From: an uncultured Collinsella sp.
Lineage (GTDB): Bacteria > Actinomycetota > Coriobacteriia > Coriobacteriales > Coriobacteriaceae
Assembly: GCA_934650095.1 (NCBI GenBank)
Contig: CAKUFT010000001.1
Span: forward strand, 43,402-107,401
Reading direction: 5' to 3'
Length of the DNA stretch: 64,000 bases
Below the pieces are notes generated by a model, which saw only the letters and a program-made list of their open reading frames with translations, had not been told where the DNA came from and did not search any database. This document shows, in pieces, positions 1 through 64,000 of this stretch. A program made the translations under genes and the position numbers. Within the stretch, counting starts at the first letter, position 1. Each line of letters starts with the position of its first letter.

Positions 1-249
1 TTCGTTCGCACGCTCACCCGCCTGCCCGTTCGACTGCCCTGCGGGGCGGGGAATCCGGCCTGCTGTGCGGCCTGCAGCCTGTGGCGCCTGTCCGCTAGAT
101 TGTTCGGTCGCCTGTCCGTTCGGACGCATATTCACTCGCACATCCGGCGTCTCGGCAGCGCGCCCATTAGCCGTGTCCGAAGGCCGCTCAGGCACACGCT
201 GGGCCTGCTCCGCATCCCGCCAAGACATGTCGGGCTTAAAGTTCGCCAT
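1..249 (-). CDS. N-terminal part of a Gly/Pro/Gln-rich protein, cut by window edge
   Basis: The visible 83 codons begin with MANFKPDMSWRDAEQAQRVP and continue as a low-complexity stretch rich in Gly, Gln, Arg and Pro, with the tripeptide NGQA recurring. It looks like a disordered cytoplasmic tail or linker; no domain can be named. The start is chosen at an ATG preceded by GAGGAGA at good spacing. It is the last visible member of the leftward operon, 27 bp after the TM/repeat protein, so it may be another component of the kinase/FHA module. The rest lies outside the window. Confidence 0.7.
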   Translation of the reverse strand, partial: MANFKPDMSWRDAEQAQRVPERPSDTANGRAAETPDVRVNMRPNGQATEQSSGQAPQAAGRTAGRIPRPAGQSNGQAGERANE

Positions 250-276
250 ATTGCTTCTCCTCACTTGAGCGCAGCG

Positions 277-1182
277 TTACTGCTGCTCCATGGTGTAGCC
301 GTAGTCGCTACTCACTTTTTGCAAAAATTCGACCATGCCGCTGCTCGTATCGCTGTCATACAAGATCTTGCCGACACAATTGGGCGTAAAAGTGATATTG
401 AAAGCGTCTTCCCTACCCGCGCCGCACAGATCGAGCGTATCGACTCTGCTCTTGATATTCAGGTGCTCGAGGTTCACATCGCCCGACAGGTCAAGCGTCC
501 CAATGCTGCCATCAAGGCCTTCGATCTGCACGTTCGTCAACGAGGACATATTTTTGGCGTTCAAGGTATCGACAGGGCTCGCGAGCCTGTTAATGGCGAT
601 GCGCCGCAGCTGAGGAAATCGCGTGAGATCAACCTGGGGAACCGAACAGTCGCCAATGGACAGACGAGTGATATTGCTAATAAAGCTTATGTCGTAATTT
701 ACGCTGTCGTAGTCGCCGATACCAAGCGTTGCGATGTTGTGGAAGTCGGCCAACAGGGGAAGCGAATCAAACGACTCGATATCGATCGAGGTAGCTTTAT
801 CCGCAGTCTCTTGCGAAATGTTGCCGTCCTCGTCCGCATCGAACGCTAAGTCCGAGCGCAGCGTCTCGTCCGTAATCTCATCGAGCGTGAGCACGGTGGC
901 CTTTTTCGCTTCTTCCTGATGGCGTGCCTCTTTTTCCTTTTTACGCTGAGCGCGCGCTGCCTCCTCTTCTTGCTGTTGCTTGGCCTCGGCGCGTTGCTCG
1001 GTCTGCTGATTGGTATCGGAGATGCCACTTGTAATGGACGTGACCGCCACAATGGCGATGACCACCACCACGGCAAGAACGATCACCACGCGCGGACCGC
1101 CCAAGCGGTTCACGATATCGTTGACATCCGATCCGTTGGACCCGGCGCCCCCGCGGCCAGACCCGTTCTGATTAATTGCCAT
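277..1182 (-). CDS. Single-pass membrane protein with coiled coil and leucine-rich-repeat-like C-terminus
   Basis: The 301-residue protein has a short Gly/Asn-rich N-terminus, one transmembrane segment (about residues 31-50), a charged Gln/Glu/Lys/Ala coiled coil (about 58-97) and a C-terminal part with repeating LxxLxIxxC/N patterns such as LTRLSIGDC and VNLEHLNIK, which suggests an irregular leucine-rich repeat sheet. A DADEDGNIS segment at 115-123 resembles a single calcium-binding loop as seen in dockerin or EF-hand proteins. With no signal peptide beyond the TM helix, the likely topology is a short inner tail and an outer LRR-like domain. It sits 21 bp downstream of the 413-aa membrane protein in the same operon. 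Family not recognised; sensing or scaffolding would be inference. Confidence 0.75.
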   Translation of the reverse strand: MAINQNGSGRGGAGSNGSDVNDIVNRLGGPRVVIVLAVVVVIAIVAVTSITSGISDTNQQTEQRAEAKQQQEEEAARAQRKKEKEARHQEEAKKATVLTLDEITDETLRSDLAFDADEDGNISQETADKATSIDIESFDSLPLLADFHNIATLGIGDYDSVNYDISFISNITRLSIGDCSVPQVDLTRFPQLRRIAINRLASPVDTLNAKNMSSLTNVQIEGLDGSIGTLDLSGDVNLEHLNIKSRVDTLDLCGAGREDAFNITFTPNCVGKILYDSDTSSGMVEFLQKVSSDYGYTMEQQ

Positions 1183-1203
1183 CCGTGTTTCCCCCTCCGC
1201 CGC

Positions 1204-2445
1204 CTACAGGCGGTCCTTGTTGAAGTAGTCAGCGTCGCGCCAGTCGCCGCGCCAGCGGTAGGCGTGGGCGTTCTCGCGCGACCAGTCGCTCAGGTGGCGC
1301 AGGATGAAGCGGCTCATGTCGTCCGCGAGCGGCTCGATCGGCCCCACGCGCCGCGCCTCGGCCGCCCGTTCCCAGAACGAGTACGCCATGAGGTAGAACG
1401 TGCCGGCGTCGACGTAGTCGCCCGGGTAGGCGGGGTCGTCGAACCAACCGTGCGTGTCGGGCGTGCCGTTTTGCTCGCACCACTCCGCCACGTTGAGGGC
1501 GAGGCTCATCAGGGTCGTGTAGTCCTGCGGGCCGCCCGCGGCGAGCGCCTCGTGCAGGTTGGACATGGGGCCCTCGGCTCCGTATGCCGGGTAGTACAGG
1601 TCCCAGATCCTCGACGCCGCGTCGTCGGTGAGCTCCATCTGCGAAGGGCGGTCGCCCAGGCCGTCGCCGTAGACGGGCGCGTTGGGGTCCTCCCCCGTGA
1701 AGGCCCCGACGCCGTAGTCGAGCGTGGAGGCGCTGTTGCGGGCGCCGCGGGCGGCGCGGGCCATGGAGCCGAAGACGGAGTAGCCGCTGTGGTAGCCGCG
1801 GACCGTCTCGGTGACGAGCCGGCGCAGGCTGAAGTTCGCGTGCGCACGGTCGCGGGCCTCGCGAGTGGCGGCGGAACCGCGGAAGAAGTACGTGGCGCCG
1901 ATGATCAATTGCTTAATGATCATACTCAAAGGGCCGGCAATGATTTCCGTCACAACTACGAGAAGGCCGATGAATACAACGGCGCCCAAAGCGAATGGAT
2001 TGAATGCGCTATACCCTGGCGCCGGAAGCCCCGTATGCAACACATCGTCTCCGCCAACGTTCAAGTACATGCGGTACCAGACCGAGCAAAGTCCCCAAAC
2101 CGTAAAAATACGCAGCGGGAAATACCGAACAATGGTGGGAATCGCGTCCACGATGCGCGAAAGATTGATGTTAAAGCGAGGGCGATTCGCGCCCTCGTTG
2201 TTAACCGGAGTAGCCGCCTCCGGATCGCCCGGGAGAGGCACGCCGGCGCGGCGCGCACGTAAGCGATCGAGCCGCTCCTGGGCGGAAGAGGCTTGTGTCT
2301 GCGGAGCACCTGCCGAAACACGTGCCCCCGTCGCCTGCCCCGCAGTCGGCACCGCATCCCCCTGCTGATCATCAACGCGAGAGCTATAGAGGCGCGCAAG
2401 TCTCTCCTGCGCCGACATGCCCCCTTGCTGGTTATCGTCTGCCAT
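1204..2445 (-). CDS. Membrane protein of unknown function with duplicated SAQERL motif
   Basis: The 413-residue protein carries two copies of a SAQERLxRL helix motif in its N-terminal cytoplasmic part (residues 11-19 and 54-62), hydrophobic segments at about 109-128 and 150-188, and a soluble C-terminal region of about 220 residues rich in aromatic and acidic residues. The DNA for the C-terminal region (about 1204-1850) is visibly more GC-rich than the DNA for the first half, which suggests a chimeric or recently reassorted gene. It lies between the PH-like small proteins and the TM/LRR protein and is probably co-transcribed with the kinase operon. I do not recognise a family. Confidence 0.75.
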   Translation of the reverse strand: MADDNQQGGMSAQERLARLYSSRVDDQQGDAVPTAGQATGARVSAGAPQTQASSAQERLDRLRARRAGVPLPGDPEAATPVNNEGANRPRFNINLSRIVDAIPTIVRYFPLRIFTVWGLCSVWYRMYLNVGGDDVLHTGLPAPGYSAFNPFALGAVVFIGLLVVVTEIIAGPLSMIIKQLIIGATYFFRGSAATREARDRAHANFSLRRLVTETVRGYHSGYSVFGSMARAARGARNSASTLDYGVGAFTGEDPNAPVYGDGLGDRPSQMELTDDAASRIWDLYYPAYGAEGPMSNLHEALAAGGPQDYTTLMSLALNVAEWCEQNGTPDTHGWFDDPAYPGDYVDAGTFYLMAYSFWERAAEARRVGPIEPLADDMSRFILRHLSDWSRENAHAYRWRGDWRDADYFNKDRL

Positions 2446-2464
2446 GTGTTCTGCCTTTACCTAA

Positions 2465-3076
2465 TTAATAATGGAAGTGTGTCTGGGCATAGCGGTTAAG
2501 CGCATACCCAAACTCCCTGGTCATCGTCTTGATGGTGTGCGTCTCCATCTTTCTGGTCTGAGGATTACGCCGGTTGAAGACAAACGTGGGCATAAACCCG
2601 CTCACTTCCTGGAAACCGCTCAGCGAATTAAAGGGAATGATGATCGGCGGATTGGAATTACCCGGAGCGAAAAGTCTACCCGCCACCGCCTTGCTGTTGC
2701 CTATGCCGGGGACAAGCATCTTGAGCGCGGGGTGACTATCGAGCGTCGAGCCCTCACGCTTGGCGACAATCTCGAGGTGGTTTTCGAAAATCCTGATGGA
2801 GCACGGGCGTCCGTCATACGAGCCCAAGCCCTCATTGATTACCACGTCATTTCGGATTTCACGTTGCGCCATGTTCGAACGAGAACGTGCATTCGTCTGA
2901 GAGCCGCGCTGGGACGCCACGTTCTCAATACCTAACATGTCGTCAAAAGCACCCATGGCACGTCGCTCGGTGCCATGAAGGCCATCGTTTCTCCGCGGCG
3001 CAGCCGAATTGCCGGCATTCGGGCCGGCCCCCGAATAGCCTCCCGGAATCAGCTTACGAAAATTTAAAGATGGCAT
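2465..3076 (-). CDS. Small paralogous protein (MPSLNF...THFHY family), copy 2
   Basis: The 203-residue protein starts at MPSLNFRKL rather than at the ATG 15 bp upstream. The neighbouring paralogue begins MPSLNFKRF, and a GGGGTG ribosome site fits this start. Both proteins have a variable Gly/Ser/Asn-rich middle, then a beta-rich domain, and end in REF(A/G)xA(L/I)xxxAxTHFHY. Alternating short hydrophobic strands followed by one C-terminal helix resemble a PH-like fold, but this is inference. The product has no signal peptide or TM segment and is probably cytoplasmic or recruited to a membrane partner. Adjacent paralogues imply a local tandem duplication. Confidence 0.75.
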
Positions 3077-3145
3077 TAGCCAACACCCCATTCACCTTAT
3101 TGCAAATCGATTCACATGAATCACGAGTAGGCCTCCGCATACCTA

Positions 3146-3745
3146 TCAGTAGTGAAAGTGCGTGTTTGCGAAATCTTCGATAGCACCAGCAAATTCACGA
3201 CTCAATACGCAAATGTAGTGATGGGCTCTCTGGCGGGTATCGAAGTCCTTGCGCGTGAAATGAAATTTGGAAAATTGCCTACCGCCTCCGCCGATTCGCT
3301 CAAATCCCGTAAGCGCATTCGCAGGAATATTGATAGTTTCCGGACTAAGGCTACTGTTCTCCGAAAATGCCCGCTCCAATAGTTTCTTGTCACGATCAAT
3401 ATCTTGAACAAGCTTATCAAGATTGCCGTAATACCGATGAGCTTTAACTATATGTAGGTAGTTATTCCTAATTTCGATTTTACAGAGATAGTTGTCATAC
3501 GTCCCAATCCCCTGCGTATAAGAGGATCCCACACCAGCTCGAGAACCGCCAGCAGAGCTCCCCTGAACAGAACCTGAACCATGGTATGACCCACTTGCAC
3601 CCGTTCTATTGCCCTGGTTCCCAAATGCACGTTGGCTGTTTTCAACGATTGCTCTTTCAGTTTTCGCGCGTCGCTCTTGCTCGATTTCAGCAAGCGTCGC
3701 ATCAATACGAGAATCGAGAAAACGCTTAAAATTTAAAGACGGCAT
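3146..3745 (-). CDS. Small paralogous protein (MPSLNF...THFHY family), copy 1
   Basis: The 199-residue protein has an N-terminal helix with acidic and basic residues (to about residue 50), a Gly/Ser-rich linker (about 55-85) and a beta-rich C-terminal domain ending EDFANTHFHY. It is a paralogue of the gene at 2465-3076, sharing the first six residues and the last helix. The ATG is preceded by AAGGGGA at good spacing. It follows the giant kinase gene by 14 bp, so it is likely co-translated with it and could be a substrate, adaptor or membrane-binding partner. Its DNA is more AT-rich than the operon average. No known family recognised. Confidence 0.78.
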   Translation of the reverse strand: MPSLNFKRFLDSRIDATLAEIEQERRAKTERAIVENSQRAFGNQGNRTGASGSYHGSGSVQGSSAGGSRAGVGSSYTQGIGTYDNYLCKIEIRNNYLHIVKAHRYYGNLDKLVQDIDRDKKLLERAFSENSSLSPETINIPANALTGFERIGGGGRQFSKFHFTRKDFDTRQRAHHYICVLSREFAGAIEDFANTHFHY

Positions 3746-3759
3746 GATTTAATTTCCCC

Positions 3760-6700
3760 TTACTTAATAAAACATCCGATGAGAAATACCACGGCAATGA
3801 TTGCGCCCACCATTCCGAACGCCTGAAGAACCGTAACGACGCCCCAAAGCAAAAACGCAATGACCAGCGGGCCCAACCAAATCCAAGACCACGACAGTAT
3901 TGACGCAGCGCTGCCAGGATGCTCGTCATCGCCCAGCACGTAAATGCAGATGAGTGCATCAACGGCAATAGCGGAGACTACCTCGATTTTGGCTATCACA
4001 TCACCGTCAATGAACACAGTGCCCATAAATCCAGACGCGCTAATCACGGCCGACGCGATAAGCAGGAGGCGAATTGCCAACCTGCCAAGCCTATCCATAA
4101 CTTCAGGATCGGCGTAGAAGGCCTTGCCTTCGGAGCCAAACGAAAAATCGGCTCCCTGTGCAATCGGAAGATCCTCGTCAACGCCCACCATCGAAAGCTT
4201 TTCCGCTGTAGCGCCTGTGCGGCTATCAAAGTCGACCAACTGAATCAGACGACTTTCAAGAAGATCAGCATTAGCCGCCAAATCGCCGTCGAGTGACTGG
4301 ACGCGGTCAACCGCGGAAAAGGAACGAAGCAGATTCAATGCCAAGAAGCCGAAGATGCCAACAAACGCCGCAACCAAGAACAACACTGCGAGCGGGGCGA
4401 AGGAGCCACACATAACGATGAACTGTCCAAAAGAGCCACGTGCGCATAGGATGGCAACGAAGTAGATTACTGCCACAACGCATGTCCAGCGCAGCACCCG
4501 GCTCTGCTCTTTCTTCACAGCCTCAATACGCGCGGCAGTATCAGCGATGCCCTCAGTCATACTGTAGTCCTGAGTATCCCGTTGGATAGCACCTTCGAGC
4601 GCGCCATCTGCCTCGTTTCGCTCGTCCTCGAGAAATTGAGAATAACTGGCGGAAGGCATCAGGTTCATATGAGCCAAAAGCCTGATTCCGATGCCATCGA
4701 GTAGCTGTTCGTCCGCACCGCCTGCAAGCAGTTCTGCCACATATCCGCGTGGCACTGTCTCTCCTCGCGCCTCGGCACAGAAAAGAGCATTCAACGTAAG
4801 CGGTCGAGTAAGAAGAACGTCCCTCGTCTGCCAGCCATTCACATAGGGAACAGGTGTCACCTCCATGTCGGCACGAAGCTTGCTGCCTTCGATTCGGATA
4901 TTGGACCCCGCTTGCATGAGCGAAGCAACCGATGCTTGCGCCGAAGGAGATAGGCCGCGAAGATTGACGATTGCGGATTCTCCGGCAGAGCCCGGAAGCG
5001 CCTCGTAAAGAGCGGTGTGCTCGGAAAGCCAAATCCAGCCTGCCATATTGCCGTATTTGCGGTAGAACGCACGCACGGGAGCCTTGTTGTCGACGACACG
5101 GTCCATGAAATCGAGTACAACATCAACGTCAATAGACCCGCCACTCTGGGCGTCACCGCGTGCCTTGATAATAGCGTCCATGGAAACGTCTCCTGCAAAG
5201 AGCAGGAAGAACTCATCGACAGCGCGAAACGTCGAGCAAGTGGCAAAAAATGCCCGGGGGTTCCCAATGAGTCTCTTGATCTCTTGCTGGGCCGCAGCGT
5301 GAGTTACCAACTCGTCGAACGTAAGGAAGCCCTTCAATAGGCAGGCGGCAAAATGCGGATCGTCAGAAACAACGGCAAGTTCCTCAATTGCCCTAATATT
5401 CTCGGCAATAGACGCAACCGACTCGTCGTGTTCGCCCTGACGGGAAAGAACGTAGGAGAGAAAGCCCGAGGGGAGCACGCCCATAGACTCGGTGCCGTCA
5501 AGCCCCGACTTCACCGCATAGCGATCGATATCGGTATCAGCCATGGTGGCGATACGTGCCGGAAGATCGTTTTTGCCAGCGCCCAGCGAAACATCTTCGC
5601 CGCGCCACGAAATGATCTTGCCGCCCGACATTTCGTAAATCACACATGCGAGGTTGAAATCGTAATTCGGTTTTTCCCCACCCTTCGCTTTTGCCTCGGT
5701 AATCTGATGAATCTTGGTCTCAAGGTCATTTTCGTTCCATTTACGCATCTGACGCTCGAGCTGCCACTGCTGCATGCGCTGTTTTGCCTCGTCCCAATGA
5801 GACGCGAGCCCGCGAGCGAGCGACACAGGATCGGTATAAAGCCTGCCAACAAATTCATACGGCGCATGGTCACTCTTGAAATCGAAGGTGGGCAGCTGAC
5901 GATAGAAGTGGTCGGGATCAGCGATCCAGTCTTTAATTTCTTCGTATCCGAAGCGCTTGTTTGCAAGCTCAAACGTAAGGCCTTGAAGCAAATTTCCCAA
6001 GGTAGCGTCATCAGGGTGGGTGAACTCAGCAGGTTGACCCGCTTCCTGAAACTCGAAAAACGTGTCGTCCTTCAAACGCTCATAGAGCGGGTGGACATTG
6101 CCCTCGTAAAGAGTCCAAATGGTATAGCCAAACGAATACCAATCGTTGCGAGGGTCGACCATTCTGCCGTGACCAGGCGTATACCCGTTTGATCGCGTCT
6201 CGGTTTTAGTCGTACGATTATCAATTCCGGAAAGAGAACGAGCGGACCCATAGTCGCCAAGTGCGATTTGCTTATCGTACAGGTAGACATTCGACGGTTT
6301 CACATCACGATGAACGATGCCGAACTCGGTGTGAAGTAGGTTAATCGCTTGGCTCAGTTCCGGAATCACGCGACTTTTAACCATATGCTTGCTACGGGGT
6401 CGATCACTGAGGCAAGTAGCCTTAGGAGTGATGGCAATATCCCAAAGCTGAGGAGCTATGGCCCCTACTTCAGTCGCGCTCAAGCCCTGGTGCAAATAGG
6501 CAAAAATAGGCAGCAAATGCGTTTCTGACACGGGACGACCATTGAGGCTCATGACGGCGCGCACAGTCTTCTCGTATTCCGTGCGGTCTTTTTCTATAAG
6601 AGGCCGAAACACCTTGGCAACACATGCGAGGCCGTCATCCACCCGCTCGGCAGCAAAGACCGTGGACTGACCACCATGACCGACAACTTGGCCCAGGTGA

Positions 6701-7248
6701 ACAATAAACTGCTGGCCATCATGCGAGGTAATCGTCACATCTTCTGGAACGAAGGGAGATGCGGGCACGGAGGAAGCGGCGCGAACGTTCCCACGAGAAA
6801 CAGTCACCGTTTCGCCATTAGGATTTGCCGCCGCACCGCGTGGGACCGTTATCGTTTGACCGTCAGAAGCGACAGATCGCGGCACCGTTACGGTCTCGCC
6901 CGCCACGGACGTCACCGGCCGGGAAACCGTGACCGTCTCGCCGACAGCGGGAGCAGCCATCGGCCTTACAACCGTAACGGTCTCGCCACCAGTCGCAGAA
7001 ACCGGATGACTTACCGTCACCGTCTCGCCTGCCGACGGGGCGTCGCCGCGGCGGATGGTCACCGTTTCGCCGGACACCGGAGCAGCACCTCGGCGCACCG
7101 TCACGGTCTCACCCGGCACAGGAGCCTGATTGCCGTGATACACGGTGACCGTTTCACCGTTTACGGGTACGTCCCCACGGCGGACCGTCACGGTTTCATC
7201 ATTGCCGGTGCCGCCATCTCGGTGTACCGTTATCGTCTCATCAGACAT
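3760..7248 (-). CDS. Giant membrane Ser/Thr protein kinase with N-terminal ETVTV repeat tail
   Basis: This 1162-residue Hanks-type kinase phosphorylates Ser/Thr on proteins. Residues 3-152 hold eleven copies of (D/G)(E/Q)T(V/I)T(V/I), then comes the kinase domain (about 176-450): glycine loop VGHGGQSTV (189-197), lysine 212, catalytic HRDVKPSN (313-320) and metal-binding DYG (332-334) in place of DFG. A long, mostly helical middle follows, with hydrophobic pairs near 890-950 and again in the last 110 residues, so the kinase tail is membrane-anchored. The start is 2 bp from the PP2C stop, indicating translational coupling of kinase and phosphatase. The repeated threonines, each with Val/Ile three residues after the first Thr, look like phospho-Thr docking sites for the FHA proteins of this island (inference). 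Confidence 0.93.
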   Translation of the reverse strand: MSDETITVHRDGGTGNDETVTVRRGDVPVNGETVTVYHGNQAPVPGETVTVRRGAAPVSGETVTIRRGDAPSAGETVTVSHPVSATGGETVTVVRPMAAPAVGETVTVSRPVTSVAGETVTVPRSVASDGQTITVPRGAAANPNGETVTVSRGNVRAASSVPASPFVPEDVTITSHDGQQFIVHLGQVVGHGGQSTVFAAERVDDGLACVAKVFRPLIEKDRTEYEKTVRAVMSLNGRPVSETHLLPIFAYLHQGLSATEVGAIAPQLWDIAITPKATCLSDRPRSKHMVKSRVIPELSQAINLLHTEFGIVHRDVKPSNVYLYDKQIALGDYGSARSLSGIDNRTTKTETRSNGYTPGHGRMVDPRNDWYSFGYTIWTLYEGNVHPLYERLKDDTFFEFQEAGQPAEFTHPDDATLGNLLQGLTFELANKRFGYEEIKDWIADPDHFYRQLPTFDFKSDHAPYEFVGRLYTDPVSLARGLASHWDEAKQRMQQWQLERQMRKWNENDLETKIHQITEAKAKGGEKPNYDFNLACVIYEMSGGKIISWRGEDVSLGAGKNDLPARIATMADTDIDRYAVKSGLDGTESMGVLPSGFLSYVLSRQGEHDESVASIAENIRAIEELAVVSDDPHFAACLLKGFLTFDELVTHAAAQQEIKRLIGNPRAFFATCSTFRAVDEFFLLFAGDVSMDAIIKARGDAQSGGSIDVDVVLDFMDRVVDNKAPVRAFYRKYGNMAGWIWLSEHTALYEALPGSAGESAIVNLRGLSPSAQASVASLMQAGSNIRIEGSKLRADMEVTPVPYVNGWQTRDVLLTRPLTLNALFCAEARGETVPRGYVAELLAGGADEQLLDGIGIRLLAHMNLMPSASYSQFLEDERNEADGALEGAIQRDTQDYSMTEGIADTAARIEAVKKEQSRVLRWTCVVAVIYFVAILCARGSFGQFIVMCGSFAPLAVLFLVAAFVGIFGFLALNLLRSFSAVDRVQSLDGDLAANADLLESRLIQLVDFDSRTGATAEKLSMVGVDEDLPIAQGADFSFGSEGKAFYADPEVMDRLGRLAIRLLLIASAVISASGFMGTVFIDGDVIAKIEVVSAIAVDALICIYVLGDDEHPGSAASILSWSWIWLGPLVIAFLLWGVVTVLQAFGMVGAIIAVVFLIGCFIK
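6793..7242 (-). repeat. Tandem degenerate repeat encoding eleven ETVTV units
   Basis: The 5' end of the giant kinase gene is a degenerate tandem repeat of roughly 42-51 bp. Each unit encodes GETVTV followed by a basic or proline-rich spacer of 8-12 residues. Synonymous and spacer changes are common while the six-residue core is held, which indicates selection on the peptide rather than recent slippage. Confidence 0.9.
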
Positions 7249-7250
7249 CT

Positions 7251-8018
7251 TTATTCCCCTATCTCAATCACGATCAGCGTCGCGTCATCCGTCGAACCGT
7301 TCATGCGGGCCTCGGCATACAGCTCCTCGCACAGCTGCGCACAGGTCGAATCGCTCGCAAGCATCTGCTGCAGGCGCGCAAGGTCAATCTCCCCATCGAT
7401 GCCATCAGAGCAGATTAAGTAGCGATCGCCCGGAAACAACGTGGTCGTATTGATCTCTAAGTTTCGTCCGCCTTGATTAAGACCGACCGCCAGCTCAATG
7501 CAATGCGAGACCGACTCATCGCTGTACTCAAAACCAACGCCGCCCAGACGGGATTCGGGCGTATGGTCGTAGCTCAATACCGCAAGTACGCCATCGCGCA
7601 AGCGATACACACGCGAATCGCCAGCATTAAAGATTGCGGCAGACCCATCATGTGCCACCATAAGCCCGGCAACCGTGGATGCGGCAACGGGCAGGCCATA
7701 ACGGGCCGCATAGGACTCAACATCGTTCTCAGCGCGCTCGCCCGCCATACGCAAACGATCCTGCAGGACATCAATCGAATCGGCTCCAAAAACCTGAGTC
7801 GTCTGCGCAAACGCCTGAGCAGCGAGCGTCGAGGCTGCCGCTCCGTGCCCGCCTTCGCTCACGCCGTCAAAGACTGCCATGCAGCCCATCTCGCGCTCGC
7901 AATCGCCTACCAGGCCATAGCAAAGGACGTTACCGTCAAGAAGCAAACGGTCCTCGTTGACGGGGTGATTGGTTCCCGCTTGAGTTTTTGCTGCAGCGAT
8001 AAACTTCGTCATCGCCAA
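7251..8018 (-). CDS. PP2C-family Ser/Thr protein phosphatase
   Basis: The 255-residue protein is a compact bacterial PPM/PP2C phosphatase: NEDR at 21-24, FDGVSEGGHG from residue 50, GDSR at 133-136, SDG at 204-206 and the C-terminal DDAT at 244-247 supply the usual metal-binding aspartates. It has no membrane segment and should be cytoplasmic, removing phosphate from pThr/pSer made by the kinases of this island. It overlaps the end of the Clp-type ATPase gene by 10 bp and abuts the giant kinase gene, a classic kinase/phosphatase pair. Confidence 0.95.
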   Translation of the reverse strand: MAMTKFIAAAKTQAGTNHPVNEDRLLLDGNVLCYGLVGDCEREMGCMAVFDGVSEGGHGAAASTLAAQAFAQTTQVFGADSIDVLQDRLRMAGERAENDVESYAARYGLPVAASTVAGLMVAHDGSAAIFNAGDSRVYRLRDGVLAVLSYDHTPESRLGGVGFEYSDESVSHCIELAVGLNQGGRNLEINTTTLFPGDRYLICSDGIDGEIDLARLQQMLASDSTCAQLCEELYAEARMNGSTDDATLIVIEIGE

Positions 8019-9964
8019 TCGCCTCCCATCGATCCGGGCACGAGCTCAAATGCGATATGCGCATCGTCGCCCTCGCCCTGCGGCACGGCGCGTGCCACCA
8101 TGCCGGGACGACCGCGCCACTCGGCGCGGTGTTCAAACAGAAAATCGGAAAGCCCGTTAAGGTAGCCGCTCTCCACCAAGTTGCCAATGCCGCGGCCGCC
8201 CTTAGCCTTGACAGCATCCGTCATGGCAATGGAGTGCAGCAGCTCGCGGGCAGCGTCGGTCGCCTCAACCGTAATATCAGGCTGTGCCTTATGCACGTTG
8301 CGGTTAACGGCATCGATCTTGGAATTAAGGATCTGAAGTGCCACAGCATCGTCGATAAAGTTAAAGATCACCACGTTGTCGCCGATACGGCCCAAGAACT
8401 CGGGCTTAAACTCGCGATCCATCTCGGTGCGCACGCGCTCGCAAATCTCGTTATAGGGCGTGTTGGGCGCGATGGTATTACGTACTTCGTTGCCCTGGGC
8501 ATCGATCTCAATCTTGGAAAAGCCGATGTTGCTCGTAAAGAAGATGACCGTCTCAGAGAAGTACACGGTATTACCCTGGCCATCGGTCAGGCGGCCATCT
8601 TCGAGGATCTGCAGGAACTTGTCCATAATGCTGGGCGCGGCCTTCTCGATCTCGTCGAAAAGAACTACCGAGAACGGATTGGCCTTGACCGCATTGGTCA
8701 GCTGACCGCCCTCGGCATAGCCCACGTATCCCGGAGGAGCACCAAAGAGCTTTTGGTCGGAGTTTTCGGCACCGTACTCGGACATATCAAAACGCAGCAT
8801 GCTGCGCTCATCGCCAAAGAGGAGCTCCGTAATGGCCTTAACGATCTCGGTCTTACCGGTACCGGTGGGGCCGCTCAAAAACAGCACACCCTTGGGTTTA
8901 GAGCCAGACGAATGGGTGGCGCCCGAAAGGCCCATAACGGAGCGCTTGAGCACGGTGACGGCCTTCTCAACGGCCTCGTCCTGACCCTTCACGCGGCGCT
9001 TGATCTTTGCCTCGGGATCCTCTTCGAGCTTCTCGAACATCTGCTGCCATTTGTTCTCGCGAAAGCCGTACTTATACACGTCGACGAGCTTGGGAAGGAT
9101 GGCCTCGATGGAAGCCTCGGGGTTTTGCATGTCGCGCTGGTACATACGCTGCAACCCCTCGAGCTCCTTAACGCTCATGCCGTCGGTGGTATCGATAAAG
9201 CGACGCACCGCACGGTCATCGGAATCGGACAGCGCCTCACCAAAGCCAAACTTGCTTTGGATGTAGGCCTCGCGCATGTCACGATCGGGATGCGGCAGCG
9301 TGATAGTGCGCAGGAAGGGATTTTCCTCGATAAACCACACAGGCAGGTTGCGCACGTTATCCGTTACCAGAATGAGCGTGTTGACGGCCGTACGGTTAAT
9401 GAGGCGCGCCTTGCTAGCACCAAGGTACAGATTAAGGAAAAACTGCGTCTCGTCGGGCATAAGACCGGTCGATGAGGCAAGCAGACGCGACGCCATGTTG
9501 ACGATCACACAAAGCGGCTTGGCCTCGGTGCCGCCGTCGGGATTGTCGTTGTATTTCAGGCGCAACATTGAGCGGATGACCTCGCCGTATGAGGGCAGGC
9601 TCGACTGCTCGGTGGCATACGCCTGGCGGCCATCGGCGATGCAGGCGTTCGCCTCCATCATGCGATCGTCGCTCTTAGAAGCCTCGTCGTGCGCCAGCGA
9701 CACCAGACGTTTGCAATCGACGTTGCCCATGCTGCTCGAGAACAGTTGGATGGGGTCAAAATATGCCACGTTGTACTCAACTGAGCCATTGGCGTCTTCG
9801 AAAAGACCGCGCACAACCTCGGCGAGCTCCGAGAACTGAAGGCCGCCGTCAACCACATCGGGATACTTGTCATTCACGTTGCCCTCAAGGATAAAGAGGC
9901 TCTTCACCCCTTTAAAGTTGAGCATCTCGCGCTGCCAGGATTGACGCTCGAAATCAGTTGCCAT
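8009..9964 (-). CDS. Clp-type AAA+ ATPase with degenerate first AAA module
   Basis: This 651-residue protein has one active ClpA/B-like AAA+ module in its second half: Walker A GPTGTGKT (365-372), pore loop GAPPGYVGY (408-416), Walker B VVLFDEIEKA (433-442), sensor FFTSN (475-479) and a C-terminal ClpB-type small domain. The first 300 residues read like an AAA domain that has lost Walker A but keeps a sensor-1-like LILVTDN (197-203). It lacks the Clp N-domain and the ClpB middle coiled coil, so it is neither ClpB, ClpC nor ClpV. The role is probably ATP-driven remodelling of a partner protein. It sits in one operon with FHA, PP2C and kinase genes. Confidence 0.9.
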   Translation of the reverse strand: MATDFERQSWQREMLNFKGVKSLFILEGNVNDKYPDVVDGGLQFSELAEVVRGLFEDANGSVEYNVAYFDPIQLFSSSMGNVDCKRLVSLAHDEASKSDDRMMEANACIADGRQAYATEQSSLPSYGEVIRSMLRLKYNDNPDGGTEAKPLCVIVNMASRLLASSTGLMPDETQFFLNLYLGASKARLINRTAVNTLILVTDNVRNLPVWFIEENPFLRTITLPHPDRDMREAYIQSKFGFGEALSDSDDRAVRRFIDTTDGMSVKELEGLQRMYQRDMQNPEASIEAILPKLVDVYKYGFRENKWQQMFEKLEEDPEAKIKRRVKGQDEAVEKAVTVLKRSVMGLSGATHSSGSKPKGVLFLSGPTGTGKTEIVKAITELLFGDERSMLRFDMSEYGAENSDQKLFGAPPGYVGYAEGGQLTNAVKANPFSVVLFDEIEKAAPSIMDKFLQILEDGRLTDGQGNTVYFSETVIFFTSNIGFSKIEIDAQGNEVRNTIAPNTPYNEICERVRTEMDREFKPEFLGRIGDNVVIFNFIDDAVALQILNSKIDAVNRNVHKAQPDITVEATDAARELLHSIAMTDAVKAKGGRGIGNLVESGYLNGLSDFLFEHRAEWRGRPGMVARAVPQGEGDDAHIAFELVPGSMGGDWR

Positions 9965-9967
9965 GTG

Positions 9968-10564
9968 TTATACCTCCTTGGCGGGATATTCGTGGTGGTA
10001 TCGGTTAGCAATGCCGACGGTGTTAACAATGCCGTCTTGGACAAAGTTCTGAAGCTGACGAGGCTGCTGAAGATACTGGTCGTAGTCATCGTGTGGACGG
10101 TCGCTCAGATAGATCACGCGCTGGTTAGTCGAGCCGCGCAGCGCGCAGTCGGGCACGTTGAGCTCATCTACGTACGGACCGTCAATCAGCACATCGATGA
10201 GGGGCTTGAGCGTCTCCCACACGTCTGCGCCGATCGCTCGCGGCAGTTCTTCGAGCGTAAAGCCGGTGTAAACGAGAATGTCATCGTAAGCACCGCGGAT
10301 TGTTGCCAGCAGCTTCGCGAGCTCTGATGCCTGCTCGAGCGGATCTCCACCCGAAACCGTCAGTCGATGCACGCCATGTTCGTGCGCCGTATCGAGCAAC
10401 ATCTGCGCAAGCTCACCAACATCGACATCCTGCTCGGGCAACTGCATCCTAAGCTCGGGCGAGATGCATCCGGCGCAGCGCTTAGAACAACCGCTAGTCC
10501 AGATTGCGATGCGCTCGCCTGGCCCCAGGGAAACGACAGGCGCGAACATCTGGCTAACGAACAT
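9968..10564 (-). CDS. Small radical SAM protein, NrdG-like activase fold
   Basis: The 198-residue protein has the radical SAM cluster motif CSKRCAGC (Cys 26, 30, 33) and an SGGDP motif at 71-75, as in anaerobic ribonucleotide reductase activases and related glycyl-radical activators; it would bind one 4Fe-4S cluster and SAM. The reading frame continues upstream into the FHA gene, but the start is set at the ATG overlapping the FHA stop by 11 bp, which has GAGGA at good spacing. No nrdD or other glycyl radical enzyme lies nearby, so its target is unknown. Overlap with the FHA gene and 3-bp spacing to the ATPase gene make it a true member of the signalling operon. Confidence 0.85.
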   Translation of the reverse strand: MFVSQMFAPVVSLGPGERIAIWTSGCSKRCAGCISPELRMQLPEQDVDVGELAQMLLDTAHEHGVHRLTVSGGDPLEQASELAKLLATIRGAYDDILVYTGFTLEELPRAIGADVWETLKPLIDVLIDGPYVDELNVPDCALRGSTNQRVIYLSDRPHDDYDQYLQQPRQLQNFVQDGIVNTVGIANRYHHEYPAKEV

Positions 10565-11633
10565 CTGAATAATCCTCGCCGGGGTCGAGCGTACGATATA
10601 CGGCAGACGTGCGCGCGAGCGAACAGCCACACTCTTCACAGCCATCCCCGACCTTTGCGCGCTCATCGGCAACAAGGTGCAGACGGCCACACTCGGGACA
10701 CTCGACAAACCAGCCCTCAATGCCGGCAGACGGACTGGCAGCTGGCATGGCAGGTGCCGCAGCGGACGCGGCGGTCGCAGGCTGCGGCGCGACCGCCGCC
10801 TGAGCCTGCGTGGCCTGCATCGCAGGAGGCTCCTCCACGGCGACCATCAAACGCAGTTGGGCGAACTCCCCGGATGCAGCCGGGATTAGCAGCACATCAC
10901 CGGTATGGATCTGCTGGGACACGCCGGGAGCCAAATTAAGAATCTGGCCGCCGCGCATAAGAGCCGTTCCATTATTGGAACCCTCGTCGGCAACCAACCA
11001 CGCGCCCTGTTCAAAGCGAACGCTGGCATGCTGCCGAGATATTGCAAAATTCGACGCCATACTGGGAAACGCGTTGCGCCCAAGCACGGTCATACCCGTG
11101 AGACGCAGCTGCTCACCCATAGCTGGATCGGCAAGCGTAAGCACAGGAACCGCAGGAGTAGCTGCAGCATTCGCCATGGGTTGCGGCGCGGGCTGTGGCA
11201 TTGGCGCGGGCGTCGGCTGTGGCACGGCAACCGGAGCGGGCTGCGGAACGGGCATGGGGGTAGGCTGCGGCATCGACATGGCCGCGGGCTGCCGCGCGGG
11301 CGCAGGCATCGGTTGTGGGGTGGACATCGGTTGTGGCACGTGCGCCGGCTGCGGCATAGGCGCGGGTGCTGGCTGCGGCGCGGGCACGGGAACAGACTGA
11401 TACACCTGCTGGGACGCAGACTGTTGAACCTGTGGTGCACCACCCATCGAAGAAGTCGCAGGATAGACGGCGGGCGCTGGACGTTCACCGCTTGGTGCAG
11501 CGAAGTCTTGCACCGGAGCAGCAGGCGTCGACGGCACAGGTGCTACGCCGGCGGGACGCGGAGCGCCGCATTCCTCGCACATATCGCGCTCGTCATCATT
11601 ATCAAAACCGCATTCTGGGCATTCCCATGTCAT
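10554..11633 (-). CDS. FHA-domain protein with zinc ribbons at both ends
   Basis: The 359-residue protein begins with a RanBP2-like zinc ribbon (Cys 5, 8, 19, 22). A Pro/Gln/Ala/Met-rich disordered linker (about 30-160) follows, then a forkhead-associated domain (about 170-266; GR 185-186, SRQHAS 199-204, GSNNGT 218-223) and a second CPECG...CEECG zinc ribbon near the C-terminus. FHA domains bind phosphothreonine, so this is the expected reader of the kinases in this island, including possibly the ETVTV tail. It is cytoplasmic. Its stop overlaps the radical SAM start and it lies 3 bp from the upstream coiled-coil gene. Confidence 0.93.
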   Translation of the reverse strand: MTWECPECGFDNDDERDMCEECGAPRPAGVAPVPSTPAAPVQDFAAPSGERPAPAVYPATSSMGGAPQVQQSASQQVYQSVPVPAPQPAPAPMPQPAHVPQPMSTPQPMPAPARQPAAMSMPQPTPMPVPQPAPVAVPQPTPAPMPQPAPQPMANAAATPAVPVLTLADPAMGEQLRLTGMTVLGRNAFPSMASNFAISRQHASVRFEQGAWLVADEGSNNGTALMRGGQILNLAPGVSQQIHTGDVLLIPAASGEFAQLRLMVAVEEPPAMQATQAQAAVAPQPATAASAAAPAMPAASPSAGIEGWFVECPECGRLHLVADERAKVGDGCEECGCSLARTSAVYRTLDPGEDYSDVR

Positions 11634-11636
11634 GGT

Positions 11637-13169
11637 TTACCTCATTTCCCTTTGCTTGAGCTGACTTGCTTGACGGCGATTACGCAGGCGACGCTCCGCA
11701 TCTGCGGAAGGCGTGGGCGGCACGTAATCGTGCGGATGGATCTCGACGGCGGCAGCAGGATTCGCGGCCTGCGTGGTCAATCCTGCACCCTCGGCCGGAA
11801 CGGTTACGCCATAGGCTTTAAGATCCTCTTCGAACTGTTTGTAGAAGTCGCAGAACTCAATCTGGTCCCTATAGACCTTCTCGACAGTCGCTTGATCCTG
11901 CGGCTTCATGTCCTTGATGATGGTCGGATTATCAGGATCCTCAGAAAACTCCTCGGGGTTGGCTGCGACAACGCGGATGATGAGTCGATCTCTTTTCGTG
12001 CTGCGCAAAAGGGCGATGGCCTTGTTCTGCTTGGTGTCAAACATCAATCGCCAGGGCTTTCCCGAACCCTCCATAACGGCATAGCGTGTAACGTTAATAC
12101 CGCGAGCAGCCATGACCTCGTTGATAGAACGCTCGATATAGTCGTCTTTCATAGCATTGGCAAGGGCAGCCTCCGCTTCATCGTTTGCAGCATAGACATC
12201 TTCGATCTCGTGCAATTGCTTAAGTGGCAGACTCTTTCCGTAACGGTTGTTGGCGCGTTCGATGCGCGCACGATACTCTTCATAGACTCGGTGCCGTTCG
12301 CTCGATTCATACGTAGCGTTTTTTACTACGTATTCAAAATCATTCATCATCTTCATCGCCGCTAGGCGATCATCGACGCGCGAATTAGGCCCAAGTGCAT
12401 CAAAAGCGGCGCGAACGCTCTCAAACTTTGCAGAGATACGGTTACGAAGGGAAATATCGAGCGCTTCGTCCTGCATAAGCGGCGTAACACGTCCCGCCCA
12501 AGTCTCAAACGCGCGAGCCGCTTCTTCGAGCGACCCTTCCTCTTGTTTAGTTGTTGATTCGGTAAGGTAACGGAGTGCCTTCTTCAGGTCCACTCCGCCG
12601 CCGGGACCAACAACATAATTCGTAATTTCCGCGACATGCTGAGCGCGAAGCCGCTCAGCAGTCTGGATGGCCTCAAGTTGAGCTTGCGACTGCTGAACGA
12701 ACTGCTCTCTATGCGCTTCCGAAACCGTTGTGGGCAGCAGGGCGCTAATCTCCCCGAGCAGAGCCGGAATCTTAGCGCGAACCGTTTCGGCATAACGCAT
12801 GTTTACCGCTTGCATTCCACTGGGCATATTGCCCAATGCCTCTTGGGAAAAAGCCTCGATACGAGCGTTGATCAACCGATCAAAATATGCCGAAACCGAA
12901 CCATCGGTGTCTTCAATCTTAGAAAGTGCTTTGGCTTTTATCCCAGCTAGAGAGCTCTTATATGACTGAATGGCCGCTTCAACGCGCTCCCGCTCCAAGG
13001 CTATGGCCGTCTCAACGCGCTCCCGCTCCAAGGCCCTGGCTGCCTCAGCGCGCTCCCGCTCCCGGTCTTCGCTCCGCTGTGCCCAAACAAACTCATCCTG
13101 CTCTCGCGTGGTCATCTTGTTCCACTGTTCCCGCGTGATTCCATATGATGCGCTGAATGAATAGCTCAT
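11637..13169 (-). CDS. Coiled-coil protein of unknown function, first gene of the leftward operon
   Basis: The 510-residue protein starts at MSYSFSASYG, chosen because AGGGGAACGAT precedes the ATG; an upstream in-frame ATG lies beyond the operator region. Residues about 20-70 are a charged coiled coil with three near-identical ALERERVE-type repeats, visible also in the DNA around 12970-13060. The rest is mostly helical with Arg/Glu/Ala heptads and a compact C-terminal region containing a beta segment (MEGSGKPWRLMFD) and a disordered tail. No TM segment or catalytic motif is visible. As first gene of the FHA/PP2C/kinase/Clp operon it may be a structural or phosphorylated client protein (inference). 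Confidence 0.8.
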   Translation of the reverse strand: MSYSFSASYGITREQWNKMTTREQDEFVWAQRSEDRERERAEAARALERERVETAIALERERVEAAIQSYKSSLAGIKAKALSKIEDTDGSVSAYFDRLINARIEAFSQEALGNMPSGMQAVNMRYAETVRAKIPALLGEISALLPTTVSEAHREQFVQQSQAQLEAIQTAERLRAQHVAEITNYVVGPGGGVDLKKALRYLTESTTKQEEGSLEEAARAFETWAGRVTPLMQDEALDISLRNRISAKFESVRAAFDALGPNSRVDDRLAAMKMMNDFEYVVKNATYESSERHRVYEEYRARIERANNRYGKSLPLKQLHEIEDVYAANDEAEAALANAMKDDYIERSINEVMAARGINVTRYAVMEGSGKPWRLMFDTKQNKAIALLRSTKRDRLIIRVVAANPEEFSEDPDNPTIIKDMKPQDQATVEKVYRDQIEFCDFYKQFEEDLKAYGVTVPAEGAGLTTQAANPAAAVEIHPHDYVPPTPSADAERRLRNRRQASQLKQREMR

Positions 13170-13228
13170 ATCGTTCCCCTGATTGCCGACTTTAATTGAC
13201 CTATTTCTACCGCCGCTTTGCGCGATTC

Positions 13229-13240
13229 TGTTGCGCAACA
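13229..13240. promoter_or_regulatory. Perfect palindrome TGTTGCGCAACA, candidate operator site 1
   Basis: An exact 12-bp palindrome 59 bp upstream of the leftward operon start, paired with a second exact copy 35 bp away. The pair lies in the 160-bp divergent promoter region, the expected place for a shared regulator. Confidence 0.75.
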
Positions 13241-13263
13241 TTGGCGAGTGGCAGATTTGTCGA

Positions 13264-13275
13264 TGTTGCGCAACA
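13264..13275. promoter_or_regulatory. Perfect palindrome TGTTGCGCAACA, candidate operator site 2
   Basis: Second exact copy, 54 bp upstream of the rightward kinase ATG at 13330. A centre-to-centre distance of 35 bp would allow two dimers on one DNA region to cooperate. Confidence 0.75.
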
Positions 13276-13329
13276 GAAGACGGCACTCAACGCATATCCT
13301 GCTAATGGAAGAAAGGATGAAAGCGCGCC

Positions 13330-14577
13330 ATGACCGGATCCTACGAAGAAGTTCGACTCGTCAAATTTCATACGCCAGCACTGCTCTCCGAGCGTGAGCA
13401 GGCTGCGGCACGGCGTCGCTTTTGCACGCTTCTCGTTCCGCCGCAAAAGGGCGGCTTTGGCGGCAACGCTTATGTCCGCCGCGTCCAGAGCGGCGATCGC
13501 GCTTTTGAGCTCGCGCTTAAGATGCCGCGCCCCGATGCCCAGCCCGAGCAAGAACAGCTCAACCGGGAAACCCTAGAGGAGGAATATCGCACCCTTTCCG
13601 TCGTATCCAATCTAAGGGGTTTTCCCGATGTCTATGGTTTTGGCTACACGGCAGACGGAACCCCGGCGCTGCTTATGGAATGGGTTGACGGCGTCTCGCT
13701 TCTTGATGCACGGCCAGCCCTGAGCGATGGCGCTGAAACCTGCCCCGGCGATACCGTCGCCGCGCTGGGCCTGAGCGTACTCAAGATCATCTTGTCCACG
13801 CAATCGCTCGACACGCCCTTTGTCCACCGCGACCTCTCCATGCGCAACATCATGCTGCGTCACGATCGCATCCCGCTCGAGGAGCAGGTGTCGAGCGGCT
13901 ATTTTGACATCTGCCTGATCGATATGGGCAGTGCCAAGCTCGTTAAACCGGACTTTTCCTTTACCGTCGACGTCAACGCTTTTCGCGGCGCCACGCCGGC
14001 ATACGCGGCACCCGAAATGCTGGAGCGGTTTAAGGCCGACCCCGGTGCACGTGACAATCCCGCCGTCGACATCTATGCGCTGGGAAGCATCCTCTACGAG
14101 CTTTATTGCGGACACGCGCCCTTTGAGGCAGAGCTCAGACGCTCTGGAGACCACGCGCGCCTCAAGCGCACCGTGCAGTCGCAATCCCTTTCGCCCACAA
14201 CTCCCCGCGAGCAGGGCTTGGTCAACGCGATTATGGCTTGTTTGGCAGTCTCGCAAGACGCACGCCCTTCGGCAAATGAACTCGCGGCGCGCCTTGAGCC
14301 TTTCGCCCGTACGGGTGCTCCGCGAAAGCGCCGGCCTGTGGCGGATCGCGGCAGCGCTGCCGCCTTGGTGGACGTCACCGTCCCCATCCGCACGGTTGCA
14401 CAGGCGCAGCCCGCGTCTCGGCCAACCCCATCCACCGAGACCGTCCGCAGCGCCGAGTCCATGCGTCGCGCGCGCCTTGCTGTCAAACGTCAACGCACGA
14501 TGGCACTCACGATGGTGATCGTCGCCTTTGTGGTGATAGTGGTTATACTCGCCATCGCATCCGCCGGCATGCTTTAG
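13330..14577 (+). CDS. Membrane-anchored Ser/Thr protein kinase (PASTA-less)
   Basis: This 415-residue Hanks-type kinase has a glycine loop GGFGGNAYV (41-49), lysine 64, catalytic HRDLSMRN (166-173), DMG (198-200) in place of DFG, and an APE motif at 227-229. A Pro/Arg-rich linker leads to a single C-terminal TM helix (about 389-413), so it is a tail-anchored cytoplasmic kinase with almost no outer domain. It shares the unusual LRGFPxVYGxG segment with the kinase at 17253, so the two are paralogues. It is transcribed divergently from the FHA/PP2C operon across the twin operator. Substrates unknown; the FHA and zinc-ribbon neighbours are obvious candidates. Confidence 0.93.
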   Translation: MTGSYEEVRLVKFHTPALLSEREQAAARRRFCTLLVPPQKGGFGGNAYVRRVQSGDRAFELALKMPRPDAQPEQEQLNRETLEEEYRTLSVVSNLRGFPDVYGFGYTADGTPALLMEWVDGVSLLDARPALSDGAETCPGDTVAALGLSVLKIILSTQSLDTPFVHRDLSMRNIMLRHDRIPLEEQVSSGYFDICLIDMGSAKLVKPDFSFTVDVNAFRGATPAYAAPEMLERFKADPGARDNPAVDIYALGSILYELYCGHAPFEAELRRSGDHARLKRTVQSQSLSPTTPREQGLVNAIMACLAVSQDARPSANELAARLEPFARTGAPRKRRPVADRGSAAALVDVTVPIRTVAQAQPASRPTPSTETVRSAESMRRARLAVKRQRTMALTMVIVAFVVIVVILAIASAGML

Positions 14578-14623
14578 CCGGCGGCAATACCAAGGCCGGT
14601 CAATAGACCCCCCCGCATGAAAA

Positions 14624-14671
14624 AAGCGGTGGCGGACGCAGCTCTCGATAAAGCCGCACCCGCCACCGCTT
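14624..14671. terminator. Bidirectional intrinsic terminator between convergent genes
   Basis: A 12-bp perfect stem (14624-14635 with 14660-14671) lies between the kinase and the zinc-ribbon gene, flanked by A-runs on the left that give a U-run for leftward transcripts. Confidence 0.75.
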
Positions 14672-14693
14672 CACGCATCGCATACAGGCAGCA

Positions 14694-15938
14694 CTAGGAG
14701 ATCAAAAGCTCAAAGGAATCCGTAATGCGCGTTCCCATGTTAACGGCACCGTCCCCCGATTCGACCGTGGTATTCAGGTAGTACTTGCCGTTCTTCTTTT
14801 TTGGCACACCCGCTACCGTAAGGTCGCAGCCTTCCTCCTCGACGGGAAGCGAGAACTCAAAGCCCTTGTTCCTGACAAACGTTCCGGTGACGTCCGTATA
14901 GGTGCGATAGACATCACCATCGGACTGGGAGACGGTTTTTTCGGCGTTATAGGTATCGTGCGCATGCAGTGTGGCGGAAATATCCGCGACCGCTTCGCCG
15001 GAATCGCTGATGCTCTTAAAAACGATCACGAGGTCGTTTTTGCTCGCGCCGTAGCAAGTATGGCCCCAAGAGTTGCCCGTCTCCTTAAGCGCTCCCCGCC
15101 ACGTGGTGTTGGCAAAGCTCGTGGGCTTATCGATGTTGAGCTTCGCTGTGCTACCAGAGGTCGTGGTGGTCGACGAGGTCGCATTGCCCGTCGTGGAAGA
15201 GCCCTCGGCATCGGAGCTGGCGTCCTCGCCGTTCTTGCTTGCGGTCTTGAGCTCCGCCTTAGCATCCTTTAGATCTGCCTTGGTCTGGTCGAGATCGTCT
15301 TGCGTCTTTTTGAGCTCGTCCTTGGAAGATTCAAGCTGCTCCTTGAGCTTTTGGATCTGCTCGGTGTTTTGCGGATGGGCCAAACCATATGAGTAGCCCG
15401 CCCAGCCGGTTCCCGCGCACAAGGCGGCAACGACAATAACGCCGGCGGCGATGGCGGGCGCATACGACTTGCCCAGGCGCTTGCGCGCCAGCTTGTACTC
15501 GGCCTTGGCCGTCTTGAGGCTCTCGCGGTCCTGCTCGAGCTGCTCTTCCTCACTGAGCGGCGTAGAACCAAAATCGGCATGGTAGGCAGACTCAGTTTCC
15601 GCGTCCTCGATCGTAGTGCCAAAGTCTGACAGGGAATCGACTACACGCGTGGCGTCCGAATCGGATTCGGGCACAGCGAGCTCAGACGCGCCGGGTGCCG
15701 TCACCGGCTGCTCGTCTGCTTTCGAGGCAGCATCCGCCTTAGGCAACTCCACCGTTGCCGCCGTAGCGGCCTCGCCGTCGCGCCAAGAAAAGGCAGGGCT
15801 CTGCGACACGGTCTGGGGCGTAGTATAGGGATCTTCGGGGACGGGCGCAGTCGGCGAGGGCGTGGCAAGAGGCGATCCACACTCAGAGCAAAAACTAGCG
15901 TCATCGGGCAATAATGCACCGCAATAAGGGCATTCCAT
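14694..15938 (-). CDS. Zinc-ribbon membrane protein with extracytoplasmic coiled coil
   Basis: The 414-residue protein has an N-terminal zinc ribbon (Cys 3, 6, 17, 20), a disordered acidic/Pro-rich linker, a short amphipathic helix, one TM segment (about 159-187), a coiled coil (about 193-236) with KxDL repeats, a Ser/Thr linker and a C-terminal beta-rich domain (about 265-414). The ATG at 15938 is preceded by GAGAGG, and the zinc ribbon begins right after it. The zinc ribbon should be cytoplasmic and the C-terminal domain outside. It is divergent from the FHA gene at 16119 with a candidate operator between them, which marks it as part of the phospho-signalling module. Confidence 0.82.
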   Translation of the reverse strand: MECPYCGALLPDDASFCSECGSPLATPSPTAPVPEDPYTTPQTVSQSPAFSWRDGEAATAATVELPKADAASKADEQPVTAPGASELAVPESDSDATRVVDSLSDFGTTIEDAETESAYHADFGSTPLSEEEQLEQDRESLKTAKAEYKLARKRLGKSYAPAIAAGVIVVAALCAGTGWAGYSYGLAHPQNTEQIQKLKEQLESSKDELKKTQDDLDQTKADLKDAKAELKTASKNGEDASSDAEGSSTTGNATSSTTTTSGSTAKLNIDKPTSFANTTWRGALKETGNSWGHTCYGASKNDLVIVFKSISDSGEAVADISATLHAHDTYNAEKTVSQSDGDVYRTYTDVTGTFVRNKGFEFSLPVEEEGCDLTVAGVPKKKNGKYYLNTTVESGDGAVNMGTRITDSFELLIS

Positions 15939-16024
15939 AGGGCACAACCTCTCAAAATGTGTCGTTTGCAGCCATCCTGTAACTTGGCGTATATGCCCTA
16001 TAATGTCTCGATAGTTATGCAAAG

Positions 16025-16036
16025 CGTTGCGCAACA
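16025..16036. promoter_or_regulatory. Candidate operator CGTTGCGCAACA (one mismatch)
   Basis: It lies midway in the divergent promoter region, 86 bp from the zinc-ribbon start and 82 bp from the FHA start, mirroring the layout at 13229-13275. Confidence 0.6.
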
Positions 16037-16118
16037 TTTTTCGAGTCGGTACGCTTTGAGCGTAGCCATTTCCTATCATGTTTGCAGTACGTCATTAAAG
16101 TTATCTGGGGAGGCAGCC

Positions 16119-17081
16119 ATGGCGGCGGAAACACCGTGCTCGGTCCTCTACAACGACATCCGATCGTTCGGCGGTCTCAAGCATCTCGAGATTGCGCGAA
16201 TGCTCATTAACGGCAATTCGTATGCAGGCAGTACCCTGCTCGACAAATGCTCTACCAACCGCTCGTACCTCACTCGCTACATCGTCCACCGCGAGCCCGA
16301 TCAGTGTGCGCCAGGTATCTACAATGACCTTACCGTCTCCACACTCAACCTTGCCGCCGCCATTAGCAACAAACTCGGCGGAGGCGAACGCGCCTATCAG
16401 GAAATATCCGAGCATTACAGCGGCCCGGCGGCCCAAGGCATGATGTCGATTCTCGCAGATTATGACCTTGACGACCGCCTCTACGCCAATGCCTTGGGGC
16501 GTATCAACAGCTCCGATGACCACAACCCCCGCGAAAAAAGCACGCTCTTCTTGATGCTCTTTGTGGCAACGGGTGCACTTGCCGATCCCGTTCAAGGCGT
16601 GGCCACCGTCGAGCGCTTTTGCGACAGCAAGACGGGCGGGCACTTTGGCACCACCGAAACTACCGTCGGACGTGGCTTTATGGGCAGCCTGGAGCAGCCG
16701 CGCACCGTCGCCCCCAACCTCGGTCTGCTCAGGACACATGCCGACAACTGCGTCGACATGCAAATCCATTCCCTCACACGCGATCCGCGCGGCACCGTGA
16801 TTGGTTCTTTGCCCAAAACCTCGCCCAGCATCACCGATGTGGGCGCCGACGCATCGCGCGAGCATCTTCGCATTTGGCTTGAGGGCGAGCACTGGTACGC
16901 CCAGGGCCTTGGATCGACCAACGGCACAGTGCTCGAATCGGGCGCGGGCGACGGCGATATTGTGATTGAGCCGCCGCGCGACCAACGCGAGCCCGGCAAG
17001 ATCTATCCCCCGGTGGAAATCGAAAACAGCGACAGGCTCCATCTGGGTCTCTACACGACATTCCTTGTCATTGTGGATTAG
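16119..17081 (+). CDS. FHA-domain protein with novel helical N-terminal domain
   Basis: The 320-residue cytoplasmic protein carries a C-terminal FHA domain (about 218-320) with SREH at 246-249 and GSTNGT at 265-270, the residues that hold phosphothreonine. The first 200 residues are helical and match nothing I know; they contain a TTETT segment (178-182) like the phosphorylated TETTS of the mycobacterial FHA protein GarA. The start is the ATG after GGGGAGG; in-frame upstream ATGs lie across the operator. It is followed 171 bp downstream by a membrane kinase, so a kinase/FHA-reader pair is likely. Confidence 0.88.
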   Translation: MAAETPCSVLYNDIRSFGGLKHLEIARMLINGNSYAGSTLLDKCSTNRSYLTRYIVHREPDQCAPGIYNDLTVSTLNLAAAISNKLGGGERAYQEISEHYSGPAAQGMMSILADYDLDDRLYANALGRINSSDDHNPREKSTLFLMLFVATGALADPVQGVATVERFCDSKTGGHFGTTETTVGRGFMGSLEQPRTVAPNLGLLRTHADNCVDMQIHSLTRDPRGTVIGSLPKTSPSITDVGADASREHLRIWLEGEHWYAQGLGSTNGTVLESGAGDGDIVIEPPRDQREPGKIYPPVEIENSDRLHLGLYTTFLVIVD

Positions 17082-17252
17082 CGCGGGCGGTGATCGAAAG
17101 ACGGTCACCGCCCGTCTTTCGTCTTCTACCTTCTGCGTCGTAACCGACAATACTCAACGGCATACGTCGGCAGTGCGGCTATCATGGTGCTTTACCAATA
17201 GCCGCACTGCCGACGCATACGCGCGGCAACCCATGCCAGACAAAGGAACGCC

Positions 17253-19337
17253 ATGGATACTACCGATAGCGCCTATGGCGACAAACTCATCCGTCTCGAC
17301 ACGTTCGATACCGCCGTGGCAGTCGACCCCAGTGCCGAGGACGACGCCAAGCGCCGGTTTATGACGCTTATTCTTCAGACGGCATACCGCGACGGCGGCA
17401 ATATCGGGCACGTGCTGCGCGCGACCAACACGAGCGGCGAGGTCTTTGCCGTCAAGCTGCTCAAGGACAACACCATCCTTTCCGGCCAGACGTCCGATCG
17501 CTCTGCCGAGCAAGCGGCTGCGCACCTGGCCAGCACCGCCGCGCTGTTCGAGGAGTACCGTCATCTGTGTACCGTCTCGCACCTGCGCGGATTTCCGCGC
17601 GTCTATGGCTACGGATCGTGCGAGGATGACCCGCTCATCCTCATGGAGTGGGTCGAGGGTACCTCGCTCAAGCAGGCGCTGCCCCTGCTTCCGCACGACG
17701 CCTCGGGCGGGCTGACCACCCAGATGGTCGCCGCCGTCGGAAACGCCGTGCTACGCGCGCTCTTGATGACCCAAGGCCTCGTGAATCCGGTCGTCCATCG
17801 CGACCTGTCGCCTGCCAATATCATGTTCCGCACCACCAGCCGAACGCTCGAGCAGCAGATCGCCGATTGCTCCTTTGACCCCTGCCTCATCGACATGGGC
17901 TCCGCGACCATGGCACTCGGCGACGACACGATCACCCGACGTGCCGACATTTGGCGCTTTGCCACACCCGCATATGCCGCGCCCGAGATGCTCACACAGG
18001 ATATCGAAGGCATCGCGGCCCTTCGCCGCTCGCCCGCGATCGACGTCTATGCGCTTTCGAGCATTCTGTACCAGCTCTACAGCGGTCGTAAGCCGTTCGA
18101 CATCGAGTCGACGGGTGCCGCGGCAACCGGCTCGTTCTACCTCATAAAGACCAAGACCAAGCCGGCACCGCTCAAGCCGCGCTGCGAGGACGATGAAGCG
18201 CTCGTCCAGATCATCATGAAAGGCATCTCGGTCGAACAGGGCGATCGCCCTACCGAGCAGCAGATGCTCGAGGTGCTCTCGGCATACCTCCCCGCTGCAG
18301 AATCTGAGGGCCGCGAGGGCGCAGGAGACGAGGCCGCAATTGATATCGATTCTGGCACGCACCTTAAGGTCGACGTCGCCGGCGAGCGCGCGCGAGAGAT
18401 CCTGGAGCAGGCCCGGCACGATGCCATGACCCGCCGCCGCTTTATTATCGGTGGCGTCGTTGCAGCCGTTGCGGGGCTCAGCGTCATTGGGGCGGCGACC
18501 CATGGCTTTGGCATCCCCGACTACCTGGACGGCATCCGCGGTTCGCTTGACGACTACACTTGGGATCAGCTGCAGGAGATTTCGCTCAAGATTAAGGCCG
18601 CCGAGACCCGTAGCGAGGCACGCGAGATTGCCAAGCGCTACCACCTGCTCGATGCCGATGGGCATATCCCCTATCCGTGTACCAAGCGCGTGAAACTCAC
18701 CAACGGGCTGGAGGTCGGCGCGCAGCTTGTGGGCATCCGTCACGATGAGCTTCTGGACGGGACGGGCAAGGCCGGGCTGACGTTTATGTTCGATGCGGGT
18801 ATTGCCGAGCGCAACGCTGCGGCTGAACCGCCGAGCGCCGGCTGGGCAGATTGCGAGCTGCGGGAATGGCTCGACAGCGACGGCCTTAAGCTGCTGCCCA
18901 ACGAGTTGCGCGCGCTTATTAAGGCCGTCAAGAAGACCTCGAACAACGTGGGCGTCGCCAGAAGCGCTTCGTGTCTGAGTGAGCTGCCCGCGACGCTCTG
19001 GCTGCCCGCCATGGTCGAGCTGTGCGGCGTGCAGCCGCCCGATTCGTTTGCCGAGGACTATCACTACCTGGCAGACATCTACAACGGCGAAGGCAAGGAG
19101 TATCAGCTGTTCCACGAGCTTAAGGTGAGCCCATATTCCACCAACTCGACCATGGTGCGCCAGTGGAAGGGCAAGGACACCTGCTGGTGGGAGCGCACGG
19201 TGAGTCCCGACACGTCGGAGGAAAAGGGCACGGTCTATATCAACCGTGTCGGCGACGACGGCGACGTGTTTATGTACGCCACGCCCGCGAGCAAACCGGA
19301 CAAGCGGACCTGCGTGATCCCCGGGTTCTGTATTTAG
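17253..19337 (+). CDS. Transmembrane Ser/Thr kinase with DUF6273-like outer domain
   Basis: The 694-residue protein has an N-terminal kinase domain with lysine 68, HRDLSPAN (182-189), DMG (214-216) in place of DFG and APE (243-245). A linker and one TM helix (about 396-418) precede an extracytoplasmic region; residues about 475-694, with WADCELREWL and CWWERT motifs, resemble the DUF6273 surface domain found in Firmicutes and Coriobacteriia, which probably senses an external ligand. AAAGGA precedes the ATG. It is a paralogue of the kinase at 13330 through the shared LRGFPxVYGxG segment, but with a real sensor domain. The domain name is from memory and less certain than the kinase call. Confidence 0.9.
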   Translation: MDTTDSAYGDKLIRLDTFDTAVAVDPSAEDDAKRRFMTLILQTAYRDGGNIGHVLRATNTSGEVFAVKLLKDNTILSGQTSDRSAEQAAAHLASTAALFEEYRHLCTVSHLRGFPRVYGYGSCEDDPLILMEWVEGTSLKQALPLLPHDASGGLTTQMVAAVGNAVLRALLMTQGLVNPVVHRDLSPANIMFRTTSRTLEQQIADCSFDPCLIDMGSATMALGDDTITRRADIWRFATPAYAAPEMLTQDIEGIAALRRSPAIDVYALSSILYQLYSGRKPFDIESTGAAATGSFYLIKTKTKPAPLKPRCEDDEALVQIIMKGISVEQGDRPTEQQMLEVLSAYLPAAESEGREGAGDEAAIDIDSGTHLKVDVAGERAREILEQARHDAMTRRRFIIGGVVAAVAGLSVIGAATHGFGIPDYLDGIRGSLDDYTWDQLQEISLKIKAAETRSEAREIAKRYHLLDADGHIPYPCTKRVKLTNGLEVGAQLVGIRHDELLDGTGKAGLTFMFDAGIAERNAAAEPPSAGWADCELREWLDSDGLKLLPNELRALIKAVKKTSNNVGVARSASCLSELPATLWLPAMVELCGVQPPDSFAEDYHYLADIYNGEGKEYQLFHELKVSPYSTNSTMVRQWKGKDTCWWERTVSPDTSEEKGTVYINRVGDDGDVFMYATPASKPDKRTCVIPGFCI

Positions 19338-19380
19338 AGGCGGAGGGCTGCTGCGACGGGGCTCCCGGCCCCGGCGTTTA

Positions 19381-19677
19381 TCTCAATCTGTAACATCTAG
19401 GACCCAAATACCGGCCTAACTGTTACAGATTGAGATGTTGAGCAGGCGGCGGGACGGTTTGTCTCAATCTGTAACATCTACTCGGCAAAAACGGGTCTAG
19501 TTGTTACAGAACGAGACAAACCCCAACCCCGCGAGACAACGTCTCAATCTGTAACAGTAAGAGGCCAAGAACCTCTCCAGATGTTACAGATTGAGACATT
19601 TGGCAACCGCCGAATTGTTTGTCTCGATTTGTAACAGTTAGAGGCCATTTTCCCTGCTAGATGTTACAGAACGAGAC
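19381..19677. repeat. Hairpin repeat array A, four 57-bp units
   Basis: Four units (starting 19381, 19461, 19541, 19621) repeat with an 80-bp period. Each unit is an inverted repeat of GTCTCAATCTGTAACA around a variable loop of about 25 bp, separated by 23-bp spacers. Arms vary mostly at positions 6-9. The array fills the gap between the kinase and the LPxTG gene; no ORF or T-run terminator is visible inside it. Confidence 0.92.
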
Positions 19678-19740
19678 GCTAGCTTGCCGAGGGCTTCGCC
19701 TCATAAATGTGACTCAAATGTGTCGATATTTCCTCGCCAA

Positions 19741-19752
19741 TGTTGCGCAACA
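19741..19752. promoter_or_regulatory. Perfect palindrome TGTTGCGCAACA upstream of the surface protein
   Basis: An exact copy of the 12-bp palindrome lies 66 bp before the ATG of the LPxTG protein, the same distance class as at the kinase and FHA promoters. Confidence 0.7.
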
Positions 19753-19818
19753 GGAGCCCTTTCAAAGGTCTTAACGTACGAATTGTCATAGGTACCCCTT
19801 CAATGATTGGGAGAAGAA

Positions 19819-22800
19819 ATGGCAAAGTACGCACCCAAACACTTGGAAACCTCGGGCGGCGCCGAGCCCCGTCGCGCATTCGCGGGTCACAAGACCGCGC
19901 GACTCGCCGTCACCGCAGCCACCACCATCGCAATGACCGGCTCGTCGTTGCTCGCCCCGTTCTCGGCATTTGCCAACGATGTGAGCGGCGCCACGGCACA
20001 GGACGCAATCATGTCCCCGCTCGCCGTCCACGCCGGCGAGGCGGCAGGCTCCGCAGTAAAGACGAACGCCCAGAAGATTGCCGACTTGCAGGCCGCAATC
20101 GACGCCACAAAGGCTGCCGAGGCAGAAGCCAAGTCCGACTACGACACGGCGGCTGCCCCCTATATCGAAAAACAGACGGCCCGCGACAACGCACAGACCG
20201 CCTACGACGCTTCCGTCTCCGACAATTCGCAGGCAGAGGCCGCCGCGCGTGCCGAATACGCTCGCCAGCTCGATGAAAGCGTCAAGGCGGCCGACAGCGC
20301 CAGTGCCACGCTAAAGGATGCCCAGAGCAAGCTCGACACGGCCAAGGCCGATGCCGAGGGCAAGACGAAGGCGCTCGACTCCGCAAAGCAGGCGGCAGCC
20401 GATGCACAAGCCAAGCTTGAGGAAGCCCAGAAGGCAGCCGCCAACGCAACGCCGGAGGAAATCAAGGCAGCCGAGCAGTCTGCCGCAGATGCCCAGAAGG
20501 TTCTTGACCAGGCAAAGGCCGCAAAGACCGCTGCCGACTCCGCGTTCGCCGACGCCCAGCAGGCTCAGAGCGCCGCACAGAGCGCTTACGACGAGGCAGC
20601 GGGCACGCTGGCTTCTGCCCAGCAGGCAAAGACCGCCGCGGACGGTAAGGTAGCTGACGCGCAGGCGGCGTATGACAGCGCACAGGCAGACCTCGCCGCA
20701 GCAAAGGCAGGCGCCGAGGGCCCGGAGTATGACGCCGCCCAGGCAAAGGTCGACGCTGCCCAAAGCGCGCTCGATCAAGCAAAGCAGCAGCAGGCAGCCG
20801 CCGAAGCAGGGCTATCTCAGGCAAATAGCGACGTTGCATCCAAGCAGGACGCCCTCACTGGCGCCGAAAGCGAGCTCAAAGCCAAGAAGCAGGCAGTCAC
20901 AGCAGCAGAGAATGATGTAACGGCTGCTCAGGCAAAAGCCGACGCAGTGCAGTCGGAGCTAGCCTCGGCAAAGCAGGCACATGCTGCCGAACTGGAAAAG
21001 GCAAGGGACGCTCAGCAACAAGTCGACCAAGCGAAAGCCGAGAAGGAGCAGGCAGACAAGGCACTTGAAAAGGCAAAGGCAGACCAGGCAGTAGCCGATC
21101 AAGCCGTTGTCGATGCACAGAAAGCATACGATACCTGCAAGGCGGCAGCCGATAAGGCTACGACGGCGGAGGCACAGAGCGTCATCGGCTTCTACCAGTT
21201 CATCGGTGCCAACGACGCCGCAAACATCATCTATAAGCAGAGCGACTTAAACCCGACGACCATCGGCGCCGAAAAAGACGGAACGTCACTCGACAACGCT
21301 AAGCTATCGTTTGACAAACTGCGCGAGATAAACGAGTACCGCAAGAGCGTCGGTCTTAGCGAGCTTAAGGTGACGGCAGAGCAGATGGCGATTGCTCAGT
21401 CTGATTCCAATTACTCTGACGCAACGAAGGGGCACTCAGACTATGCCGGATTTGAAAATGCCGCCTGGAACTTCAGCACCAAAGAAAATATCGCACACCA
21501 ATGGGTTGATAAAGAAAAGCTGATATTTGACCAGGCTGCAGCGAAAGCCAACCTTGGTGAAATTGCTCCCAAGGATGCTTGGAAGGTTTTCTGGAGCCAT
21601 GGCACTGAATTTGGAGCTCAGGGTGTAGGCTTTGGCACCGTCGGCCACTATTTGAATATCGTACAGCCTGACGCCAAGACCATGGGATACGGCATCAACT
21701 CGCGCGGAACCCTTTGGCCGTATGTATTCGTCTTGGAGATCGACAACAATTACGGTTCATACGAGAAAGAATACTCGATCGATGAACTCGAGAATCTCTT
21801 TGATCAGTATCAGCTAAACCTCTCCAAGGCCAGCGAAAAACTCGCCGCCGCAAAGACGGACCTTGAGCAAAAGCGCAGCACAGCGACATCGAAAGCCGAT
21901 GCCGTAAAGGCAGCAGAGACCCTCGTCGCTCAAAAGCAAGAGGGCATTGATGCCGCAAATGCCAACCTTAACGCCGAAAATGGCAACGTAGCAAGCGCCG
22001 CCGCTGCGGTCGCTCAGGCAGAGCAAAAGCTCACTGAGGCGAACGGGAAGGTTACCGAAGCCGAAGACCAGGTCAAAGCAGCTCAAAGCAACGTGGCGCC
22101 CGCAGAGCAGGTCGTCAACCAGAAGCGCGCCGAGCTTAAGGCATCGCAAGAGCAAGCCGCTCAGAGTCAGAAGAAGGTTGATGACGCCAAGGCAGAGGCT
22201 CTCTTAAAGCAGCAAGCCCTGCAAGATGAAAAGAAGGAACTTGCCAAGTATTCTGCCGATGTTGCTGCGGCTCAGGAGAAGGCTGACAAGGCTCATCAAA
22301 CGCTTGATGAAGCCATGGCCGCCCAGGCATCTGCCCAGAGTGCTCTCGAAAAGGCGAAGCTTGACGAGACCGCCAAGAAGCAGGCCCTCGACACCGCGAA
22401 GGACAACGCCGAGGCCAAGGCAGCAACCGCGGAGCACGCCACAAGCAATCTGACCACGGCGGAAAACGACTTTATCTCGAAGAAGGCCCATGCCGACGCT
22501 TTGAGCAATGCGGCCGGCAACCTTGCCGCGGCCAAGGCGGCCAAGAAGGACGCCGACGCAACAGCAACCGAGGCCGAAGCCGCCCTTAGCGCGGCAAACG
22601 ACGCCATCGCAAACGCTGAGCAAGCGGTCGAGAATTCTCAGGCCGCATCGGACGCCGCTGCCGCCGCCCTTGGAAAGCTCAAGTCCGTCAACGTCGAAAA
22701 CGGCATTGCTACCGGCTCTGACGCAAACGCGAATGACACCCTCAATGCCCTCTTTGCCAAGTGCATCGCCGCCAAGCAGGCAGAGCATGACGCGAAGGCC

Positions 22801-23154
22801 GTACTCGATGCCGCTCAGGCAGACCTTGATGCTGCAACGCCCGCCTACACCGCGGCCCTCAACGCCTACAACGAGGCGAAGGCAAAGCGCATTGCCGCAG
22901 AGCAGGCCTTGAAGGACGAGATCGCCCGCCAGGAACAGGAGGCGGCGAAGGCCGAGCAGGCCAAGATCACGCAGGCTGCCGCCAAGCCGGTTGCCGGAAA
23001 GCCGTCGGCCGGCAATGCCAAGGCGGTCAGCAACTCGGCATTGCCCACCACGGGCGACAATGCTGCGCTCTCGGGTGAGACGTTCGTCATCGGAGGCGTC
23101 GTGCTCGTGGCTGCCGGCGTCTTCCTGACCGACAAGAAACGCCGTCAGGAGTAA
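19819..23154 (+). CDS. LPxTG-anchored coiled-coil surface protein with central CAP domain
   Basis: The 1111-residue protein begins with a long signal peptide (about 1-52, cleavage near AFA-N) containing an Arg-Arg pair. Two very long Ala/Lys/Glu/Gln coiled coils (about 78-450 and 655-1060) flank a CAP/SCP-like domain (about 494-640; GHSDYAGFEN and HYLNIV region). It ends with LPTTG (1075-1079), a hydrophobic helix and a KKRRQE tail for sortase anchoring. The layout is a stalk-domain-stalk adhesin. The start is the ATG after GGGAG; an in-frame TTG lies 12 bp upstream. Hairpin arrays A and B flank the gene and the candidate operator precedes it, linking it to the signalling island. No sortase gene is in the window. 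Confidence 0.92.
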   Translation: MAKYAPKHLETSGGAEPRRAFAGHKTARLAVTAATTIAMTGSSLLAPFSAFANDVSGATAQDAIMSPLAVHAGEAAGSAVKTNAQKIADLQAAIDATKAAEAEAKSDYDTAAAPYIEKQTARDNAQTAYDASVSDNSQAEAAARAEYARQLDESVKAADSASATLKDAQSKLDTAKADAEGKTKALDSAKQAAADAQAKLEEAQKAAANATPEEIKAAEQSAADAQKVLDQAKAAKTAADSAFADAQQAQSAAQSAYDEAAGTLASAQQAKTAADGKVADAQAAYDSAQADLAAAKAGAEGPEYDAAQAKVDAAQSALDQAKQQQAAAEAGLSQANSDVASKQDALTGAESELKAKKQAVTAAENDVTAAQAKADAVQSELASAKQAHAAELEKARDAQQQVDQAKAEKEQADKALEKAKADQAVADQAVVDAQKAYDTCKAAADKATTAEAQSVIGFYQFIGANDAANIIYKQSDLNPTTIGAEKDGTSLDNAKLSFDKLREINEYRKSVGLSELKVTAEQMAIAQSDSNYSDATKGHSDYAGFENAAWNFSTKENIAHQWVDKEKLIFDQAAAKANLGEIAPKDAWKVFWSHGTEFGAQGVGFGTVGHYLNIVQPDAKTMGYGINSRGTLWPYVFVLEIDNNYGSYEKEYSIDELENLFDQYQLNLSKASEKLAAAKTDLEQKRSTATSKADAVKAAETLVAQKQEGIDAANANLNAENGNVASAAAAVAQAEQKLTEANGKVTEAEDQVKAAQSNVAPAEQVVNQKRAELKASQEQAAQSQKKVDDAKAEALLKQQALQDEKKELAKYSADVAAAQEKADKAHQTLDEAMAAQASAQSALEKAKLDETAKKQALDTAKDNAEAKAATAEHATSNLTTAENDFISKKAHADALSNAAGNLAAAKAAKKDADATATEAEAALSAANDAIANAEQAVENSQAASDAAAAALGKLKSVNVENGIATGSDANANDTLNALFAKCIAAKQAEHDAKAVLDAAQADLDAATPAYTAALNAYNEAKAKRIAAEQALKDEIARQEQEAAKAEQAKITQAAAKPVAGKPSAGNAKAVSNSALPTTGDNAALSGETFVIGGVVLVAAGVFLTDKKRRQE

Positions 23155-23212
23155 GGATTTCGGGAGGACGGCTTCTCCCCTCTCCCGCTACTCCGTAAAC
23201 CCCGCCCAACAT

Positions 23213-23250
23213 ACGCCGGGGCGTCCATCACACGGGCGCCCCGGCGTTTT
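23213..23250 (+). terminator. Intrinsic terminator of the surface protein gene
   Basis: A 10-bp perfect stem CGCCGGGGCG/CGCCCCGGCG (23214-23223 with 23237-23246) is followed by TTTT, 60 bp after the stop codon. Confidence 0.88.
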
Positions 23251-23284
23251 ACGTTGTATGGGCTGGGACATCTGCTCCGAGATT

Positions 23285-23583
23285 GTCTTGATCTGTAACG
23301 GTTAGGGCCTGAAAACCCCGCTAGATGTTACAGATTGAGACGTTAGCTTGCCGCCCGAAACGTTCGTCTCAATCTGTAACATCTGGAGCCTGAAAACCGG
23401 TCTAGTTGTTACAGATTGAGACAAACTCCAACCTCGCGAGACAACATCTCGATCTGTAACAGTAAGGGGTCAAAAACCTCTCCAGATGTTACAGATTGAG
23501 ACATTTGAGTTGTTGGCTGATGGTTTGTCTCGACCTGTAACAGTTAAGGTCCAAAAACGGGTCTAGTTGTTACAGATCGAGAT
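23285..23583. repeat. Hairpin repeat array B, four 57-bp units
   Basis: Four units start at 23285, 23366, 23446 and 23527, with the same 57-bp hairpin and 80-81-bp period as array A. Unit loops and spacers match array A in part: the spacer at 23423-23445 matches 19518-19540 except for two bases, and the loop of unit 3 matches that of array A unit 3. Arrays A and B are therefore diverged direct copies bracketing the surface protein. Confidence 0.92.
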
Positions 23584-23656
23584 GAATGGCTGGACGGTCC
23601 GCTGGCCCGACAGCTGACCCCTTCTGTAACGAAATATCATACATTTTCATCCCCAC

Positions 23657-23687
23657 TGGACACCCCCAGGGGGTATGGGTGTATAGT
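23657..23687 (+). promoter_or_regulatory. copA promoter with CsoR-type operator
   Basis: TGGACA (23657-23662) and TATAGT (23682-23687) are spaced by 19 bp, and the spacer carries a C-run/G-run palindrome, ACACCCCCAGGGGGTAT (23660-23676). A CCCCC/GGGGG dyad flanked by TA-rich edges is the usual CsoR binding site and fits the csoR gene at the operon end. The long spacer is also what MerR-type CueR regulators use, but no such gene is seen. Confidence 0.6.
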
Positions 23688-23734
23688 ATCGGCAGGTTAA
23701 CATTTCCGACACTACGTCACAGAAAGGAGAGGCC

Positions 23735-26077
23735 ATGGCTCAAGATAAGTTCGACGTGGGCGGCATGACGTGCGCCGCCTGCCAGGCACACGTGGATCGC
23801 GCCGTCAGCAAGCTCGACGGCGTCCAAAGCGTCGCAGTCAATCTGCTCGCCGGCTCCATGCTGGTCGACTATGACCCCGCGCAGGTCACCCCCGACGACA
23901 TCTGCACCGCCGTCGACCGCGCGGGCTACTCGGCATCACCCGTCAGCGCGGGCACCGAGGCCACCCCAGGCGGCAGCGCGCAGGCCAGGTCCGGCGCCAC
24001 CCATATGGAGTCGCCCACCAAAAAGCTGGAGGCCGCCGTCTCCGCCATGCGCACCCGACTCATCGTCTCAATCATCTTCCTCGTCCCGCTGTTCTATATA
24101 GGCATGGGGCACATGCTCGGCTGGCCGCTGCCCGGCATCTTTACCGACCACACGCACAGCATGACGCTCGCCCTCACAGAGCTCGTTCTGCTCATCCCCA
24201 TCGTCTACGTCAACGACGCGTACTTTATCAACGGGTTTAAATCGCTGGCCCACGGCGCGCCCACCATGGACGCGCTCATCGCCGTCGGCGCCACCGCGTC
24301 CATCGCCTGGTCGCTCTATGCCATGTTTATCATGGCCGACCAGCTGGCCGCCGGACAGGTCCACGAGGCCATGATGACGGGCATGGACAACCTGTATTTT
24401 GAGAGCGCCGGCACGATTCTGTCGCTCGTCACCGTGGGCAAGTACCTCGAGACGCGCAGCAAGTCCAAGACCGGCGGTGCGATCGAGGCGCTGATCGATC
24501 TGGCGCCCAGGACGGCGACCGTCGTGGCCGAGGATGGCAGCGAGGCCATCGTCGACGTCGACGCCATCCTGCCCGGCCAGGTGCTGCGCGTGCGTCCCGG
24601 CGAGTCCATCCCCGTCGACGGCGTGGTGCTCGAGGGTGCCTCGGCCGTCGATGAGAGCGCGCTTACCGGCGAGTCCATCCCCGTGGAAAAGACCGCCGGC
24701 GACACCGTCAACGCCGCCACGGTCAACCGCACCGGGTCGTTCACCTTCCGCGCCACGCGCGTGGGCGCCGACACGTCGCTCGCCAAGATCATCCAGCTCG
24801 TCGAAGACGCCAACGCCACCAAGGCGCCCATCGCGCGCATGGCCGACAAGGTCGCCGGCGTGTTTGTGCCCGTGGTGTTTGCGATCTCGGCCGTGACCTT
24901 TGTGACGTGGATGGCGCTGACCGGAAGTGTGAACGAGGCGCTCACCTCCGCCGTCGCCGTGCTGGTGATCAGCTGCCCGTGCGCGCTGGGCCTGGCCACG
25001 CCCGTCGCCATTATGGTCGGCACCGGCAAGGGCGCCGAGATGGGCATTCTGTTTAAGAGCGCCGAGGCACTGGAGAACCTGCGCAACGTGAGCACCGTGG
25101 TGCTCGACAAGACGGGCACCGTCACCCGCGGCAAGCCGGCTGTGACCGACATCGTGGTGGCGACGCGCGCCGACGGGACACCCGCCATGAGCGAGAAGGC
25201 CCTGCTGAAACTTGCCGCCGCGCTGGAGCGCCAAAGTGAGCATCCGCTGGCCGAGGCGATTATGGCCGAGTGCGAGACACGCGGAATCGTCGCGCGCATG
25301 GTCGAGGACTTTTCCGCCGTGCCCGGTCGCGGCGTCACGGCGCGCGAGGGGCAGAACGCCATTGCCGCCGGCAACGTGCAACTGATGAACGAGCTGGGGG
25401 TCGCCGTGCCCGCTGGTCTTGCCGAGCAATTTGCCGCCGAGGGCAAGACACCGCTGTTCTTTGCCAAGAACGGCGAGCTTGCCGGCATCATCGCCGTGGC
25501 CGATGAGGTTAAGGAGACGAGCGCCGGAGCTATCGCCGCGCTGCGCTCGCTCGGCGTCGACGTGCGCATGCTCACCGGTGACAACCGCGTGACGGCCGAG
25601 GCCATCGCCCGCCGCGTGGGGCTTACCAGCGAGCAGGTTATCGCCGACGTTCTGCCCGCCGACAAGGAGCGCCATGTACGCGAGCTGCAGGATGCGGGCG
25701 GCAAGGTCGCCATGGTGGGCGACGGCATCAATGACTCCCCCGCCCTGGCGCGCGCCGATGTGGGCCTTGCCATCGGCACCGGCGCCGACATCGCCAAGGA
25801 AGGGGCAGATGTGGTACTCATGCGCAGCGACCTCATGGACGTCGCCCGTGCCATCGAGCTATCACGCGCCACGATCCGCAACATCAAGCAGGACCTGTTC
25901 TGGGCGCTGTTCTACAACGGCATCGGCATCCCGCTGGCCGCGGGCGTGTTCTTCCCGCTCACCGACTGGCAGCTCTCGCCCATGTTCGGCGCCGCAGCCA
26001 TGAGCCTGTCGAGTGTCTGCGTCGTAAGCAACGCGCTGCGCTTACGAGCTTTCCGTCCATCAGTTGCGGTGAAATAG
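23735..26077 (+). CDS. copA: Copper-exporting P1B-type ATPase
   Basis: The 780-residue inner-membrane pump expels Cu(I) using ATP. One N-terminal heavy-metal domain has CAAC at 13-16; the membrane metal site CPC is at 414-416; the phosphorylation motif DKTGT starts at 458; [10 protein letters not shown] follows in the hinge. AAAGGAGAGG precedes the ATG. First gene of the copA-copZ-csoR operon and controlled by the CsoR-type operator upstream. The last codons (Ser-Val-Ala-Val-Lys-stop) are supplied by the left arm of a family-2 palindromic repeat at 26062, so the original C-terminus was probably replaced by repeat insertion. Confidence 0.97.
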
Positions 26078-26128
26078 GGCGTAATATGCTGAGCTAAACC
26101 GCTTTTTAGTCCGTATTCCACCGCAACT
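26062..26128. repeat. Family-2 palindrome (GCGGTGAAAT arms), copy a
   Basis: The 67-bp inverted repeat begins AGTTGCGGTGAAAT and ends ATTCCACCGCAACT. The inner arms have diverged, so this is the least regular copy. Its left arm contains the copA stop codon and its right arm ends 28 bp before copZ. Confidence 0.85.
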
Positions 26129-26156
26129 CTTAATACTCGATATAAAGGAGACCATC

Positions 26157-26378
26157 ATGAACTACGTAATTAAGACCGCTGGCCTCATGTGCGGCCACTG
26201 CGACGCTACCGTCGAGACCGCGCTGCTCAACGTAGCCGGCGTGACCGATGCCGATGCCGATCACGAGACCCAGACCGTCCAGGTTGAGTGCGCCGACACC
26301 GTGACCCCCGAGCAGCTCGCCGCCGCCGTCGAGGGCGCCGGCGACAAGTTCCACGCCCTGTCCGTAACCGCCGCGTAG
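26157..26378 (+). CDS. copZ: Copper chaperone with heavy-metal-associated domain
   Basis: The 73-residue soluble ferredoxin-fold protein has the metal-binding CGHC (Cys 12 and 15, in GLMCGHC) near the N-terminus. It carries cytoplasmic Cu(I) to CopA and can hand copper to CsoR. AAAGGAG precedes the ATG, and it follows copA by 79 bp across a family-2 palindrome. Length and single domain match the CopZ family; the position between copA and csoR supports the role. Confidence 0.93.
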   Translation: MNYVIKTAGLMCGHCDATVETALLNVAGVTDADADHETQTVQVECADTVTPEQLAAAVEGAGDKFHALSVTAA

Positions 26379-26391
26379 CAGCCGCCACCCA

Positions 26392-26474
26392 CCCCCGTCA
26401 GTTGCGGTGAAATACGGACTGTTTTGCGGTCTCAGACCTTCAAACAGTCCGTATTTCACCGCAACTGACGGGGG
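26392..26474. repeat. Family-2 palindrome copy b, 33-bp perfect arms
   Basis: Arms 26392-26424 and 26442-26474 are exact reverse complements around a 17-bp loop; the family core is 26400-26466 and the palindrome is extended by CCCCCGTC/GACGGGGG. It fills the copZ-csoR gap and would form a very stable mRNA hairpin 34 bp before the csoR start. Confidence 0.92.
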
Positions 26475-26508
26475 CATCCGGAAGATCGACCAGAAACGAG
26501 GACCCGCC

Positions 26509-26781
26509 ATGATGGCAGACCACAAATCGGTGACCCGTATGCTCAAGACGGCGCGCGGGCAGATCGACGGCATACTGAGGATGGTCGAGGAGGACCGCTA
26601 CTGCGTCGATATTTCCACGCAGCTCATGGCCACGCAGGCACTCATCGCGCGCATCAACGCCGATGTGCTCAAAGCCCATATCGAGGGCTGCGTCGCCTCG
26701 GCCATCGAATCGGGCGACGAGGAACTCAAGGCCGCCAAGCTCGCCGAAATCGAACGCGTCGTCGACAAACTCGCAAAGTAA
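26509..26781 (+). CDS. csoR: Copper-sensing repressor of the CsoR family
   Basis: The 90-residue all-helical repressor has Cys 32, His 57 and Cys 61, the C-x24-H-x3-C copper site of CsoR. Without copper it should bind the C-run/G-run dyad before copA, and copper binding releases it. GAGGA sits 6 bp before the first of two adjacent ATGs. The frame is open further upstream through the palindrome, but that is not coding. As last gene of the copper operon it gives negative feedback. Confidence 0.95.
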   Translation: MMADHKSVTRMLKTARGQIDGILRMVEEDRYCVDISTQLMATQALIARINADVLKAHIEGCVASAIESGDEELKAAKLAEIERVVDKLAK

Positions 26782-26884
26782 TTGGTGCATTGGGGTCAGG
26801 TTACTTTGCACCATCTTGGTGCATGGGGGACAAGTACGCTTGCACCACCTTGGTGCAGATTAACCTGTCCCCCATGCACCAAAT
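26781..26884. repeat. GGTGCA/GGGAC palindromes, double unit
   Basis: Two neighbouring palindromes have TTGGTGCA ends: 26781-26814 and the longer 26815-26884. Each contains a GGGG(A/T)CA core. Together they fill the gap after csoR. A related palindrome lies at 63048-63110. Confidence 0.85.
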
Positions 26885-26927
26885 GGGGTATAAAGGCGTG
26901 CAGCATATCGAATGAAAGGCAATTCGC

Positions 26928-27398
26928 ATGAATGACTTTATGAAAGGTCGCAACGGCGCCGACGAACTTACCATCGTGCTGGGCTTTGCCGGCATTGTCA
27001 TCGCAATGATTGGCTCGATGGCTCGCGTCCAGTGGCTCAGCTGGATCGCCATCGCCGTCATCGTGATCGGCGTGCTGCGCGGCCTGTCCAAGAACGTCGA
27101 CGCACGCCGCAAGGAGAACGAGGCCTTTGTCGCCGCGACCGCGAACGTCCCCGGTCTGGGCAAGTTCGTCGCCAGCCTGGGCGGCGCTGCGGCGGCCAAC
27201 GCCTCGCGCGCAGCTGGCACCAGCAAGGAGGACCTGGAGCGTGCCAAGCGTACGGCCAAGAAGATGTGGAAGGGTCGAAAGACCACGGCCTACCTCAAGT
27301 GCCCCAACTGCGGCCAGATGCTCTCCGTTCCCAAGGGCAAGGGCAAGATCCGCGTCACCTGCCCCAAGTGCCACGCCAAGATGGAAACCCGCTCCTAG
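26928..27398 (+). CDS. Small two-TM membrane protein with C-terminal zinc ribbon
   Basis: The 156-residue protein has two hydrophobic helices (about 15-32 and 35-52), a basic amphipathic middle and a C-terminal zinc ribbon with Cys 125, 128, 145 and 148. GAAAGGC precedes the ATG. The likely topology is a hairpin in the membrane with the ribbon in the cytoplasm, which would bind RNA, DNA or a protein partner. It is a stand-alone gene with its own terminator. Family not recognised; small membrane zinc-ribbon proteins of this type are common but uncharacterised in Coriobacteriia. Confidence 0.85.
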   Translation: MNDFMKGRNGADELTIVLGFAGIVIAMIGSMARVQWLSWIAIAVIVIGVLRGLSKNVDARRKENEAFVAATANVPGLGKFVASLGGAAAANASRAAGTSKEDLERAKRTAKKMWKGRKTTAYLKCPNCGQMLSVPKGKGKIRVTCPKCHAKMETRS

Positions 27399-27408
27399 CC
27401 ACCGCGCG

Positions 27409-27440
27409 TGGGACAAATTAATCAGGTTTGTTTGTCCCAA
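27409..27440. repeat. Short GGGAC palindrome
   Basis: TGGGACAAA is inverted as TTTGTCCCA around AATCAGGTTTG-like sequence; it resembles the other GGGAC palindromes of this window but is shorter. Confidence 0.55.
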
Positions 27441-27460
27441 ATCTTAAGTATTTGTTCGAT

Positions 27461-27499
27461 AAAAAAGCCGAGGTCTCGTGTTGAGACCTCGGCTTTTTT
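27461..27499. terminator. Bidirectional intrinsic terminator
   Basis: AAAAAAGCCGAGGTCTC pairs with GAGACCTCGGCTTTTTT around a short loop, between two convergent genes; strong in both directions. Confidence 0.93.
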
Positions 27500-27550
27500 G
27501 CGTGGGGCGACAACATTCGACGAAAACTGTCGCCCCCGTCACGCCAGTGC

Positions 27551-28921
27551 CTACGCCACGCCGTCGCGGGCAAGCTCCTCAGCCAGCGCCTCGGCAGGCA
27601 TGGCCATAATCGCGTCGAGTTCGGCGTCAACCTCGGGAATGTGCTTGAGCTTCAGCTTGCGGACCAAGCCGCCGCGGCACATCACGTGCATCGGATCGCG
27701 CAGGACCGCCAAGTCGCCCAGCGGATTCTCGCGCGTCACCAAAATGTCGGCCGCCTTGCCGCACTCGATCGCGCCCGTCTCGTCACCCAGGCCCAGCAGC
27801 TCGGCATTGACCTGCGTGGCCGTGTGCAGCGCAAAGGCGTTACTCACGCCAACGTACTTGGCAAAGTAAGCCACCTCGCGCCACATGTCGTACTGCGTCA
27901 CAAACGGGCAGCTCGAGTCCGTGCCCAGGCCAACCTTAACGCCGGCATACAGCGCGGCGCGAGCGCTCTCGATAATGCCCGAGCACACGATGTCGCCGTT
28001 CTTCTTTTGCGTGTCGGTCGAATGGGTCTTCTCCGGGTCGAGCAGCACAAACGGCAGCGCCGGGCTGATCGTGCAGGTCACGCTCGGCGCACGACCGTCG
28101 AGCTGCGTACCCGCGGATCCGCGATACAGATCCAGGATCTCGGGGGTCATCGGAGCACCGTGTTCGATCGTATCGACGCCGGCCTGAAGCGCGGCCTTCA
28201 CGCCCTCGGTGCTCTCGACATGGGCCATAACCGGAAGGCCGACCTCGTGCGCCACTTTGCACGCCGCCGCGGCGACATCGACCGGCATGCGCAGCACACC
28301 CGGCTCGCCCACCTCGGTCGCGTCGAACACGCCACCCGTCACGAACAACTTAATGACGTCGGCACCACGCGCATACAGGTCGCGCACCTGCTCGGCTGCC
28401 TCGGCGGGACTGTTGGCTACCTGCGCGAACAGGCCCGCGCCATGGCCGCCCGGCACCGTAACGCCCGTTCCCGGCGCCACCAGGCGCGGGCCCTGATACT
28501 TGCCGGCGTCGATGGCGTCGCGTACGGCAATGTCGGCAAACAGCGGGTCGCCCGCACCGCGCACCGTGGTCACGCCGCTTGCCAGCTGCTGCTGGGCGCT
28601 GCCCTTGAGGATATGACGGACGATGGCGCGGCCCACGGGGTTGTCGAGCTTCTTCATGAGCGCGCCCGCATCGCCCGCCGAGACCGGCTTGCCCGAACCG
28701 CACAGATGCACGTGCATGTTGATGAGGCCCGGCATGAGATACGCGCCTGCCAGGTCGATGACCTCGGCACCCGCCGGCGCCTGTGCCACGGCACTCGGGC
28801 CAATCCAGGTGATGACGCCGCGCTCAACAGCCACGGCCATATCGGGCTGCGGCTCCATATGCTCCGAACCATCCAGAACGGTCGCATTGATAAACAACGT
28901 GGAACGATCGGCAGACGCCAT
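27551..28921 (-). CDS. Metal-dependent amidohydrolase (imidazolonepropionase/prolidase-like)
   Basis: The 456-residue cytoplasmic hydrolase has HVH at 70-72 (in LINMHVHLCG), later AHVEST, IEHGA and the catalytic aspartate in LGTDSS, all landmarks of the amidohydrolase superfamily with a metal-bound TIM barrel and a small composite beta domain at both ends. It resembles Xaa-Pro dipeptidase-like or imidazolonepropionase-like members; the substrate cannot be told. The start is the ATG 8 bp after GGGGGAGGAG; the frame is open 33 bp further. The gene is monocistronic and convergent with the zinc-ribbon gene. Confidence 0.9.
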   Translation of the reverse strand: MASADRSTLFINATVLDGSEHMEPQPDMAVAVERGVITWIGPSAVAQAPAGAEVIDLAGAYLMPGLINMHVHLCGSGKPVSAGDAGALMKKLDNPVGRAIVRHILKGSAQQQLASGVTTVRGAGDPLFADIAVRDAIDAGKYQGPRLVAPGTGVTVPGGHGAGLFAQVANSPAEAAEQVRDLYARGADVIKLFVTGGVFDATEVGEPGVLRMPVDVAAAACKVAHEVGLPVMAHVESTEGVKAALQAGVDTIEHGAPMTPEILDLYRGSAGTQLDGRAPSVTCTISPALPFVLLDPEKTHSTDTQKKNGDIVCSGIIESARAALYAGVKVGLGTDSSCPFVTQYDMWREVAYFAKYVGVSNAFALHTATQVNAELLGLGDETGAIECGKAADILVTRENPLGDLAVLRDPMHVMCRGGLVRKLKLKHIPEVDAELDAIMAMPAEALAEELARDGVA

Positions 28922-29070
28922 ATCGGGCTCCTCCCCCTCAAAAAACTTCAACATTTGTCCATTATCACCTAATGTAGCGAACTAAAGTCGAACATATCGG
29001 TTAACGGAGGAAAGACGGGCGCGAACCAGGCAGAGCCGAGCAGTTTCAGCGGCCCATGCGCCAGGCAAAT

Positions 29071-29448
29071 GTCTCGTTCTGTAACAGGCAGACAGCTCAA
29101 AGGCCCCTAAACGTTACAGATTGAGATCTTTCGACAGCAGGCCCACCCTTTGTCTCAATCTGTAACAACTACAGGACAAAACAGCCTCTGGATGTTACAG
29201 ATCGAGACATTTCCCAGCCCCGTCGTCAAACATCTCAATCTGTAACATCTAGACCGATTTTCGACCGCTACCTGTTACAGATTGAGATATTCCCCCGCTC
29301 CGCTGCCAAACATCTCAATCTGTAACAGATAGGAGGCAAAACAGCCGCTAAATGTTACAGATCGAGACAAAACCGTGGCACACTACCGTTCGTCTCAGTC
29401 TGTAACAGTTACGCAGGTTTATGACAGCCAGATGTTACAGATCGAGAT
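29071..29448. repeat. Hairpin repeat array C, five 57-bp units
   Basis: Units start at 29071, 29152, 29232, 29312 and 29392 (period 80-81 bp), each an inverted GTCTCAATCTGTAACA-type hairpin. The array fills most of the 570-bp gap upstream of the amidohydrolase and ends 44 bp from the nuclease gene's stop. The remaining left part (28922-29070) shows no gene. Confidence 0.92.
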
Positions 29449-29491
29449 AAACCGTCGGCCGCAGCAATCACACCTATTTCAGCTGCACCCC

Positions 29492-30529
29492 TCAGCGTCC
29501 GCACCACTGACGCCTCCACTCCTCAGCCAATTCAGGCTGTTGAGGAATGCCCGCCAGCCTCATTTTCTTGACTAGCTTCCCGGGGTTCTTGAGTTCATCA
29601 AACGTAAACCGAAGCACCTTGTGGCCGAGCATCGTCAGATGCGATTCCCGCTGACGCTCCGCCACGAACGGGTCGACTGACTCCCGACCTTCACCGTTCT
29701 GCAAGGTATACTTCCCCTTTCCGTCCAGCTCACCGATCACGCACGTCCCGTCCTCGAGCCGCCAAAAATAGTCGACCCGAAACACCTGAGCCGGATCGAG
29801 CGGATCGCGAAACTCCACCTGCAGCTCCGGCACCGAAAACCCGTACGCAATAAAGAACGCCCGAAAGCGCGACTCACCGCCGTTCTCGGACAGTCCGTCC
29901 GCACGCGACGCAATCACCTGCGCCCTACGATACCCGCGCCTGCCCTCGCAATCGACACGAAGCCGCTCACACAGGTCCTCGCGCGGCGTGCCCTTCGCCC
30001 GCAGCGCCGAGTCCGCAATCGCCAGCCCATACGAAAAAGGCGCACGCAACAGACAATCTTCCACCGTCTGCCAAAACGATGTCACCCGCACACCGTCGAC
30101 ATTCTCAAGCGCACCCGCCGCCTGCGGGCGCAACAACCTACACCCACCGTTCAGCGCCACCGAGCAACTCGTTTTGACCAGGCAACGCGGCCCGATCAAA
30201 TCATTCGGCACTTCCAAGCCCCATAGCAGCGCAGCGTCATAACCCCAAAACGCCCAATCGGGATGAAATTCGGCAAGCCCCTTAATGGTCCGCACCGCGC
30301 GCTCCGGCGGCGTCAGCGAATCCCAATCATGCTGAAAACAGAACAGGTGCGGCTCGGGTTCCGCAATATCGTCGGCACCCACATGTCGTCGCAGCCACAT
30401 GAGCTCGGCATTGTCGTGCGTTGCAAGCAGCGCTCCGCAATCTGCCGCATCCTTCAACCGAGCGAGCATCCTATTCCGCGCCAAGGTATTGCATGCGGAG
30501 TGCTTATGCTTGAAAACAGTATTGGACAT
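29492..30529 (-). CDS. AbiEi-like plus DUF559/Vsr-like nuclease-fold protein
   Basis: The 345-residue protein has an N-terminal part like the AbiEi antitoxin family of actinobacteria and a C-terminal endonuclease-like fold: E219, the VDYFW motif (Asp 253), then GELDGKGKY with Glu 267, Asp 269 and Lys 271/273, and later ESHLTMLGHKVLRFTFDEL. The V-D-x-x-W ... E-x-D-G arrangement is that of DUF559 and Vsr nucleases, so it probably nicks or binds DNA; activity is not proven. GGTGGTGATGA precedes the ATG weakly. The gene is bracketed by hairpin arrays C and D, which are diverged direct copies of each other. Confidence 0.75.
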   Translation of the reverse strand: MSNTVFKHKHSACNTLARNRMLARLKDAADCGALLATHDNAELMWLRRHVGADDIAEPEPHLFCFQHDWDSLTPPERAVRTIKGLAEFHPDWAFWGYDAALLWGLEVPNDLIGPRCLVKTSCSVALNGGCRLLRPQAAGALENVDGVRVTSFWQTVEDCLLRAPFSYGLAIADSALRAKGTPREDLCERLRVDCEGRRGYRRAQVIASRADGLSENGGESRFRAFFIAYGFSVPELQVEFRDPLDPAQVFRVDYFWRLEDGTCVIGELDGKGKYTLQNGEGRESVDPFVAERQRESHLTMLGHKVLRFTFDELKNPGKLVKKMRLAGIPQQPELAEEWRRQWCGR

Positions 30530-30563
30530 TTCATCACCACCACATCAGACAAACAAATCGTCA

Positions 30564-30600
30564 CCGCCACTGCCGCCGCCGCTGCCGCTGCCGCTGCCGG
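30564..30600. repeat. Short GCCGCT microsatellite
   Basis: A run of imperfect CTGCCG/GCCGCT triplet repeats sits between the nuclease start and array D; it may vary in length by slippage and lies in the 5' region of the nuclease gene. Confidence 0.75.
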
Positions 30601-30605
30601 GAATT

Positions 30606-30904
30606 ATCTTGATCTGTAACAGGTAGACAGCTCGTAGGCCCCTAAACGTTACAGATCGAGATCTTTCGACAGCAGGCCAGCTCTTTGTCTCAATCTGTAA
30701 CAGGTAGACCGGTTTTTGACCGCTAGATGTTACAGATCGAGACATTCCCCAACCCCGTCGTCAAACATCTCAATCTGTAACAGCTACGGGACAAAACAGC
30801 CGTTAGATGTTACAGATCGAGATAAACCCGCGGCACACCTTCCGTTCGTCTCAATCTGTAACAGCCAGGGGCTCAAACGACCGCCAAACGTTACAGATCG
30901 AGAT
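30606..30904. repeat. Hairpin repeat array D, four 57-bp units
   Basis: Units start at 30606, 30687, 30767 and 30848. Unit 1 and its spacer match array C unit 1 over nearly their whole 80 bp, and units 3-4 match array C units 4-5 in loops and spacers, so C and D are direct duplicates around the nuclease gene. Confidence 0.92.
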
Positions 30905-30944
30905 AAAAGGCGGCACAGCGGCACCGCAACGGGCCAACTGCCCC

Positions 30945-31652
30945 CTACTTCCACTCCTGCTCGTAGATGTTAAGAGACTTCACGTAGCGTCCCTGGGCAC
31001 CCATGGTGTCGCGGACCAGCCGCAAATAAAAGCTGAGCTGTCCAGTATCGAACCCATCATCCAGGTCCTCGGGATGCACGGAGCCCGGCCCGTCGACCGC
31101 CGTGTCGCACAGGCGCGCGATGTCGTACATATAGAGCTGTCCCACCGTCAGCCATACATCGTCCACGCACGCGACGCGCACCGCGATGGCACCGTCGTTC
31201 CAATGATCTTTTTGCACGATATGCGGGTCGAAGAGGTCAAGCCGCCGATCGGTTCGCGTGTCGCGCAGCGCAACCATGCCGGTCGCGGGGTCTTTATCCA
31301 AAATGCCAAATCGCGAGAAGTAATGGGTGTCGCGCACCTGCTCGAGTCGTCCGAGCGATGCGGGCGAAAGCGAAGCCGGCGGTTCGTCGACGAACAGTTC
31401 CAGCAGCGTATGGCCACGGTAGTGGGGGCGCTCGAACAGCAGCCAGTCGGTAAACGCCATGTTGTAAGCCATGATTTCGTTTTGCGAGGGTTCTTCGCAA
31501 TAGCTGAGCCACGGGTCGACGACAAGCTCAAACTGCTCGCGCGCCAACTCCAAAAATTGAAACTTCCGCAGCATCCAAAAGTGGGCCATGTCGGCAACAT
31601 CCTTGCCGACGGCCTCGACCAGCCGTGCTCGGTCCAAAACGTGGTCAGTCAT
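30945..31652 (-). CDS. Conserved-looking cytoplasmic protein of unknown function
   Basis: The 235-residue protein has no signal peptide or TM segment. It is rich in aromatic and acidic residues, with a helical N-terminal half (MLRKFQFLELAREQFELVVD) and a beta-rich second half. GAGGAGG precedes the ATG at ideal spacing, so the gene is well expressed or once was. It stands alone between array D and the gltD terminator. I do not recognise the family and make no functional claim. Confidence 0.85.
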   Translation of the reverse strand: MTDHVLDRARLVEAVGKDVADMAHFWMLRKFQFLELAREQFELVVDPWLSYCEEPSQNEIMAYNMAFTDWLLFERPHYRGHTLLELFVDEPPASLSPASLGRLEQVRDTHYFSRFGILDKDPATGMVALRDTRTDRRLDLFDPHIVQKDHWNDGAIAVRVACVDDVWLTVGQLYMYDIARLCDTAVDGPGSVHPEDLDDGFDTGQLSFYLRLVRDTMGAQGRYVKSLNIYEQEWK

Positions 31653-31968
31653 GGCGTCCTCCTCGAATCGATTGACCTCAATTTGAGCTTACGAGGAGGG
31701 CAAACGATCGTGGCCAGCACGGGCAAAATGGGCCTCCGGCTGCAAACCAGATGCTGACCAAACACTTGACGGCACACTTGACCGAATGAGCGCACTGCAA
31801 AGAAACCGCAGGTAGGCATAGACAGCGAACCCGCTCTTTTGAGCCGCACCACCCTGGCCACCACAGAAATAGCAGAGCACCACAGGCGCAAACGTCAACA
31901 AATGAACGCTCACACGTCGACAAACGAACAGGCGCCCTGCAAAGAGTGTCCCCAACGACTAGACAAAA
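31653..31968. other. Intergenic region without a recognised gene
   Basis: About 316 bp between the unknown gene and the gltD terminator. Short open frames exist but none has a ribosome site or recognisable product. It must contain the leftward promoter of the 235-aa gene. Confidence 0.6.
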
Positions 31969-32006
31969 AAGAACGTCCCCAATGACTAGTCGTTGGGGAC
32001 GTTCTT
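31969..32006 (-). terminator. gltD terminator-like palindrome with GGGGAC core
   Basis: AAGAACGTCCCCAA pairs perfectly with TTGGGGACGTTCTT (14-bp arms, 10-bp loop) 12 bp after the gltD stop. A third half-arm GTCCCCAACGACTAG lies just beyond at 31949-31963, so it also belongs to the GGGAC palindromes. Confidence 0.8.
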
Positions 32007-32017
32007 AAATGACTACT

Positions 32018-33499
<1,482 letters not shown>

Positions 33500-33504
33500 G
33501 GCAC

Positions 33505-36500
33505 TTACGCCTCCTTCTTGGTCGAAGCAACAGAGCTGGCAGCGGCGGCGGTCACAGCACCAGCGGCGCCACCCGCCACATCAAAGCGAGCGACATCGGC
33601 AGCGTCGGCACGACCGGTCACGATGTCAAACGCCAGCTCCTCGGCCTGCGCGTGCGTCTTGCCCGCCGCCTCGGCAGCAGAGACAATCGCCAACACGCGC
33701 TCGTACTCGGTCGGGATGACCTTCACAAAGTGCTTGCTCATCGAGTCGAAGCTGTAGAGCAGCTTAATGCCGCGCGGGCTCTGCGTCGCGTCCACGTGTT
33801 CCTGGATGAGCGCGCGGATCTGCGCCAACTCGTCGGCCGTCGGAGCCTTGAGCTCAACACTCTCGTGGTTCACGCGGGCATCGAGCGTGCCGTACTGGTC
33901 AAAGACGTAAGCCACGCCGCCCGTCATGCCGGCGGCGAAGTTCTGACCGACCTCGCCCAGAATGAGTGCCAGGCCGCCCGTCATGTACTCGCAGCCGTGG
34001 TTGCCGCAACCCTCGACCACCACGGTGGCGCCGGAGTTGCGCACGCCAAAGCGCTGGCCAGCAAGGCCGTTAATGAAGCCGCGGCCGCTCGTGGCGCCAA
34101 AGAACGCAACGTTGCCCACGATGATGTTCTCGTCGAACTTATACGTCGCACGCGGGTTGGGGCGCACCGAAACCTCGCCGCCCGAAAGGCCCTTGCCAAA
34201 GTAGTCGTTGGCGTCGCCGCACACGTTGAGCGTAACGCCGCGCGGCAGGAACGCGCCAAAGCTCTGACCGGCCGAGCCGTCGCAATCGATGGTGATGGAG
34301 CCGGCGGGCAGGCCCTCGGGATGCGCCTTGGTCACCGCATTACCCAGTATGGTGCCCACGCAGCGGTTGACGTTGGCAATATCGGCATGGAAGCGAATCG
34401 GACGCAGGTGCGCACGCGCATCGGCCGTGTAGGGCACAAAGAGCGTGGAGTCGAGCGTCTTGTCGAGTTCGCTGTCCGCAGCCATCTGGGGCAGGAAGTG
34501 ACGGCCGTCGGCGCCCGGAATGTGGGCACCGAACTCGCAGGTCGCGCTCGCCAGCACGGGCGAAAGATCCAGCAGGTTGGCCTTGCGGTTGCCCGGCACC
34601 TCGACCTGGCGCAGGCACTCGGGATGGCCGACCATCTCGTCGATGGTGCGGAAGCCCAGACGCGCCATGACCTCGCGCAGCTGCTCGGCAACAAAGAGCA
34701 TAAAGTGCTCGACGTGCTCGGGCTTGCCGCGGAAGCCGTGACGCAGACGGCAGTTCTGCGTGGCGATGCCGGCCGGGCAGGTGTCCTGCTGGCAGTCGCG
34801 CTGCATGAGGCAGCCCATGGAGATGAGCGGCATAGTCGCAAAGCCAAACTCCTCGGCACCCAGCAGGCAGGCGACGGCGACGTCGGTGCCGTCCATGAGC
34901 TTGCCGTCGGCCTCGAGCACCACGCGCGAGCGCAGGCCGTTTTGCAGCAGCGTCTGCTGAGCCTCGGCAAGGCCGAGCTCCAGCGGCAGGCCGGCGTGCC
35001 AAATGGAATCGCGAGCAGCGGCACCCGAGCCGCCGTTGTGGCCACTGATCAAGATCTTGTCAGCCGCACCCTTGGCAACACCGGTGGCGATGGTGCCGAC
35101 GCCGGCCTCGCTGACCAGCTTGACCGACACGCGGGCGCCGGGGTTGGCGTTCTTAAGGTCGAAAATGAGCTCGGCCAGGTCCTCGATGGAGTAGATGTCG
35201 TGGTGCGGCGGAGGCGAAATCAGGCCGATGCCGGGCGTGGACTGACGGACCTCGGCAATCCAGGGGTAGACCTTCTTGCCGGGCAGGTGTCCGCCCTCGC
35301 CGGGCTTGGCGCCCTGGGCCATCTTGATCTGGATCTCGAAGGCGCTGCACAGGTAGCGGCTCGTCACGCCAAAGCGGGCGCTTGCCACCTGCTTGATCGC
35401 GGAGTTCTTAGAGTCGCCGTTGGCCAGCGGGGTCTCGCGACGCGGGTCCTCGCCGCCCTCGCCGGAGTTGGAGCGGCCGTGCAGGCGGTTCATGGCGATG
35501 GCCATGCACTCGTGCGCTTCCTTGCTGATGGAGCCGTACGACATGGCGCCGGTGTTAAAGCGGCGGACGATGTTGAGTGCGGGCTCGACCTCGTCGAGCG
35601 GCACCGGGGTGCGACCGCTGTCGTCAAAGTCCAGCAGGTCGCGCAGGCGCACGGCGCGACCGGTGCGGTGCAGGCGGGCGCTGTACTCCTTAAAGGTTTC
35701 GTAGCTGTCCTCGCGGCAGGCGGTCTGCAGCAGGTAGACGGTCTGCGGATCGATAAGGTGATCCTCGCCGCCGAGCGGGCGCCACTTGGTCAGGCCCAGC
35801 GTGGGCAGCTGATCGGGAGCCGGGCTCTTAAGGATAGCGAGCGCGGCGTCGTAGCGCTCGTTCTGCTCGCGCTCAACATCCTCGACACCCATGCCGCCCA
35901 CGCGGCTCACCGTACCGGCAAAGTACTCGTTGACGAACTCCGTGGTAAAGCCCACGGCCTCAAAGATCTGCGCGGAGTGGTAGCTCTGCACCGTGGAGAT
36001 GCCCATCTTGGACATGATGGAAACGATGCCGGCGGTCGCTGCCTTGTTGTAGTTGTCGATACCCTGCTCGGCCGTCACGTCCAGGTCGCCGCGTGCCGCC
36101 AGATCGCGGATGCACGCATGCGCGTTGTACGGATAGATGCCGCTCGCGGAGTAGCCTACCAGCGCCGCAAAGTCGTGCGGGGACACGGCGTCACCGCACT
36201 CCACCACGATATCGGCAAAGGTGCGCACGCCGGCACGGATCAGGTGGTTGTGGACGCAGCCCACGGCGAGCAGCGACGGCACAGGCACCTCGCCCGCGGC
36301 AGCGCGGTCGCTCAGCACCACGATGTTCACGCCATCGCGAACCGCGGCCTCGACGTCCTCGGCAAGCTGCTTGAGTGCGGCCTGCAGCGCGCTCTCGCCC
36401 GCGTCGCGGCGATACACGGCGCGGAAGCGGCGGGTCTTAAAGCCCACACGATCGATCGCACAGATGCGGTCGAACTCTTCCTCGTTGAGCAACGGGCGCT

Positions 36501-38205
36501 CCAGGCGCACCAGCTGGCAAGCGGCGCGGGAGTCCTCGAGCAGGTTGCCGTGATTGCCCAGATAGAGCGTGGTCGAGGTGACCATATGCTCGCGCAGGGC
36601 GTCGATCGGCGGGTTCGTGACCTGCGCGAACAGCTGATAGAAGTAGTCGTAGAACGAGCGTGTCTTCTTGGACAGGCAGGCCAACGGCGCATCGATGCCC
36701 ATCGAGGCGAGCGGGGCCTTGCCCTGCTGGGCCATGGGGCGCACGACCTCGTCGACATCGTCCCAGTGATAGCCGAGCTTTGCCATGCGCACGGCGGCGG
36801 GCACCTCGGCGTCCTCAGCCGGCGTTGCCGCGGCGGGCTTATCGAGCGCGTCGACCGTCAGCGTCTCCTCGGCGATCCAGTCGCGGTAGGGCTTTTCCTT
36901 GGCGTAGCGGGCGCGCAGCTCGTCGTTGTAGATCACGCGGCCGCGGGCAAAGTCGACCTCGAGCATCTGGCCCGGTCCCAGGCAGCCGCTCGTCAGGATG
37001 TTCTCGGGGCGCACCTCGATGGTGCCCACCTCGCTCGCCAGCATAAAGCGGCCGTCGCGCGTCACGTAGTAGCGCGCCGGGCGCAGGCCGTTACGGTCGA
37101 GGGCGGCGCCCAAGGTACGGCCGTCGGTAAAGGCGATGGCGGCAGGTCCGTCCCAGGGTTCCATGAGCATGGACTGGTAGGCGTCGTAGGCGCGGCGCTC
37201 CTCGCTCAGGCTGTCGTTGTGGTCCCACGGCTCGGGCAGCAGCATGGACGCGGCGCGCGTGAGCGGACGACCGTTCATGACCAGAAACTCGAGCACGTTG
37301 TCCAGAATCGCGGAGTCGGAACCCTCGCGGTTGATGATGGGCATCACGCGCTCAAGATCGTGCTGCAGCACGGGGCTGTACAGGTTGGGTTCGCGGGCGC
37401 GGATCCAGTTGACGTTGCCCTTGAGGGTGTTGATCTCGCCGTTGTGGATGATAAAGCGGTTGGGGTGCGCGCGCTCCCAGCTGGGCGTGGTGTTGGTGGA
37501 GTAGCGCGAGTGGACGAGCGCCACGGCCGTCTTGACGGCGGCGTCGTTGAGGTCGATGAAGAAGCGGCGCATCTGCGTGGCGACGAGCATGCCCTTGTAC
37601 ACGATGGTGCGCGAGCTCATGGAACAGACATAGAAGATCTTGTCGCGCAGGGCGAACTCGGCATCGGCCTTTTTCTCGATGGTGCGGCGGCACACATACA
37701 GGCGGCGCTCGAAGGCGTCACCGGCGGGCGTGTCGTCGGGGCGGCCCAGGAAGGCCTGCAGGATGGTAGGCATGCAGGCGCGGGCCGTCTCGCCCAGGTC
37801 GTGCGGGTCGACGGGCACCTCGCGCCAAAAGAGCAGCGGCACGCCGGCCTCGGCGCAGCCCTCCTCAAACACGCGACGGGCATCCTCTACGCCCTTGTCA
37901 TCCTGCGGGAAGAACAGCATGGCCACGCCATAGTCGCCCTCTGCCGGCAGAATCTGGCCGCACTTTTGAGCCTCTTTGCGGAAAAAGTGATGCGGAACCT
38001 GAAACAGGATGCCGGCGCCGTCGCCAGTGTTCTTCTCGAGTCCGGTGCCGCCGCGGTGCTCCAAGTTGACCAGAATGGACAGCGCGTCGTCCAGAATCTG
38101 GTGATGGCGCTCACCGTTGATATCGGCAAGCGCGCCGATGCCACATGCATCGTGGTCGAATTCGGGGCGATAAAGGCCCTGCTGCTGAGCGGAATCTGCC
38201 TGCAT
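33505..38205 (-). CDS. gltB: Glutamate synthase large subunit
   Basis: This 1566-residue enzyme makes glutamate from glutamine and 2-oxoglutarate. A 20-residue propeptide precedes the N-terminal nucleophile Cys 21 of the glutaminase domain (CGIGA). The FMN synthase domain holds the 3Fe-4S cysteines Cys 1132, 1138 and 1143 in the standard C-x5-C-x4-C spacing, and a C-terminal right-handed beta-helix domain with repeated G-x-x-G-G patterns closes the protein. GGGGAGGAT lies before the ATG. Length and domain order are those of bacterial GltB. A long open frame on the opposite strand is only its mirror. Confidence 0.98.
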   Translation of the reverse strand: MQADSAQQQGLYRPEFDHDACGIGALADINGERHHQILDDALSILVNLEHRGGTGLEKNTGDGAGILFQVPHHFFRKEAQKCGQILPAEGDYGVAMLFFPQDDKGVEDARRVFEEGCAEAGVPLLFWREVPVDPHDLGETARACMPTILQAFLGRPDDTPAGDAFERRLYVCRRTIEKKADAEFALRDKIFYVCSMSSRTIVYKGMLVATQMRRFFIDLNDAAVKTAVALVHSRYSTNTTPSWERAHPNRFIIHNGEINTLKGNVNWIRAREPNLYSPVLQHDLERVMPIINREGSDSAILDNVLEFLVMNGRPLTRAASMLLPEPWDHNDSLSEERRAYDAYQSMLMEPWDGPAAIAFTDGRTLGAALDRNGLRPARYYVTRDGRFMLASEVGTIEVRPENILTSGCLGPGQMLEVDFARGRVIYNDELRARYAKEKPYRDWIAEETLTVDALDKPAAATPAEDAEVPAAVRMAKLGYHWDDVDEVVRPMAQQGKAPLASMGIDAPLACLSKKTRSFYDYFYQLFAQVTNPPIDALREHMVTSTTLYLGNHGNLLEDSRAACQLVRLERPLLNEEEFDRICAIDRVGFKTRRFRAVYRRDAGESALQAALKQLAEDVEAAVRDGVNIVVLSDRAAAGEVPVPSLLAVGCVHNHLIRAGVRTFADIVVECGDAVSPHDFAALVGYSASGIYPYNAHACIRDLAARGDLDVTAEQGIDNYNKAATAGIVSIMSKMGISTVQSYHSAQIFEAVGFTTEFVNEYFAGTVSRVGGMGVEDVEREQNERYDAALAILKSPAPDQLPTLGLTKWRPLGGEDHLIDPQTVYLLQTACREDSYETFKEYSARLHRTGRAVRLRDLLDFDDSGRTPVPLDEVEPALNIVRRFNTGAMSYGSISKEAHECMAIAMNRLHGRSNSGEGGEDPRRETPLANGDSKNSAIKQVASARFGVTSRYLCSAFEIQIKMAQGAKPGEGGHLPGKKVYPWIAEVRQSTPGIGLISPPPHHDIYSIEDLAELIFDLKNANPGARVSVKLVSEAGVGTIATGVAKGAADKILISGHNGGSGAAARDSIWHAGLPLELGLAEAQQTLLQNGLRSRVVLEADGKLMDGTDVAVACLLGAEEFGFATMPLISMGCLMQRDCQQDTCPAGIATQNCRLRHGFRGKPEHVEHFMLFVAEQLREVMARLGFRTIDEMVGHPECLRQVEVPGNRKANLLDLSPVLASATCEFGAHIPGADGRHFLPQMAADSELDKTLDSTLFVPYTADARAHLRPIRFHADIANVNRCVGTILGNAVTKAHPEGLPAGSITIDCDGSAGQSFGAFLPRGVTLNVCGDANDYFGKGLSGGEVSVRPNPRATYKFDENIIVGNVAFFGATSGRGFINGLAGQRFGVRNSGATVVVEGCGNHGCEYMTGGLALILGEVGQNFAAGMTGGVAYVFDQYGTLDARVNHESVELKAPTADELAQIRALIQEHVDATQSPRGIKLLYSFDSMSKHFVKVIPTEYERVLAIVSAAEAAGKTHAQAEELAFDIVTGRADAADVARFDVAGGAAGAVTAAAASSVASTKKEA

Positions 38206-38289
38206 CGCGATCCTCCCCTAGATATTAGACAGTCAGTTGAATAGGCATACTAGGAGCATCGCCGGCCCGTTGTGTTTCCCACCCGTTTC

Positions 38290-38314
38290 GAAACAATCGC
38301 GTAACGCACGTAAC
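38290..38314. promoter_or_regulatory. GlnR-box-like site upstream of gltBD
   Basis: GAAAC-AATCGC-GTAAC followed by a second GTAAC resembles the actinobacterial GlnR site (AC-n9-AC pattern for the first pair). It is 85 bp before the gltB ATG, a plausible place for nitrogen control. No GlnR gene is in the window, so this rests on the match alone. Confidence 0.3.
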
Positions 38315-38388
38315 AAATGATCCGTTATCCGGCACTTGGGGACGTTCCTTTCCTGCCGGCAGTTTGGGACACTCCTTTCACCAATCTG

Positions 38389-38453
38389 AAACGTGTACGT
38401 CAGCCTCCAAACATGTCGAAATTTGACATCTTTGGAGGCTGACGTACACGTTT
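38389..38453. repeat. Long palindrome, 23-bp perfect arms
   Basis: Positions 38389-38411 and 38431-38453 are exact reverse complements, and the 19-bp loop itself contains ATGTC/GACAT. It starts AAACGTGTACGTCAGCC. It lies between divergent gltB and gpmA. The preceding 38331-38380 carries two GGGAC(A/G)xTCCTTTC motifs. No gene is in the 408-bp gap. Confidence 0.9.
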
Positions 38454-38532
38454 TAGCGCGGGAACGGTCAGCGCGCATGCACTGACTCCATTGCACCAGC
38501 CCCTTGTTAGATAACATTTTTGTTAGTCTTGG

Positions 38533-38561
38533 TTAACTTTTGAGCCTAAAACGGGTATCCT
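38533..38561 (+). promoter_or_regulatory. Possible gpmA promoter
   Basis: TTAACT (38533-38538) and TATCCT (38556-38561) are 17 bp apart, about 50 bp before the gpmA ATG. Both hexamers are partial matches. Confidence 0.35.
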
Positions 38562-38613
38562 TTGCGGCGTCAAGCAAACGGCACGCACGCCGTGCCAGAT
38601 CAAGGAGGCCCCC

Positions 38614-39387
38614 ATGGCACACCAAGCAGAGCAGCAGACGATGCAACTCGTCCTTATCCGTCACGGAGAATCCGAGTGGAACAAGCTCAACCTGTTCACC
38701 GGCTGGACCGATGTCGAGCTCACCGACACGGGCCGCGAAGAGGCGGCGGCAGGCGGCCGCGCCCTCAAAGAGGCGGGTTTCGACTTTGACATCTGCTACA
38801 CCTCGCGCCTCAAGCGCGCGATCCACACCCTCAACATCGTGCTCGGCCAGATGGACCGCGAGTGGCTGCCCGTCATCAAGTCCTGGAAACTCAACGAGCG
38901 TCACTACGGCGCGCTGCAGGGTCTCAACAAAGCCGATGCCGCCGCAGAACACGGCGATGAGCAGGTGCTCATCTGGCGCCGCTCCTTCGATGTCTGCCCG
39001 CCGGCACTCGAACCGGGTGACGCTCGCGACCCTCACACCCAGGAGCAATACCGCGACATCGCGCCCGACCAGCTGCCCTATACCGAGTGCCTCAAGGACA
39101 CGATCGCCCGCGCCTGGCCCTATTTTGAGGACGAGATTCGCCCCCAGATGCTCGCCGGCAAACGCGTGCTCATCGCCGCGCACGGCAACTCCCTGCGCTC
39201 GCTCGTCATGAAGTTTGAGCATCTCACGCCCGAGGAAATCCTCAAGGTCAATATCCCCACCGGCGTGCCGCTCGTCTACACCTTCGACACCGATTTCAAC
39301 GTCCTCGACAAGCGCTACATCGGTGACCCGGCGACCATCGCCGCCAAGATCGATGCCGTTGCCAATCAGGGCAAGGCGCACAAGTAG
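38614..39387 (+). CDS. gpmA: 2,3-bisphosphoglycerate-dependent phosphoglycerate mutase
   Basis: The 257-residue enzyme interconverts 3- and 2-phosphoglycerate in glycolysis. The phosphohistidine motif LIRHGESEWN has His 17. LFTGWTDVELT and the NERHYGALQGLNK segment are typical of the cofactor-dependent dPGM family, as is the second catalytic histidine in AAHGNSLR. AAGGAGG stands before the ATG, which starts 9 codons before the RHG core. Length fits (about 250). It is separate from other glycolytic genes here. Confidence 0.97.
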   Translation: MAHQAEQQTMQLVLIRHGESEWNKLNLFTGWTDVELTDTGREEAAAGGRALKEAGFDFDICYTSRLKRAIHTLNIVLGQMDREWLPVIKSWKLNERHYGALQGLNKADAAAEHGDEQVLIWRRSFDVCPPALEPGDARDPHTQEQYRDIAPDQLPYTECLKDTIARAWPYFEDEIRPQMLAGKRVLIAAHGNSLRSLVMKFEHLTPEEILKVNIPTGVPLVYTFDTDFNVLDKRYIGDPATIAAKIDAVANQGKAHK

Positions 39388-39462
39388 TCCCATCTTTAGC
39401 TCAGCGCGCGGCACCGCACGATCCCAGCGCAGCGCCGCGCCGTCCGCACGCAGGAGCCGACC

Positions 39463-40719
39463 ATGCTCAACCATCTCAAACAACACTATGGTTCGCGCCG
39501 TACCGGAGGCCACGGCGGCCTGGACATCGCCCGGCACATCGGCCCCGGGCTGCTCGTCACCGTCGGCTTTATCGATCCGGGCAACTGGGCCTCCAACATG
39601 GCCGCGGGCTCGCAGTTTGGCTATGCGCTACTGTGGGTGATCACGCTGTCTACGATTATGCTGATCGTCTTGCAGCACAACGCGGCGCACCTGGGCATCG
39701 CCACGGGCGCTTGCCTTGCCGAGGCCACGACCCGCCATCTCCCCCGCCCCGTCGGACGCGCCGTGCTCGCCAGCGCGTATCTCGCGACCGTCGCCACCGC
39801 CATGGCCGAGGTCCTGGGCGGCGCGATCGCGCTCCAGATGCTCTTTGGGCTGCCCGTGCGCGCCGGCTGCGTCATCGTGGCCATGGTATCAATGGCGATG
39901 CTCATGACGAGCTCCTACAAACGTGCCGAGCGCTGGATTATCGCCTTCGTTGGCATAGTGGGCCTGTCGTTTTTGGCCGAGCTCGCGCTGGTCAAAGTCG
40001 ACTGGCCGCAAGCCGCCACAGGCTGGATCACGCCCAGCATGCCCACCGGCTCACCTGCAATTGTCGTCAGCATCCTGGGCGCAGTCGTTATGCCCCACAA
40101 TCTCTTTCTGCACTCCGAGGTCATCCAATCCATGCACTTCGAAGGCCAAGGTGAGCAGGTTATCGAGGAGCGCCTTCGCTACGAGTTCTTCGACACGCTC
40201 TTTTCGATGGGCGTGGGCTGGGCAATCAACTCGGCGATGGTCATCCTGGCCGCGACGACTTTCTTTGCCCACGGCATCGTCGTAGACGACCTCGCCGTCG
40301 CGGCCGCCACGCTCTCCCCCATCCTGGGCCCGGCGAGCTCGATCATCTTTGCCGTGGCACTGCTGTTCGCGGGCCTCTCGAGCAGTGTGACGGCAGGCAT
40401 GGCGGCGGGCACCATTACGGCCGGCATGTTCGACGAGGAATACGACATCCACGACCGGCACTCATCGATTGGCGTGGCGCTCTGCTTTGCCGGCGCAGTC
40501 GCAGCCTGCCTAGTCGTTTCGAACCCCTTTGAGGGTCTCATCTGGAGCCAAGCGCTACTGTCGCTCCAGCTGCCGATCACGGTCTTCGTGCTCATACGAC
40601 TCACCAGCTCGCGCCGCGTGATGGGCAAATACGCCAACTCGCGCCCGCTCAACGCACTGCTCATAGGGATTGGCGTCGTCGTAACGGCGCTCGACGCCGT
40701 GCTGCTGGCAGGGATGTAA
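39463..40719 (+). CDS. mntH: Nramp-family divalent metal transporter
   Basis: The 418-residue inner-membrane protein imports Mn2+ or Fe2+ with protons. The metal-binding DPGN (38-41) lies in the first helix and MPHN (from residue 210) in the sixth, with about eleven hydrophobic helices in all. AGGAG precedes the ATG. It follows gpmA by 75 bp; many phosphoglycerate mutases need Mn2+, but this one is cofactor-dependent, so the pairing may be chance. No MntR gene or box is seen nearby. Confidence 0.93.
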   Translation: MLNHLKQHYGSRRTGGHGGLDIARHIGPGLLVTVGFIDPGNWASNMAAGSQFGYALLWVITLSTIMLIVLQHNAAHLGIATGACLAEATTRHLPRPVGRAVLASAYLATVATAMAEVLGGAIALQMLFGLPVRAGCVIVAMVSMAMLMTSSYKRAERWIIAFVGIVGLSFLAELALVKVDWPQAATGWITPSMPTGSPAIVVSILGAVVMPHNLFLHSEVIQSMHFEGQGEQVIEERLRYEFFDTLFSMGVGWAINSAMVILAATTFFAHGIVVDDLAVAAATLSPILGPASSIIFAVALLFAGLSSSVTAGMAAGTITAGMFDEEYDIHDRHSSIGVALCFAGAVAACLVVSNPFEGLIWSQALLSLQLPITVFVLIRLTSSRRVMGKYANSRPLNALLIGIGVVVTALDAVLLAGM

Positions 40720-40746
40720 CGAAACTGCACGCCCGCCTAGCCAAAC

Positions 40747-40803
40747 GTCTCAATCTGTAACAGATGGAGCCAATTTCCGCCCCTTGCTGTTATAAATCGA
40801 GAC
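40747..40803. repeat. Solitary 57-bp hairpin unit
   Basis: A single copy of the array repeat, with a GTCTCAATCTGTAACA left arm and a decayed TGTTATAAATCGAGAC right arm, 28 bp after mntH. Confidence 0.85.
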
Positions 40804-40831
40804 AATCGGGCAAATACAATCCCCTTGCACC

Positions 40832-40869
40832 AAAAAGGGCCCCGGCCGAAACATACGACCGGGGCCCTT
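40832..40869 (-). terminator. Rubredoxin gene terminator
   Basis: AAGGGCCCCGG pairs with CCGGGGCCCTT; on the minus strand the stem is followed by TTTTTG. It lies 40 bp after the rubredoxin stop. Confidence 0.85.
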
Positions 40870-40909
40870 GGACAGAGCTCAGTATGGCTATTCACCGTGT
40901 GTCTGCGAG

Positions 40910-41053
40910 CTACTCCTCGACAAGCTCAAACTGATCGGGACCGACGCCGCACACCGGGCACACGTAGTCCTCGGGCAGCTCGGGCGTGTCGACCTCGACC
41001 TCGTAACCGCAAACGGTGCACACGAACTTATAGGTCTTCTTCTCCTCAGCCAT
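40910..41053 (-). CDS. Rubredoxin
   Basis: The 47-residue electron carrier has the iron site CTVCGY...CPVCGVG, the canonical CxxCG/CPxCG pairs. It carries single electrons in anaerobic redox reactions such as superoxide or nitric oxide detoxification. The start is [10 protein letters not shown], after GAGAGGAG; the frame is open 13 codons further but without a better site. It is encoded next to a flavin reductase, a common redox partner. Rubredoxins are near 50 residues, so the length is right. Confidence 0.95.
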
Positions 41054-41142
41054 GATGTTCTCCTCTCGAACGTGACTGCTGATGTACTTCACTTATTAGT
41101 ATAGATTCTCAATAATATAATGCAAGTGTTTTTAGAGCATTT

Positions 41143-41646
41143 CTACCCCTGATACGAAGATGCCTTGGGCGGCGTCTTGCCCTTCAGGACCTTGTGGTAG
41201 TAATCGTAGGTGAGCGGCGTCTCATCACTCAGGCGCTCGGCATCCTCGACTTCGCCGATAAACAGCAGGTGCGTGCCCACATCCACGGTGTCGATCAAAC
41301 GGCAGCTAAACAGCGCCGCCGCATGCTCGGGCACATAAGGCATGCCCAGAGCCGTCTCGCGGGTCTCGTACTTGGCGAACTTGTCGTAATCACTGCTGGT
41401 GCGAAAGCCAAAGTTACCGATGTAGAGCATGTCGGCCGTCTGATCAATCACGGTCAGCGCGAAGGCCTTCGCCGACGCGATGACACCCGAGGTGACGTTG
41501 TCCTTGTTCACGGCAACCGAGATGCGCGGCGGTGCGGACGTCACCTGTACCGCCGTGTTGATGACGCAACCGGCGCGCAGCCCGTCTGCCGCGGCACTCA
41601 CCACGTACAGACCGCTCGGCATGGTAAAGAACGCAGTTTTGTCCAT
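41143..41646 (-). CDS. Flavin reductase-like FMN-binding protein
   Basis: The 167-residue protein has the split-barrel fold of flavin reductases (FFTMPSGLYVVSA and VNKDNVTSGVIASAKAFAL are the typical first strands and FMN loop). It probably transfers electrons between NAD(P)H, FMN and rubredoxin. The start is set at MDKTAFF, preceded by AGGGGAG; the frame extends upstream through a terminator. It ends 89 bp before rubredoxin and is transcribed in the same direction, suggesting a small redox operon. Confidence 0.87.
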   Translation of the reverse strand: MDKTAFFTMPSGLYVVSAAADGLRAGCVINTAVQVTSAPPRISVAVNKDNVTSGVIASAKAFALTVIDQTADMLYIGNFGFRTSSDYDKFAKYETRETALGMPYVPEHAAALFSCRLIDTVDVGTHLLFIGEVEDAERLSDETPLTYDYYHKVLKGKTPPKASSYQG

Positions 41647-41695
41647 AACGATCACTCCCCTAACCCGGGTTGGAACCTCATGGATGTATGTACCC

Positions 41696-41732
41696 ACAAA
41701 AAAGGCGATGCCCATAACGGACACCGCCTTTG
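41696..41732 (-). terminator. Terminator after smpB operon
   Basis: On the minus strand AAAGGCG...CGCCTTTTTTG forms a stem with a U-run, 121 bp after the smpB stop and before the flavin reductase gene. Confidence 0.75.
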
Positions 41733-41773
41733 AGACATATGTGTCAAAACAGTAAGAAAAATGAGACGCCCGC

Positions 41774-41840
41774 AGTTGCGGTGAAATAAGGACTGAATTG
41801 CCCGTCTAAAGGCCAAAGTGGTCCGTATTCCACCGCAACT
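41774..41840. repeat. Family-2 palindrome copy c
   Basis: AGTTGCGGTGAAATAAGGACTG on the left pairs with CAGT-less GGTCCGTATTCCACCGCAACT on the right; inner mismatches show decay. It lies 12 bp after the smpB stop. Confidence 0.88.
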
Positions 41841-41852
41841 TATAGAGAGCGC

Positions 41853-42323
41853 CTAGCGGTTGCGCTCCTTGAGCGCGCGGTCAATCTCGCGCTGGACATC
41901 GCGCTTGGCCATATCCTCGCGCTTGTCGTAGAGCTTCTTACCGCGGCCCAGACCAAGCAGCAGCTTTACACGGCCGTCGGTATTAAAGTAGAGCTCCAGC
42001 GGTACCAGGGCATAGCCGCGGTTGCGCAGCTTGCCGTCAAGAAAATCGATCTCCTTGCGGTGGAGCAGCAGACGACGCCGGCGGTCAGGGTCGCGGTTCC
42101 ACACGCCACCATGGCTATAAGGGTGAATATGCAGGCCCACGAGCCAGCACTCGCCGCCACGAATCAGTGCAAAGGTGTCGGTGATCTGGCACGCGCGCTC
42201 GCGAATCGACTTGACCTCGGTGCCACTCAGCTCAATGCCGCACTCAAAGGTCTCATCGATAAAGTACTCGTGATGTGCCGAGCGATTCTTGGAGATGAGC
42301 TTGCGCTCGCGCTTACTGGGCAT
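41853..42323 (-). CDS. smpB: tmRNA-binding protein SmpB
   Basis: The 156-residue protein binds tmRNA to rescue stalled ribosomes. NRSAHHEYFIDETFECGIEL, GTEVKS, HIHPYSHG and a basic C-terminal tail (KRDVQREIDRALKERNR) are the family hallmarks. The start is MPSKRERKL after GAGGAGG; its ATG lies 11 bp inside the end of the upstream TPR gene, so the two are translationally coupled. The ssrA RNA gene is not in the window. Confidence 0.96.
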   Translation of the reverse strand: MPSKRERKLISKNRSAHHEYFIDETFECGIELSGTEVKSIRERACQITDTFALIRGGECWLVGLHIHPYSHGGVWNRDPDRRRRLLLHRKEIDFLDGKLRNRGYALVPLELYFNTDGRVKLLLGLGRGKKLYDKREDMAKRDVQREIDRALKERNR

Positions 42324-43230
42324 CGCCGGCCTCCTCGGCACCGTCAGCGTTCTTGTTCGCAGCCTCGCGCTTTGCTTTGCGCTCGGCGTTGAGCTCGGCA
42401 TCGCTCTCGCGCACCAGCTTGATAATCGCCGCGCAGGCCTCCTCGCCCACCAGGTCTCGGGCGCGGACCGTCAGACGCGTCGCCTCACGCTTGTCGCCGT
42501 CGTTTGCGGCATCGGTCGCGCACATAATCAGGCAGATCGCAATCTCGGCCGAAGGCGAGGTCGGCACGCCCTGCAGGGCCAGCTCGCCCATCACATGATC
42601 GTCGCTCTCATCGGCAGCATCCGGATAGGTGGTATGGATCTTGTTGAGCAGGCGCGCCGTATGCGAATCGTTGGGCGCCAGACGCAACGCAAGGCGTGCA
42701 CAGCCCACAGCAGCCGAGACATTCTCGGTCTCGGGCTCCAAGAAGTACTGACCCAGGTTGGCGTAGGCGCGGGCGGCGCACTTACCATCGCTCGCACGCT
42801 CCAGCACCGAATACGAAAGCGAGGCCCACTCCTGCTTGTCTTCGAGCGCGCGGAACAGCTCGGCCAAATCCAAGCGATAGTTGCAGTTCATGGGATCCCA
42901 GCGCACGGCCTGCATCAGGGCATTGCGAGCGCTCACATAATCCTGCTGGCGAATGTAGGCAAACGCCATGTCGGAATACAGACGGTCAAACGGCACCTCG
43001 ACCTGCACGAGCTCGCGCGGATCCTTCTCCACGCGGCGATAGGCCAGGCGCTCAAACTTGCTATCGAAGCTAAAGTACTGGCGCTTCTCCTCCGTCTTGC
43101 ACTCAGCGTCGATATACTCCTCGGCGAGCTCCACCAGACGCTCCAGCAGCGGCGTCGCCGTGGCCAGGTCGCCCTGCGCCAGATAGTTCTCGGCATACGT
43201 GATGTCTTCCAAGCTGATAGGCAGGTCCAT
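42313..43230 (-). CDS. TPR-like helical repeat protein
   Basis: The 305-residue cytoplasmic protein is built of helical pairs with TPR spacing (AYIRQQDYVSARNALMQAVRWDP and following units) and ends in a charged, disordered tail. It has no signal peptide or TM helix. It overlaps smpB by 11 bp, so the two are co-expressed. Its role is unknown; TPR proteins usually serve as protein-interaction platforms. Confidence 0.85.
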   Translation of the reverse strand: MDLPISLEDITYAENYLAQGDLATATPLLERLVELAEEYIDAECKTEEKRQYFSFDSKFERLAYRRVEKDPRELVQVEVPFDRLYSDMAFAYIRQQDYVSARNALMQAVRWDPMNCNYRLDLAELFRALEDKQEWASLSYSVLERASDGKCAARAYANLGQYFLEPETENVSAAVGCARLALRLAPNDSHTARLLNKIHTTYPDAADESDDHVMGELALQGVPTSPSAEIAICLIMCATDAANDGDKREATRLTVRARDLVGEEACAAIIKLVRESDAELNAERKAKREAANKNADGAEEAGDAQ

Positions 43231-43284
43231 GGCTACTCCTCGAACGGAACGAAACGCGGCAAACGCCGCTTGCGGTCAATACAC

Positions 43285-43313
43285 AAAACCCGGGTCTCTT
43301 ACGAGGCCCGGGC
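43285..43313 (-). terminator. tRNA operon terminator
   Basis: On the minus strand CCCGGG...CCCGGG with a CTC/GAG extension precedes TTTTGTG, 11 bp after tRNA-Glu. Confidence 0.75.
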
Positions 43314-43323
43314 GTTCATTTTG

Positions 43324-43400
43324 TGGTAGCCCGTACCAGATTCGAACTGGTGATCTCCGCCTTGAGAGGGCGGCGTCCTAAACCGCTAGACGAACGGGCC
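43324..43400 (-). tRNA. tRNA-Glu (CTC)
   Basis: The minus strand folds into a cloverleaf: acceptor GGCCCGT/ACGGGCT, anticodon stem CCGCC/GGCGG with loop CTCTCAA (anticodon CTC), T-loop GTTCGAATC. CCA is encoded. Confidence 0.96.
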
Positions 43401-43417
43401 ATATGTAGCAAATGCAA

Positions 43418-43491
43418 TGGCTGGGATGGAGGGAGTCGAACCCCCATTGACGGAACCAGAATCCGCTGTCCTGCCATTAGACGACATCCCA
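43418..43491 (-). tRNA. tRNA-Gln (CTG)
   Basis: Acceptor TGGGATG/CATCCCA, anticodon loop TTCTGGT (anticodon CTG), T-loop GTTCGACTC and encoded CCA. It precedes tRNA-Glu by 17 bp in the same transcript. Confidence 0.96.
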
Positions 43492-43535
43492 ATGACTGCA
43501 TCGCTGCGCTCGGCTGTGCCTTTGCGCAAGAAAGA

Positions 43536-43564
43536 AATATACGGGAAGTCCCGCCGTGACGCAA
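43536..43564 (-). promoter_or_regulatory. tRNA operon promoter
   Basis: On the minus strand TTGCGT (43559-43564) and TATATT (43536-43541) are exactly 17 bp apart, about 45 bp before tRNA-Gln. Confidence 0.7.
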
Positions 43565-43766
43565 GCCCCAATTTTGACTTTTTTGAAATTCGGTCAAATT
43601 GGCCTAAATTGGCCCAACCCGTGAAGGACCTGTGAAGCCCTCGATCGCGCACGAAGACGAAAGGCCGCAAGCGCTCCATATCTACCGTTGGCAGATTATC
43701 TCAACGAAGTTGCGGCATCTGAGGACACAATCAGGCTATCAATTCTAATGCGGATATCGAGGCGCC

Positions 43767-44177
43767 ATGAACGAAGAGCTGGATTACCTGTGGGAAACCC
43801 TAGGACTCGAGATAACGGCCGACCTATGGCCCGACCGGGACAAAATCCACCCCACGTTGCGCCCCGCCATCACGGTGATGCAGGCAAAGTACCGCCGCGC
43901 CTCGTTTTTGATCATGCGGACGTCATGGCACGCAGGACTCCCCGACCTCAAGCGCATCCAGGCTAGCTTGGTCGAGTTGTCCGGCATGCCGACCGTCATA
44001 TCCGAGACACACCTGGAGCAGCGCCAACGCGAGCGACTGCGGCAGCAACGCATTCCCTTTATCTGTCCCGGCGTTCAGGCATACCTGCCCTTTATGGACG
44101 AGGAGTACTGGAGCGGTACGCCCAACAAACACGTAAAGGTCTACGAGCCGCACGAGTGGGCACAGCTGGAGGACTGA
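43767..44177 (+). CDS. Short protein resembling the N-terminal part of a MarR-like regulator
   Basis: The 136-residue protein has an LVELSGMPTVISETHLEQRQ segment and an RIPFICPGVQAYLPF stretch like the one that joins the N-terminal domain to the winged helix in some MarR-like proteins (from memory). The winged helix itself is missing, so this may be a truncated relic or a stand-alone domain. GAGG precedes the ATG closely. Its stop codon directly abuts the stop of the convergent ArsC-like gene. Function unknown. Confidence 0.6.
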   Translation: MNEELDYLWETLGLEITADLWPDRDKIHPTLRPAITVMQAKYRRASFLIMRTSWHAGLPDLKRIQASLVELSGMPTVISETHLEQRQRERLRQQRIPFICPGVQAYLPFMDEEYWSGTPNKHVKVYEPHEWAQLED

Positions 44178-44537
44178 TTAAAGCAACGCCTCGGTCCAAG
44201 CTGCTTCCCTAAAGCCGGGAATCGCAAAGTCGTCGCCCACCAGCAGCGGACGCTTGACCAGCATGCCATCGGTCGCCAGCAGCTCGTAGCACTCCTGATC
44301 CGTCATTCCTGCGTCCAGGCGCGCCTTCAGGCCCAGCTCTCGATATTTCATGCCCGACGAGTTAAAGAAGCGCCGCACCGGCAGCCCCGAACGAGCAATC
44401 CAGGTCGCAAGTTCATCGGCCGTGGGATTGTCCGTAACGATATCGCGGTCGACATACTCGGCCCCATGCTCGTCCAACCACGCCTTGGCCTTTTTACAGG
44501 TCGAACACTTGGGATATTCAACGAATAGTACGGTCAT
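44178..44537 (-). CDS. ArsC/Spx-family thioredoxin-fold protein
   Basis: The 119-residue protein has CSTC (Cys 11 and 14) in YPKCSTCKKAKAWL, then RRFFNSSGMKYRELGL and KRPLLVG, the signature of the ArsC/Spx/YffB superfamily. The CxxC is as in Spx-type and YffB-type members, so it is more likely a redox-related regulator or reductase than an arsenate reductase. The start is MTVLFVEY after GGAGG; the frame is open 60 codons upstream without a site. It lies 92 bp after the mupG stop. Confidence 0.87.
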   Translation of the reverse strand: MTVLFVEYPKCSTCKKAKAWLDEHGAEYVDRDIVTDNPTADELATWIARSGLPVRRFFNSSGMKYRELGLKARLDAGMTDQECYELLATDGMLVKRPLLVGDDFAIPGFREAAWTEALL

Positions 44538-44629
44538 GGAAATCCTCCGAATACAGATCGGCCAACACAGGCACACGCCATACGGGGCGCCTTCGCATGA
44601 TGGGCAAATTGTAGCCCACGGGTCACACG

Positions 44630-45682
44630 CTAAACGAACCGTACCCCGAATCCACGCTTGATGAACGGCAGCAGCTCCATTGCCTCGGGCGCAATGCGGC
44701 CCGCAACGTTCATGCACTCGTCGCCGGGAAGATCAACCCGCGCAATCTCAAGCTCGCCTTCGTAGCGTCCGTACCCACTATTGCCGACGGCAATCGAGCC
44801 CGCATTTCGCGGCAGACCGGCGCCGAAATCTGACGGCACGGCATCCGGCTTGAGCGTCGTCCTCGACTCCTGGGATCTAAAGATGTGGACACTCGAATCA
44901 GGACGATCGTGATGAATCTGTCCCCGCAGATAGTCGTAGCCAGGTTCCAGCTCGCAACGTACGTCCACATATCCGGCGGAAACCTGAGCAAACTGTGCCC
45001 AACCCGCATCAGAAAGATCGGGGTCACCCACCAGCACGATGTCGCTATCGGCGCCATGTGCAAGCTCAAGCATGTTAAGAGCAACCTTTGACGCGCGACC
45101 GCGCTGCGCCTCAACCGTCGGCAACCCCTCAAATATCGGTCCGCGAACGTTGGCATCGCCCGGCACAAAAGTCATGATTTCAAAGCCGAGCGCCGCAAGG
45201 CGAAGATTCGTGCGACCAACGTCCTCAAGCGAAAGACCGGTATAAGGCTTAGGGTAAAAATTGTGGCAGGCGGCAAAACGAGTCACATCGGCACCGGCCT
45301 CACGCCACGATGCGATTTCAACAGAACTCACCGTCGATGCATTGACCACAATGCGAAATACACCGGACAGCTCCGCGACCCGCTGGGCGCTAAAGCCATA
45401 GTCCAAACGAAGGTATTCCAACCCCAGATCGCGCAGGTCCTCGATGCGCTCAAGCCCGAGCAAATCGCACGTGCGCGGCCCCACATCGGCGATGAGCGCA
45501 ATGCCGCGGGCGGAAAGCAGCGACAGCACATGACGGACCTTATCGGCATACGCCGCTCCCCCATCCTCGGGAATATGCAGCGAGGTAAACGCATAGCGCG
45601 CACCCGCCGCGGCACCGTGCTCAATCGTCCGCTCAATATCCTGCAGAGGGCTGGAAAGATAAATCGAAATACCCGTTTTCAC
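44630..45682 (-). CDS. mupG: 6-phospho-N-acetylmuramidase, MupG/DUF871 family
   Basis: The 350-residue cytoplasmic protein has the TIM-barrel fold of MupG (formerly DUF871/outer surface protein): MKTGISIYLSS start, FTSLHIPED, ACHNFYPKPYTGL and a C-terminal small domain. In Staphylococcus aureus MupG cleaves imported MurNAc-6P-GlcNAc. The start is a GTG after AAGGAG. It follows murP by 117 bp across an intrinsic terminator, so its level is probably lower than that of murQ and murP. The neighbourhood (murR-murQ-murP) makes the assignment strong. Confidence 0.9.
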   Translation of the reverse strand: MKTGISIYLSSPLQDIERTIEHGAAAGARYAFTSLHIPEDGGAAYADKVRHVLSLLSARGIALIADVGPRTCDLLGLERIEDLRDLGLEYLRLDYGFSAQRVAELSGVFRIVVNASTVSSVEIASWREAGADVTRFAACHNFYPKPYTGLSLEDVGRTNLRLAALGFEIMTFVPGDANVRGPIFEGLPTVEAQRGRASKVALNMLELAHGADSDIVLVGDPDLSDAGWAQFAQVSAGYVDVRCELEPGYDYLRGQIHHDRPDSSVHIFRSQESRTTLKPDAVPSDFGAGLPRNAGSIAVGNSGYGRYEGELEIARVDLPGDECMNVAGRIAPEAMELLPFIKRGFGVRFV

Positions 45683-45696
45683 GTTTCAACGCTCCT

Positions 45697-45733
45697 TTAA
45701 AAAAGGCCGGCGGAGCAGTTAGCCCCGCCGGCA
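45697..45733 (-). terminator. Internal terminator between murP and mupG
   Basis: GCCGGCGG/CCGCCGGC with a U-run on the minus strand ends the transcript 68 bp after murP and immediately before the mupG ribosome site, so read-through sets mupG expression. Confidence 0.8.
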
Positions 45734-45799
45734 CAACCATAGCATCAAGAAATCTGCCGCGCGCCGCGAGCCCTGAGCAACACGGCTCGCGATATCAAA

Positions 45800-47230
45800 C
45801 TATTCGCCAAAGAACTCGTTGATCTTCTGCTCGTCGACGCCAAAGAACCACGTCAGGACAAAGCCGGCGGCATAGGCAAGCAGCATAGCGGCAACGTAGC
45901 CGAACTGCTGGCCAGGAACGACGATCAGCAGGCCAAACAGACCGGAAACGCCCTGAGAAACCGTGCCGATGTGAAGCAGCGCCGCGAGCGCGCCGCCAAA
46001 TCCGGCACCCAGGCAGGCCGTCACAAACGGACGGACGAGCGGCAGCGTAACGGCATACATCAAAGGCTCGCCAACACCCAGAATGCCAACGGGAATAGAC
46101 TCGGCGACATACTTCTTGAGCTTGGCGTTCTTGGTCTTAAAGTACAGTGCCAGACCGGCGCCAACCTGGCCGCCACCGGCCATCATAAGGATGGGCAGCA
46201 GGTAGTTGATACCCTTGGTGGCACCGTCGGGATCGTTGAGCATAGCGTGGATCGGCGTGAGCGCCTGATGCAGGCCGACGGAAACCAGCGGCAAGAAGCC
46301 TGCCGACAGGATATAGCCACCCAGGACGCCCAGCTTCTCGAAGATAAAGGTCAAAACGCTAAAGATGGCAGTCGTCAGCCATGCGCCAACCGGCTGGATG
46401 ACGAGCATCAGAGCAAAGGCGCCGATGATGAGCACCAGCAGCGGGGACAAGAACGTGTCGAGTGCGTTGGGCATAACCTTGCGAATCTGACGCTCCATCC
46501 AGGCGAAAAACGCACCAGCGATGAGAGCCGCGATCATGCCGCCTGCAGCGGGGTTGTACTGCGCATTGGTGAGCGGCAGCAGAATGGCGGTGGCGGGATC
46601 GGCCGCGCCAGGCGCAAGCAGGGGCATGGCACTGTTGGCGATGCACATCATACCGGCGATGCCGCCCAACGCAGCGGAGCCACCAAACTCACGTGCCGCG
46701 TTATAGCCCACCAAGATGGGCAGATAGGCAAAGAGGGCCCAGCCCATGGAACGAATGCCCTGGTACCACCACTCACCTGCAAGCGCGCCCGCCGTCGAGA
46801 CATTGATGACGTTGCAGATACCGTTGATGAGGCCGGCCGCAATGATGCCGGGAAGCAGGGCGACGAAGACATTGGAAATCTTCTTGAGGAAGGCCTGAAC
46901 CGGCTTGGACTCGTACTTGGCCTTCTGCGCAGCCTTGTTTGTGGCCGCGGCGTCGACCACGTTTTCGTCGGCAACACCCTTCGCAAGACCGGTGAGCTTG
47001 GAGAACTCCTCGAGCACCTTATTCACCTTGCCCGGACCCAGCACGATCTGCATGGTATCGTCCTCAACCAGGCCCATTACGCCATCGAGTGCCTTAATAC
47101 CCTCTGTGTCGACGTTGCCCGCATCTTTGACGGTCACGCGCAGGCGTGTCATGCACGCCGCGTTTGCCAGCACGTTGTCTTTACCGCCCAAAAGGTCCAG
47201 CAGCTTTTGGGCCAGCTCTTTGTTCGTCAT
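45800..47230 (-). CDS. murP: PTS EIIBC for N-acetylmuramic acid / MurNAc-GlcNAc
   Basis: The 476-residue membrane protein has an N-terminal EIIB domain (phospho-cysteine 26 in AACMTRLRV) followed by an EIIC domain with about ten helices and the GVGEPLMYAVTLP motif of the glucose/sucrose superfamily. It imports and phosphorylates the sugar; it lacks its own EIIA, so a general EIIA must serve it. The start is MTNKELAQK after AAGGAGGAG; the ORF is open 16 codons further. It lies 57 bp from murQ in the MurNAc cluster. Confidence 0.93.
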   Translation of the reverse strand: MTNKELAQKLLDLLGGKDNVLANAACMTRLRVTVKDAGNVDTEGIKALDGVMGLVEDDTMQIVLGPGKVNKVLEEFSKLTGLAKGVADENVVDAAATNKAAQKAKYESKPVQAFLKKISNVFVALLPGIIAAGLINGICNVINVSTAGALAGEWWYQGIRSMGWALFAYLPILVGYNAAREFGGSAALGGIAGMMCIANSAMPLLAPGAADPATAILLPLTNAQYNPAAGGMIAALIAGAFFAWMERQIRKVMPNALDTFLSPLLVLIIGAFALMLVIQPVGAWLTTAIFSVLTFIFEKLGVLGGYILSAGFLPLVSVGLHQALTPIHAMLNDPDGATKGINYLLPILMMAGGGQVGAGLALYFKTKNAKLKKYVAESIPVGILGVGEPLMYAVTLPLVRPFVTACLGAGFGGALAALLHIGTVSQGVSGLFGLLIVVPGQQFGYVAAMLLAYAAGFVLTWFFGVDEQKINEFFGE

Positions 47231-47287
47231 AACTCCTCCTTGTATTGAATGTGCAGCGCGAATGTTGTGGCAGCTCACACCGTGCGC

Positions 47288-48220
<933 letters not shown>

Positions 48221-48221
48221 C

Positions 48222-49073
48222 TCATCTTTCCTGTTTCTCGATGTAGTTTTGCTTAATGACATGCGTCGCCCGTTCGTAATCGCTTGCAACGTAAGCGGCG
48301 TACAGAGCGTCGACGACCATGAGCTGGGCCATACGCGAGGCCATGGCACCGCTGCGGACCAGCGGCTCACTTGCGGCGACGCCGAGCACAGCATCTGCCA
48401 TGGTTGCGAGCTTGGACGAGCCGTCTACTTTGGTTACGGCCACAACGGGACAGTTATGGCGTTGAGCCTCCGCAGTGCAGTCCAGCACCTCTTGCGTCAA
48501 GCCCGAATAGCTAAAGGCGATTGCAATATCGCCCTCATGCATGTTCTTGGCGCACAAGAGTTGGTCGTGCCAGTCATCGTACAGATGGCACTCTTTGTCG
48601 ACACGCATGAGCTTTTGCGCCAGATCGTGCGCAACCAAACGAGAGGCACCGATACCAAACAGATTGACCGCGCGCGCCCGCTTAAGATAGGCCGCGCATC
48701 GCTCCAAGACGGTGTAATCGAGCGTTCGCGCTGTCGCTTCGATCGTTCGTACGTTGCTTTTCATCACCTTCCCCACGATACGCTCGACACTGTCATCCAT
48801 GGAGATGTCCTCGAGGGCAACGTCTTTCTTGTCACCCAAGAGCGCAAGCTCGGCAATCAGCTCACGCTGGAACTCCTTATAGCCCGCAAAGCCCAAGCGT
48901 TTGCAAAAACGCAAAATGCTCGAGGGCGAGGAGAACGTGGCATCGGCAAGACCGCGGACGGACAACCCGACCACCTCGTGCGGATGAGCGCTCACAAATG
49001 CGATGACATTGCGCTCCGCCGGGCTCGCGCTGAGCTCTCGCTCTCGAAGCCGCAAAAGCAATCCGTTTGCCAT
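48222..49073 (-). CDS. murR: RpiR-family regulator of MurNAc genes
   Basis: The 283-residue repressor has an N-terminal HTH_6 domain (SPSSILRFCKRLGFAGYKEF) and a C-terminal SIS domain (GIGASRLVAHD, FSYSGLTQEV) that would sense MurNAc-6P. The ATG at 49073 is 8 bp from GGAGG; an in-frame GTG 9 bp upstream is too close to it. First gene of the murR-murQ-murP-mupG cluster, so it represses its own operon. The 247-bp region upstream shows no gene and should carry the operator. Confidence 0.9.
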   Translation of the reverse strand: MANGLLLRLRERELSASPAERNVIAFVSAHPHEVVGLSVRGLADATFSSPSSILRFCKRLGFAGYKEFQRELIAELALLGDKKDVALEDISMDDSVERIVGKVMKSNVRTIEATARTLDYTVLERCAAYLKRARAVNLFGIGASRLVAHDLAQKLMRVDKECHLYDDWHDQLLCAKNMHEGDIAIAFSYSGLTQEVLDCTAEAQRHNCPVVAVTKVDGSSKLATMADAVLGVAASEPLVRSGAMASRMAQLMVVDALYAAYVASDYERATHVIKQNYIEKQER

Positions 49074-49320
49074 CTCAAACACCTCCGTTGAGAAGAATTA
49101 AAGACCAACGAACCATTCGTACCGTGTTAGAACTTCTTTTGCGGTACATTGTGCCGCATCGTGGCGCACTATGGACGAGTGCTCTACCGCTCGCCCCTCA
49201 AATCCGACCGCTCGGAAATAAGTGCGACACAAAATGATTCAACGAGTCAGCCCTATCAGAAATGGGTTTGTTACCGGCTAGCGCCTCGCATGGGCGCCGA
49301 TCGGCCGAGTCGCGACGCCC

Positions 49321-49926
49321 CTAACCCGCCTCGCGCATCCAGCGATCGAACGTCCCCACGCACACACCCAGGCGCTTTGCCGCCTGGCTGCGGGTGATAT
49401 CGCCCGCCTCATAACTATCGCGCACCAGTTCAAACTGCGGAGGGCATGGCTTGCGAGGCCTGCCAAACCGCACCCCTCGCGCCCGCGCCGCCGCAATTCC
49501 CTCCGCCTGACGCTGATGGATGTTCTCGCGCTCCACCTGCGCCACGTAGCTCAACAGCTGCAGCACAATGTCGGCAATCAGCGTGCTCGTCACGTCCGGC
49601 GCTTCTCCATCCCTCGCACGCGTGTCGAGCAGCGGCATATCCAGCACCACGATGGCCGTCCCGCGCTCTTTTGTAATAAGGCGCCATTCCTCGAGTATCT
49701 CGCTGTAGTTACGGCCCAGACGATCGATGGACAACACCACCAGCACGTCCCCATCCCCCAGCACGCGCAGCAGATCGCGATATCGCGGACGGTCGAAGTC
49801 CTTGCCGCTCGCACGGTCGGCATAAATATTCGCCGACTCCACGCCATAGGCGATCAGCGCATCAAACTGCCGATTCAGGTTCTGATCACGCGAGCTCACG
49901 CGCGCATAGCCGTACACAGTCGCCAT
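49321..49926 (-). CDS. Serine recombinase (resolvase/invertase family)
   Basis: The 201-residue protein has the catalytic serine in YARVSSRDQ (Ser 11 or 12), LSIDRLGR (66-72), an E-helix rich in Glu/Arg/Gln and a C-terminal HTH (SQAAKRLGVCVGTFDRWMRE). It cuts and rejoins DNA at dimeric sites. The start is MATVYGYARVS after GGGGATGAG; the frame is open 10 codons more. No transposase or gene cassette accompanies it, but a GGGACAGG palindrome lies 20 bp upstream. Confidence 0.95.
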   Translation of the reverse strand: MATVYGYARVSSRDQNLNRQFDALIAYGVESANIYADRASGKDFDRPRYRDLLRVLGDGDVLVVLSIDRLGRNYSEILEEWRLITKERGTAIVVLDMPLLDTRARDGEAPDVTSTLIADIVLQLLSYVAQVERENIHQRQAEGIAAARARGVRFGRPRKPCPPQFELVRDSYEAGDITRSQAAKRLGVCVGTFDRWMREAG

Positions 49927-49946
49927 CTCATCCCCGCTTTCTTGTA

Positions 49947-49985
49947 AACCTGCCAAAAAGGGACAGGTTTATTTTGGTAGGTTTT
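49947..49985. repeat. CCTGCCAAAA/GGGACAGG palindrome, copy 1
   Basis: AAACCTGCCAAAA and TTTTGGTAGGTTT flank AAGGGACAGGTTTA. A near-identical element lies at 62978-63013. The following TTTTACCTCCCAAAT shares a 13-mer with the palindrome at 54602. Confidence 0.88.
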
Positions 49986-50048
49986 ACCTCCCAAATAGCA
50001 GGCGGATGGGCGGCCGAGCAGGCGATGACGCGGCCATCATTCAAATGC

Positions 50049-50075
50049 GGGGGCGGCCCCGAAAGACCGCCCCCC
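50049..50075 (-). terminator. RNase R gene terminator
   Basis: GGGGGCGG pairs with CCGCCCCC around a 10-bp loop, 24 bp after the rnr stop. There is no long U-run, so it may be weak or Rho-assisted. Confidence 0.6.
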
Positions 50076-50098
50076 ACTCCCGCACGGTCGGGATTTGG

Positions 50099-52234
50099 CT
50101 AATGGATAAGCTTAAAGTCCAAGTGTCCGCGCGTGGTATTGACACGCGAGACCTCGATAATCACGCGCTGACCCAGCTCATAACGAGTCCCCGTGTCGGC
50201 GCCCGTCAGCGTAAGCGCGTCCTCGTCGAACTCGAACCACTCGTTGCCCAGGCTCTTAATCGAAACCAAGCCCTCAACCTGCGTCAGATCCAAGCGAACA
50301 AAAAGACCCATGCTGCTGACCCACGAGATGGTTCCGGTATAGCGCTCACCCAGACGATCCTCGTAGTACTGGGCGATTTTGATCTTTTGCGTCGCATGGC
50401 TGGCGGCGTCGGCCGCGCGCTCGGCATCACTGCAGGCACGACAGATCTGGGGCAGAATGCGCGGCAGCGACTCGCGTCCCTTACCGATCAGGCGCGGTGT
50501 GCGGACCAGGGCGTCCTTGCCGCCCAGCTGCTCGTATGCCAGCTGTAGCTTGAGCACGCGGTGCACCACCAGATCGGGGTAGCGACGGATGGGGCTCGTA
50601 AAGTGGCAGTAGCACGGCGCGGCGAGCGCAAAGTGGCCCTCGTTGCGAGGCTTGTACAGCGCGCGCTGCATGCTGCGCAGAAGCAGCGTGTTGACGAGTG
50701 GCGCGCTGGCCGTACCGGCGGCAGCATCAACTGCAGCCTGCAGCTCATCGGGACTTCCCAGGGCGATGCCGGCTGCACGGCGGTCGTCGATAATACCCAG
50801 CTGAGCCAGTGCCACGGCGGCGCCGTGAAGACTGTCGGGACTGGGATCTTCATGCACGCGGTAGCAGGCCTCGATATCGCGGTCGGCCAGCCACTCGGCC
50901 ACGCACTCGTTGGCGAGCAGCATAGCCTCCTCGATCAGCGACGTGGCACACGAGCGCTCGCGCGCCACAATCTGCACGGGCACACCGTCCTCGTCCAACA
51001 GGGCGCGAATCTCGGCCGTATCGAAGTCGACCGAACCGCGCGCGCGACGAATGTGGCGGCGAAGCTCGGCGAGTTCGTTGGCGGCGACGAGAAAATCACC
51101 CAGATCGACGTTATAGCCGCGGGCGGTTTCCTCGCACGCAAGCCCACGCTCGAGCGCTTCCTCACGCGAAGTCTCTACAGCCGCAACATCCTCGGCGGCA
51201 CCCTCCAGCACCCCATACTTCACCGCGCCGGCACGCACCAGCAGCGCCTCGGCGCCATCGTAGTCCATGCGCACGCGCGAGCGAATCACGCTGGGATAGG
51301 GATCGTAGTGGCGAACGTGGCCCTGCGCATCGAGCTCGATATCGACGGTAAACGCCAGACGGTCCTCGTCGGGACGAAGCGAGCACAGGTCGTTCGACAA
51401 GCGCTCGGGCAGCATAGGCAGCACGCGATCGGCCAGATACACCGATGTTGTGCGATGGCGCGCCTCAAGATCGATATGCCCGTCCCAAGCCACGTAGTGT
51501 GAAACGTCGGCGATGTGGACGCCCAACTTGTAACCGCCGCCGGGCGTACGCTCCAGAGAAATGGCATCGTCAAAGTCGCGCGCGTCGACCGGGTCGATCG
51601 TGATGATAAAACGGTCGCGCAGATCGCGTCGGAGCGGATCCTTGAGTGCCGCGGTCACATCGAGCGAAAGCCCCTCGGCCTCGGCCAGCGCTGCCTCGGG
51701 ATAGCTGTCGGTATAGCCATAACGCGCCATTACATATTGAACGCCCAAGTCAGGCGCATCATCGCCGCCGATGCGGCGCTCGATGCTCACGGTGCCCGAT
51801 TCCAGGCGCGTCGGGTAGGTCAGAATGCGTGCGACCACAGCGTCACCCGGATGAACGCCCAGGCGCTCGGCCGAGGTGTCCTCGGGCAAAATGAAGAAAT
51901 CGGCCTTGAGGCGTGAATCGAGCGGCTCGATCACGCCGAGCGGACCGGCGGTCTGGTACGTCCCCACCACACTGATGGCGGCGTGCTCGACGACCCCCTC
52001 AATCACGGCACGACGCTCACCGTGCGGGCTGTTCTTAATGCTCACGGCGACGGTATCGCCATCCATGATCTCGCGCTTACCGCGACCCATGACTTTGTAG
52101 TCGCCGTTCTCGGTTATGACATAGGCGCTGTGCTCATGGAGCTGCACGCGTCCGGTCAGACTCGGGCGGCGCTCGCTGCGCACCGGTCCACGCTTGTTGC
52201 GGGCACCGCGCTTATGCTTGTTATTGCGCCCCAT
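50099..52234 (-). CDS. rnr: Ribonuclease R
   Basis: The 711-residue 3'-5' exoribonuclease has an N-terminal basic tail, cold-shock domains, the RNB catalytic domain (DPVDARDFDDAIS holds the metal-binding aspartates) and a C-terminal S1 domain (YTGTISWVSSMGLFVRLD). It degrades structured RNA and, with SmpB/tmRNA, mRNA of stalled ribosomes. Typical length is 700-820. The ATG has AGGAGGC before it at 5-6 bp. It is separate from smpB here, unlike in many actinobacteria. Confidence 0.96.
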   Translation of the reverse strand: MGRNNKHKRGARNKRGPVRSERRPSLTGRVQLHEHSAYVITENGDYKVMGRGKREIMDGDTVAVSIKNSPHGERRAVIEGVVEHAAISVVGTYQTAGPLGVIEPLDSRLKADFFILPEDTSAERLGVHPGDAVVARILTYPTRLESGTVSIERRIGGDDAPDLGVQYVMARYGYTDSYPEAALAEAEGLSLDVTAALKDPLRRDLRDRFIITIDPVDARDFDDAISLERTPGGGYKLGVHIADVSHYVAWDGHIDLEARHRTTSVYLADRVLPMLPERLSNDLCSLRPDEDRLAFTVDIELDAQGHVRHYDPYPSVIRSRVRMDYDGAEALLVRAGAVKYGVLEGAAEDVAAVETSREEALERGLACEETARGYNVDLGDFLVAANELAELRRHIRRARGSVDFDTAEIRALLDEDGVPVQIVARERSCATSLIEEAMLLANECVAEWLADRDIEACYRVHEDPSPDSLHGAAVALAQLGIIDDRRAAGIALGSPDELQAAVDAAAGTASAPLVNTLLLRSMQRALYKPRNEGHFALAAPCYCHFTSPIRRYPDLVVHRVLKLQLAYEQLGGKDALVRTPRLIGKGRESLPRILPQICRACSDAERAADAASHATQKIKIAQYYEDRLGERYTGTISWVSSMGLFVRLDLTQVEGLVSIKSLGNEWFEFDEDALTLTGADTGTRYELGQRVIIEVSRVNTTRGHLDFKLIH

Positions 52235-52304
52235 GGCGCCTCCTAACTATCGATTGCATACTCCAAAGAGTCTACCCAAATGATCCCTATGCGACAGAGG
52301 AATC

Positions 52305-52338
52305 AAAAAACGGGCCGCCCCATAAGAGACGACCCGTT
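52305..52338 (-). terminator. ftsX terminator
   Basis: AACGGGTCGTC pairs with a GGGCGGCCCGTT arm on the minus strand and is followed by TTTTTTG, 24 bp after ftsX. Confidence 0.85.
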
Positions 52339-52362
52339 GAAAGAAATGAATTCCAGGCATGC

Positions 52363-53283
52363 CTACACGCGCAGGTAGCGGCGCATGGCAATGGCAGAAC
52401 CAAAGAGACCGATAATCACGCCGACCAAAATCAGCGCAGCATAGGTCACCAGGTAGTACTGCATCGGCAGGGTAAACGACATCCAGCCGATGCTCTCCTG
52501 CAGACGCGGAATCATCAGGTTGCGCAGCAGCTCCAGCACGCCGATGGAAAGCAGCGAGCCCAAAATGGCCTGCAGCACGCCCTCGGTGATAAACGGGCCG
52601 CGAATGAAGCCGTTGCTGGCGCCGACCAGACGCATAATCGCAATCTCGCGACGACGCGCCGTGATGGACAGGCGAATCGTGTTGTTGATAAAAATGAACG
52701 CGATAAAGGTCAGCAGACCGACGAGCACCACGGCGGCGATGCGGATGTAGTTGGTCACCTGGAACAGGCGGCTCACTTCCTCCTGGCCGTACAGCACGCT
52801 CGCGTTGACGTCGCCGTCATCCGCGATCTTCTGGAAATCGGCATCCTTCTTGAGCTTCTCTGCCGTGCTCTCGACCTTGGACGGATCGTCCATCTCAATT
52901 GCAAACGAAGCCGGCAGCGGATTCTGGCCATCGAGCGCGCTCATGGTGGCGTCGGCGTTGCCCGACATCTTGCTCGTATACTCAGCCAGCGCGTCATCCT
53001 TGTCCTTGTAGGTCACGGACTTGACGTTGCTCCATGTCTTAAGCTCAGCCTCAAAAGCCTGAACATCGGCCTGATCGGCGTCATCGCTAATGAACGCGTT
53101 GATGACAACCTGATCCTCGACGGTGCCGATCACGGAGTTCAGCATCGCGGAGCCCATAATGAACAAGCCGATGATAAACAGCGAAAGGAAAATCGTGATG
53201 ACGGCGCCGAGCGAGGTGGTCCAGTTACGGAAGAAGTGGCTGATTGCCTCCTTGAAGGAGTAGCCCACGTTAGTTGGTGCCAT
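52363..53283 (-). CDS. ftsX: Cell division protein FtsX
   Basis: The 306-residue inner-membrane protein has a first TM helix near residue 20-45, a large outer domain and three more helices at the C-terminus, the FtsX plan. With FtsE it activates peptidoglycan hydrolases at the division site. Its ATG overlaps the ftsE end by 14 bp, giving translational coupling. The outer domain carries many Asp/Lys residues and no signal cleavage site. Confidence 0.95.
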   Translation of the reverse strand: MAPTNVGYSFKEAISHFFRNWTTSLGAVITIFLSLFIIGLFIMGSAMLNSVIGTVEDQVVINAFISDDADQADVQAFEAELKTWSNVKSVTYKDKDDALAEYTSKMSGNADATMSALDGQNPLPASFAIEMDDPSKVESTAEKLKKDADFQKIADDGDVNASVLYGQEEVSRLFQVTNYIRIAAVVLVGLLTFIAFIFINNTIRLSITARRREIAIMRLVGASNGFIRGPFITEGVLQAILGSLLSIGVLELLRNLMIPRLQESIGWMSFTLPMQYYLVTYAALILVGVIIGLFGSAIAMRRYLRV

Positions 53284-54490
53284 AGTTGCCGTAACCTCCC
53301 CTCTCCTGGTCGCGGATAACGTGGCCGCCCTCGAGGGCGATCACGCGACGGTGCATGCTATCGACCATCTCGCGGTCGTGCGTAGCCACGATCACGGTCG
53401 TGCCGGTGCGGTTAATGCGCTCGAGCAGCTTCATGATGCCCAGCGAAATCGCCGGGTCGAGGTTGCCCGTGGGCTCGTCGCAGATCAGCAGCGGCGGGCG
53501 GTTGACCATGGCGCGAGCGACGGCGACGCGCTGCTGCTCGCCACCGGAAAGCTGGTCGGGCAGCGAGTCCATCTGATCGGCCAGACCGACCAGACGCAGC
53601 ACCTCGGGCACCTGGCTGCGAATGACGCCCTTGGGCTTGCCGATGCACTGCAGGGCAAACGCCACGTTTTCGTAGGCAGTCTTTTGCGGCAGAAGCTTAA
53701 AGTCCTGGAACACGGCGCCAATCTGGCGGCGCAGGAACGGAACCTTGCGGTTCTTGATCTTCATGAGGTCCTGACCGGCAACCAGGATGCGGCCGCTCGT
53801 CGGCTTGACGTCGCGGTTGAGCGTCGACAGCAGCGTGGTCTTACCCGAGCCGGAGTGACCGACCAGGAAGACGAACTCGCCCGGATAGATCTCGATGTTG
53901 ATGTCGTCGAGTGCAGGCTTGTTGGGCTGTGCCGGATAGATCTTGGTGACACGCTCCATAAGGATGACGGGCTCGACACCGGCCTGCTTGGCCATCTTCT
54001 TGCGGCTGGCCTGCGGATCGATGGGCGCAAACACCGACGTAAAATCGGGGTTGTTGAGCGCGTTATCGAGGCTTGCGACCTCGGCTGCCTGATCGCTCTC
54101 GACCACCGGGGCAGCAGGCTGCGTGGGATCGGGAATAGCGGCAAAGAGACCGGACTGCGCAGGCTGGGAAGCCGGTGTCGCAGGAGCCGTGGGGTCGGGA
54201 ATGCCGGCCATGCTAGGCTGCGGCGCGGCGGCGCCAGCCTGAGGCTGCTCCACGCGAGCGGTCACAGCCTGAACGGGCTCAAAACCCGCCGTGCCGGAAA
54301 GCGCAACATCGCTGGTGGGATTGTAGGCAAAGGGATCGGATGCCGGCTGTGCCTGATCTGCCGGCTGAGCGGGGGCCTGAGCAACAGGCTGGCCCTCTGG
54401 ATCCGGAGTGGCGAAACGACTGCCCTGGACGCCTGTCTGCGTCTTGGGGGCATCATCGCCCGCACCGGAGGTACGGAAGTGGTTACCCAC
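53270..54490 (-). CDS. ftsE: FtsE ATPase with a 170-residue disordered N-terminal extension
   Basis: Residues from about 174 form an ordinary FtsE ABC ATPase: Walker A GHSGSGKTT (211-219), signature LSGGEQQR and Walker B LLICDEPTGNLD. Before them lie about 170 residues rich in Pro, Ala and Gln with repeated IPDPT motifs, absent from the 220-residue E. coli FtsE. The extension seems real: the GTG start at 54490 has AAGGAG at correct spacing and the frame is clean. A second possible start is MAKQAGVEP at residue 166. It may tether FtsE to another division protein. It overlaps ftsX. Confidence 0.93.
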   Translation of the reverse strand: MGNHFRTSGAGDDAPKTQTGVQGSRFATPDPEGQPVAQAPAQPADQAQPASDPFAYNPTSDVALSGTAGFEPVQAVTARVEQPQAGAAAPQPSMAGIPDPTAPATPASQPAQSGLFAAIPDPTQPAAPVVESDQAAEVASLDNALNNPDFTSVFAPIDPQASRKKMAKQAGVEPVILMERVTKIYPAQPNKPALDDINIEIYPGEFVFLVGHSGSGKTTLLSTLNRDVKPTSGRILVAGQDLMKIKNRKVPFLRRQIGAVFQDFKLLPQKTAYENVAFALQCIGKPKGVIRSQVPEVLRLVGLADQMDSLPDQLSGGEQQRVAVARAMVNRPPLLICDEPTGNLDPAISLGIMKLLERINRTGTTVIVATHDREMVDSMHRRVIALEGGHVIRDQERGGYGNYGTN

Positions 54491-54594
54491 TGGTGCTCCT
54501 TATCGTCGTGCGTTTAAACTACATGAGCGCTTTGTATTTTAGCAGCATTAGCTTTGCTGCACATAAGAAGCATGGCGGGCTTTGGGATCCCACC

Positions 54595-54717
54595 GGCCGG
54601 GCACAGGGTTACCTCCCAAATCGTCCTCGGACATGTCGGGAGCCCCGCTGCGCGCTTCGCGCTGCGGGGCTCCCTCCGTCCTGCGGAAAGATTTGGGAGG
54701 TAACCCTGTGTCCGGCC
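54595..54717. repeat. Large nested palindrome upstream of ftsE
   Basis: Arms 54602-54622 and 54690-54710 are exact 21-bp reverse complements (CACAGGGTTACCTCCCAAATC), extended outward with one mismatch. Inside sits a GGGAGCCCCGC/GCGGGGCTCCC stem (54638-54674) with a tight GCGCGCTTCGCGC tip. It lies in the 508-bp gap between ftsE and the zinc-ribbon gene, where no gene is visible. Confidence 0.9.
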
Positions 54718-54843
54718 TGCGGCTACTATGGGGGCGCCGCGTTTTGCTTGGGTGCAGCAGCGCCATGCTTGGGGGCTGAATGGCACTTTGTTGCACTGGG
54801 CCCTTTTCCCTGATGAGGCCTTGCTTGACAGGACTTCTTCATA

Positions 54844-54910
54844 AGTTGCGGTGAAATAGGGACTGTTTTACCAGTTAAAAGGCCTAATCAGTCCCTATTT
54901 CACCGCAACT
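54844..54910. repeat. Family-2 palindrome copy d
   Basis: Perfect 22-bp arms beginning AGTTGCGGTGAAATAGGG around a 23-bp loop. Copy e at 55707 has the reverse-complement loop with one mismatch, so d and e are inverted copies bracketing the zinc-ribbon gene. Confidence 0.93.
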
Positions 54911-54925
54911 TCTATTTGGGCTAAT

Positions 54926-54937
54926 TGTTGCGCAACT
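54926..54937. promoter_or_regulatory. Candidate operator TGTTGCGCAACT (one mismatch)
   Basis: The same palindrome found in the signalling island, 61 bp before the ATG at 54999 and 15 bp after family-2 copy d. Confidence 0.6.
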
Positions 54938-54998
54938 TGGATTGGATTGGTCGACTTACAGTGGCCTCGTTGGGATCTTCTTTGGTTGCGAGGCTGGT

Positions 54999-55733
54999 AT
55001 GGTTTGTCCTTGTTGTGGCGCTGAGTTGCGCGATGGCGTGAGGTACTGCACGACTTGCGGGGTTGCCGTTCATGGCTTATCGACTGCCCCGGCGCTCTGG
55101 ATACAGTCTCGGAAGCACGTCGTGGTCGTTCTTGTTTGTATGTTGACGATCGCTCTTGCCGGCGGCAGCTGGCTGGGACTTCAGTTGTATCAGACGATGT
55201 CTTGCTTTATATCGGCTCATACCGAGCACGCTATTGTGCTCAACATCTCGGCCGCAGGTTGGGATTCCGATAACGGGGCCTCGCGTGTCCCGATACACAT
55301 TACGGGCAAAACTGTCGACGGGACAACGGTCGACGAGATTGATTATGTAGCCTCCGACGGTTCCGGCATCAGCCTCATACAAGGTGTGTACACGCTCGAG
55401 GCGGCAGGCTCCCCCATCGCCGCCGACGGCACGATCTATCAAATTCCGTGCACGAGCGCCACGCTCACCCTCGACGACGTCTTCGCCACAGGCGAAACGA
55501 TCAATCTGGCCGAGCTCGCCGAGCAAGACTCGATACTCACCTTCCGCCCCATCGCCGCCGTCGATATGACCAACGACGAAATCTACGACGCCACATTGCT
55601 CGCCATGGCATACAAAGGCAACGATGCGCCCGATGTAGCCGCGCTGTGCCAGGCGGCAATCAATCGTCGCGGCGCCGCAGCCAACACAAGTAGAGACCTC
55701 CCCAGAAGTTGCGGTGAAATAGGGACTGATTAG
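54999..55733 (+). CDS. Zinc-ribbon single-pass membrane protein
   Basis: The 244-residue protein has an N-terminal zinc ribbon (Cys 3, 6, 17, 20), one TM helix (about 41-63) and an outer region with beta strands (about 75-230). This is the layout of the 14694 protein without the coiled coil. The start is MVCPCCGAEL after GAGG; 19 codons further upstream are open but carry no site. The last codons (RSCGEIGTD) are read from the left arm of palindrome copy e, so the C-terminus was probably extended by repeat insertion. The operator upstream links it to the kinase island. Confidence 0.82.
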   Translation: MVCPCCGAELRDGVRYCTTCGVAVHGLSTAPALWIQSRKHVVVVLVCMLTIALAGGSWLGLQLYQTMSCFISAHTEHAIVLNISAAGWDSDNGASRVPIHITGKTVDGTTVDEIDYVASDGSGISLIQGVYTLEAAGSPIAADGTIYQIPCTSATLTLDDVFATGETINLAELAEQDSILTFRPIAAVDMTNDEIYDATLLAMAYKGNDAPDVAALCQAAINRRGAAANTSRDLPRSCGEIGTD

Positions 55734-55773
55734 GCCTTTTAACTAGTAAAACAGTCCCTATTTCACCGCAACT
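55707..55773. repeat. Family-2 palindrome copy e, inverted relative to copy d
   Basis: Perfect 22-bp arms and a loop that is the reverse complement of copy d apart from one base. Its left arm overlaps the end of the zinc-ribbon gene, whose stop codon lies in the loop edge. Confidence 0.93.
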
Positions 55774-55778
55774 TAAAG

Positions 55779-55805
55779 AGGGGCGCCCTGCTAGAGGACG
55801 CCCCT
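55779..55805. terminator. Possible terminator between convergent genes
   Basis: AGGGGCG pairs with CGCCCCT with a few more inner pairs, 50 bp after the transketolase stop. There is no clear U-run. Confidence 0.45.
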
Positions 55806-55854
55806 ACTCGGGTTTGGTTCAAGTTGTCGAGACAATGTCTTGGCTCGTCTTGTC

Positions 55855-56796
55855 TTAGGCCAAGAACTCCTTGGTTGTCGTCACGATGTTGGCGGCGTCC
55901 AGGCCGTACTTGTGCAGGAGCTCGGCACCCGGGCCGGACTCGCCGAAGGTGTCGTTGACGCCGATCTTCTTGAGCGGCGTCGGGCACTGCTCGCACAGGA
56001 CGTCGGCAACGGCGCTGCCCAGGCCACCGATCACGGAGTGCTCCTCGACGGTCACGACGTGGCCGGTCTTGGTGGCGCTCTTGACGATCAGGTCGGCGTC
56101 GATGGGCTTGATGGTGTGCATGTTGATGACCTCGGCATCGATGCCCTCGGCAGCGAGCTGCTCGGCGGCCTCGAGGGCCTCGCCGACCATCAGGCCGCAG
56201 GCGATGATGGTCACGTCGGCGCCCTCGCGCATGACGATGCCCTTACCAACCTCGAACTTGTAGGTCTCGGGGTCGTTGATGACCGGCGAGGCCAGACGGG
56301 CGAAGCGCATGTACACGGGGCCGTCGCACTCGTAGGCGGCGCGCGTCACGGCGCGGGCCTCGACGTCGTCGGCGGGAACGATCACGGTCATGCCGGGGAT
56401 AACGCGCATCAGGGCGATGTCCTCGCAGCACTGGTGCGTGGCGCCGTCCTCGCCCACCGAGATGCCGGCGTGCGTGGCGCCGATCTTGACGTTGAGATGC
56501 GGATAGCCGATGGAGTTGCGGACCTGCTCGAAGGCGCGGCCGGCGGCGAACATGGCAAAGGTGCTCGCGAAGGCGACGCGCCCGGTGGTCGCGATACCGG
56601 CGGCGACGCCCATCAGGTTGCTCTCGGCGATCCCGACGTCGAAGAAGCGGTCGGGGCAGGCGGCCTTGAACTTGCCGGTCTGCGTCGCGGCGGCCAGGTC
56701 GGCGTCGAGGACTACGAAGTCGTCGTGCTCGTTGGCGAGCTCGACGAGGGCCTCGCCGTAGCTTACGCGCGTGGCGATTTTCTTGACGTCTGCCAT
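55855..56796 (-). CDS. Transketolase, C-terminal (pyrimidine and C-domain) subunit
   Basis: The 313-residue protein has the pyrimidine-binding domain (AESNLMGVAAGIATTGRVAF and ASTFAMFAAGRAFEQ) and the C-terminal domain. It pairs with the N-terminal subunit at 56798 to form the thiamin-diphosphate enzyme of the pentose phosphate pathway. The start is MADVKKIATRV, one base after the partner's stop, with GGAG as ribosome site; a longer upstream frame is out of register with any site. Split transketolase occurs in archaea and some anaerobic actinobacteria and Firmicutes. Confidence 0.95.
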   Translation of the reverse strand: MADVKKIATRVSYGEALVELANEHDDFVVLDADLAAATQTGKFKAACPDRFFDVGIAESNLMGVAAGIATTGRVAFASTFAMFAAGRAFEQVRNSIGYPHLNVKIGATHAGISVGEDGATHQCCEDIALMRVIPGMTVIVPADDVEARAVTRAAYECDGPVYMRFARLASPVINDPETYKFEVGKGIVMREGADVTIIACGLMVGEALEAAEQLAAEGIDAEVINMHTIKPIDADLIVKSATKTGHVVTVEEHSVIGGLGSAVADVLCEQCPTPLKKIGVNDTFGESGPGAELLHKYGLDAANIVTTTKEFLA

Positions 56797-56797
56797 C

Positions 56798-57628
56798 CTA
56801 GAGCTCCTCTCCGGCGGCCGTGAGCTCTGCCATGGCCTGCTCGAACTGTTCATCGTTGGGGGCCTTGCCGTGCCAGCCCACCTGGTTCTCCATGAAGGAG
56901 ACGCCCTTGCCCTTCGTGGTCTCGGCGATAATCGCGGTCGGCTGGCCCTTGGTGGCACGGGCCTCGGCGAAGGCGGCGCGGATCTGGTCGAAATCGTTGC
57001 CGTCGGCCAGCTCCACCACATGGAACTTGAAGGCGCGGAACTTGTCGGCGAGCGGCATGGGGTCGTTGACTTCCTCGACGGGGCCATCGATCTGCAGGCC
57101 GTTGTGATCGACGATCACGCAGAGGTTATCGAGCTGCTGGTTGCCGGCGAACATGGCGGCCTCCCAGACCTGGCCCTCCTCGCTCTCGCCGTCGCCCAGC
57201 AGGGCGTAGGTGCGATAGTCGTCGCCCCAGTGCTTGGCGGCAACGGCCATCCCGACGGCGGCGGAGATGCCCTGGCCGAGCGAACCGGTGGACATGTCGA
57301 CGCCCGGGGTGTCGTTCATGTTGGGATGACCCTGCAGGTGGCTGCCGATGTGGCGCAGCGTCTCGAGATCCTCCTTGGGGAAGAACCCGCGCTCGGCGAG
57401 CACGGCGTACAGACCGGGCGCGCAGTGGCCCTTGGAAAGCACAAAGCGATCGCGGTCGGCCTTGCGGGGATCGGCCGGGTCGACGTTCATTTCCTCAAAG
57501 TACAGATAGGTCATGATGTCGGCGGCGCCGAGCGAACCGCCCGGATGGCCGGACTTGGCAGCGTGCACGCCGGTGACGATGCCCTTCCTTACCTCGTTGG
57601 CAACCTTTTTGAGCTCTTCGTCGCTCAT
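56798..57628 (-). CDS. Transketolase, N-terminal (PP-domain) subunit
   Basis: The 276-residue protein carries the thiamin-diphosphate-binding PP domain: SGHPGGSLGAADI, GDGESEEGQVWEA and the NLCVIVDHNGLQIDG segment with the GDG-N cofactor motif. AAGGAAGG precedes the ATG. It is the first gene of the two-gene operon; the two reading frames are separated by one base. The 207-bp gap upstream contains the promoter and shows no gene. Confidence 0.95.
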   Translation of the reverse strand: MSDEELKKVANEVRKGIVTGVHAAKSGHPGGSLGAADIMTYLYFEEMNVDPADPRKADRDRFVLSKGHCAPGLYAVLAERGFFPKEDLETLRHIGSHLQGHPNMNDTPGVDMSTGSLGQGISAAVGMAVAAKHWGDDYRTYALLGDGESEEGQVWEAAMFAGNQQLDNLCVIVDHNGLQIDGPVEEVNDPMPLADKFRAFKFHVVELADGNDFDQIRAAFAEARATKGQPTAIIAETTKGKGVSFMENQVGWHGKAPNDEQFEQAMAELTAAGEEL

Positions 57629-57835
57629 TGTGCCTTCCTTTCATCCTCTTTAGACAAGATGCGCACGGCACAGAAGGTAGTCCCAGCCCGGCCGCGATGC
57701 ACGTACGCCATCCATTATGCGGGAAACTGAAAGCTTTACCAGAGTATTTATCATTATTTGAACAATTTAGCAGGCAGACGGCCAGATGAAACGGTTTAGC
57801 AATGTGAACGTCTTTTGGATGAAACGCAGTCTGCC

Positions 57836-58726
57836 CTACGCGCTGATGTCCTTAAAGCCCTCGCCGAAGGTTTCCGTGACGTCTGCCACGGTCACGATGG
57901 CGCGCGGATCGCGTTCGCGCACGATGGTCTTAAGGGTGTTGAGCTCACGACGGCTCACGATCACCATGATCACCGGCTTCTCGGCGCCCGAATACATGCC
58001 GGTCGCCTTAAACTTGGTGCAGCCGCGGCCCAGGCCGTACATGATGTCGGCCGCGATATCGGGGAAATTGTCCGAGATGATGAGCACCATACGGCGCTTG
58101 TTGCCGCCATCGACCACGGCATCGATCACATAGCCGCTAATGACCATCGAAAGGCCGGCGTACAACGCGTTTTCGATCGAGAAAACCGGGGCCGACAAGG
58201 CGCACACGGCAACATCAATCGCCATAACGGTTGAGCCCACCGGCAGCGACGTATTGCGCGAGATAATCTGGCCGATGGTGTCAGAGCCACCGGTATTGGC
58301 GCCGGCACGCAGCACCATGCCGTAGCCAATGCCCGTGACGATACCGCCCCACATGGCCGGCAGCATTAGGTCGGCATGGGCCAGCGGTGCCACAAACGGG
58401 GCAAACAGGTCGGTGAAAAAGCCCAGCAGCACGAAGCCCGTCGCTGTCTGCACCACATAGAACATACCGCCCGCGCGCATGACCACCAGCAGCAGCAAGG
58501 CGTTCATCACGATGGTCTGGATGCCGACGGGAAGCGACACGCCGTGTGAGGCGCCAACCGCCTGGATAATGGTGGCAAGACCTGTAACGCCGCCGGCAGC
58601 TAGGCCGTTGGGGATCAAAAACAGGTCGGTCGCAATAGCGGCCAGGGCGCACCCCAGCATAATCTGAGGCAGGTCGTGGAAGAAGTTCATCGAAAGAATG
58701 CGCTTGATGTCCAGACGATATGCCAT
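57836..58726 (-). CDS. YitT-family membrane protein (DUF161 plus DUF2179)
   Basis: The 296-residue protein has five or six TM helices (NGLAAGGVTGLATII, GANTGGSDTIGQII) and a C-terminal cytoplasmic DUF2179 domain (EKPVIMVIVSRRELNTLK...TDVTETFGEGF). It is a member of the YitT/YczE family whose function is unknown. The start is MAYRLDIKR after GGGAGG; the frame is open 8 codons further. It lies 165 bp from prfB across a terminator, so it is probably transcribed alone. Confidence 0.92.
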   Translation of the reverse strand: MAYRLDIKRILSMNFFHDLPQIMLGCALAAIATDLFLIPNGLAAGGVTGLATIIQAVGASHGVSLPVGIQTIVMNALLLLVVMRAGGMFYVVQTATGFVLLGFFTDLFAPFVAPLAHADLMLPAMWGGIVTGIGYGMVLRAGANTGGSDTIGQIISRNTSLPVGSTVMAIDVAVCALSAPVFSIENALYAGLSMVISGYVIDAVVDGGNKRRMVLIISDNFPDIAADIMYGLGRGCTKFKATGMYSGAEKPVIMVIVSRRELNTLKTIVRERDPRAIVTVADVTETFGEGFKDISA

Positions 58727-58738
58727 GCTACCTCCCTC

Positions 58739-58766
58739 AAAAAAGCGCACCCAAACGGATGCGCTT
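58739..58766 (-). terminator. prfB terminator
   Basis: AAGCGCA pairs with TGCGCTT and a T-run follows on the minus strand; the stem lies immediately before the YitT ribosome site. Confidence 0.8.
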
Positions 58767-58891
58767 CGAACTTCTTGCTGTATTCGATTCTACCGATTCG
58801 CCGAACAAATACCACCCCTGCGCAGGGTTTATTCTGGATACAAACCCGTCCAACCGTTGGGCTTAGCATCGGCTTGAAGCCGCCCGATGTT

Positions 58892-60040
58892 TTAGACCTC
58901 CGAGCCTTCTGCATCGGCATTGCCGGTGGCCCAGCGATGATAGCCGATCACAAACGGATCCAGGTCTCCATCGTCAAGAACGGCCTCGACGTTGCTGGTC
59001 TCCACGCCCGAGCGCAAGTCCTTGACCATCTGGTACGGGTAGAGTACGTAGCTGCGAATCTGGTTGCCAAAACCGATCGTGGTCTTGGGTCCGCGGATCT
59101 CGTCGAGCGCCTCGGCGCGCTTCTCGAGCTCAATCTCGTACAGGCGAGCCTTGAGGATCTGCATGCACGCGGCCTTGTTTTGAATCTGGCTGCGCTCGTT
59201 TTGGCAGGTGACCACAATGCCGCTGGGAAAATGCGTCACGCGCACGGCGGAGTCGGTAGTGTTGACGCCCTGACCGCCCGGGCCACTCGCATGGTACACA
59301 TCCACGCGGATATCGTCGGGGCTGATCTCGATGTCGATATCGTCGGGCAGCACGGGGATGACCTCGACGCCGGCAAACGTGGTCTGGCGGCGCTTCTTGT
59401 CGTCGGTGGGGCTAATGCGCACCAAGCGGTGCACACCGGCCTCGGCGCGAAGCATACCGAACGCGTCCTTGCCCTCGACGGTAAAGGTCGCGCGGTCGAT
59501 GCCGATGACCTCGGCCGCGGGACAGTCGTTGATGGTGACGTTCCACCCGCGACGCTGGCAGTACTTCATGTACATCTTAAAGAGCATGAAGGTCCAGTCC
59601 TGCGCCTCCAGGCCACCCTGTCCGGGCTTGATGGTCACGATCGCGTCGCCGTGATCGAACTCGCCGGTAAACCAGCTCGAGAGCTCAAGCTCGTCGATGG
59701 CGCGAGCCAGACGCTCTGCCGTAGCCGCAGCCTCCTCACGAAGGGCAGCGGCGTCAGGGTCATCCCCCATCTCCTCGGCAAGTTCCAACGCCGCGCGGGC
59801 ATCGGAAAGCTCGCCGCGCGCGGTGTCCACGGCAGCGATGTCTTCCTTGGCGCGCGCGATCTCCTCCATCGTGGCGCGAGCGGCGTCGGCGTCATCCCAA
59901 AAGCCGGGGGCCACGCTTTTGGCCTCGAGCTCGGTCACGCGGGTACGCTTCTCGTCCAGATGGAGATATGACTCGACCTCGCCGAGCCGGCCCGCAAACG
60001 CGTCCAGCTCGGCGGGCGTTACCTCTAAAGCCTCTGCCAT
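58892..60040 (-). CDS. prfB: Peptide chain release factor 2 with SPT in place of SPF
   Basis: The 382-residue factor ends translation at UGA and UAA. GGQ is at 255-257 and the anticodon tripeptide at 210-212 reads Ser-Pro-Thr, although nearly all RF2 proteins have Ser-Pro-Phe there; the GGQ spacing (45 residues) is normal. No frameshift site is present; the frame is continuous. Its ATG overlaps the secA stop (TAATG). TGA is used as a stop in this window (for example murR), so the factor must be active despite the change. Confidence 0.96.
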   Translation of the reverse strand: MAEALEVTPAELDAFAGRLGEVESYLHLDEKRTRVTELEAKSVAPGFWDDADAARATMEEIARAKEDIAAVDTARGELSDARAALELAEEMGDDPDAAALREEAAATAERLARAIDELELSSWFTGEFDHGDAIVTIKPGQGGLEAQDWTFMLFKMYMKYCQRRGWNVTINDCPAAEVIGIDRATFTVEGKDAFGMLRAEAGVHRLVRISPTDDKKRRQTTFAGVEVIPVLPDDIDIEISPDDIRVDVYHASGPGGQGVNTTDSAVRVTHFPSGIVVTCQNERSQIQNKAACMQILKARLYEIELEKRAEALDEIRGPKTTIGFGNQIRSYVLYPYQMVKDLRSGVETSNVEAVLDDGDLDPFVIGYHRWATGNADAEGSEV

Positions 60041-62847
60041 TAACGATTCCTGCCGTGGCAGTGCTTAAACTTCTTACCGCTACCGCACGGGCACGGATCG
60101 TTGCGACCCACGTTGACGTACGGATCGTCGCTCTCGGACTTGCGATAGGTGGTCACTTTGCCACCGTTGTTGACGGCAGCCGGTCCGCCCTGGACAGCCG
60201 TGCGGGCCTGCACCTGTGCCTGCTTACGAAGCACGGAATCGCCGTTGTCGCCATCGACCTCGGCAGGACCCGAGAATTGGGCGCCCTCGAGCGCGGGCTC
60301 CTCCTTGTGCTCCACGGCACGCGGGGCAGCCTTGATCTCGATGCGCAGGACGGTGCGCAGGTAATCCTCGTACATGGTGTCGACGAGCATCTGGAAGGCG
60401 CCGTAAGCCTCGGTCTTGTACTCAACCAGCGGGTCGCGCTGACCAAAGCCGCGCAGGCCGATGCCGGTCTTGAGGTAGTCCATCTCCTGCAGGTAGTTCA
60501 TCCAGCGGGTATCGATGACGCGCAGCATGACCTGGGTGTTGAGCTCGCGCATGAGGTCCTCACCCAGGCGCTCGGCCTTCATGTTGTAGCACTTCTCGAC
60601 GTAGGCCAGGACATCGGCTGCCAGGGCCTCAAAGTCCTCGTCGGGGAACTTGGGCGTATCGATGTGGCCGGTGAGCTCCACGACCCACTTGCGCAGGCCC
60701 TCGAGGTCGCGCTCGCCTTCGTGGCTGTCCTTGGTGCAGAACTCCTGCACGCAGCGGTACACGGTGTCGTGCATGACCTCGGTGATGTGATCAGTCAGGT
60801 CCTTGCCGTCCAGGATCTTGTTGCGCTCGGCATAGATGACCTGGCGCTGCTTGTTCATGACGTCGTCGTACTCAAGGACGCTCTTACGCATGGAGAAGTT
60901 GATGCTCTCGACCTTGTGCTGGGCGCTCTCGACGGCCTTGGAAATGATCTTGTGCTGGATGGGCATGTCGTCGCCCATGTCGGCCGTGACCATCATCTTG
61001 GAGACGCGGTCCATCTTGTCGCCACCGAACAGGCGCATCAGGTCGTCCTCGAGCGACAGGTAGAACTGGGTCTCGCCCGGATCGCCCTGACGGCCGGAGC
61101 GGCCGCGCAGCTGATTGTCGATACGGCGGGACTCGTGGCGCTCGGTGCCGATAACGGTCAGGCCGCCGGCGGCAAGCACACGCTCGCGCTCGGCCTTGCA
61201 GGTCTCCTTGGCCTCGGCGTTAAACTGCTCGAGCTGCTCGGGGGTCACGTCCTCCATGGTCAGGCCCTCGTACTCCAGGCGCTCACGCACTAGCTCGTCG
61301 GGGTTGCCGCCCAGCAGGATGTCGGTACCACGACCGGCCATGTTGGTAGCGATGGTCACGGCGCCGTAGCGTCCGGCCTGCGCGACGATGTGGGCCTCGC
61401 GCTCGTGGTGCTTGGCGTTGAGGACCTCGTGCGCGATGCCGCGCTTGGCAAGGGCGGCCGACAGCTTCTCGGAGCTCTCGATGGAGACGGTGCCCACCAG
61501 GACCGGCTGGCCCTTGGCGTGACGCTGCTCGACATCGTCGGCAACGGCGTTGTACTTGGCCTGGATGGTGCGATACACCAGGTCCTCGTGGTCAACACGC
61601 TGCACGGGCTTGTTGGAGGGGATGACCTCGACGGGCAGCTTGTAGATCTCGCGGAACTCGGCGTCCTCGGTGAGTGCCGTACCGGTCATACCGGAGAGCT
61701 TGTCGTACAGGCGGAAATAGTTCTGCAGGGTGATGGTGGCCAGGGTCTGGTTCTCCTCGCGCACGAGCACGCCCTCTTTTGCCTCGATAGCCTGGTGCAG
61801 GCCCTCGGAGTAGCGGCGACCTTCCATGATGCGGCCGGTGAACTCGTCGACGATCTTGACCTCGCCGTTGGTGACCACGTACTGCTTGTCGCGGTGGAAC
61901 ATGTACTGGGCCTTCAGCGCCTGCTGCAGGTGGTTGACGAGCTGGCCCGAGAGGTCGGCGTAGATGTCCTCGATACCCAAGCGACGCTCGATCTTCTTAA
62001 GGCCGCGCTCGGTGGCGGCGATGGTGTGCTTGGCCTCGTCCATGACGTAGTCACCCGTGGGCTCAACGTCCTCGGTGGCGGTGAGCATGTCGTGCGACAC
62101 GTCCTCGCCGCGCTCCAGACCGCGCACGGCGCGCGCGAAATCCTTGTAGGTGCTGGCGGACTTGGTGCCGGCACCCGAGATGATCAGCGGGGTGCGGGCC
62201 TCATCGATCAGGATGGAGTCGACCTCGTCGACGATGGCGTAGTTGTGGCCGCGCTGCACGCGCTGCTCGGGACGGGTGACCATGTTGTCGCGCAGGTAAT
62301 CGAAGCCGAACTCGGAGTTGGTGCCGTAGGTGACATCGGCCTGGTAGGCCGGACGCTTAAGCTCGAGCGGCATATTGTTCTGCAGCAGGCCGACGGTCAT
62401 GCCCAGGTACTTGTAGATGCGGCCCATCCACTCGGAGTCGCGCTTGGCCAGGTAGTCATTGACGGTAACGACATGCACGCCCTTGCCGGCGATAGCGTTG
62501 AGGTAGCCGGCCAGGGTGGAGACGAGGGTCTTGCCTTCGCCGGTCTTCATCTCGGCGATGTGGCCCTCGTGCAGTGCCATGGCGCCAATGAGCTGCACGT
62601 CAAAGTGACGCATGCCCATGGTGCGCTTGGAAGCCTCACGCACGGTGGCAAAGGCCTCGGGGAGCATGTCGTCGAGCGACTCGCCGTTGGCGTAACGCTC
62701 TCGGAATTTGTCGGTCTGGCCGCGGAGCTCCTCCTCGGTCATCTTTTCAAACTGGGGCTCAAGGCCGTTGATCTGGTCAACGATCTTGTAGTAGCGCTTA
62801 AGGTCCTTATCGGATCCAAAGGACAGCAGCTTTGACATGAATCCCAT
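60040..62847 (-). CDS. secA: Preprotein translocase ATPase SecA
   Basis: The 935-residue motor drives export through SecYEG. TGEGKT (102-107), IVDEVDSILIDEAR, the SRRIDNQLRGRSGRQGD motif and the C-terminal zinc-binding CPCGSGKKFKHCHG are all present. The start is MGFMSKLLSF after AAGGAAAA; the frame is open 11 codons further without a site. Followed directly by prfB, with which it shares one base. It serves export of the LPxTG protein among others. Confidence 0.97.
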   Translation of the reverse strand: MGFMSKLLSFGSDKDLKRYYKIVDQINGLEPQFEKMTEEELRGQTDKFRERYANGESLDDMLPEAFATVREASKRTMGMRHFDVQLIGAMALHEGHIAEMKTGEGKTLVSTLAGYLNAIAGKGVHVVTVNDYLAKRDSEWMGRIYKYLGMTVGLLQNNMPLELKRPAYQADVTYGTNSEFGFDYLRDNMVTRPEQRVQRGHNYAIVDEVDSILIDEARTPLIISGAGTKSASTYKDFARAVRGLERGEDVSHDMLTATEDVEPTGDYVMDEAKHTIAATERGLKKIERRLGIEDIYADLSGQLVNHLQQALKAQYMFHRDKQYVVTNGEVKIVDEFTGRIMEGRRYSEGLHQAIEAKEGVLVREENQTLATITLQNYFRLYDKLSGMTGTALTEDAEFREIYKLPVEVIPSNKPVQRVDHEDLVYRTIQAKYNAVADDVEQRHAKGQPVLVGTVSIESSEKLSAALAKRGIAHEVLNAKHHEREAHIVAQAGRYGAVTIATNMAGRGTDILLGGNPDELVRERLEYEGLTMEDVTPEQLEQFNAEAKETCKAERERVLAAGGLTVIGTERHESRRIDNQLRGRSGRQGDPGETQFYLSLEDDLMRLFGGDKMDRVSKMMVTADMGDDMPIQHKIISKAVESAQHKVESINFSMRKSVLEYDDVMNKQRQVIYAERNKILDGKDLTDHITEVMHDTVYRCVQEFCTKDSHEGERDLEGLRKWVVELTGHIDTPKFPDEDFEALAADVLAYVEKCYNMKAERLGEDLMRELNTQVMLRVIDTRWMNYLQEMDYLKTGIGLRGFGQRDPLVEYKTEAYGAFQMLVDTMYEDYLRTVLRIEIKAAPRAVEHKEEPALEGAQFSGPAEVDGDNGDSVLRKQAQVQARTAVQGGPAAVNNGGKVTTYRKSESDDPYVNVGRNDPCPCGSGKKFKHCHGRNR

Positions 62848-62977
62848 GTGGTTTTCCTTTTTGGCCATCGCCCGCGCCATACGGTTTTGGGCGAGTTAAA
62901 CACAGATAAGTTTACTTTAGCCAAACGATGCGCAACCTATACGGACGACCTTTGCCGCCACGTAATAACTACGACCA

Positions 62978-63013
62978 ACCTGCCAAAAAGGGACAGGTTT
63001 ATTTTGGCAGGTT
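62978..63013. repeat. CCTGCCAAAA/GGGACAGG palindrome, copy 2
   Basis: AACCTGCCAAAA and TTTTGGCAGGTT around AGGGACAGGT; differs from copy 1 at 49947 by one base in the arm. Confidence 0.9.
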
Positions 63014-63047
63014 TTATCTGGGCAAATGTCGTCACCCCTACAACTTC

Positions 63048-63110
63048 GGTGCAAACAAACCTGTCCCGCTCGCGCCAAGTTGGTGCATTGGGGACAGGTT
63101 AGTTTGCACC
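63048..63110. repeat. GGTGCA/GGGACAGG palindrome
   Basis: GGTGCAAACAAACCTGTCCC (left) pairs with GGGGACAGGTTAGTTTGCACC (right) around a 22-bp loop; close kin of the element at 26781-26884. It sits in the secA upstream gap together with copy 2 above. Confidence 0.9.
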
Positions 63111-63117
63111 AAAAAGG

Positions 63118-63153
63118 AAAAGGGCCGCGCACCCAAATGGATGCACGGCCCTT
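63118..63153 (-). terminator. rpmE terminator
   Basis: AAGGGCCG pairs with CGGCCCTT, with TGC/GCA extension, and a TTTTCC tail on the minus strand, 36 bp after the rpmE stop. Confidence 0.85.
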
Positions 63154-63188
63154 ATGCCATGAATGCGAGCGATTCCGCGGCGAGCTAT

Positions 63189-63614
63189 TTACTCAGCAGC
63201 CTCGGTGGTCTCGGCCTCGGCAGCGGTCTCCTCGACGGGAGCCTCTGCGGGAGCCTCGGCGGCCTGCTTGGCAGCCTCCTCGGCAAACTTAGCGGCACGC
63301 TTAGCCTTCTCGGCAGCCTTGGCCTCAGCGGCAGCCTTGCGAGCGGCCTCGGCCTCAGCAGCCTTAGCGGCCTTAGCAGCCTTGGCCTCCTCGGCCTTCT
63401 TGAGCTGGGCGGCAGCGGCGCCACCGAACTTGTCGGCGAAGCGCTGGACGCGTCCACCGGTGTCGACGAACTTCTGCTGGCCGGTGTAGAACGGGTGGCA
63501 CTCGTTGCAAAGCTCGACCTTCATCTCGGACACGGTAGCGTGCGTCTTGAAGGTGTTGCCGCAGGAGCACGTCACCGTGCACTCGACATACTGGGGATGG
63601 ATACCCTGCTTCAT
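63189..63614 (-). CDS. rpmE: Ribosomal protein L31 with a 75-residue Ala/Glu/Lys tail
   Basis: Residues 1-66 are a normal zinc-binding (C+) L31 with Cys 16, 18, 36 and 39 (CSCG...CNEC). The tail (about 67-141) is a highly charged Ala-rich helix followed by an acidic segment; standard L31 stops near residue 70. It may reach from the ribosomal central protuberance toward another factor. AAGGAG lies 7 bp before the ATG. Tail sequence such as [20 protein letters not shown] indicates a single long helix. Confidence 0.95.
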
Positions 63615-63941
63615 GGTAGGACTCCTTATTGGTCAGGCGCTGGTTACCGATCAGCGCATAAGGCGTCTTGGTTTCCGACCAAGACAACAAACTCGGCTAT
63701 GGTACCACGACGTCGCACGTCCCACAAAAGGTTCACGGTCTACATCGCGCAATGCACGCCGGGCATGCGCCGGTCATGTGCCAGGCGGCACCTCCCCGTG
63801 CCGCTCAGCCCCTTACGCTCATGTTGCAGACGTGTAACGCCGCAGCGAGTGCGCCCCTTTTTGCGCCGGACAGGTACAATGATGAACACTGTACCGTAGC
63901 GGAGCGCCCCCGCGCGCCGCCAACACGCGAAAGGGTTTCCC
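63615..63941. other. Gap between divergent rpmE and ACT-domain gene
   Basis: About 327 bp without a gene. It carries the rpmE leader hairpin (63665-63685) and must contain both divergent promoters; no clear -35/-10 pair stands out. Confidence 0.6.
63665..63685 (-). promoter_or_regulatory. Possible rpmE leader hairpin
   Basis: GTCTTGGT pairs with ACCAAGAC around a 5-bp loop, 51 bp before the rpmE ATG, with no U-run; it could serve translational feedback. Confidence 0.35.
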
Positions 63942-64000
63942 ATGGCCGAGATCTCGTCCTCCCGCATCGTCATCACCGTCCTTGGCAAGAACCGCCCCGG
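63942..64000 (+). CDS. N-terminus of an ACT-domain protein, cut by window edge
   Basis: The visible 19 codons read MAEISSSRIVITVLGKNRPG, with the VITVLGKNRPG strand-loop typical of the first half of an ACT domain (as in UPF0237-type proteins and GcvR-like regulators). AAAGGG precedes the ATG. The family assignment comes from one motif only. Confidence 0.65.
   Translation, partial: MAEISSSRIVITVLGKNRP

Follow-up and report, generated by a model that had tools for sequence, protein, structure and literature searches.

A conserved gene set encoding an Hsp100-like ATPase, an NrdG-like radical SAM protein and phosphothreonine signalling proteins in an uncultured Collinsella

Related systems and composition of the gene cluster

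In the threonine-phosphorylation pathway of type VI secretion systems (T6SS) that includes ClpV, a single cluster encodes a kinase, a PP2C phosphatase, an FHA protein and a Clp-type ATPase. In the TerY-P triad, which is found on mobile islands, kinase and PP2C phospho-signalling is combined with the vWA protein TerY. Passages of Kaur et al. (2020; PMC7159879) describe MoxR-vWA and other chaperone-thresholded conflict systems. The same passages report kinase, PP2C and vWA genes with some GTPase systems and, in a subset of the FtsH ternary systems, a standalone radical SAM protein whose presumed substrate is a peptide effector.

The gene cluster described here lies at the left end of a 64,000-nucleotide stretch of DNA (the window) from a Collinsella, a gut bacterium. 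The original prediction had listed three Hanks kinases, one PP2C, two FHA proteins, one Clp-like ATPase and one small radical SAM protein, and the Pfam scans of 18 window proteins and the NCBIfam scan of A–J agreed with all of these (Pkinase E 7e-13, 9e-18 and 4e-18 for E, K and N, respectively; the ATPase belongs to the AAA+ class). Of the two zinc-ribbon proteins on the same list, L scored over the Pfam cut-off; the ribbon of I scored below it, and its four cysteines are invariant in a 12-row alignment. Genes A–J (277–13169, minus strand) form a single co-directional run with intergenic spacings of −11 to +69 bp. The view that most genes belong to one operon held for A–J, not for K, which is divergent from J, or for L, which is convergent with K (Table 1). 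The left edge of the cluster is beyond the window, whose first 264 bases code for the beginning of a protein related to A.

Table 1. Features of the gene cluster and its right flank. The starts of C (3076), H (~10564), J (~13169), L (~15938) and M (~16119) were revised by eye.
Feature	Description	Positions	Strand	Evidence
A′ (start)	paralogue of A; TM and leucine-rich-like repeats (repeats by eye)	1..264, runs past window	-	start matches L001 13760-14839, tied to A by phmmer 1e-29
A	membrane anchor, coiled coil, leucine-rich-like C-terminus (by eye); accessory	277..1182	-	match in L001 only, among 80 loci
B	membrane protein (by eye); accessory	1204..2445	-	L001 only among 80 loci; no Pfam/NCBIfam family
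C	small protein, PH-like by eye, paralogue of D	2465..3076	-	
D	paralogue of C; single gene at this place in L001	3146..3745	-	
E	Hanks kinase, core; C-terminal membrane segments by eye	3760..7248	-	Pkinase 7e-13; family HMM built without L001 4.8e-85
F	PP2C phosphatase, core	7251..8018	-	PP2C_2 1.4e-8, over cut-off
G	Hsp100/Clp-like ATPase, core; D1 degenerate, D2 intact	8009..9964	-	AAA_2 E 4e-51
H	NrdG-like radical SAM enzyme, CX3CX2C, core	9968..10564	-	Fer4_12 5.8e-28
I	zinc-ribbon/FHA adaptor, core	10554..11633	-	FHA 1.2e-6; family HMM built without L001 3.1e-23; alignment A4
J	coiled-coil protein, conserved C-terminal domain, invariant Cys440, core	11637..13169	-	family HMM built without L001 5.4e-21; alignment A3; AF2 pLDDT 75
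J–K gap	between divergent J operon and K; presumed promoter region	13170..13329	.	coordinates
K	second Hanks kinase, membrane segment by eye, divergent from operon; island accessory	13330..14577	+	Pkinase 8.9e-18; also in L001
L	coiled-coil protein with zinc ribbon; probable island accessory; membrane segment by eye	14694..15938	-	Zn_Ribbon_1 6e-8; L001 stops short of L
M	FHA protein; host-slot gene, outside insertion	16119..17081 (ORF 15957-17081)	+	in L109-L112 a match of 86-87% protein identity close to CopA, A-J and L being absent
N	fusion of Hanks kinase and DUF6273; host-slot gene, outside insertion	17253..19337	+	Pkinase and DUF6273; 91-94% protein identity in 6/10 flanks without A-J or L

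The cluster has the same kinase/PP2C/FHA/Clp set as the T6SS pathway, but no sheath parts were seen, G reached only 218.3 of the 884.95 bits needed with the ClpV model (TIGR03345), and the radical SAM protein and J are extra. With TerY-P it shares the kinase and the PP2C; it lacks the vWA protein (the Pfam scans found no vWA family in any of the 14 proteins A–N) and has an Hsp100 and a radical SAM protein. As far as it lies within the window, the locus is therefore neither of the two, as had been proposed. The likeness to MoxR-vWA and other chaperone-thresholded systems lies in a regulated AAA+ chaperone switch beside variable effector genes, as presented in passages of PMC7159879. The cluster differs in having a ClpB-type AAA+ protein, not MoxR or FtsH (G scored 18.8 of the 27 bits needed with bpMoxR, and 173.8 bits with AAA_2), in the absence of vWA, in the FHA protein and the multi-threonine kinase tail, and in the NrdG-type radical SAM gene beside the ATPase gene. 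PADLOC-DB 2.0.0, which covers systems described by 2023, gave partial kinase, AAA and helicase matches and named no complete system. The set is unnamed in the model libraries, and no paper describing it was found in the literature searched; few subscription papers were included, and this absence carries little weight.

Conserved core and limits of the island

Comparison of loci showed that J, the FHA protein, the radical SAM protein, the Hsp100-like ATPase, the PP2C and the kinase constitute a conserved unit. This six-gene core (J – zinc-ribbon/FHA – NrdG-like radical SAM – Hsp100-like ATPase – PP2C – Hanks kinase) occurs in the same or a rotated order in Coriobacteriia, Clostridia, Bacilli, Fibrobacterota and Cloacimonadota. 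Among 291 genomes the ATPase was present in five of the six J-positive ones (hypergeometric test: p 2e-8 when all 8 ATPase matches are counted, 2e-9 when the 6 full-length matches are). Because the core genes recur together elsewhere and the ATPase co-occurs with J, the association goes beyond chance. In the genomes and libraries searched, the part of the set inside the window was conserved across several phyla and corresponded to no known named system. The original prediction placed the ATPase and the radical SAM protein at the centre of the cluster, with phospho-control as the common theme, and this agrees with the core.

PP2C was not detected in 16 of 47 radical SAM/FHA-positive loci, some of which are truncated by contig ends. 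An apparent clade with ATPase and PP2C only was rejected, since DUF4236-type proteins had entered the PP2C profile, which was built automatically. Among 15 loci classed as lacking the radical SAM gene, a true PP2C (phmmer or motif) was found in two and DUF4236 relatives in 14. The PP2C counts were redone after a sequence check, and the PP2C leave-one-out value obtained with the contaminated profile was set aside.

Of 11 plasmid loci examined, 10 had the genes for the ATPase and the radical SAM protein side by side. The plasmid version, exemplified by Polaromonas and Photobacterium, comprises five genes; Brevibacillus is among the carriers of the six-gene core. In Proteobacterial plasmids the pair adjoins helicase-type genes, and in five loci a PIN-domain gene as well. 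This wider form of the pair was beyond the view of the original prediction. A DUF4011 helicase was present in only 11 of the 47 radical SAM/FHA-positive loci, and the Pfam scans of the 18 window proteins found no helicase or nuclease family over the cut-off. The ATPase was absent from the phage collection searched; viral contigs contained one relative (24% identity), and no other family was detected in its 9.3 kb. No region in E. coli genomes matched the Moellerella query over 80% of its length, and the ten matches listed lie in genes for ClpB or other Clp ATPases.

Within Collinsella the ATPase was found in one of 43 genomes, and a flanking gene in all 43. When ten flanks were compared, M and N were found at the same site in related genomes that lack the rest of the cluster; they are therefore host-slot genes, and the unit is smaller than the 1–19337 segment first delimited. 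The ten flanks contained no match to L, and K matched only the N region (37–39%). When 80 loci were searched with phmmer, relatives of A–D turned up only in L001, a Collinsella locus, so A–D are local additions. The suggestion of a machine at the membrane was not borne out, as the membrane parts, judged by A–D, do not belong to the core. The gene cluster is best read as an insertion, presumably a mobile island, in the Collinsella genome. In another Collinsella genome the same slot is occupied by DnaK-like genes (by eye).

Features of the core proteins

No P-loop was found in the N half of any of the 78 members of the G family, although this region aligns with D1. In D2, Walker A was present in 78/78, Walker B in 77/78 and the GYVGY pore loop in 78/78 sequences. 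The motif pattern showed that the ATPase combines a first ring predicted to be dead with an intact second ring, whose pore loop is of the substrate-threading type. By PDB matches D2 is ClpB-like, and G resembles ClpB/ClpC in the tandem AAA+ fold and the intact D2 with its pore loop; it differs in the D1 devoid of a P-loop, in having no match to the Clp N-terminal domain and in being shorter (651 aa).

Motif analysis also showed that the radical SAM copies retain the cluster motif: CX3CX2C and GG[DE] were present in 50 of 51 H-family ORFs. H scored 98.3 bits with Fer4_12 (22 needed) and 28.1 bits with PF04055 (29.5 needed). The nearest named family is NrdG (TIGR02491), whose model gave 89.9 of the 126.1 bits needed.

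The N-terminal tail of E contains 11 [EQ]T[VI]T[VI] repeats, which makes it a plausible candidate for an FHA docking site. Repeat counts showed a multi-copy threonine tail in many core kinases, with 17 of 41 tails below even the 25-of-500 level. F reached 78 of the 230 bits needed with the Stp1/IreP model.

A fold search with the model of J gave no credible match (best E 0.2), and the PDB matches of the J profile look like generic coiled coils. The C-terminal pattern with the invariant Cys seemed to recur in the third protein encoded at the Proteobacterial loci (alignment A5). Homology suspected on this ground was not supported: hhalign gave a probability of 0.2–0.3%, and the best hmmsearch score of the J C-terminal profile was 5.9 bits, in a different region. 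In its strict form the post-hoc pattern occurred in 20 of 42 J-family proteins, three of five A5 proteins and none of 3680 other ORFs; the loose form was found in 29 J-family proteins, three A5 proteins and five other ORFs. As the pattern was tuned on both families, it serves as a lead only.

Possible mechanism and alternative explanations

We consider it about an even chance that the cluster is a horizontally acquired, phosphothreonine-gated protein-remodelling device. Upon a trigger the kinase would phosphorylate the threonine tail, and the FHA adaptor would dock on the phosphorylated tail via several contacts, recruiting J and the ATPase. The ATPase motor would then pull on or remodel a client, either an effector bound to J or J itself. 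This client could be modified by the radical SAM enzyme, whose gene adjoins and often touches the ATPase or the FHA gene across phyla; the invariant Cys of J is a candidate site. PP2C would reset the system.

Such a device would most likely serve as an inducible response to conflict (against mobile elements) or to severe stress, since the module has a patchy distribution and, in other phyla, is carried on plasmids together with helicase/nuclease-type genes. The helicase-type and PIN neighbours of the plasmid pair shift the likely role towards conflict or defence. An envelope or proteotoxic stress system without a conflict role, in which the ATPase is a specialised disaggregase and the kinase and FHA proteins signal cell-surface stress via membrane kinases, would agree with the membrane segments (by eye) of five window proteins (A, B, E, K and L), with the ClpB-like D2 of G and with the DnaK-like genes in the same slot. 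We regard it as rather unlikely, since A–D were not seen outside Collinsella in the 80 loci, patchiness and plasmid carriage beside helicase/PIN genes are unusual for a housekeeping stress system, and a radical SAM enzyme is not expected in one. The phospho-control parts and the Clp ATPase might instead belong to the regulatory island of a secretion device, with the ATPase disassembling or energising a T6SS- or T7SS-like apparatus. T6SS are governed by kinase/PP2C/FHA sets, I weakly matches TagH (30.5 of 120.25 bits), and FtsK/SpoIIIE proteins occur in three of the 47 radical SAM/FHA-positive loci, one of which (L022) also has small proteins that are WXG100-like by eye, with no Pfam match. The poor ClpV score and the absence of sheath, Hcp and VgrG families among the 18 window proteins speak against this explanation; moreover, the FtsK partners are rare and none adjoins the annotated Proteobacterial pairs (one is ~12 kb off in L083), which together make it distinctly improbable.

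Two further explanations start from the radical SAM protein. It might mature a peptide in a RiPP-like system, with the ATPase and kinase parts controlling export or activity. Additional radical SAM genes in L063, L070 and L018, a His/Ser-repeat peptide noticed by eye in L063 and the weak match of H to HxsC (E 2e-4) are consistent with this; nevertheless, inspection of the window by eye revealed no precursor-like gene, the conserved radical SAM protein is of the short NrdG type, and we give the idea very little credence. That H is the usual activase of a class III ribonucleotide reductase, located here by chance, is scarcely believable. Its nearest family is indeed NrdG and an NrdD match was present in 19 of 24 unit-bearing genomes, but the score is below the cut-off, the association with the ATPase or FHA gene holds across phyla, 17 of the 24 genomes have a separate over-cut-off NrdG, and five (some of them drafts) have no NrdD match.

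The phosphothreonine-gated remodelling device can be extended to a new class of immune-like switch in bacteria, in which a kinase with a repetitive and fast-diverging phosphothreonine tail would recruit the dead-first-ring Hsp100 by way of the FHA adaptor. The motor would present J, or its Proteobacterial counterpart, to the dedicated NrdG-derived radical SAM enzyme; the enzyme would arm this protein covalently at its one invariant Cys and thereby license an attached helicase-nuclease or other effector. This extended version is speculative and, we think, unlikely to be right as a whole.

One mobile gene set found in several phyla unites phosphothreonine signalling with protein unfolding and radical chemistry. 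In it an NrdG-like enzyme has a dedicated partner, and the diverging repeat tail makes possible multivalent docking of an FHA protein accessible to study. Should the versions on plasmids be protective, they would represent a new bacterial defence architecture with a threshold set by a chaperone motor. The ATPase–radical SAM pair itself has no PADLOC match, whereas the helicases beside the plasmid pair (L088, L086) match the profiles of Mokosh (MkoA) and the candidate PDC-S37/Hhe, which are helicase families.

Gene layout of the island

The reading frames between 277 and 19337 were translated and scanned with Pfam and PADLOC, and the products of genes A-J also with NCBIfam. Genes A-J all run in one direction with an intergenic spacing of -11 to +69 bp, and the first 264 bases encode the start of a relative of A that extends beyond the window. 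By eye, the translations appear to keep intact catalytic motifs in all three kinases (Lys, HRD, DYG/DMG), FHA motifs in I and metal-binding motifs in F. No match in the PADLOC, Pfam and NCBIfam scans gave the gene set a name, and a literature search did not find it described.

Features of the window (order, order of transcription)
Feature	Coordinates	Strand	Order or orientation	Description
A-J	277-13169	minus		
J		minus	1st	coiled coil
I		minus	2nd	zinc ribbon + FHA
H		minus	3rd	radical SAM
G		minus	4th	Clp-like ATPase
F		minus	5th	PP2C
E		minus	6th	kinase
D, C		minus	7th, 8th	small paralogues
B, A		minus	last	membrane proteins (by eye)
K			divergent from J	kinase
L			convergent with K	zinc-ribbon protein
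M	16119-17081	plus		FHA protein
N	17253-19337	plus		kinase fused to DUF6273
Gene between N and CopA	19807-23154			large coiled-coil protein, CAP domain (Pfam), C-terminal LPTTG-like anchor (by eye)
CopA	23735-26077			flanking gene

Conservation and distribution of the six-gene unit

Searching the genome collection with a pattern derived from alignment A2 of the ATPase gave 145 matching stretches, of which 137 encode relatives; the best 80 of these were analysed as loci. Profile families were grown from neighbourhood clusters, then rebuilt with the Collinsella locus L001 left out. The rebuilt profiles recognised E at 4.8e-85, G at 4.1e-203, H at 1.2e-75, I at 3.1e-23 and J at 5.4e-21. Among the best 80 loci the ATPase strand carries a radical SAM gene in 47, an FHA gene in 46, J and a kinase in 42 each, and PP2C in 33. 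The counted neighbour pairs are FHA-radical SAM (42 loci), J-FHA (40), ATPase-PP2C (33), radical SAM-ATPase (31), and kinase-J and PP2C-kinase (16 each). The window order J-FHA-radical SAM-ATPase-PP2C-kinase was found in 10 loci including L001, and a rotated order, kinase-J-FHA-radical SAM-ATPase-PP2C-DUF4236 type, in eight; in these gene-order counts intervening unassigned genes were skipped, and contig ends truncate many loci. The composition, the conservation and the patchy, plasmid-borne distribution of the unit are firm, and it likely acts as a phospho-gated Hsp100 remodelling device.

A quick-method tree of the ATPase (79 rows), in which the program flagged several long branches, spreads the 47 loci carrying a radical SAM or FHA gene over all its deep branches. 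The rows closest to the window come from other Coriobacteriia, then from one locus each of Fibrimonadales, Oscillospiraceae and Cloacimonadota, an order that departs from taxonomy. One clade of 23 rows contains none of the 47 loci: 14 have no radical SAM gene in view and nine offer too little context. The main ATPase partner in this clade is a DUF4236-type protein, and the pair is a derived two-gene form. L025, L032, L033, L037 and their relatives in the clade, with no FHA or radical SAM gene in view, mostly lie beside such proteins. A further locus without a radical SAM gene in view, L076, falls outside it.

Co-occurrence was assessed in 291 genomes of the class to which genome G003 belongs. 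The ATPase profile matches eight (full-length in six) and the J profile six; both occur together in five (hypergeometric p 2e-8; counting only the six full-length ATPases, 2e-9). In the J-only genome, G060, the J match lies 926 bases from the contig start. G181, one of the six genomes with a full-length ATPase, has no J match.

Some loci carry additional genes. In L027, L036 and L045 these separate the radical SAM gene from the ATPase gene, and that of L036 encodes a BspA-type leucine-rich repeat protein (Pfam); by eye, the window's A and its relative also seem leucine-rich. A VTT-like membrane protein was seen by eye in all five of L022, L023, L028, L052 and L057, the first three of which also encode FtsK/SpoIIIE-type proteins. 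Small helical proteins of L022 resemble WXG100 by eye; the two scanned had no Pfam match.

Probable insertion in Collinsella and features of single components

CopA is present in 43 of 43 Collinsella genomes and the ATPase in one, the genome of L001, whose copy shares 93-94% DNA identity with the window. Ten Collinsella flanks (L107-L116) were fetched for comparison. In L109-L112 M and N adjoin CopA with neither A-J nor L, and a DEAD-box-helicase-like gene (by eye) lies left of M/N in L109. N is kept in L113 and, with a diverged M-like FHA stretch, in L108; L107 and L114-L116 have neither gene. Because flanks hold M and N near CopA without A-J or L, the core is best read as an insertion on the left side of M that excludes M and N. 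GC content (58% vs 61%) does not argue strongly for insertion. The slot is perhaps a hotspot exchanging Hsp100- and Hsp70-type islands.

None of the ten flanks gave a long DNA match to the coiled-coil/CAP gene. At 1904-13874 of L108 (genome G010) the slot holds a different island encoding two DnaK-like proteins plus zinc-ribbon and membrane proteins, all identified by eye.

The radical SAM enzyme H scores 89.9 bits against the NCBIfam NrdG model, which requires 126.1. The CX3CX2C and GG[DE] motifs are retained in 50 of 51 ORFs of the H family (from 48 loci, a few of which contribute an additional radical SAM gene), and three Cys and two Gly are invariant in a 17-row alignment reaching from Coriobacteriia to Proteobacteria. 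Among 24 genomes with the unit, some of them possibly incomplete drafts, NrdD is present in 19 and absent from five, and a separate NrdG above the cut-off occurs in 17. On the sub-cut-off score, the kept motifs and these genome counts, H is probably a specialised NrdG derivative. Radical SAM maturase-like genes lie upstream of the core in L063 (2530-6358), L070 and L018; Radical_SAM was confirmed by Pfam at 2530-3639 of L063, which also encodes a short His/Ser-repeat protein resembling, by eye, a His-Xaa-Ser RiPP precursor.

Kinase E starts with a 189-residue tail containing 11 copies of [EQ]T[VI]T[VI]. Tails of other loci have different threonine-based repeats, such as KTSALPNMSENV, KTEYMPV, KATEVDEGWR and ATxINP. 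The repeats of 16 of 41 tails (18 in another run) were matched in no more than 5 of 500 shuffles, a level passed by none of the 41 equal-length stretches beyond the kinase domain; at 25 of 500, 24 tails pass and 17 fail. The window and L001 tails, near copies, were counted twice, and one of 42 rows, having no tail, was omitted. Threonine makes up 8.4% of the tails vs 4.7% of the rest. Since the tail is variable between lineages yet repetitive within each protein, it would fit multivalent docking of the operon's own FHA protein.

Across 39 aligned rows of the J family the coiled-coil body is poorly conserved, and Gly357, Cys440 and Leu450 of the C-terminal domain are invariant (numbering from the second start of window J). 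The AlphaFold2 model of J (pLDDT 75) has long helices and a helix-sheet-helix end; a fold search with it matched no known fold.

Plasmid loci and candidate effectors

The ATPase is paired with a '4Fe-4S single cluster' protein on plasmid records of Polaromonas, Leisingera, Photobacterium, Moellerella and Acinetobacter. The common order, found in all five annotated PIN-bearing loci, is 'AAA domain' protein, PIN-domain protein, hypothetical protein, ATPase, radical SAM; in Moellerella, the one locus with scanned proteins, the 'AAA domain' protein is an SF1-type helicase (AAA_11/AAA_12) and the PIN-domain protein matches PIN_4. In Rhizobium L086 the ATPase and radical SAM genes are followed by one encoding a single 2086-aa protein, which matches PADLOC kinase models as well as the PDC-S37 and Hhe helicase models. 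The same trio was detected by profile in the unannotated L089 (Rhizobium) and L090 (Caballeronia), and L093 (Rhizobium) has a short radical SAM ORF 3' of the ATPase.

Aristaeella lactis carries an annotated plasmid-borne version of the unit, with a helicase containing DUF4011 and an MTES_1575 nuclease domain, a kinase, J, FHA, radical SAM, ATPase, phosphatase, a DUF6273 protein and a second kinase. A DUF4011-type helicase occurs in 11 of the 47 radical SAM/FHA-positive loci, on the same strand in all 11, and in one of 15 loci without a radical SAM gene in view; DUF4011 is found anywhere in the genome in 29 of the 291 genomes of the class of G003. Helicase and nuclease partners, together with the patchy spread, point to a possible role in conflict; in three of the 47 loci FtsK partners take their place.

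ATPase and radical SAM genes are adjacent in 10 of 11 plasmid loci, the radical SAM gene being downstream in nine and upstream in A. lactis. The exception is the Geminocystis plasmid locus L091, where the radical SAM gene lies ~9 kb upstream of the ATPase, with a J-family gene between them, 0.8 kb upstream of the ATPase. This cyanobacterial locus is a split form of the unit.
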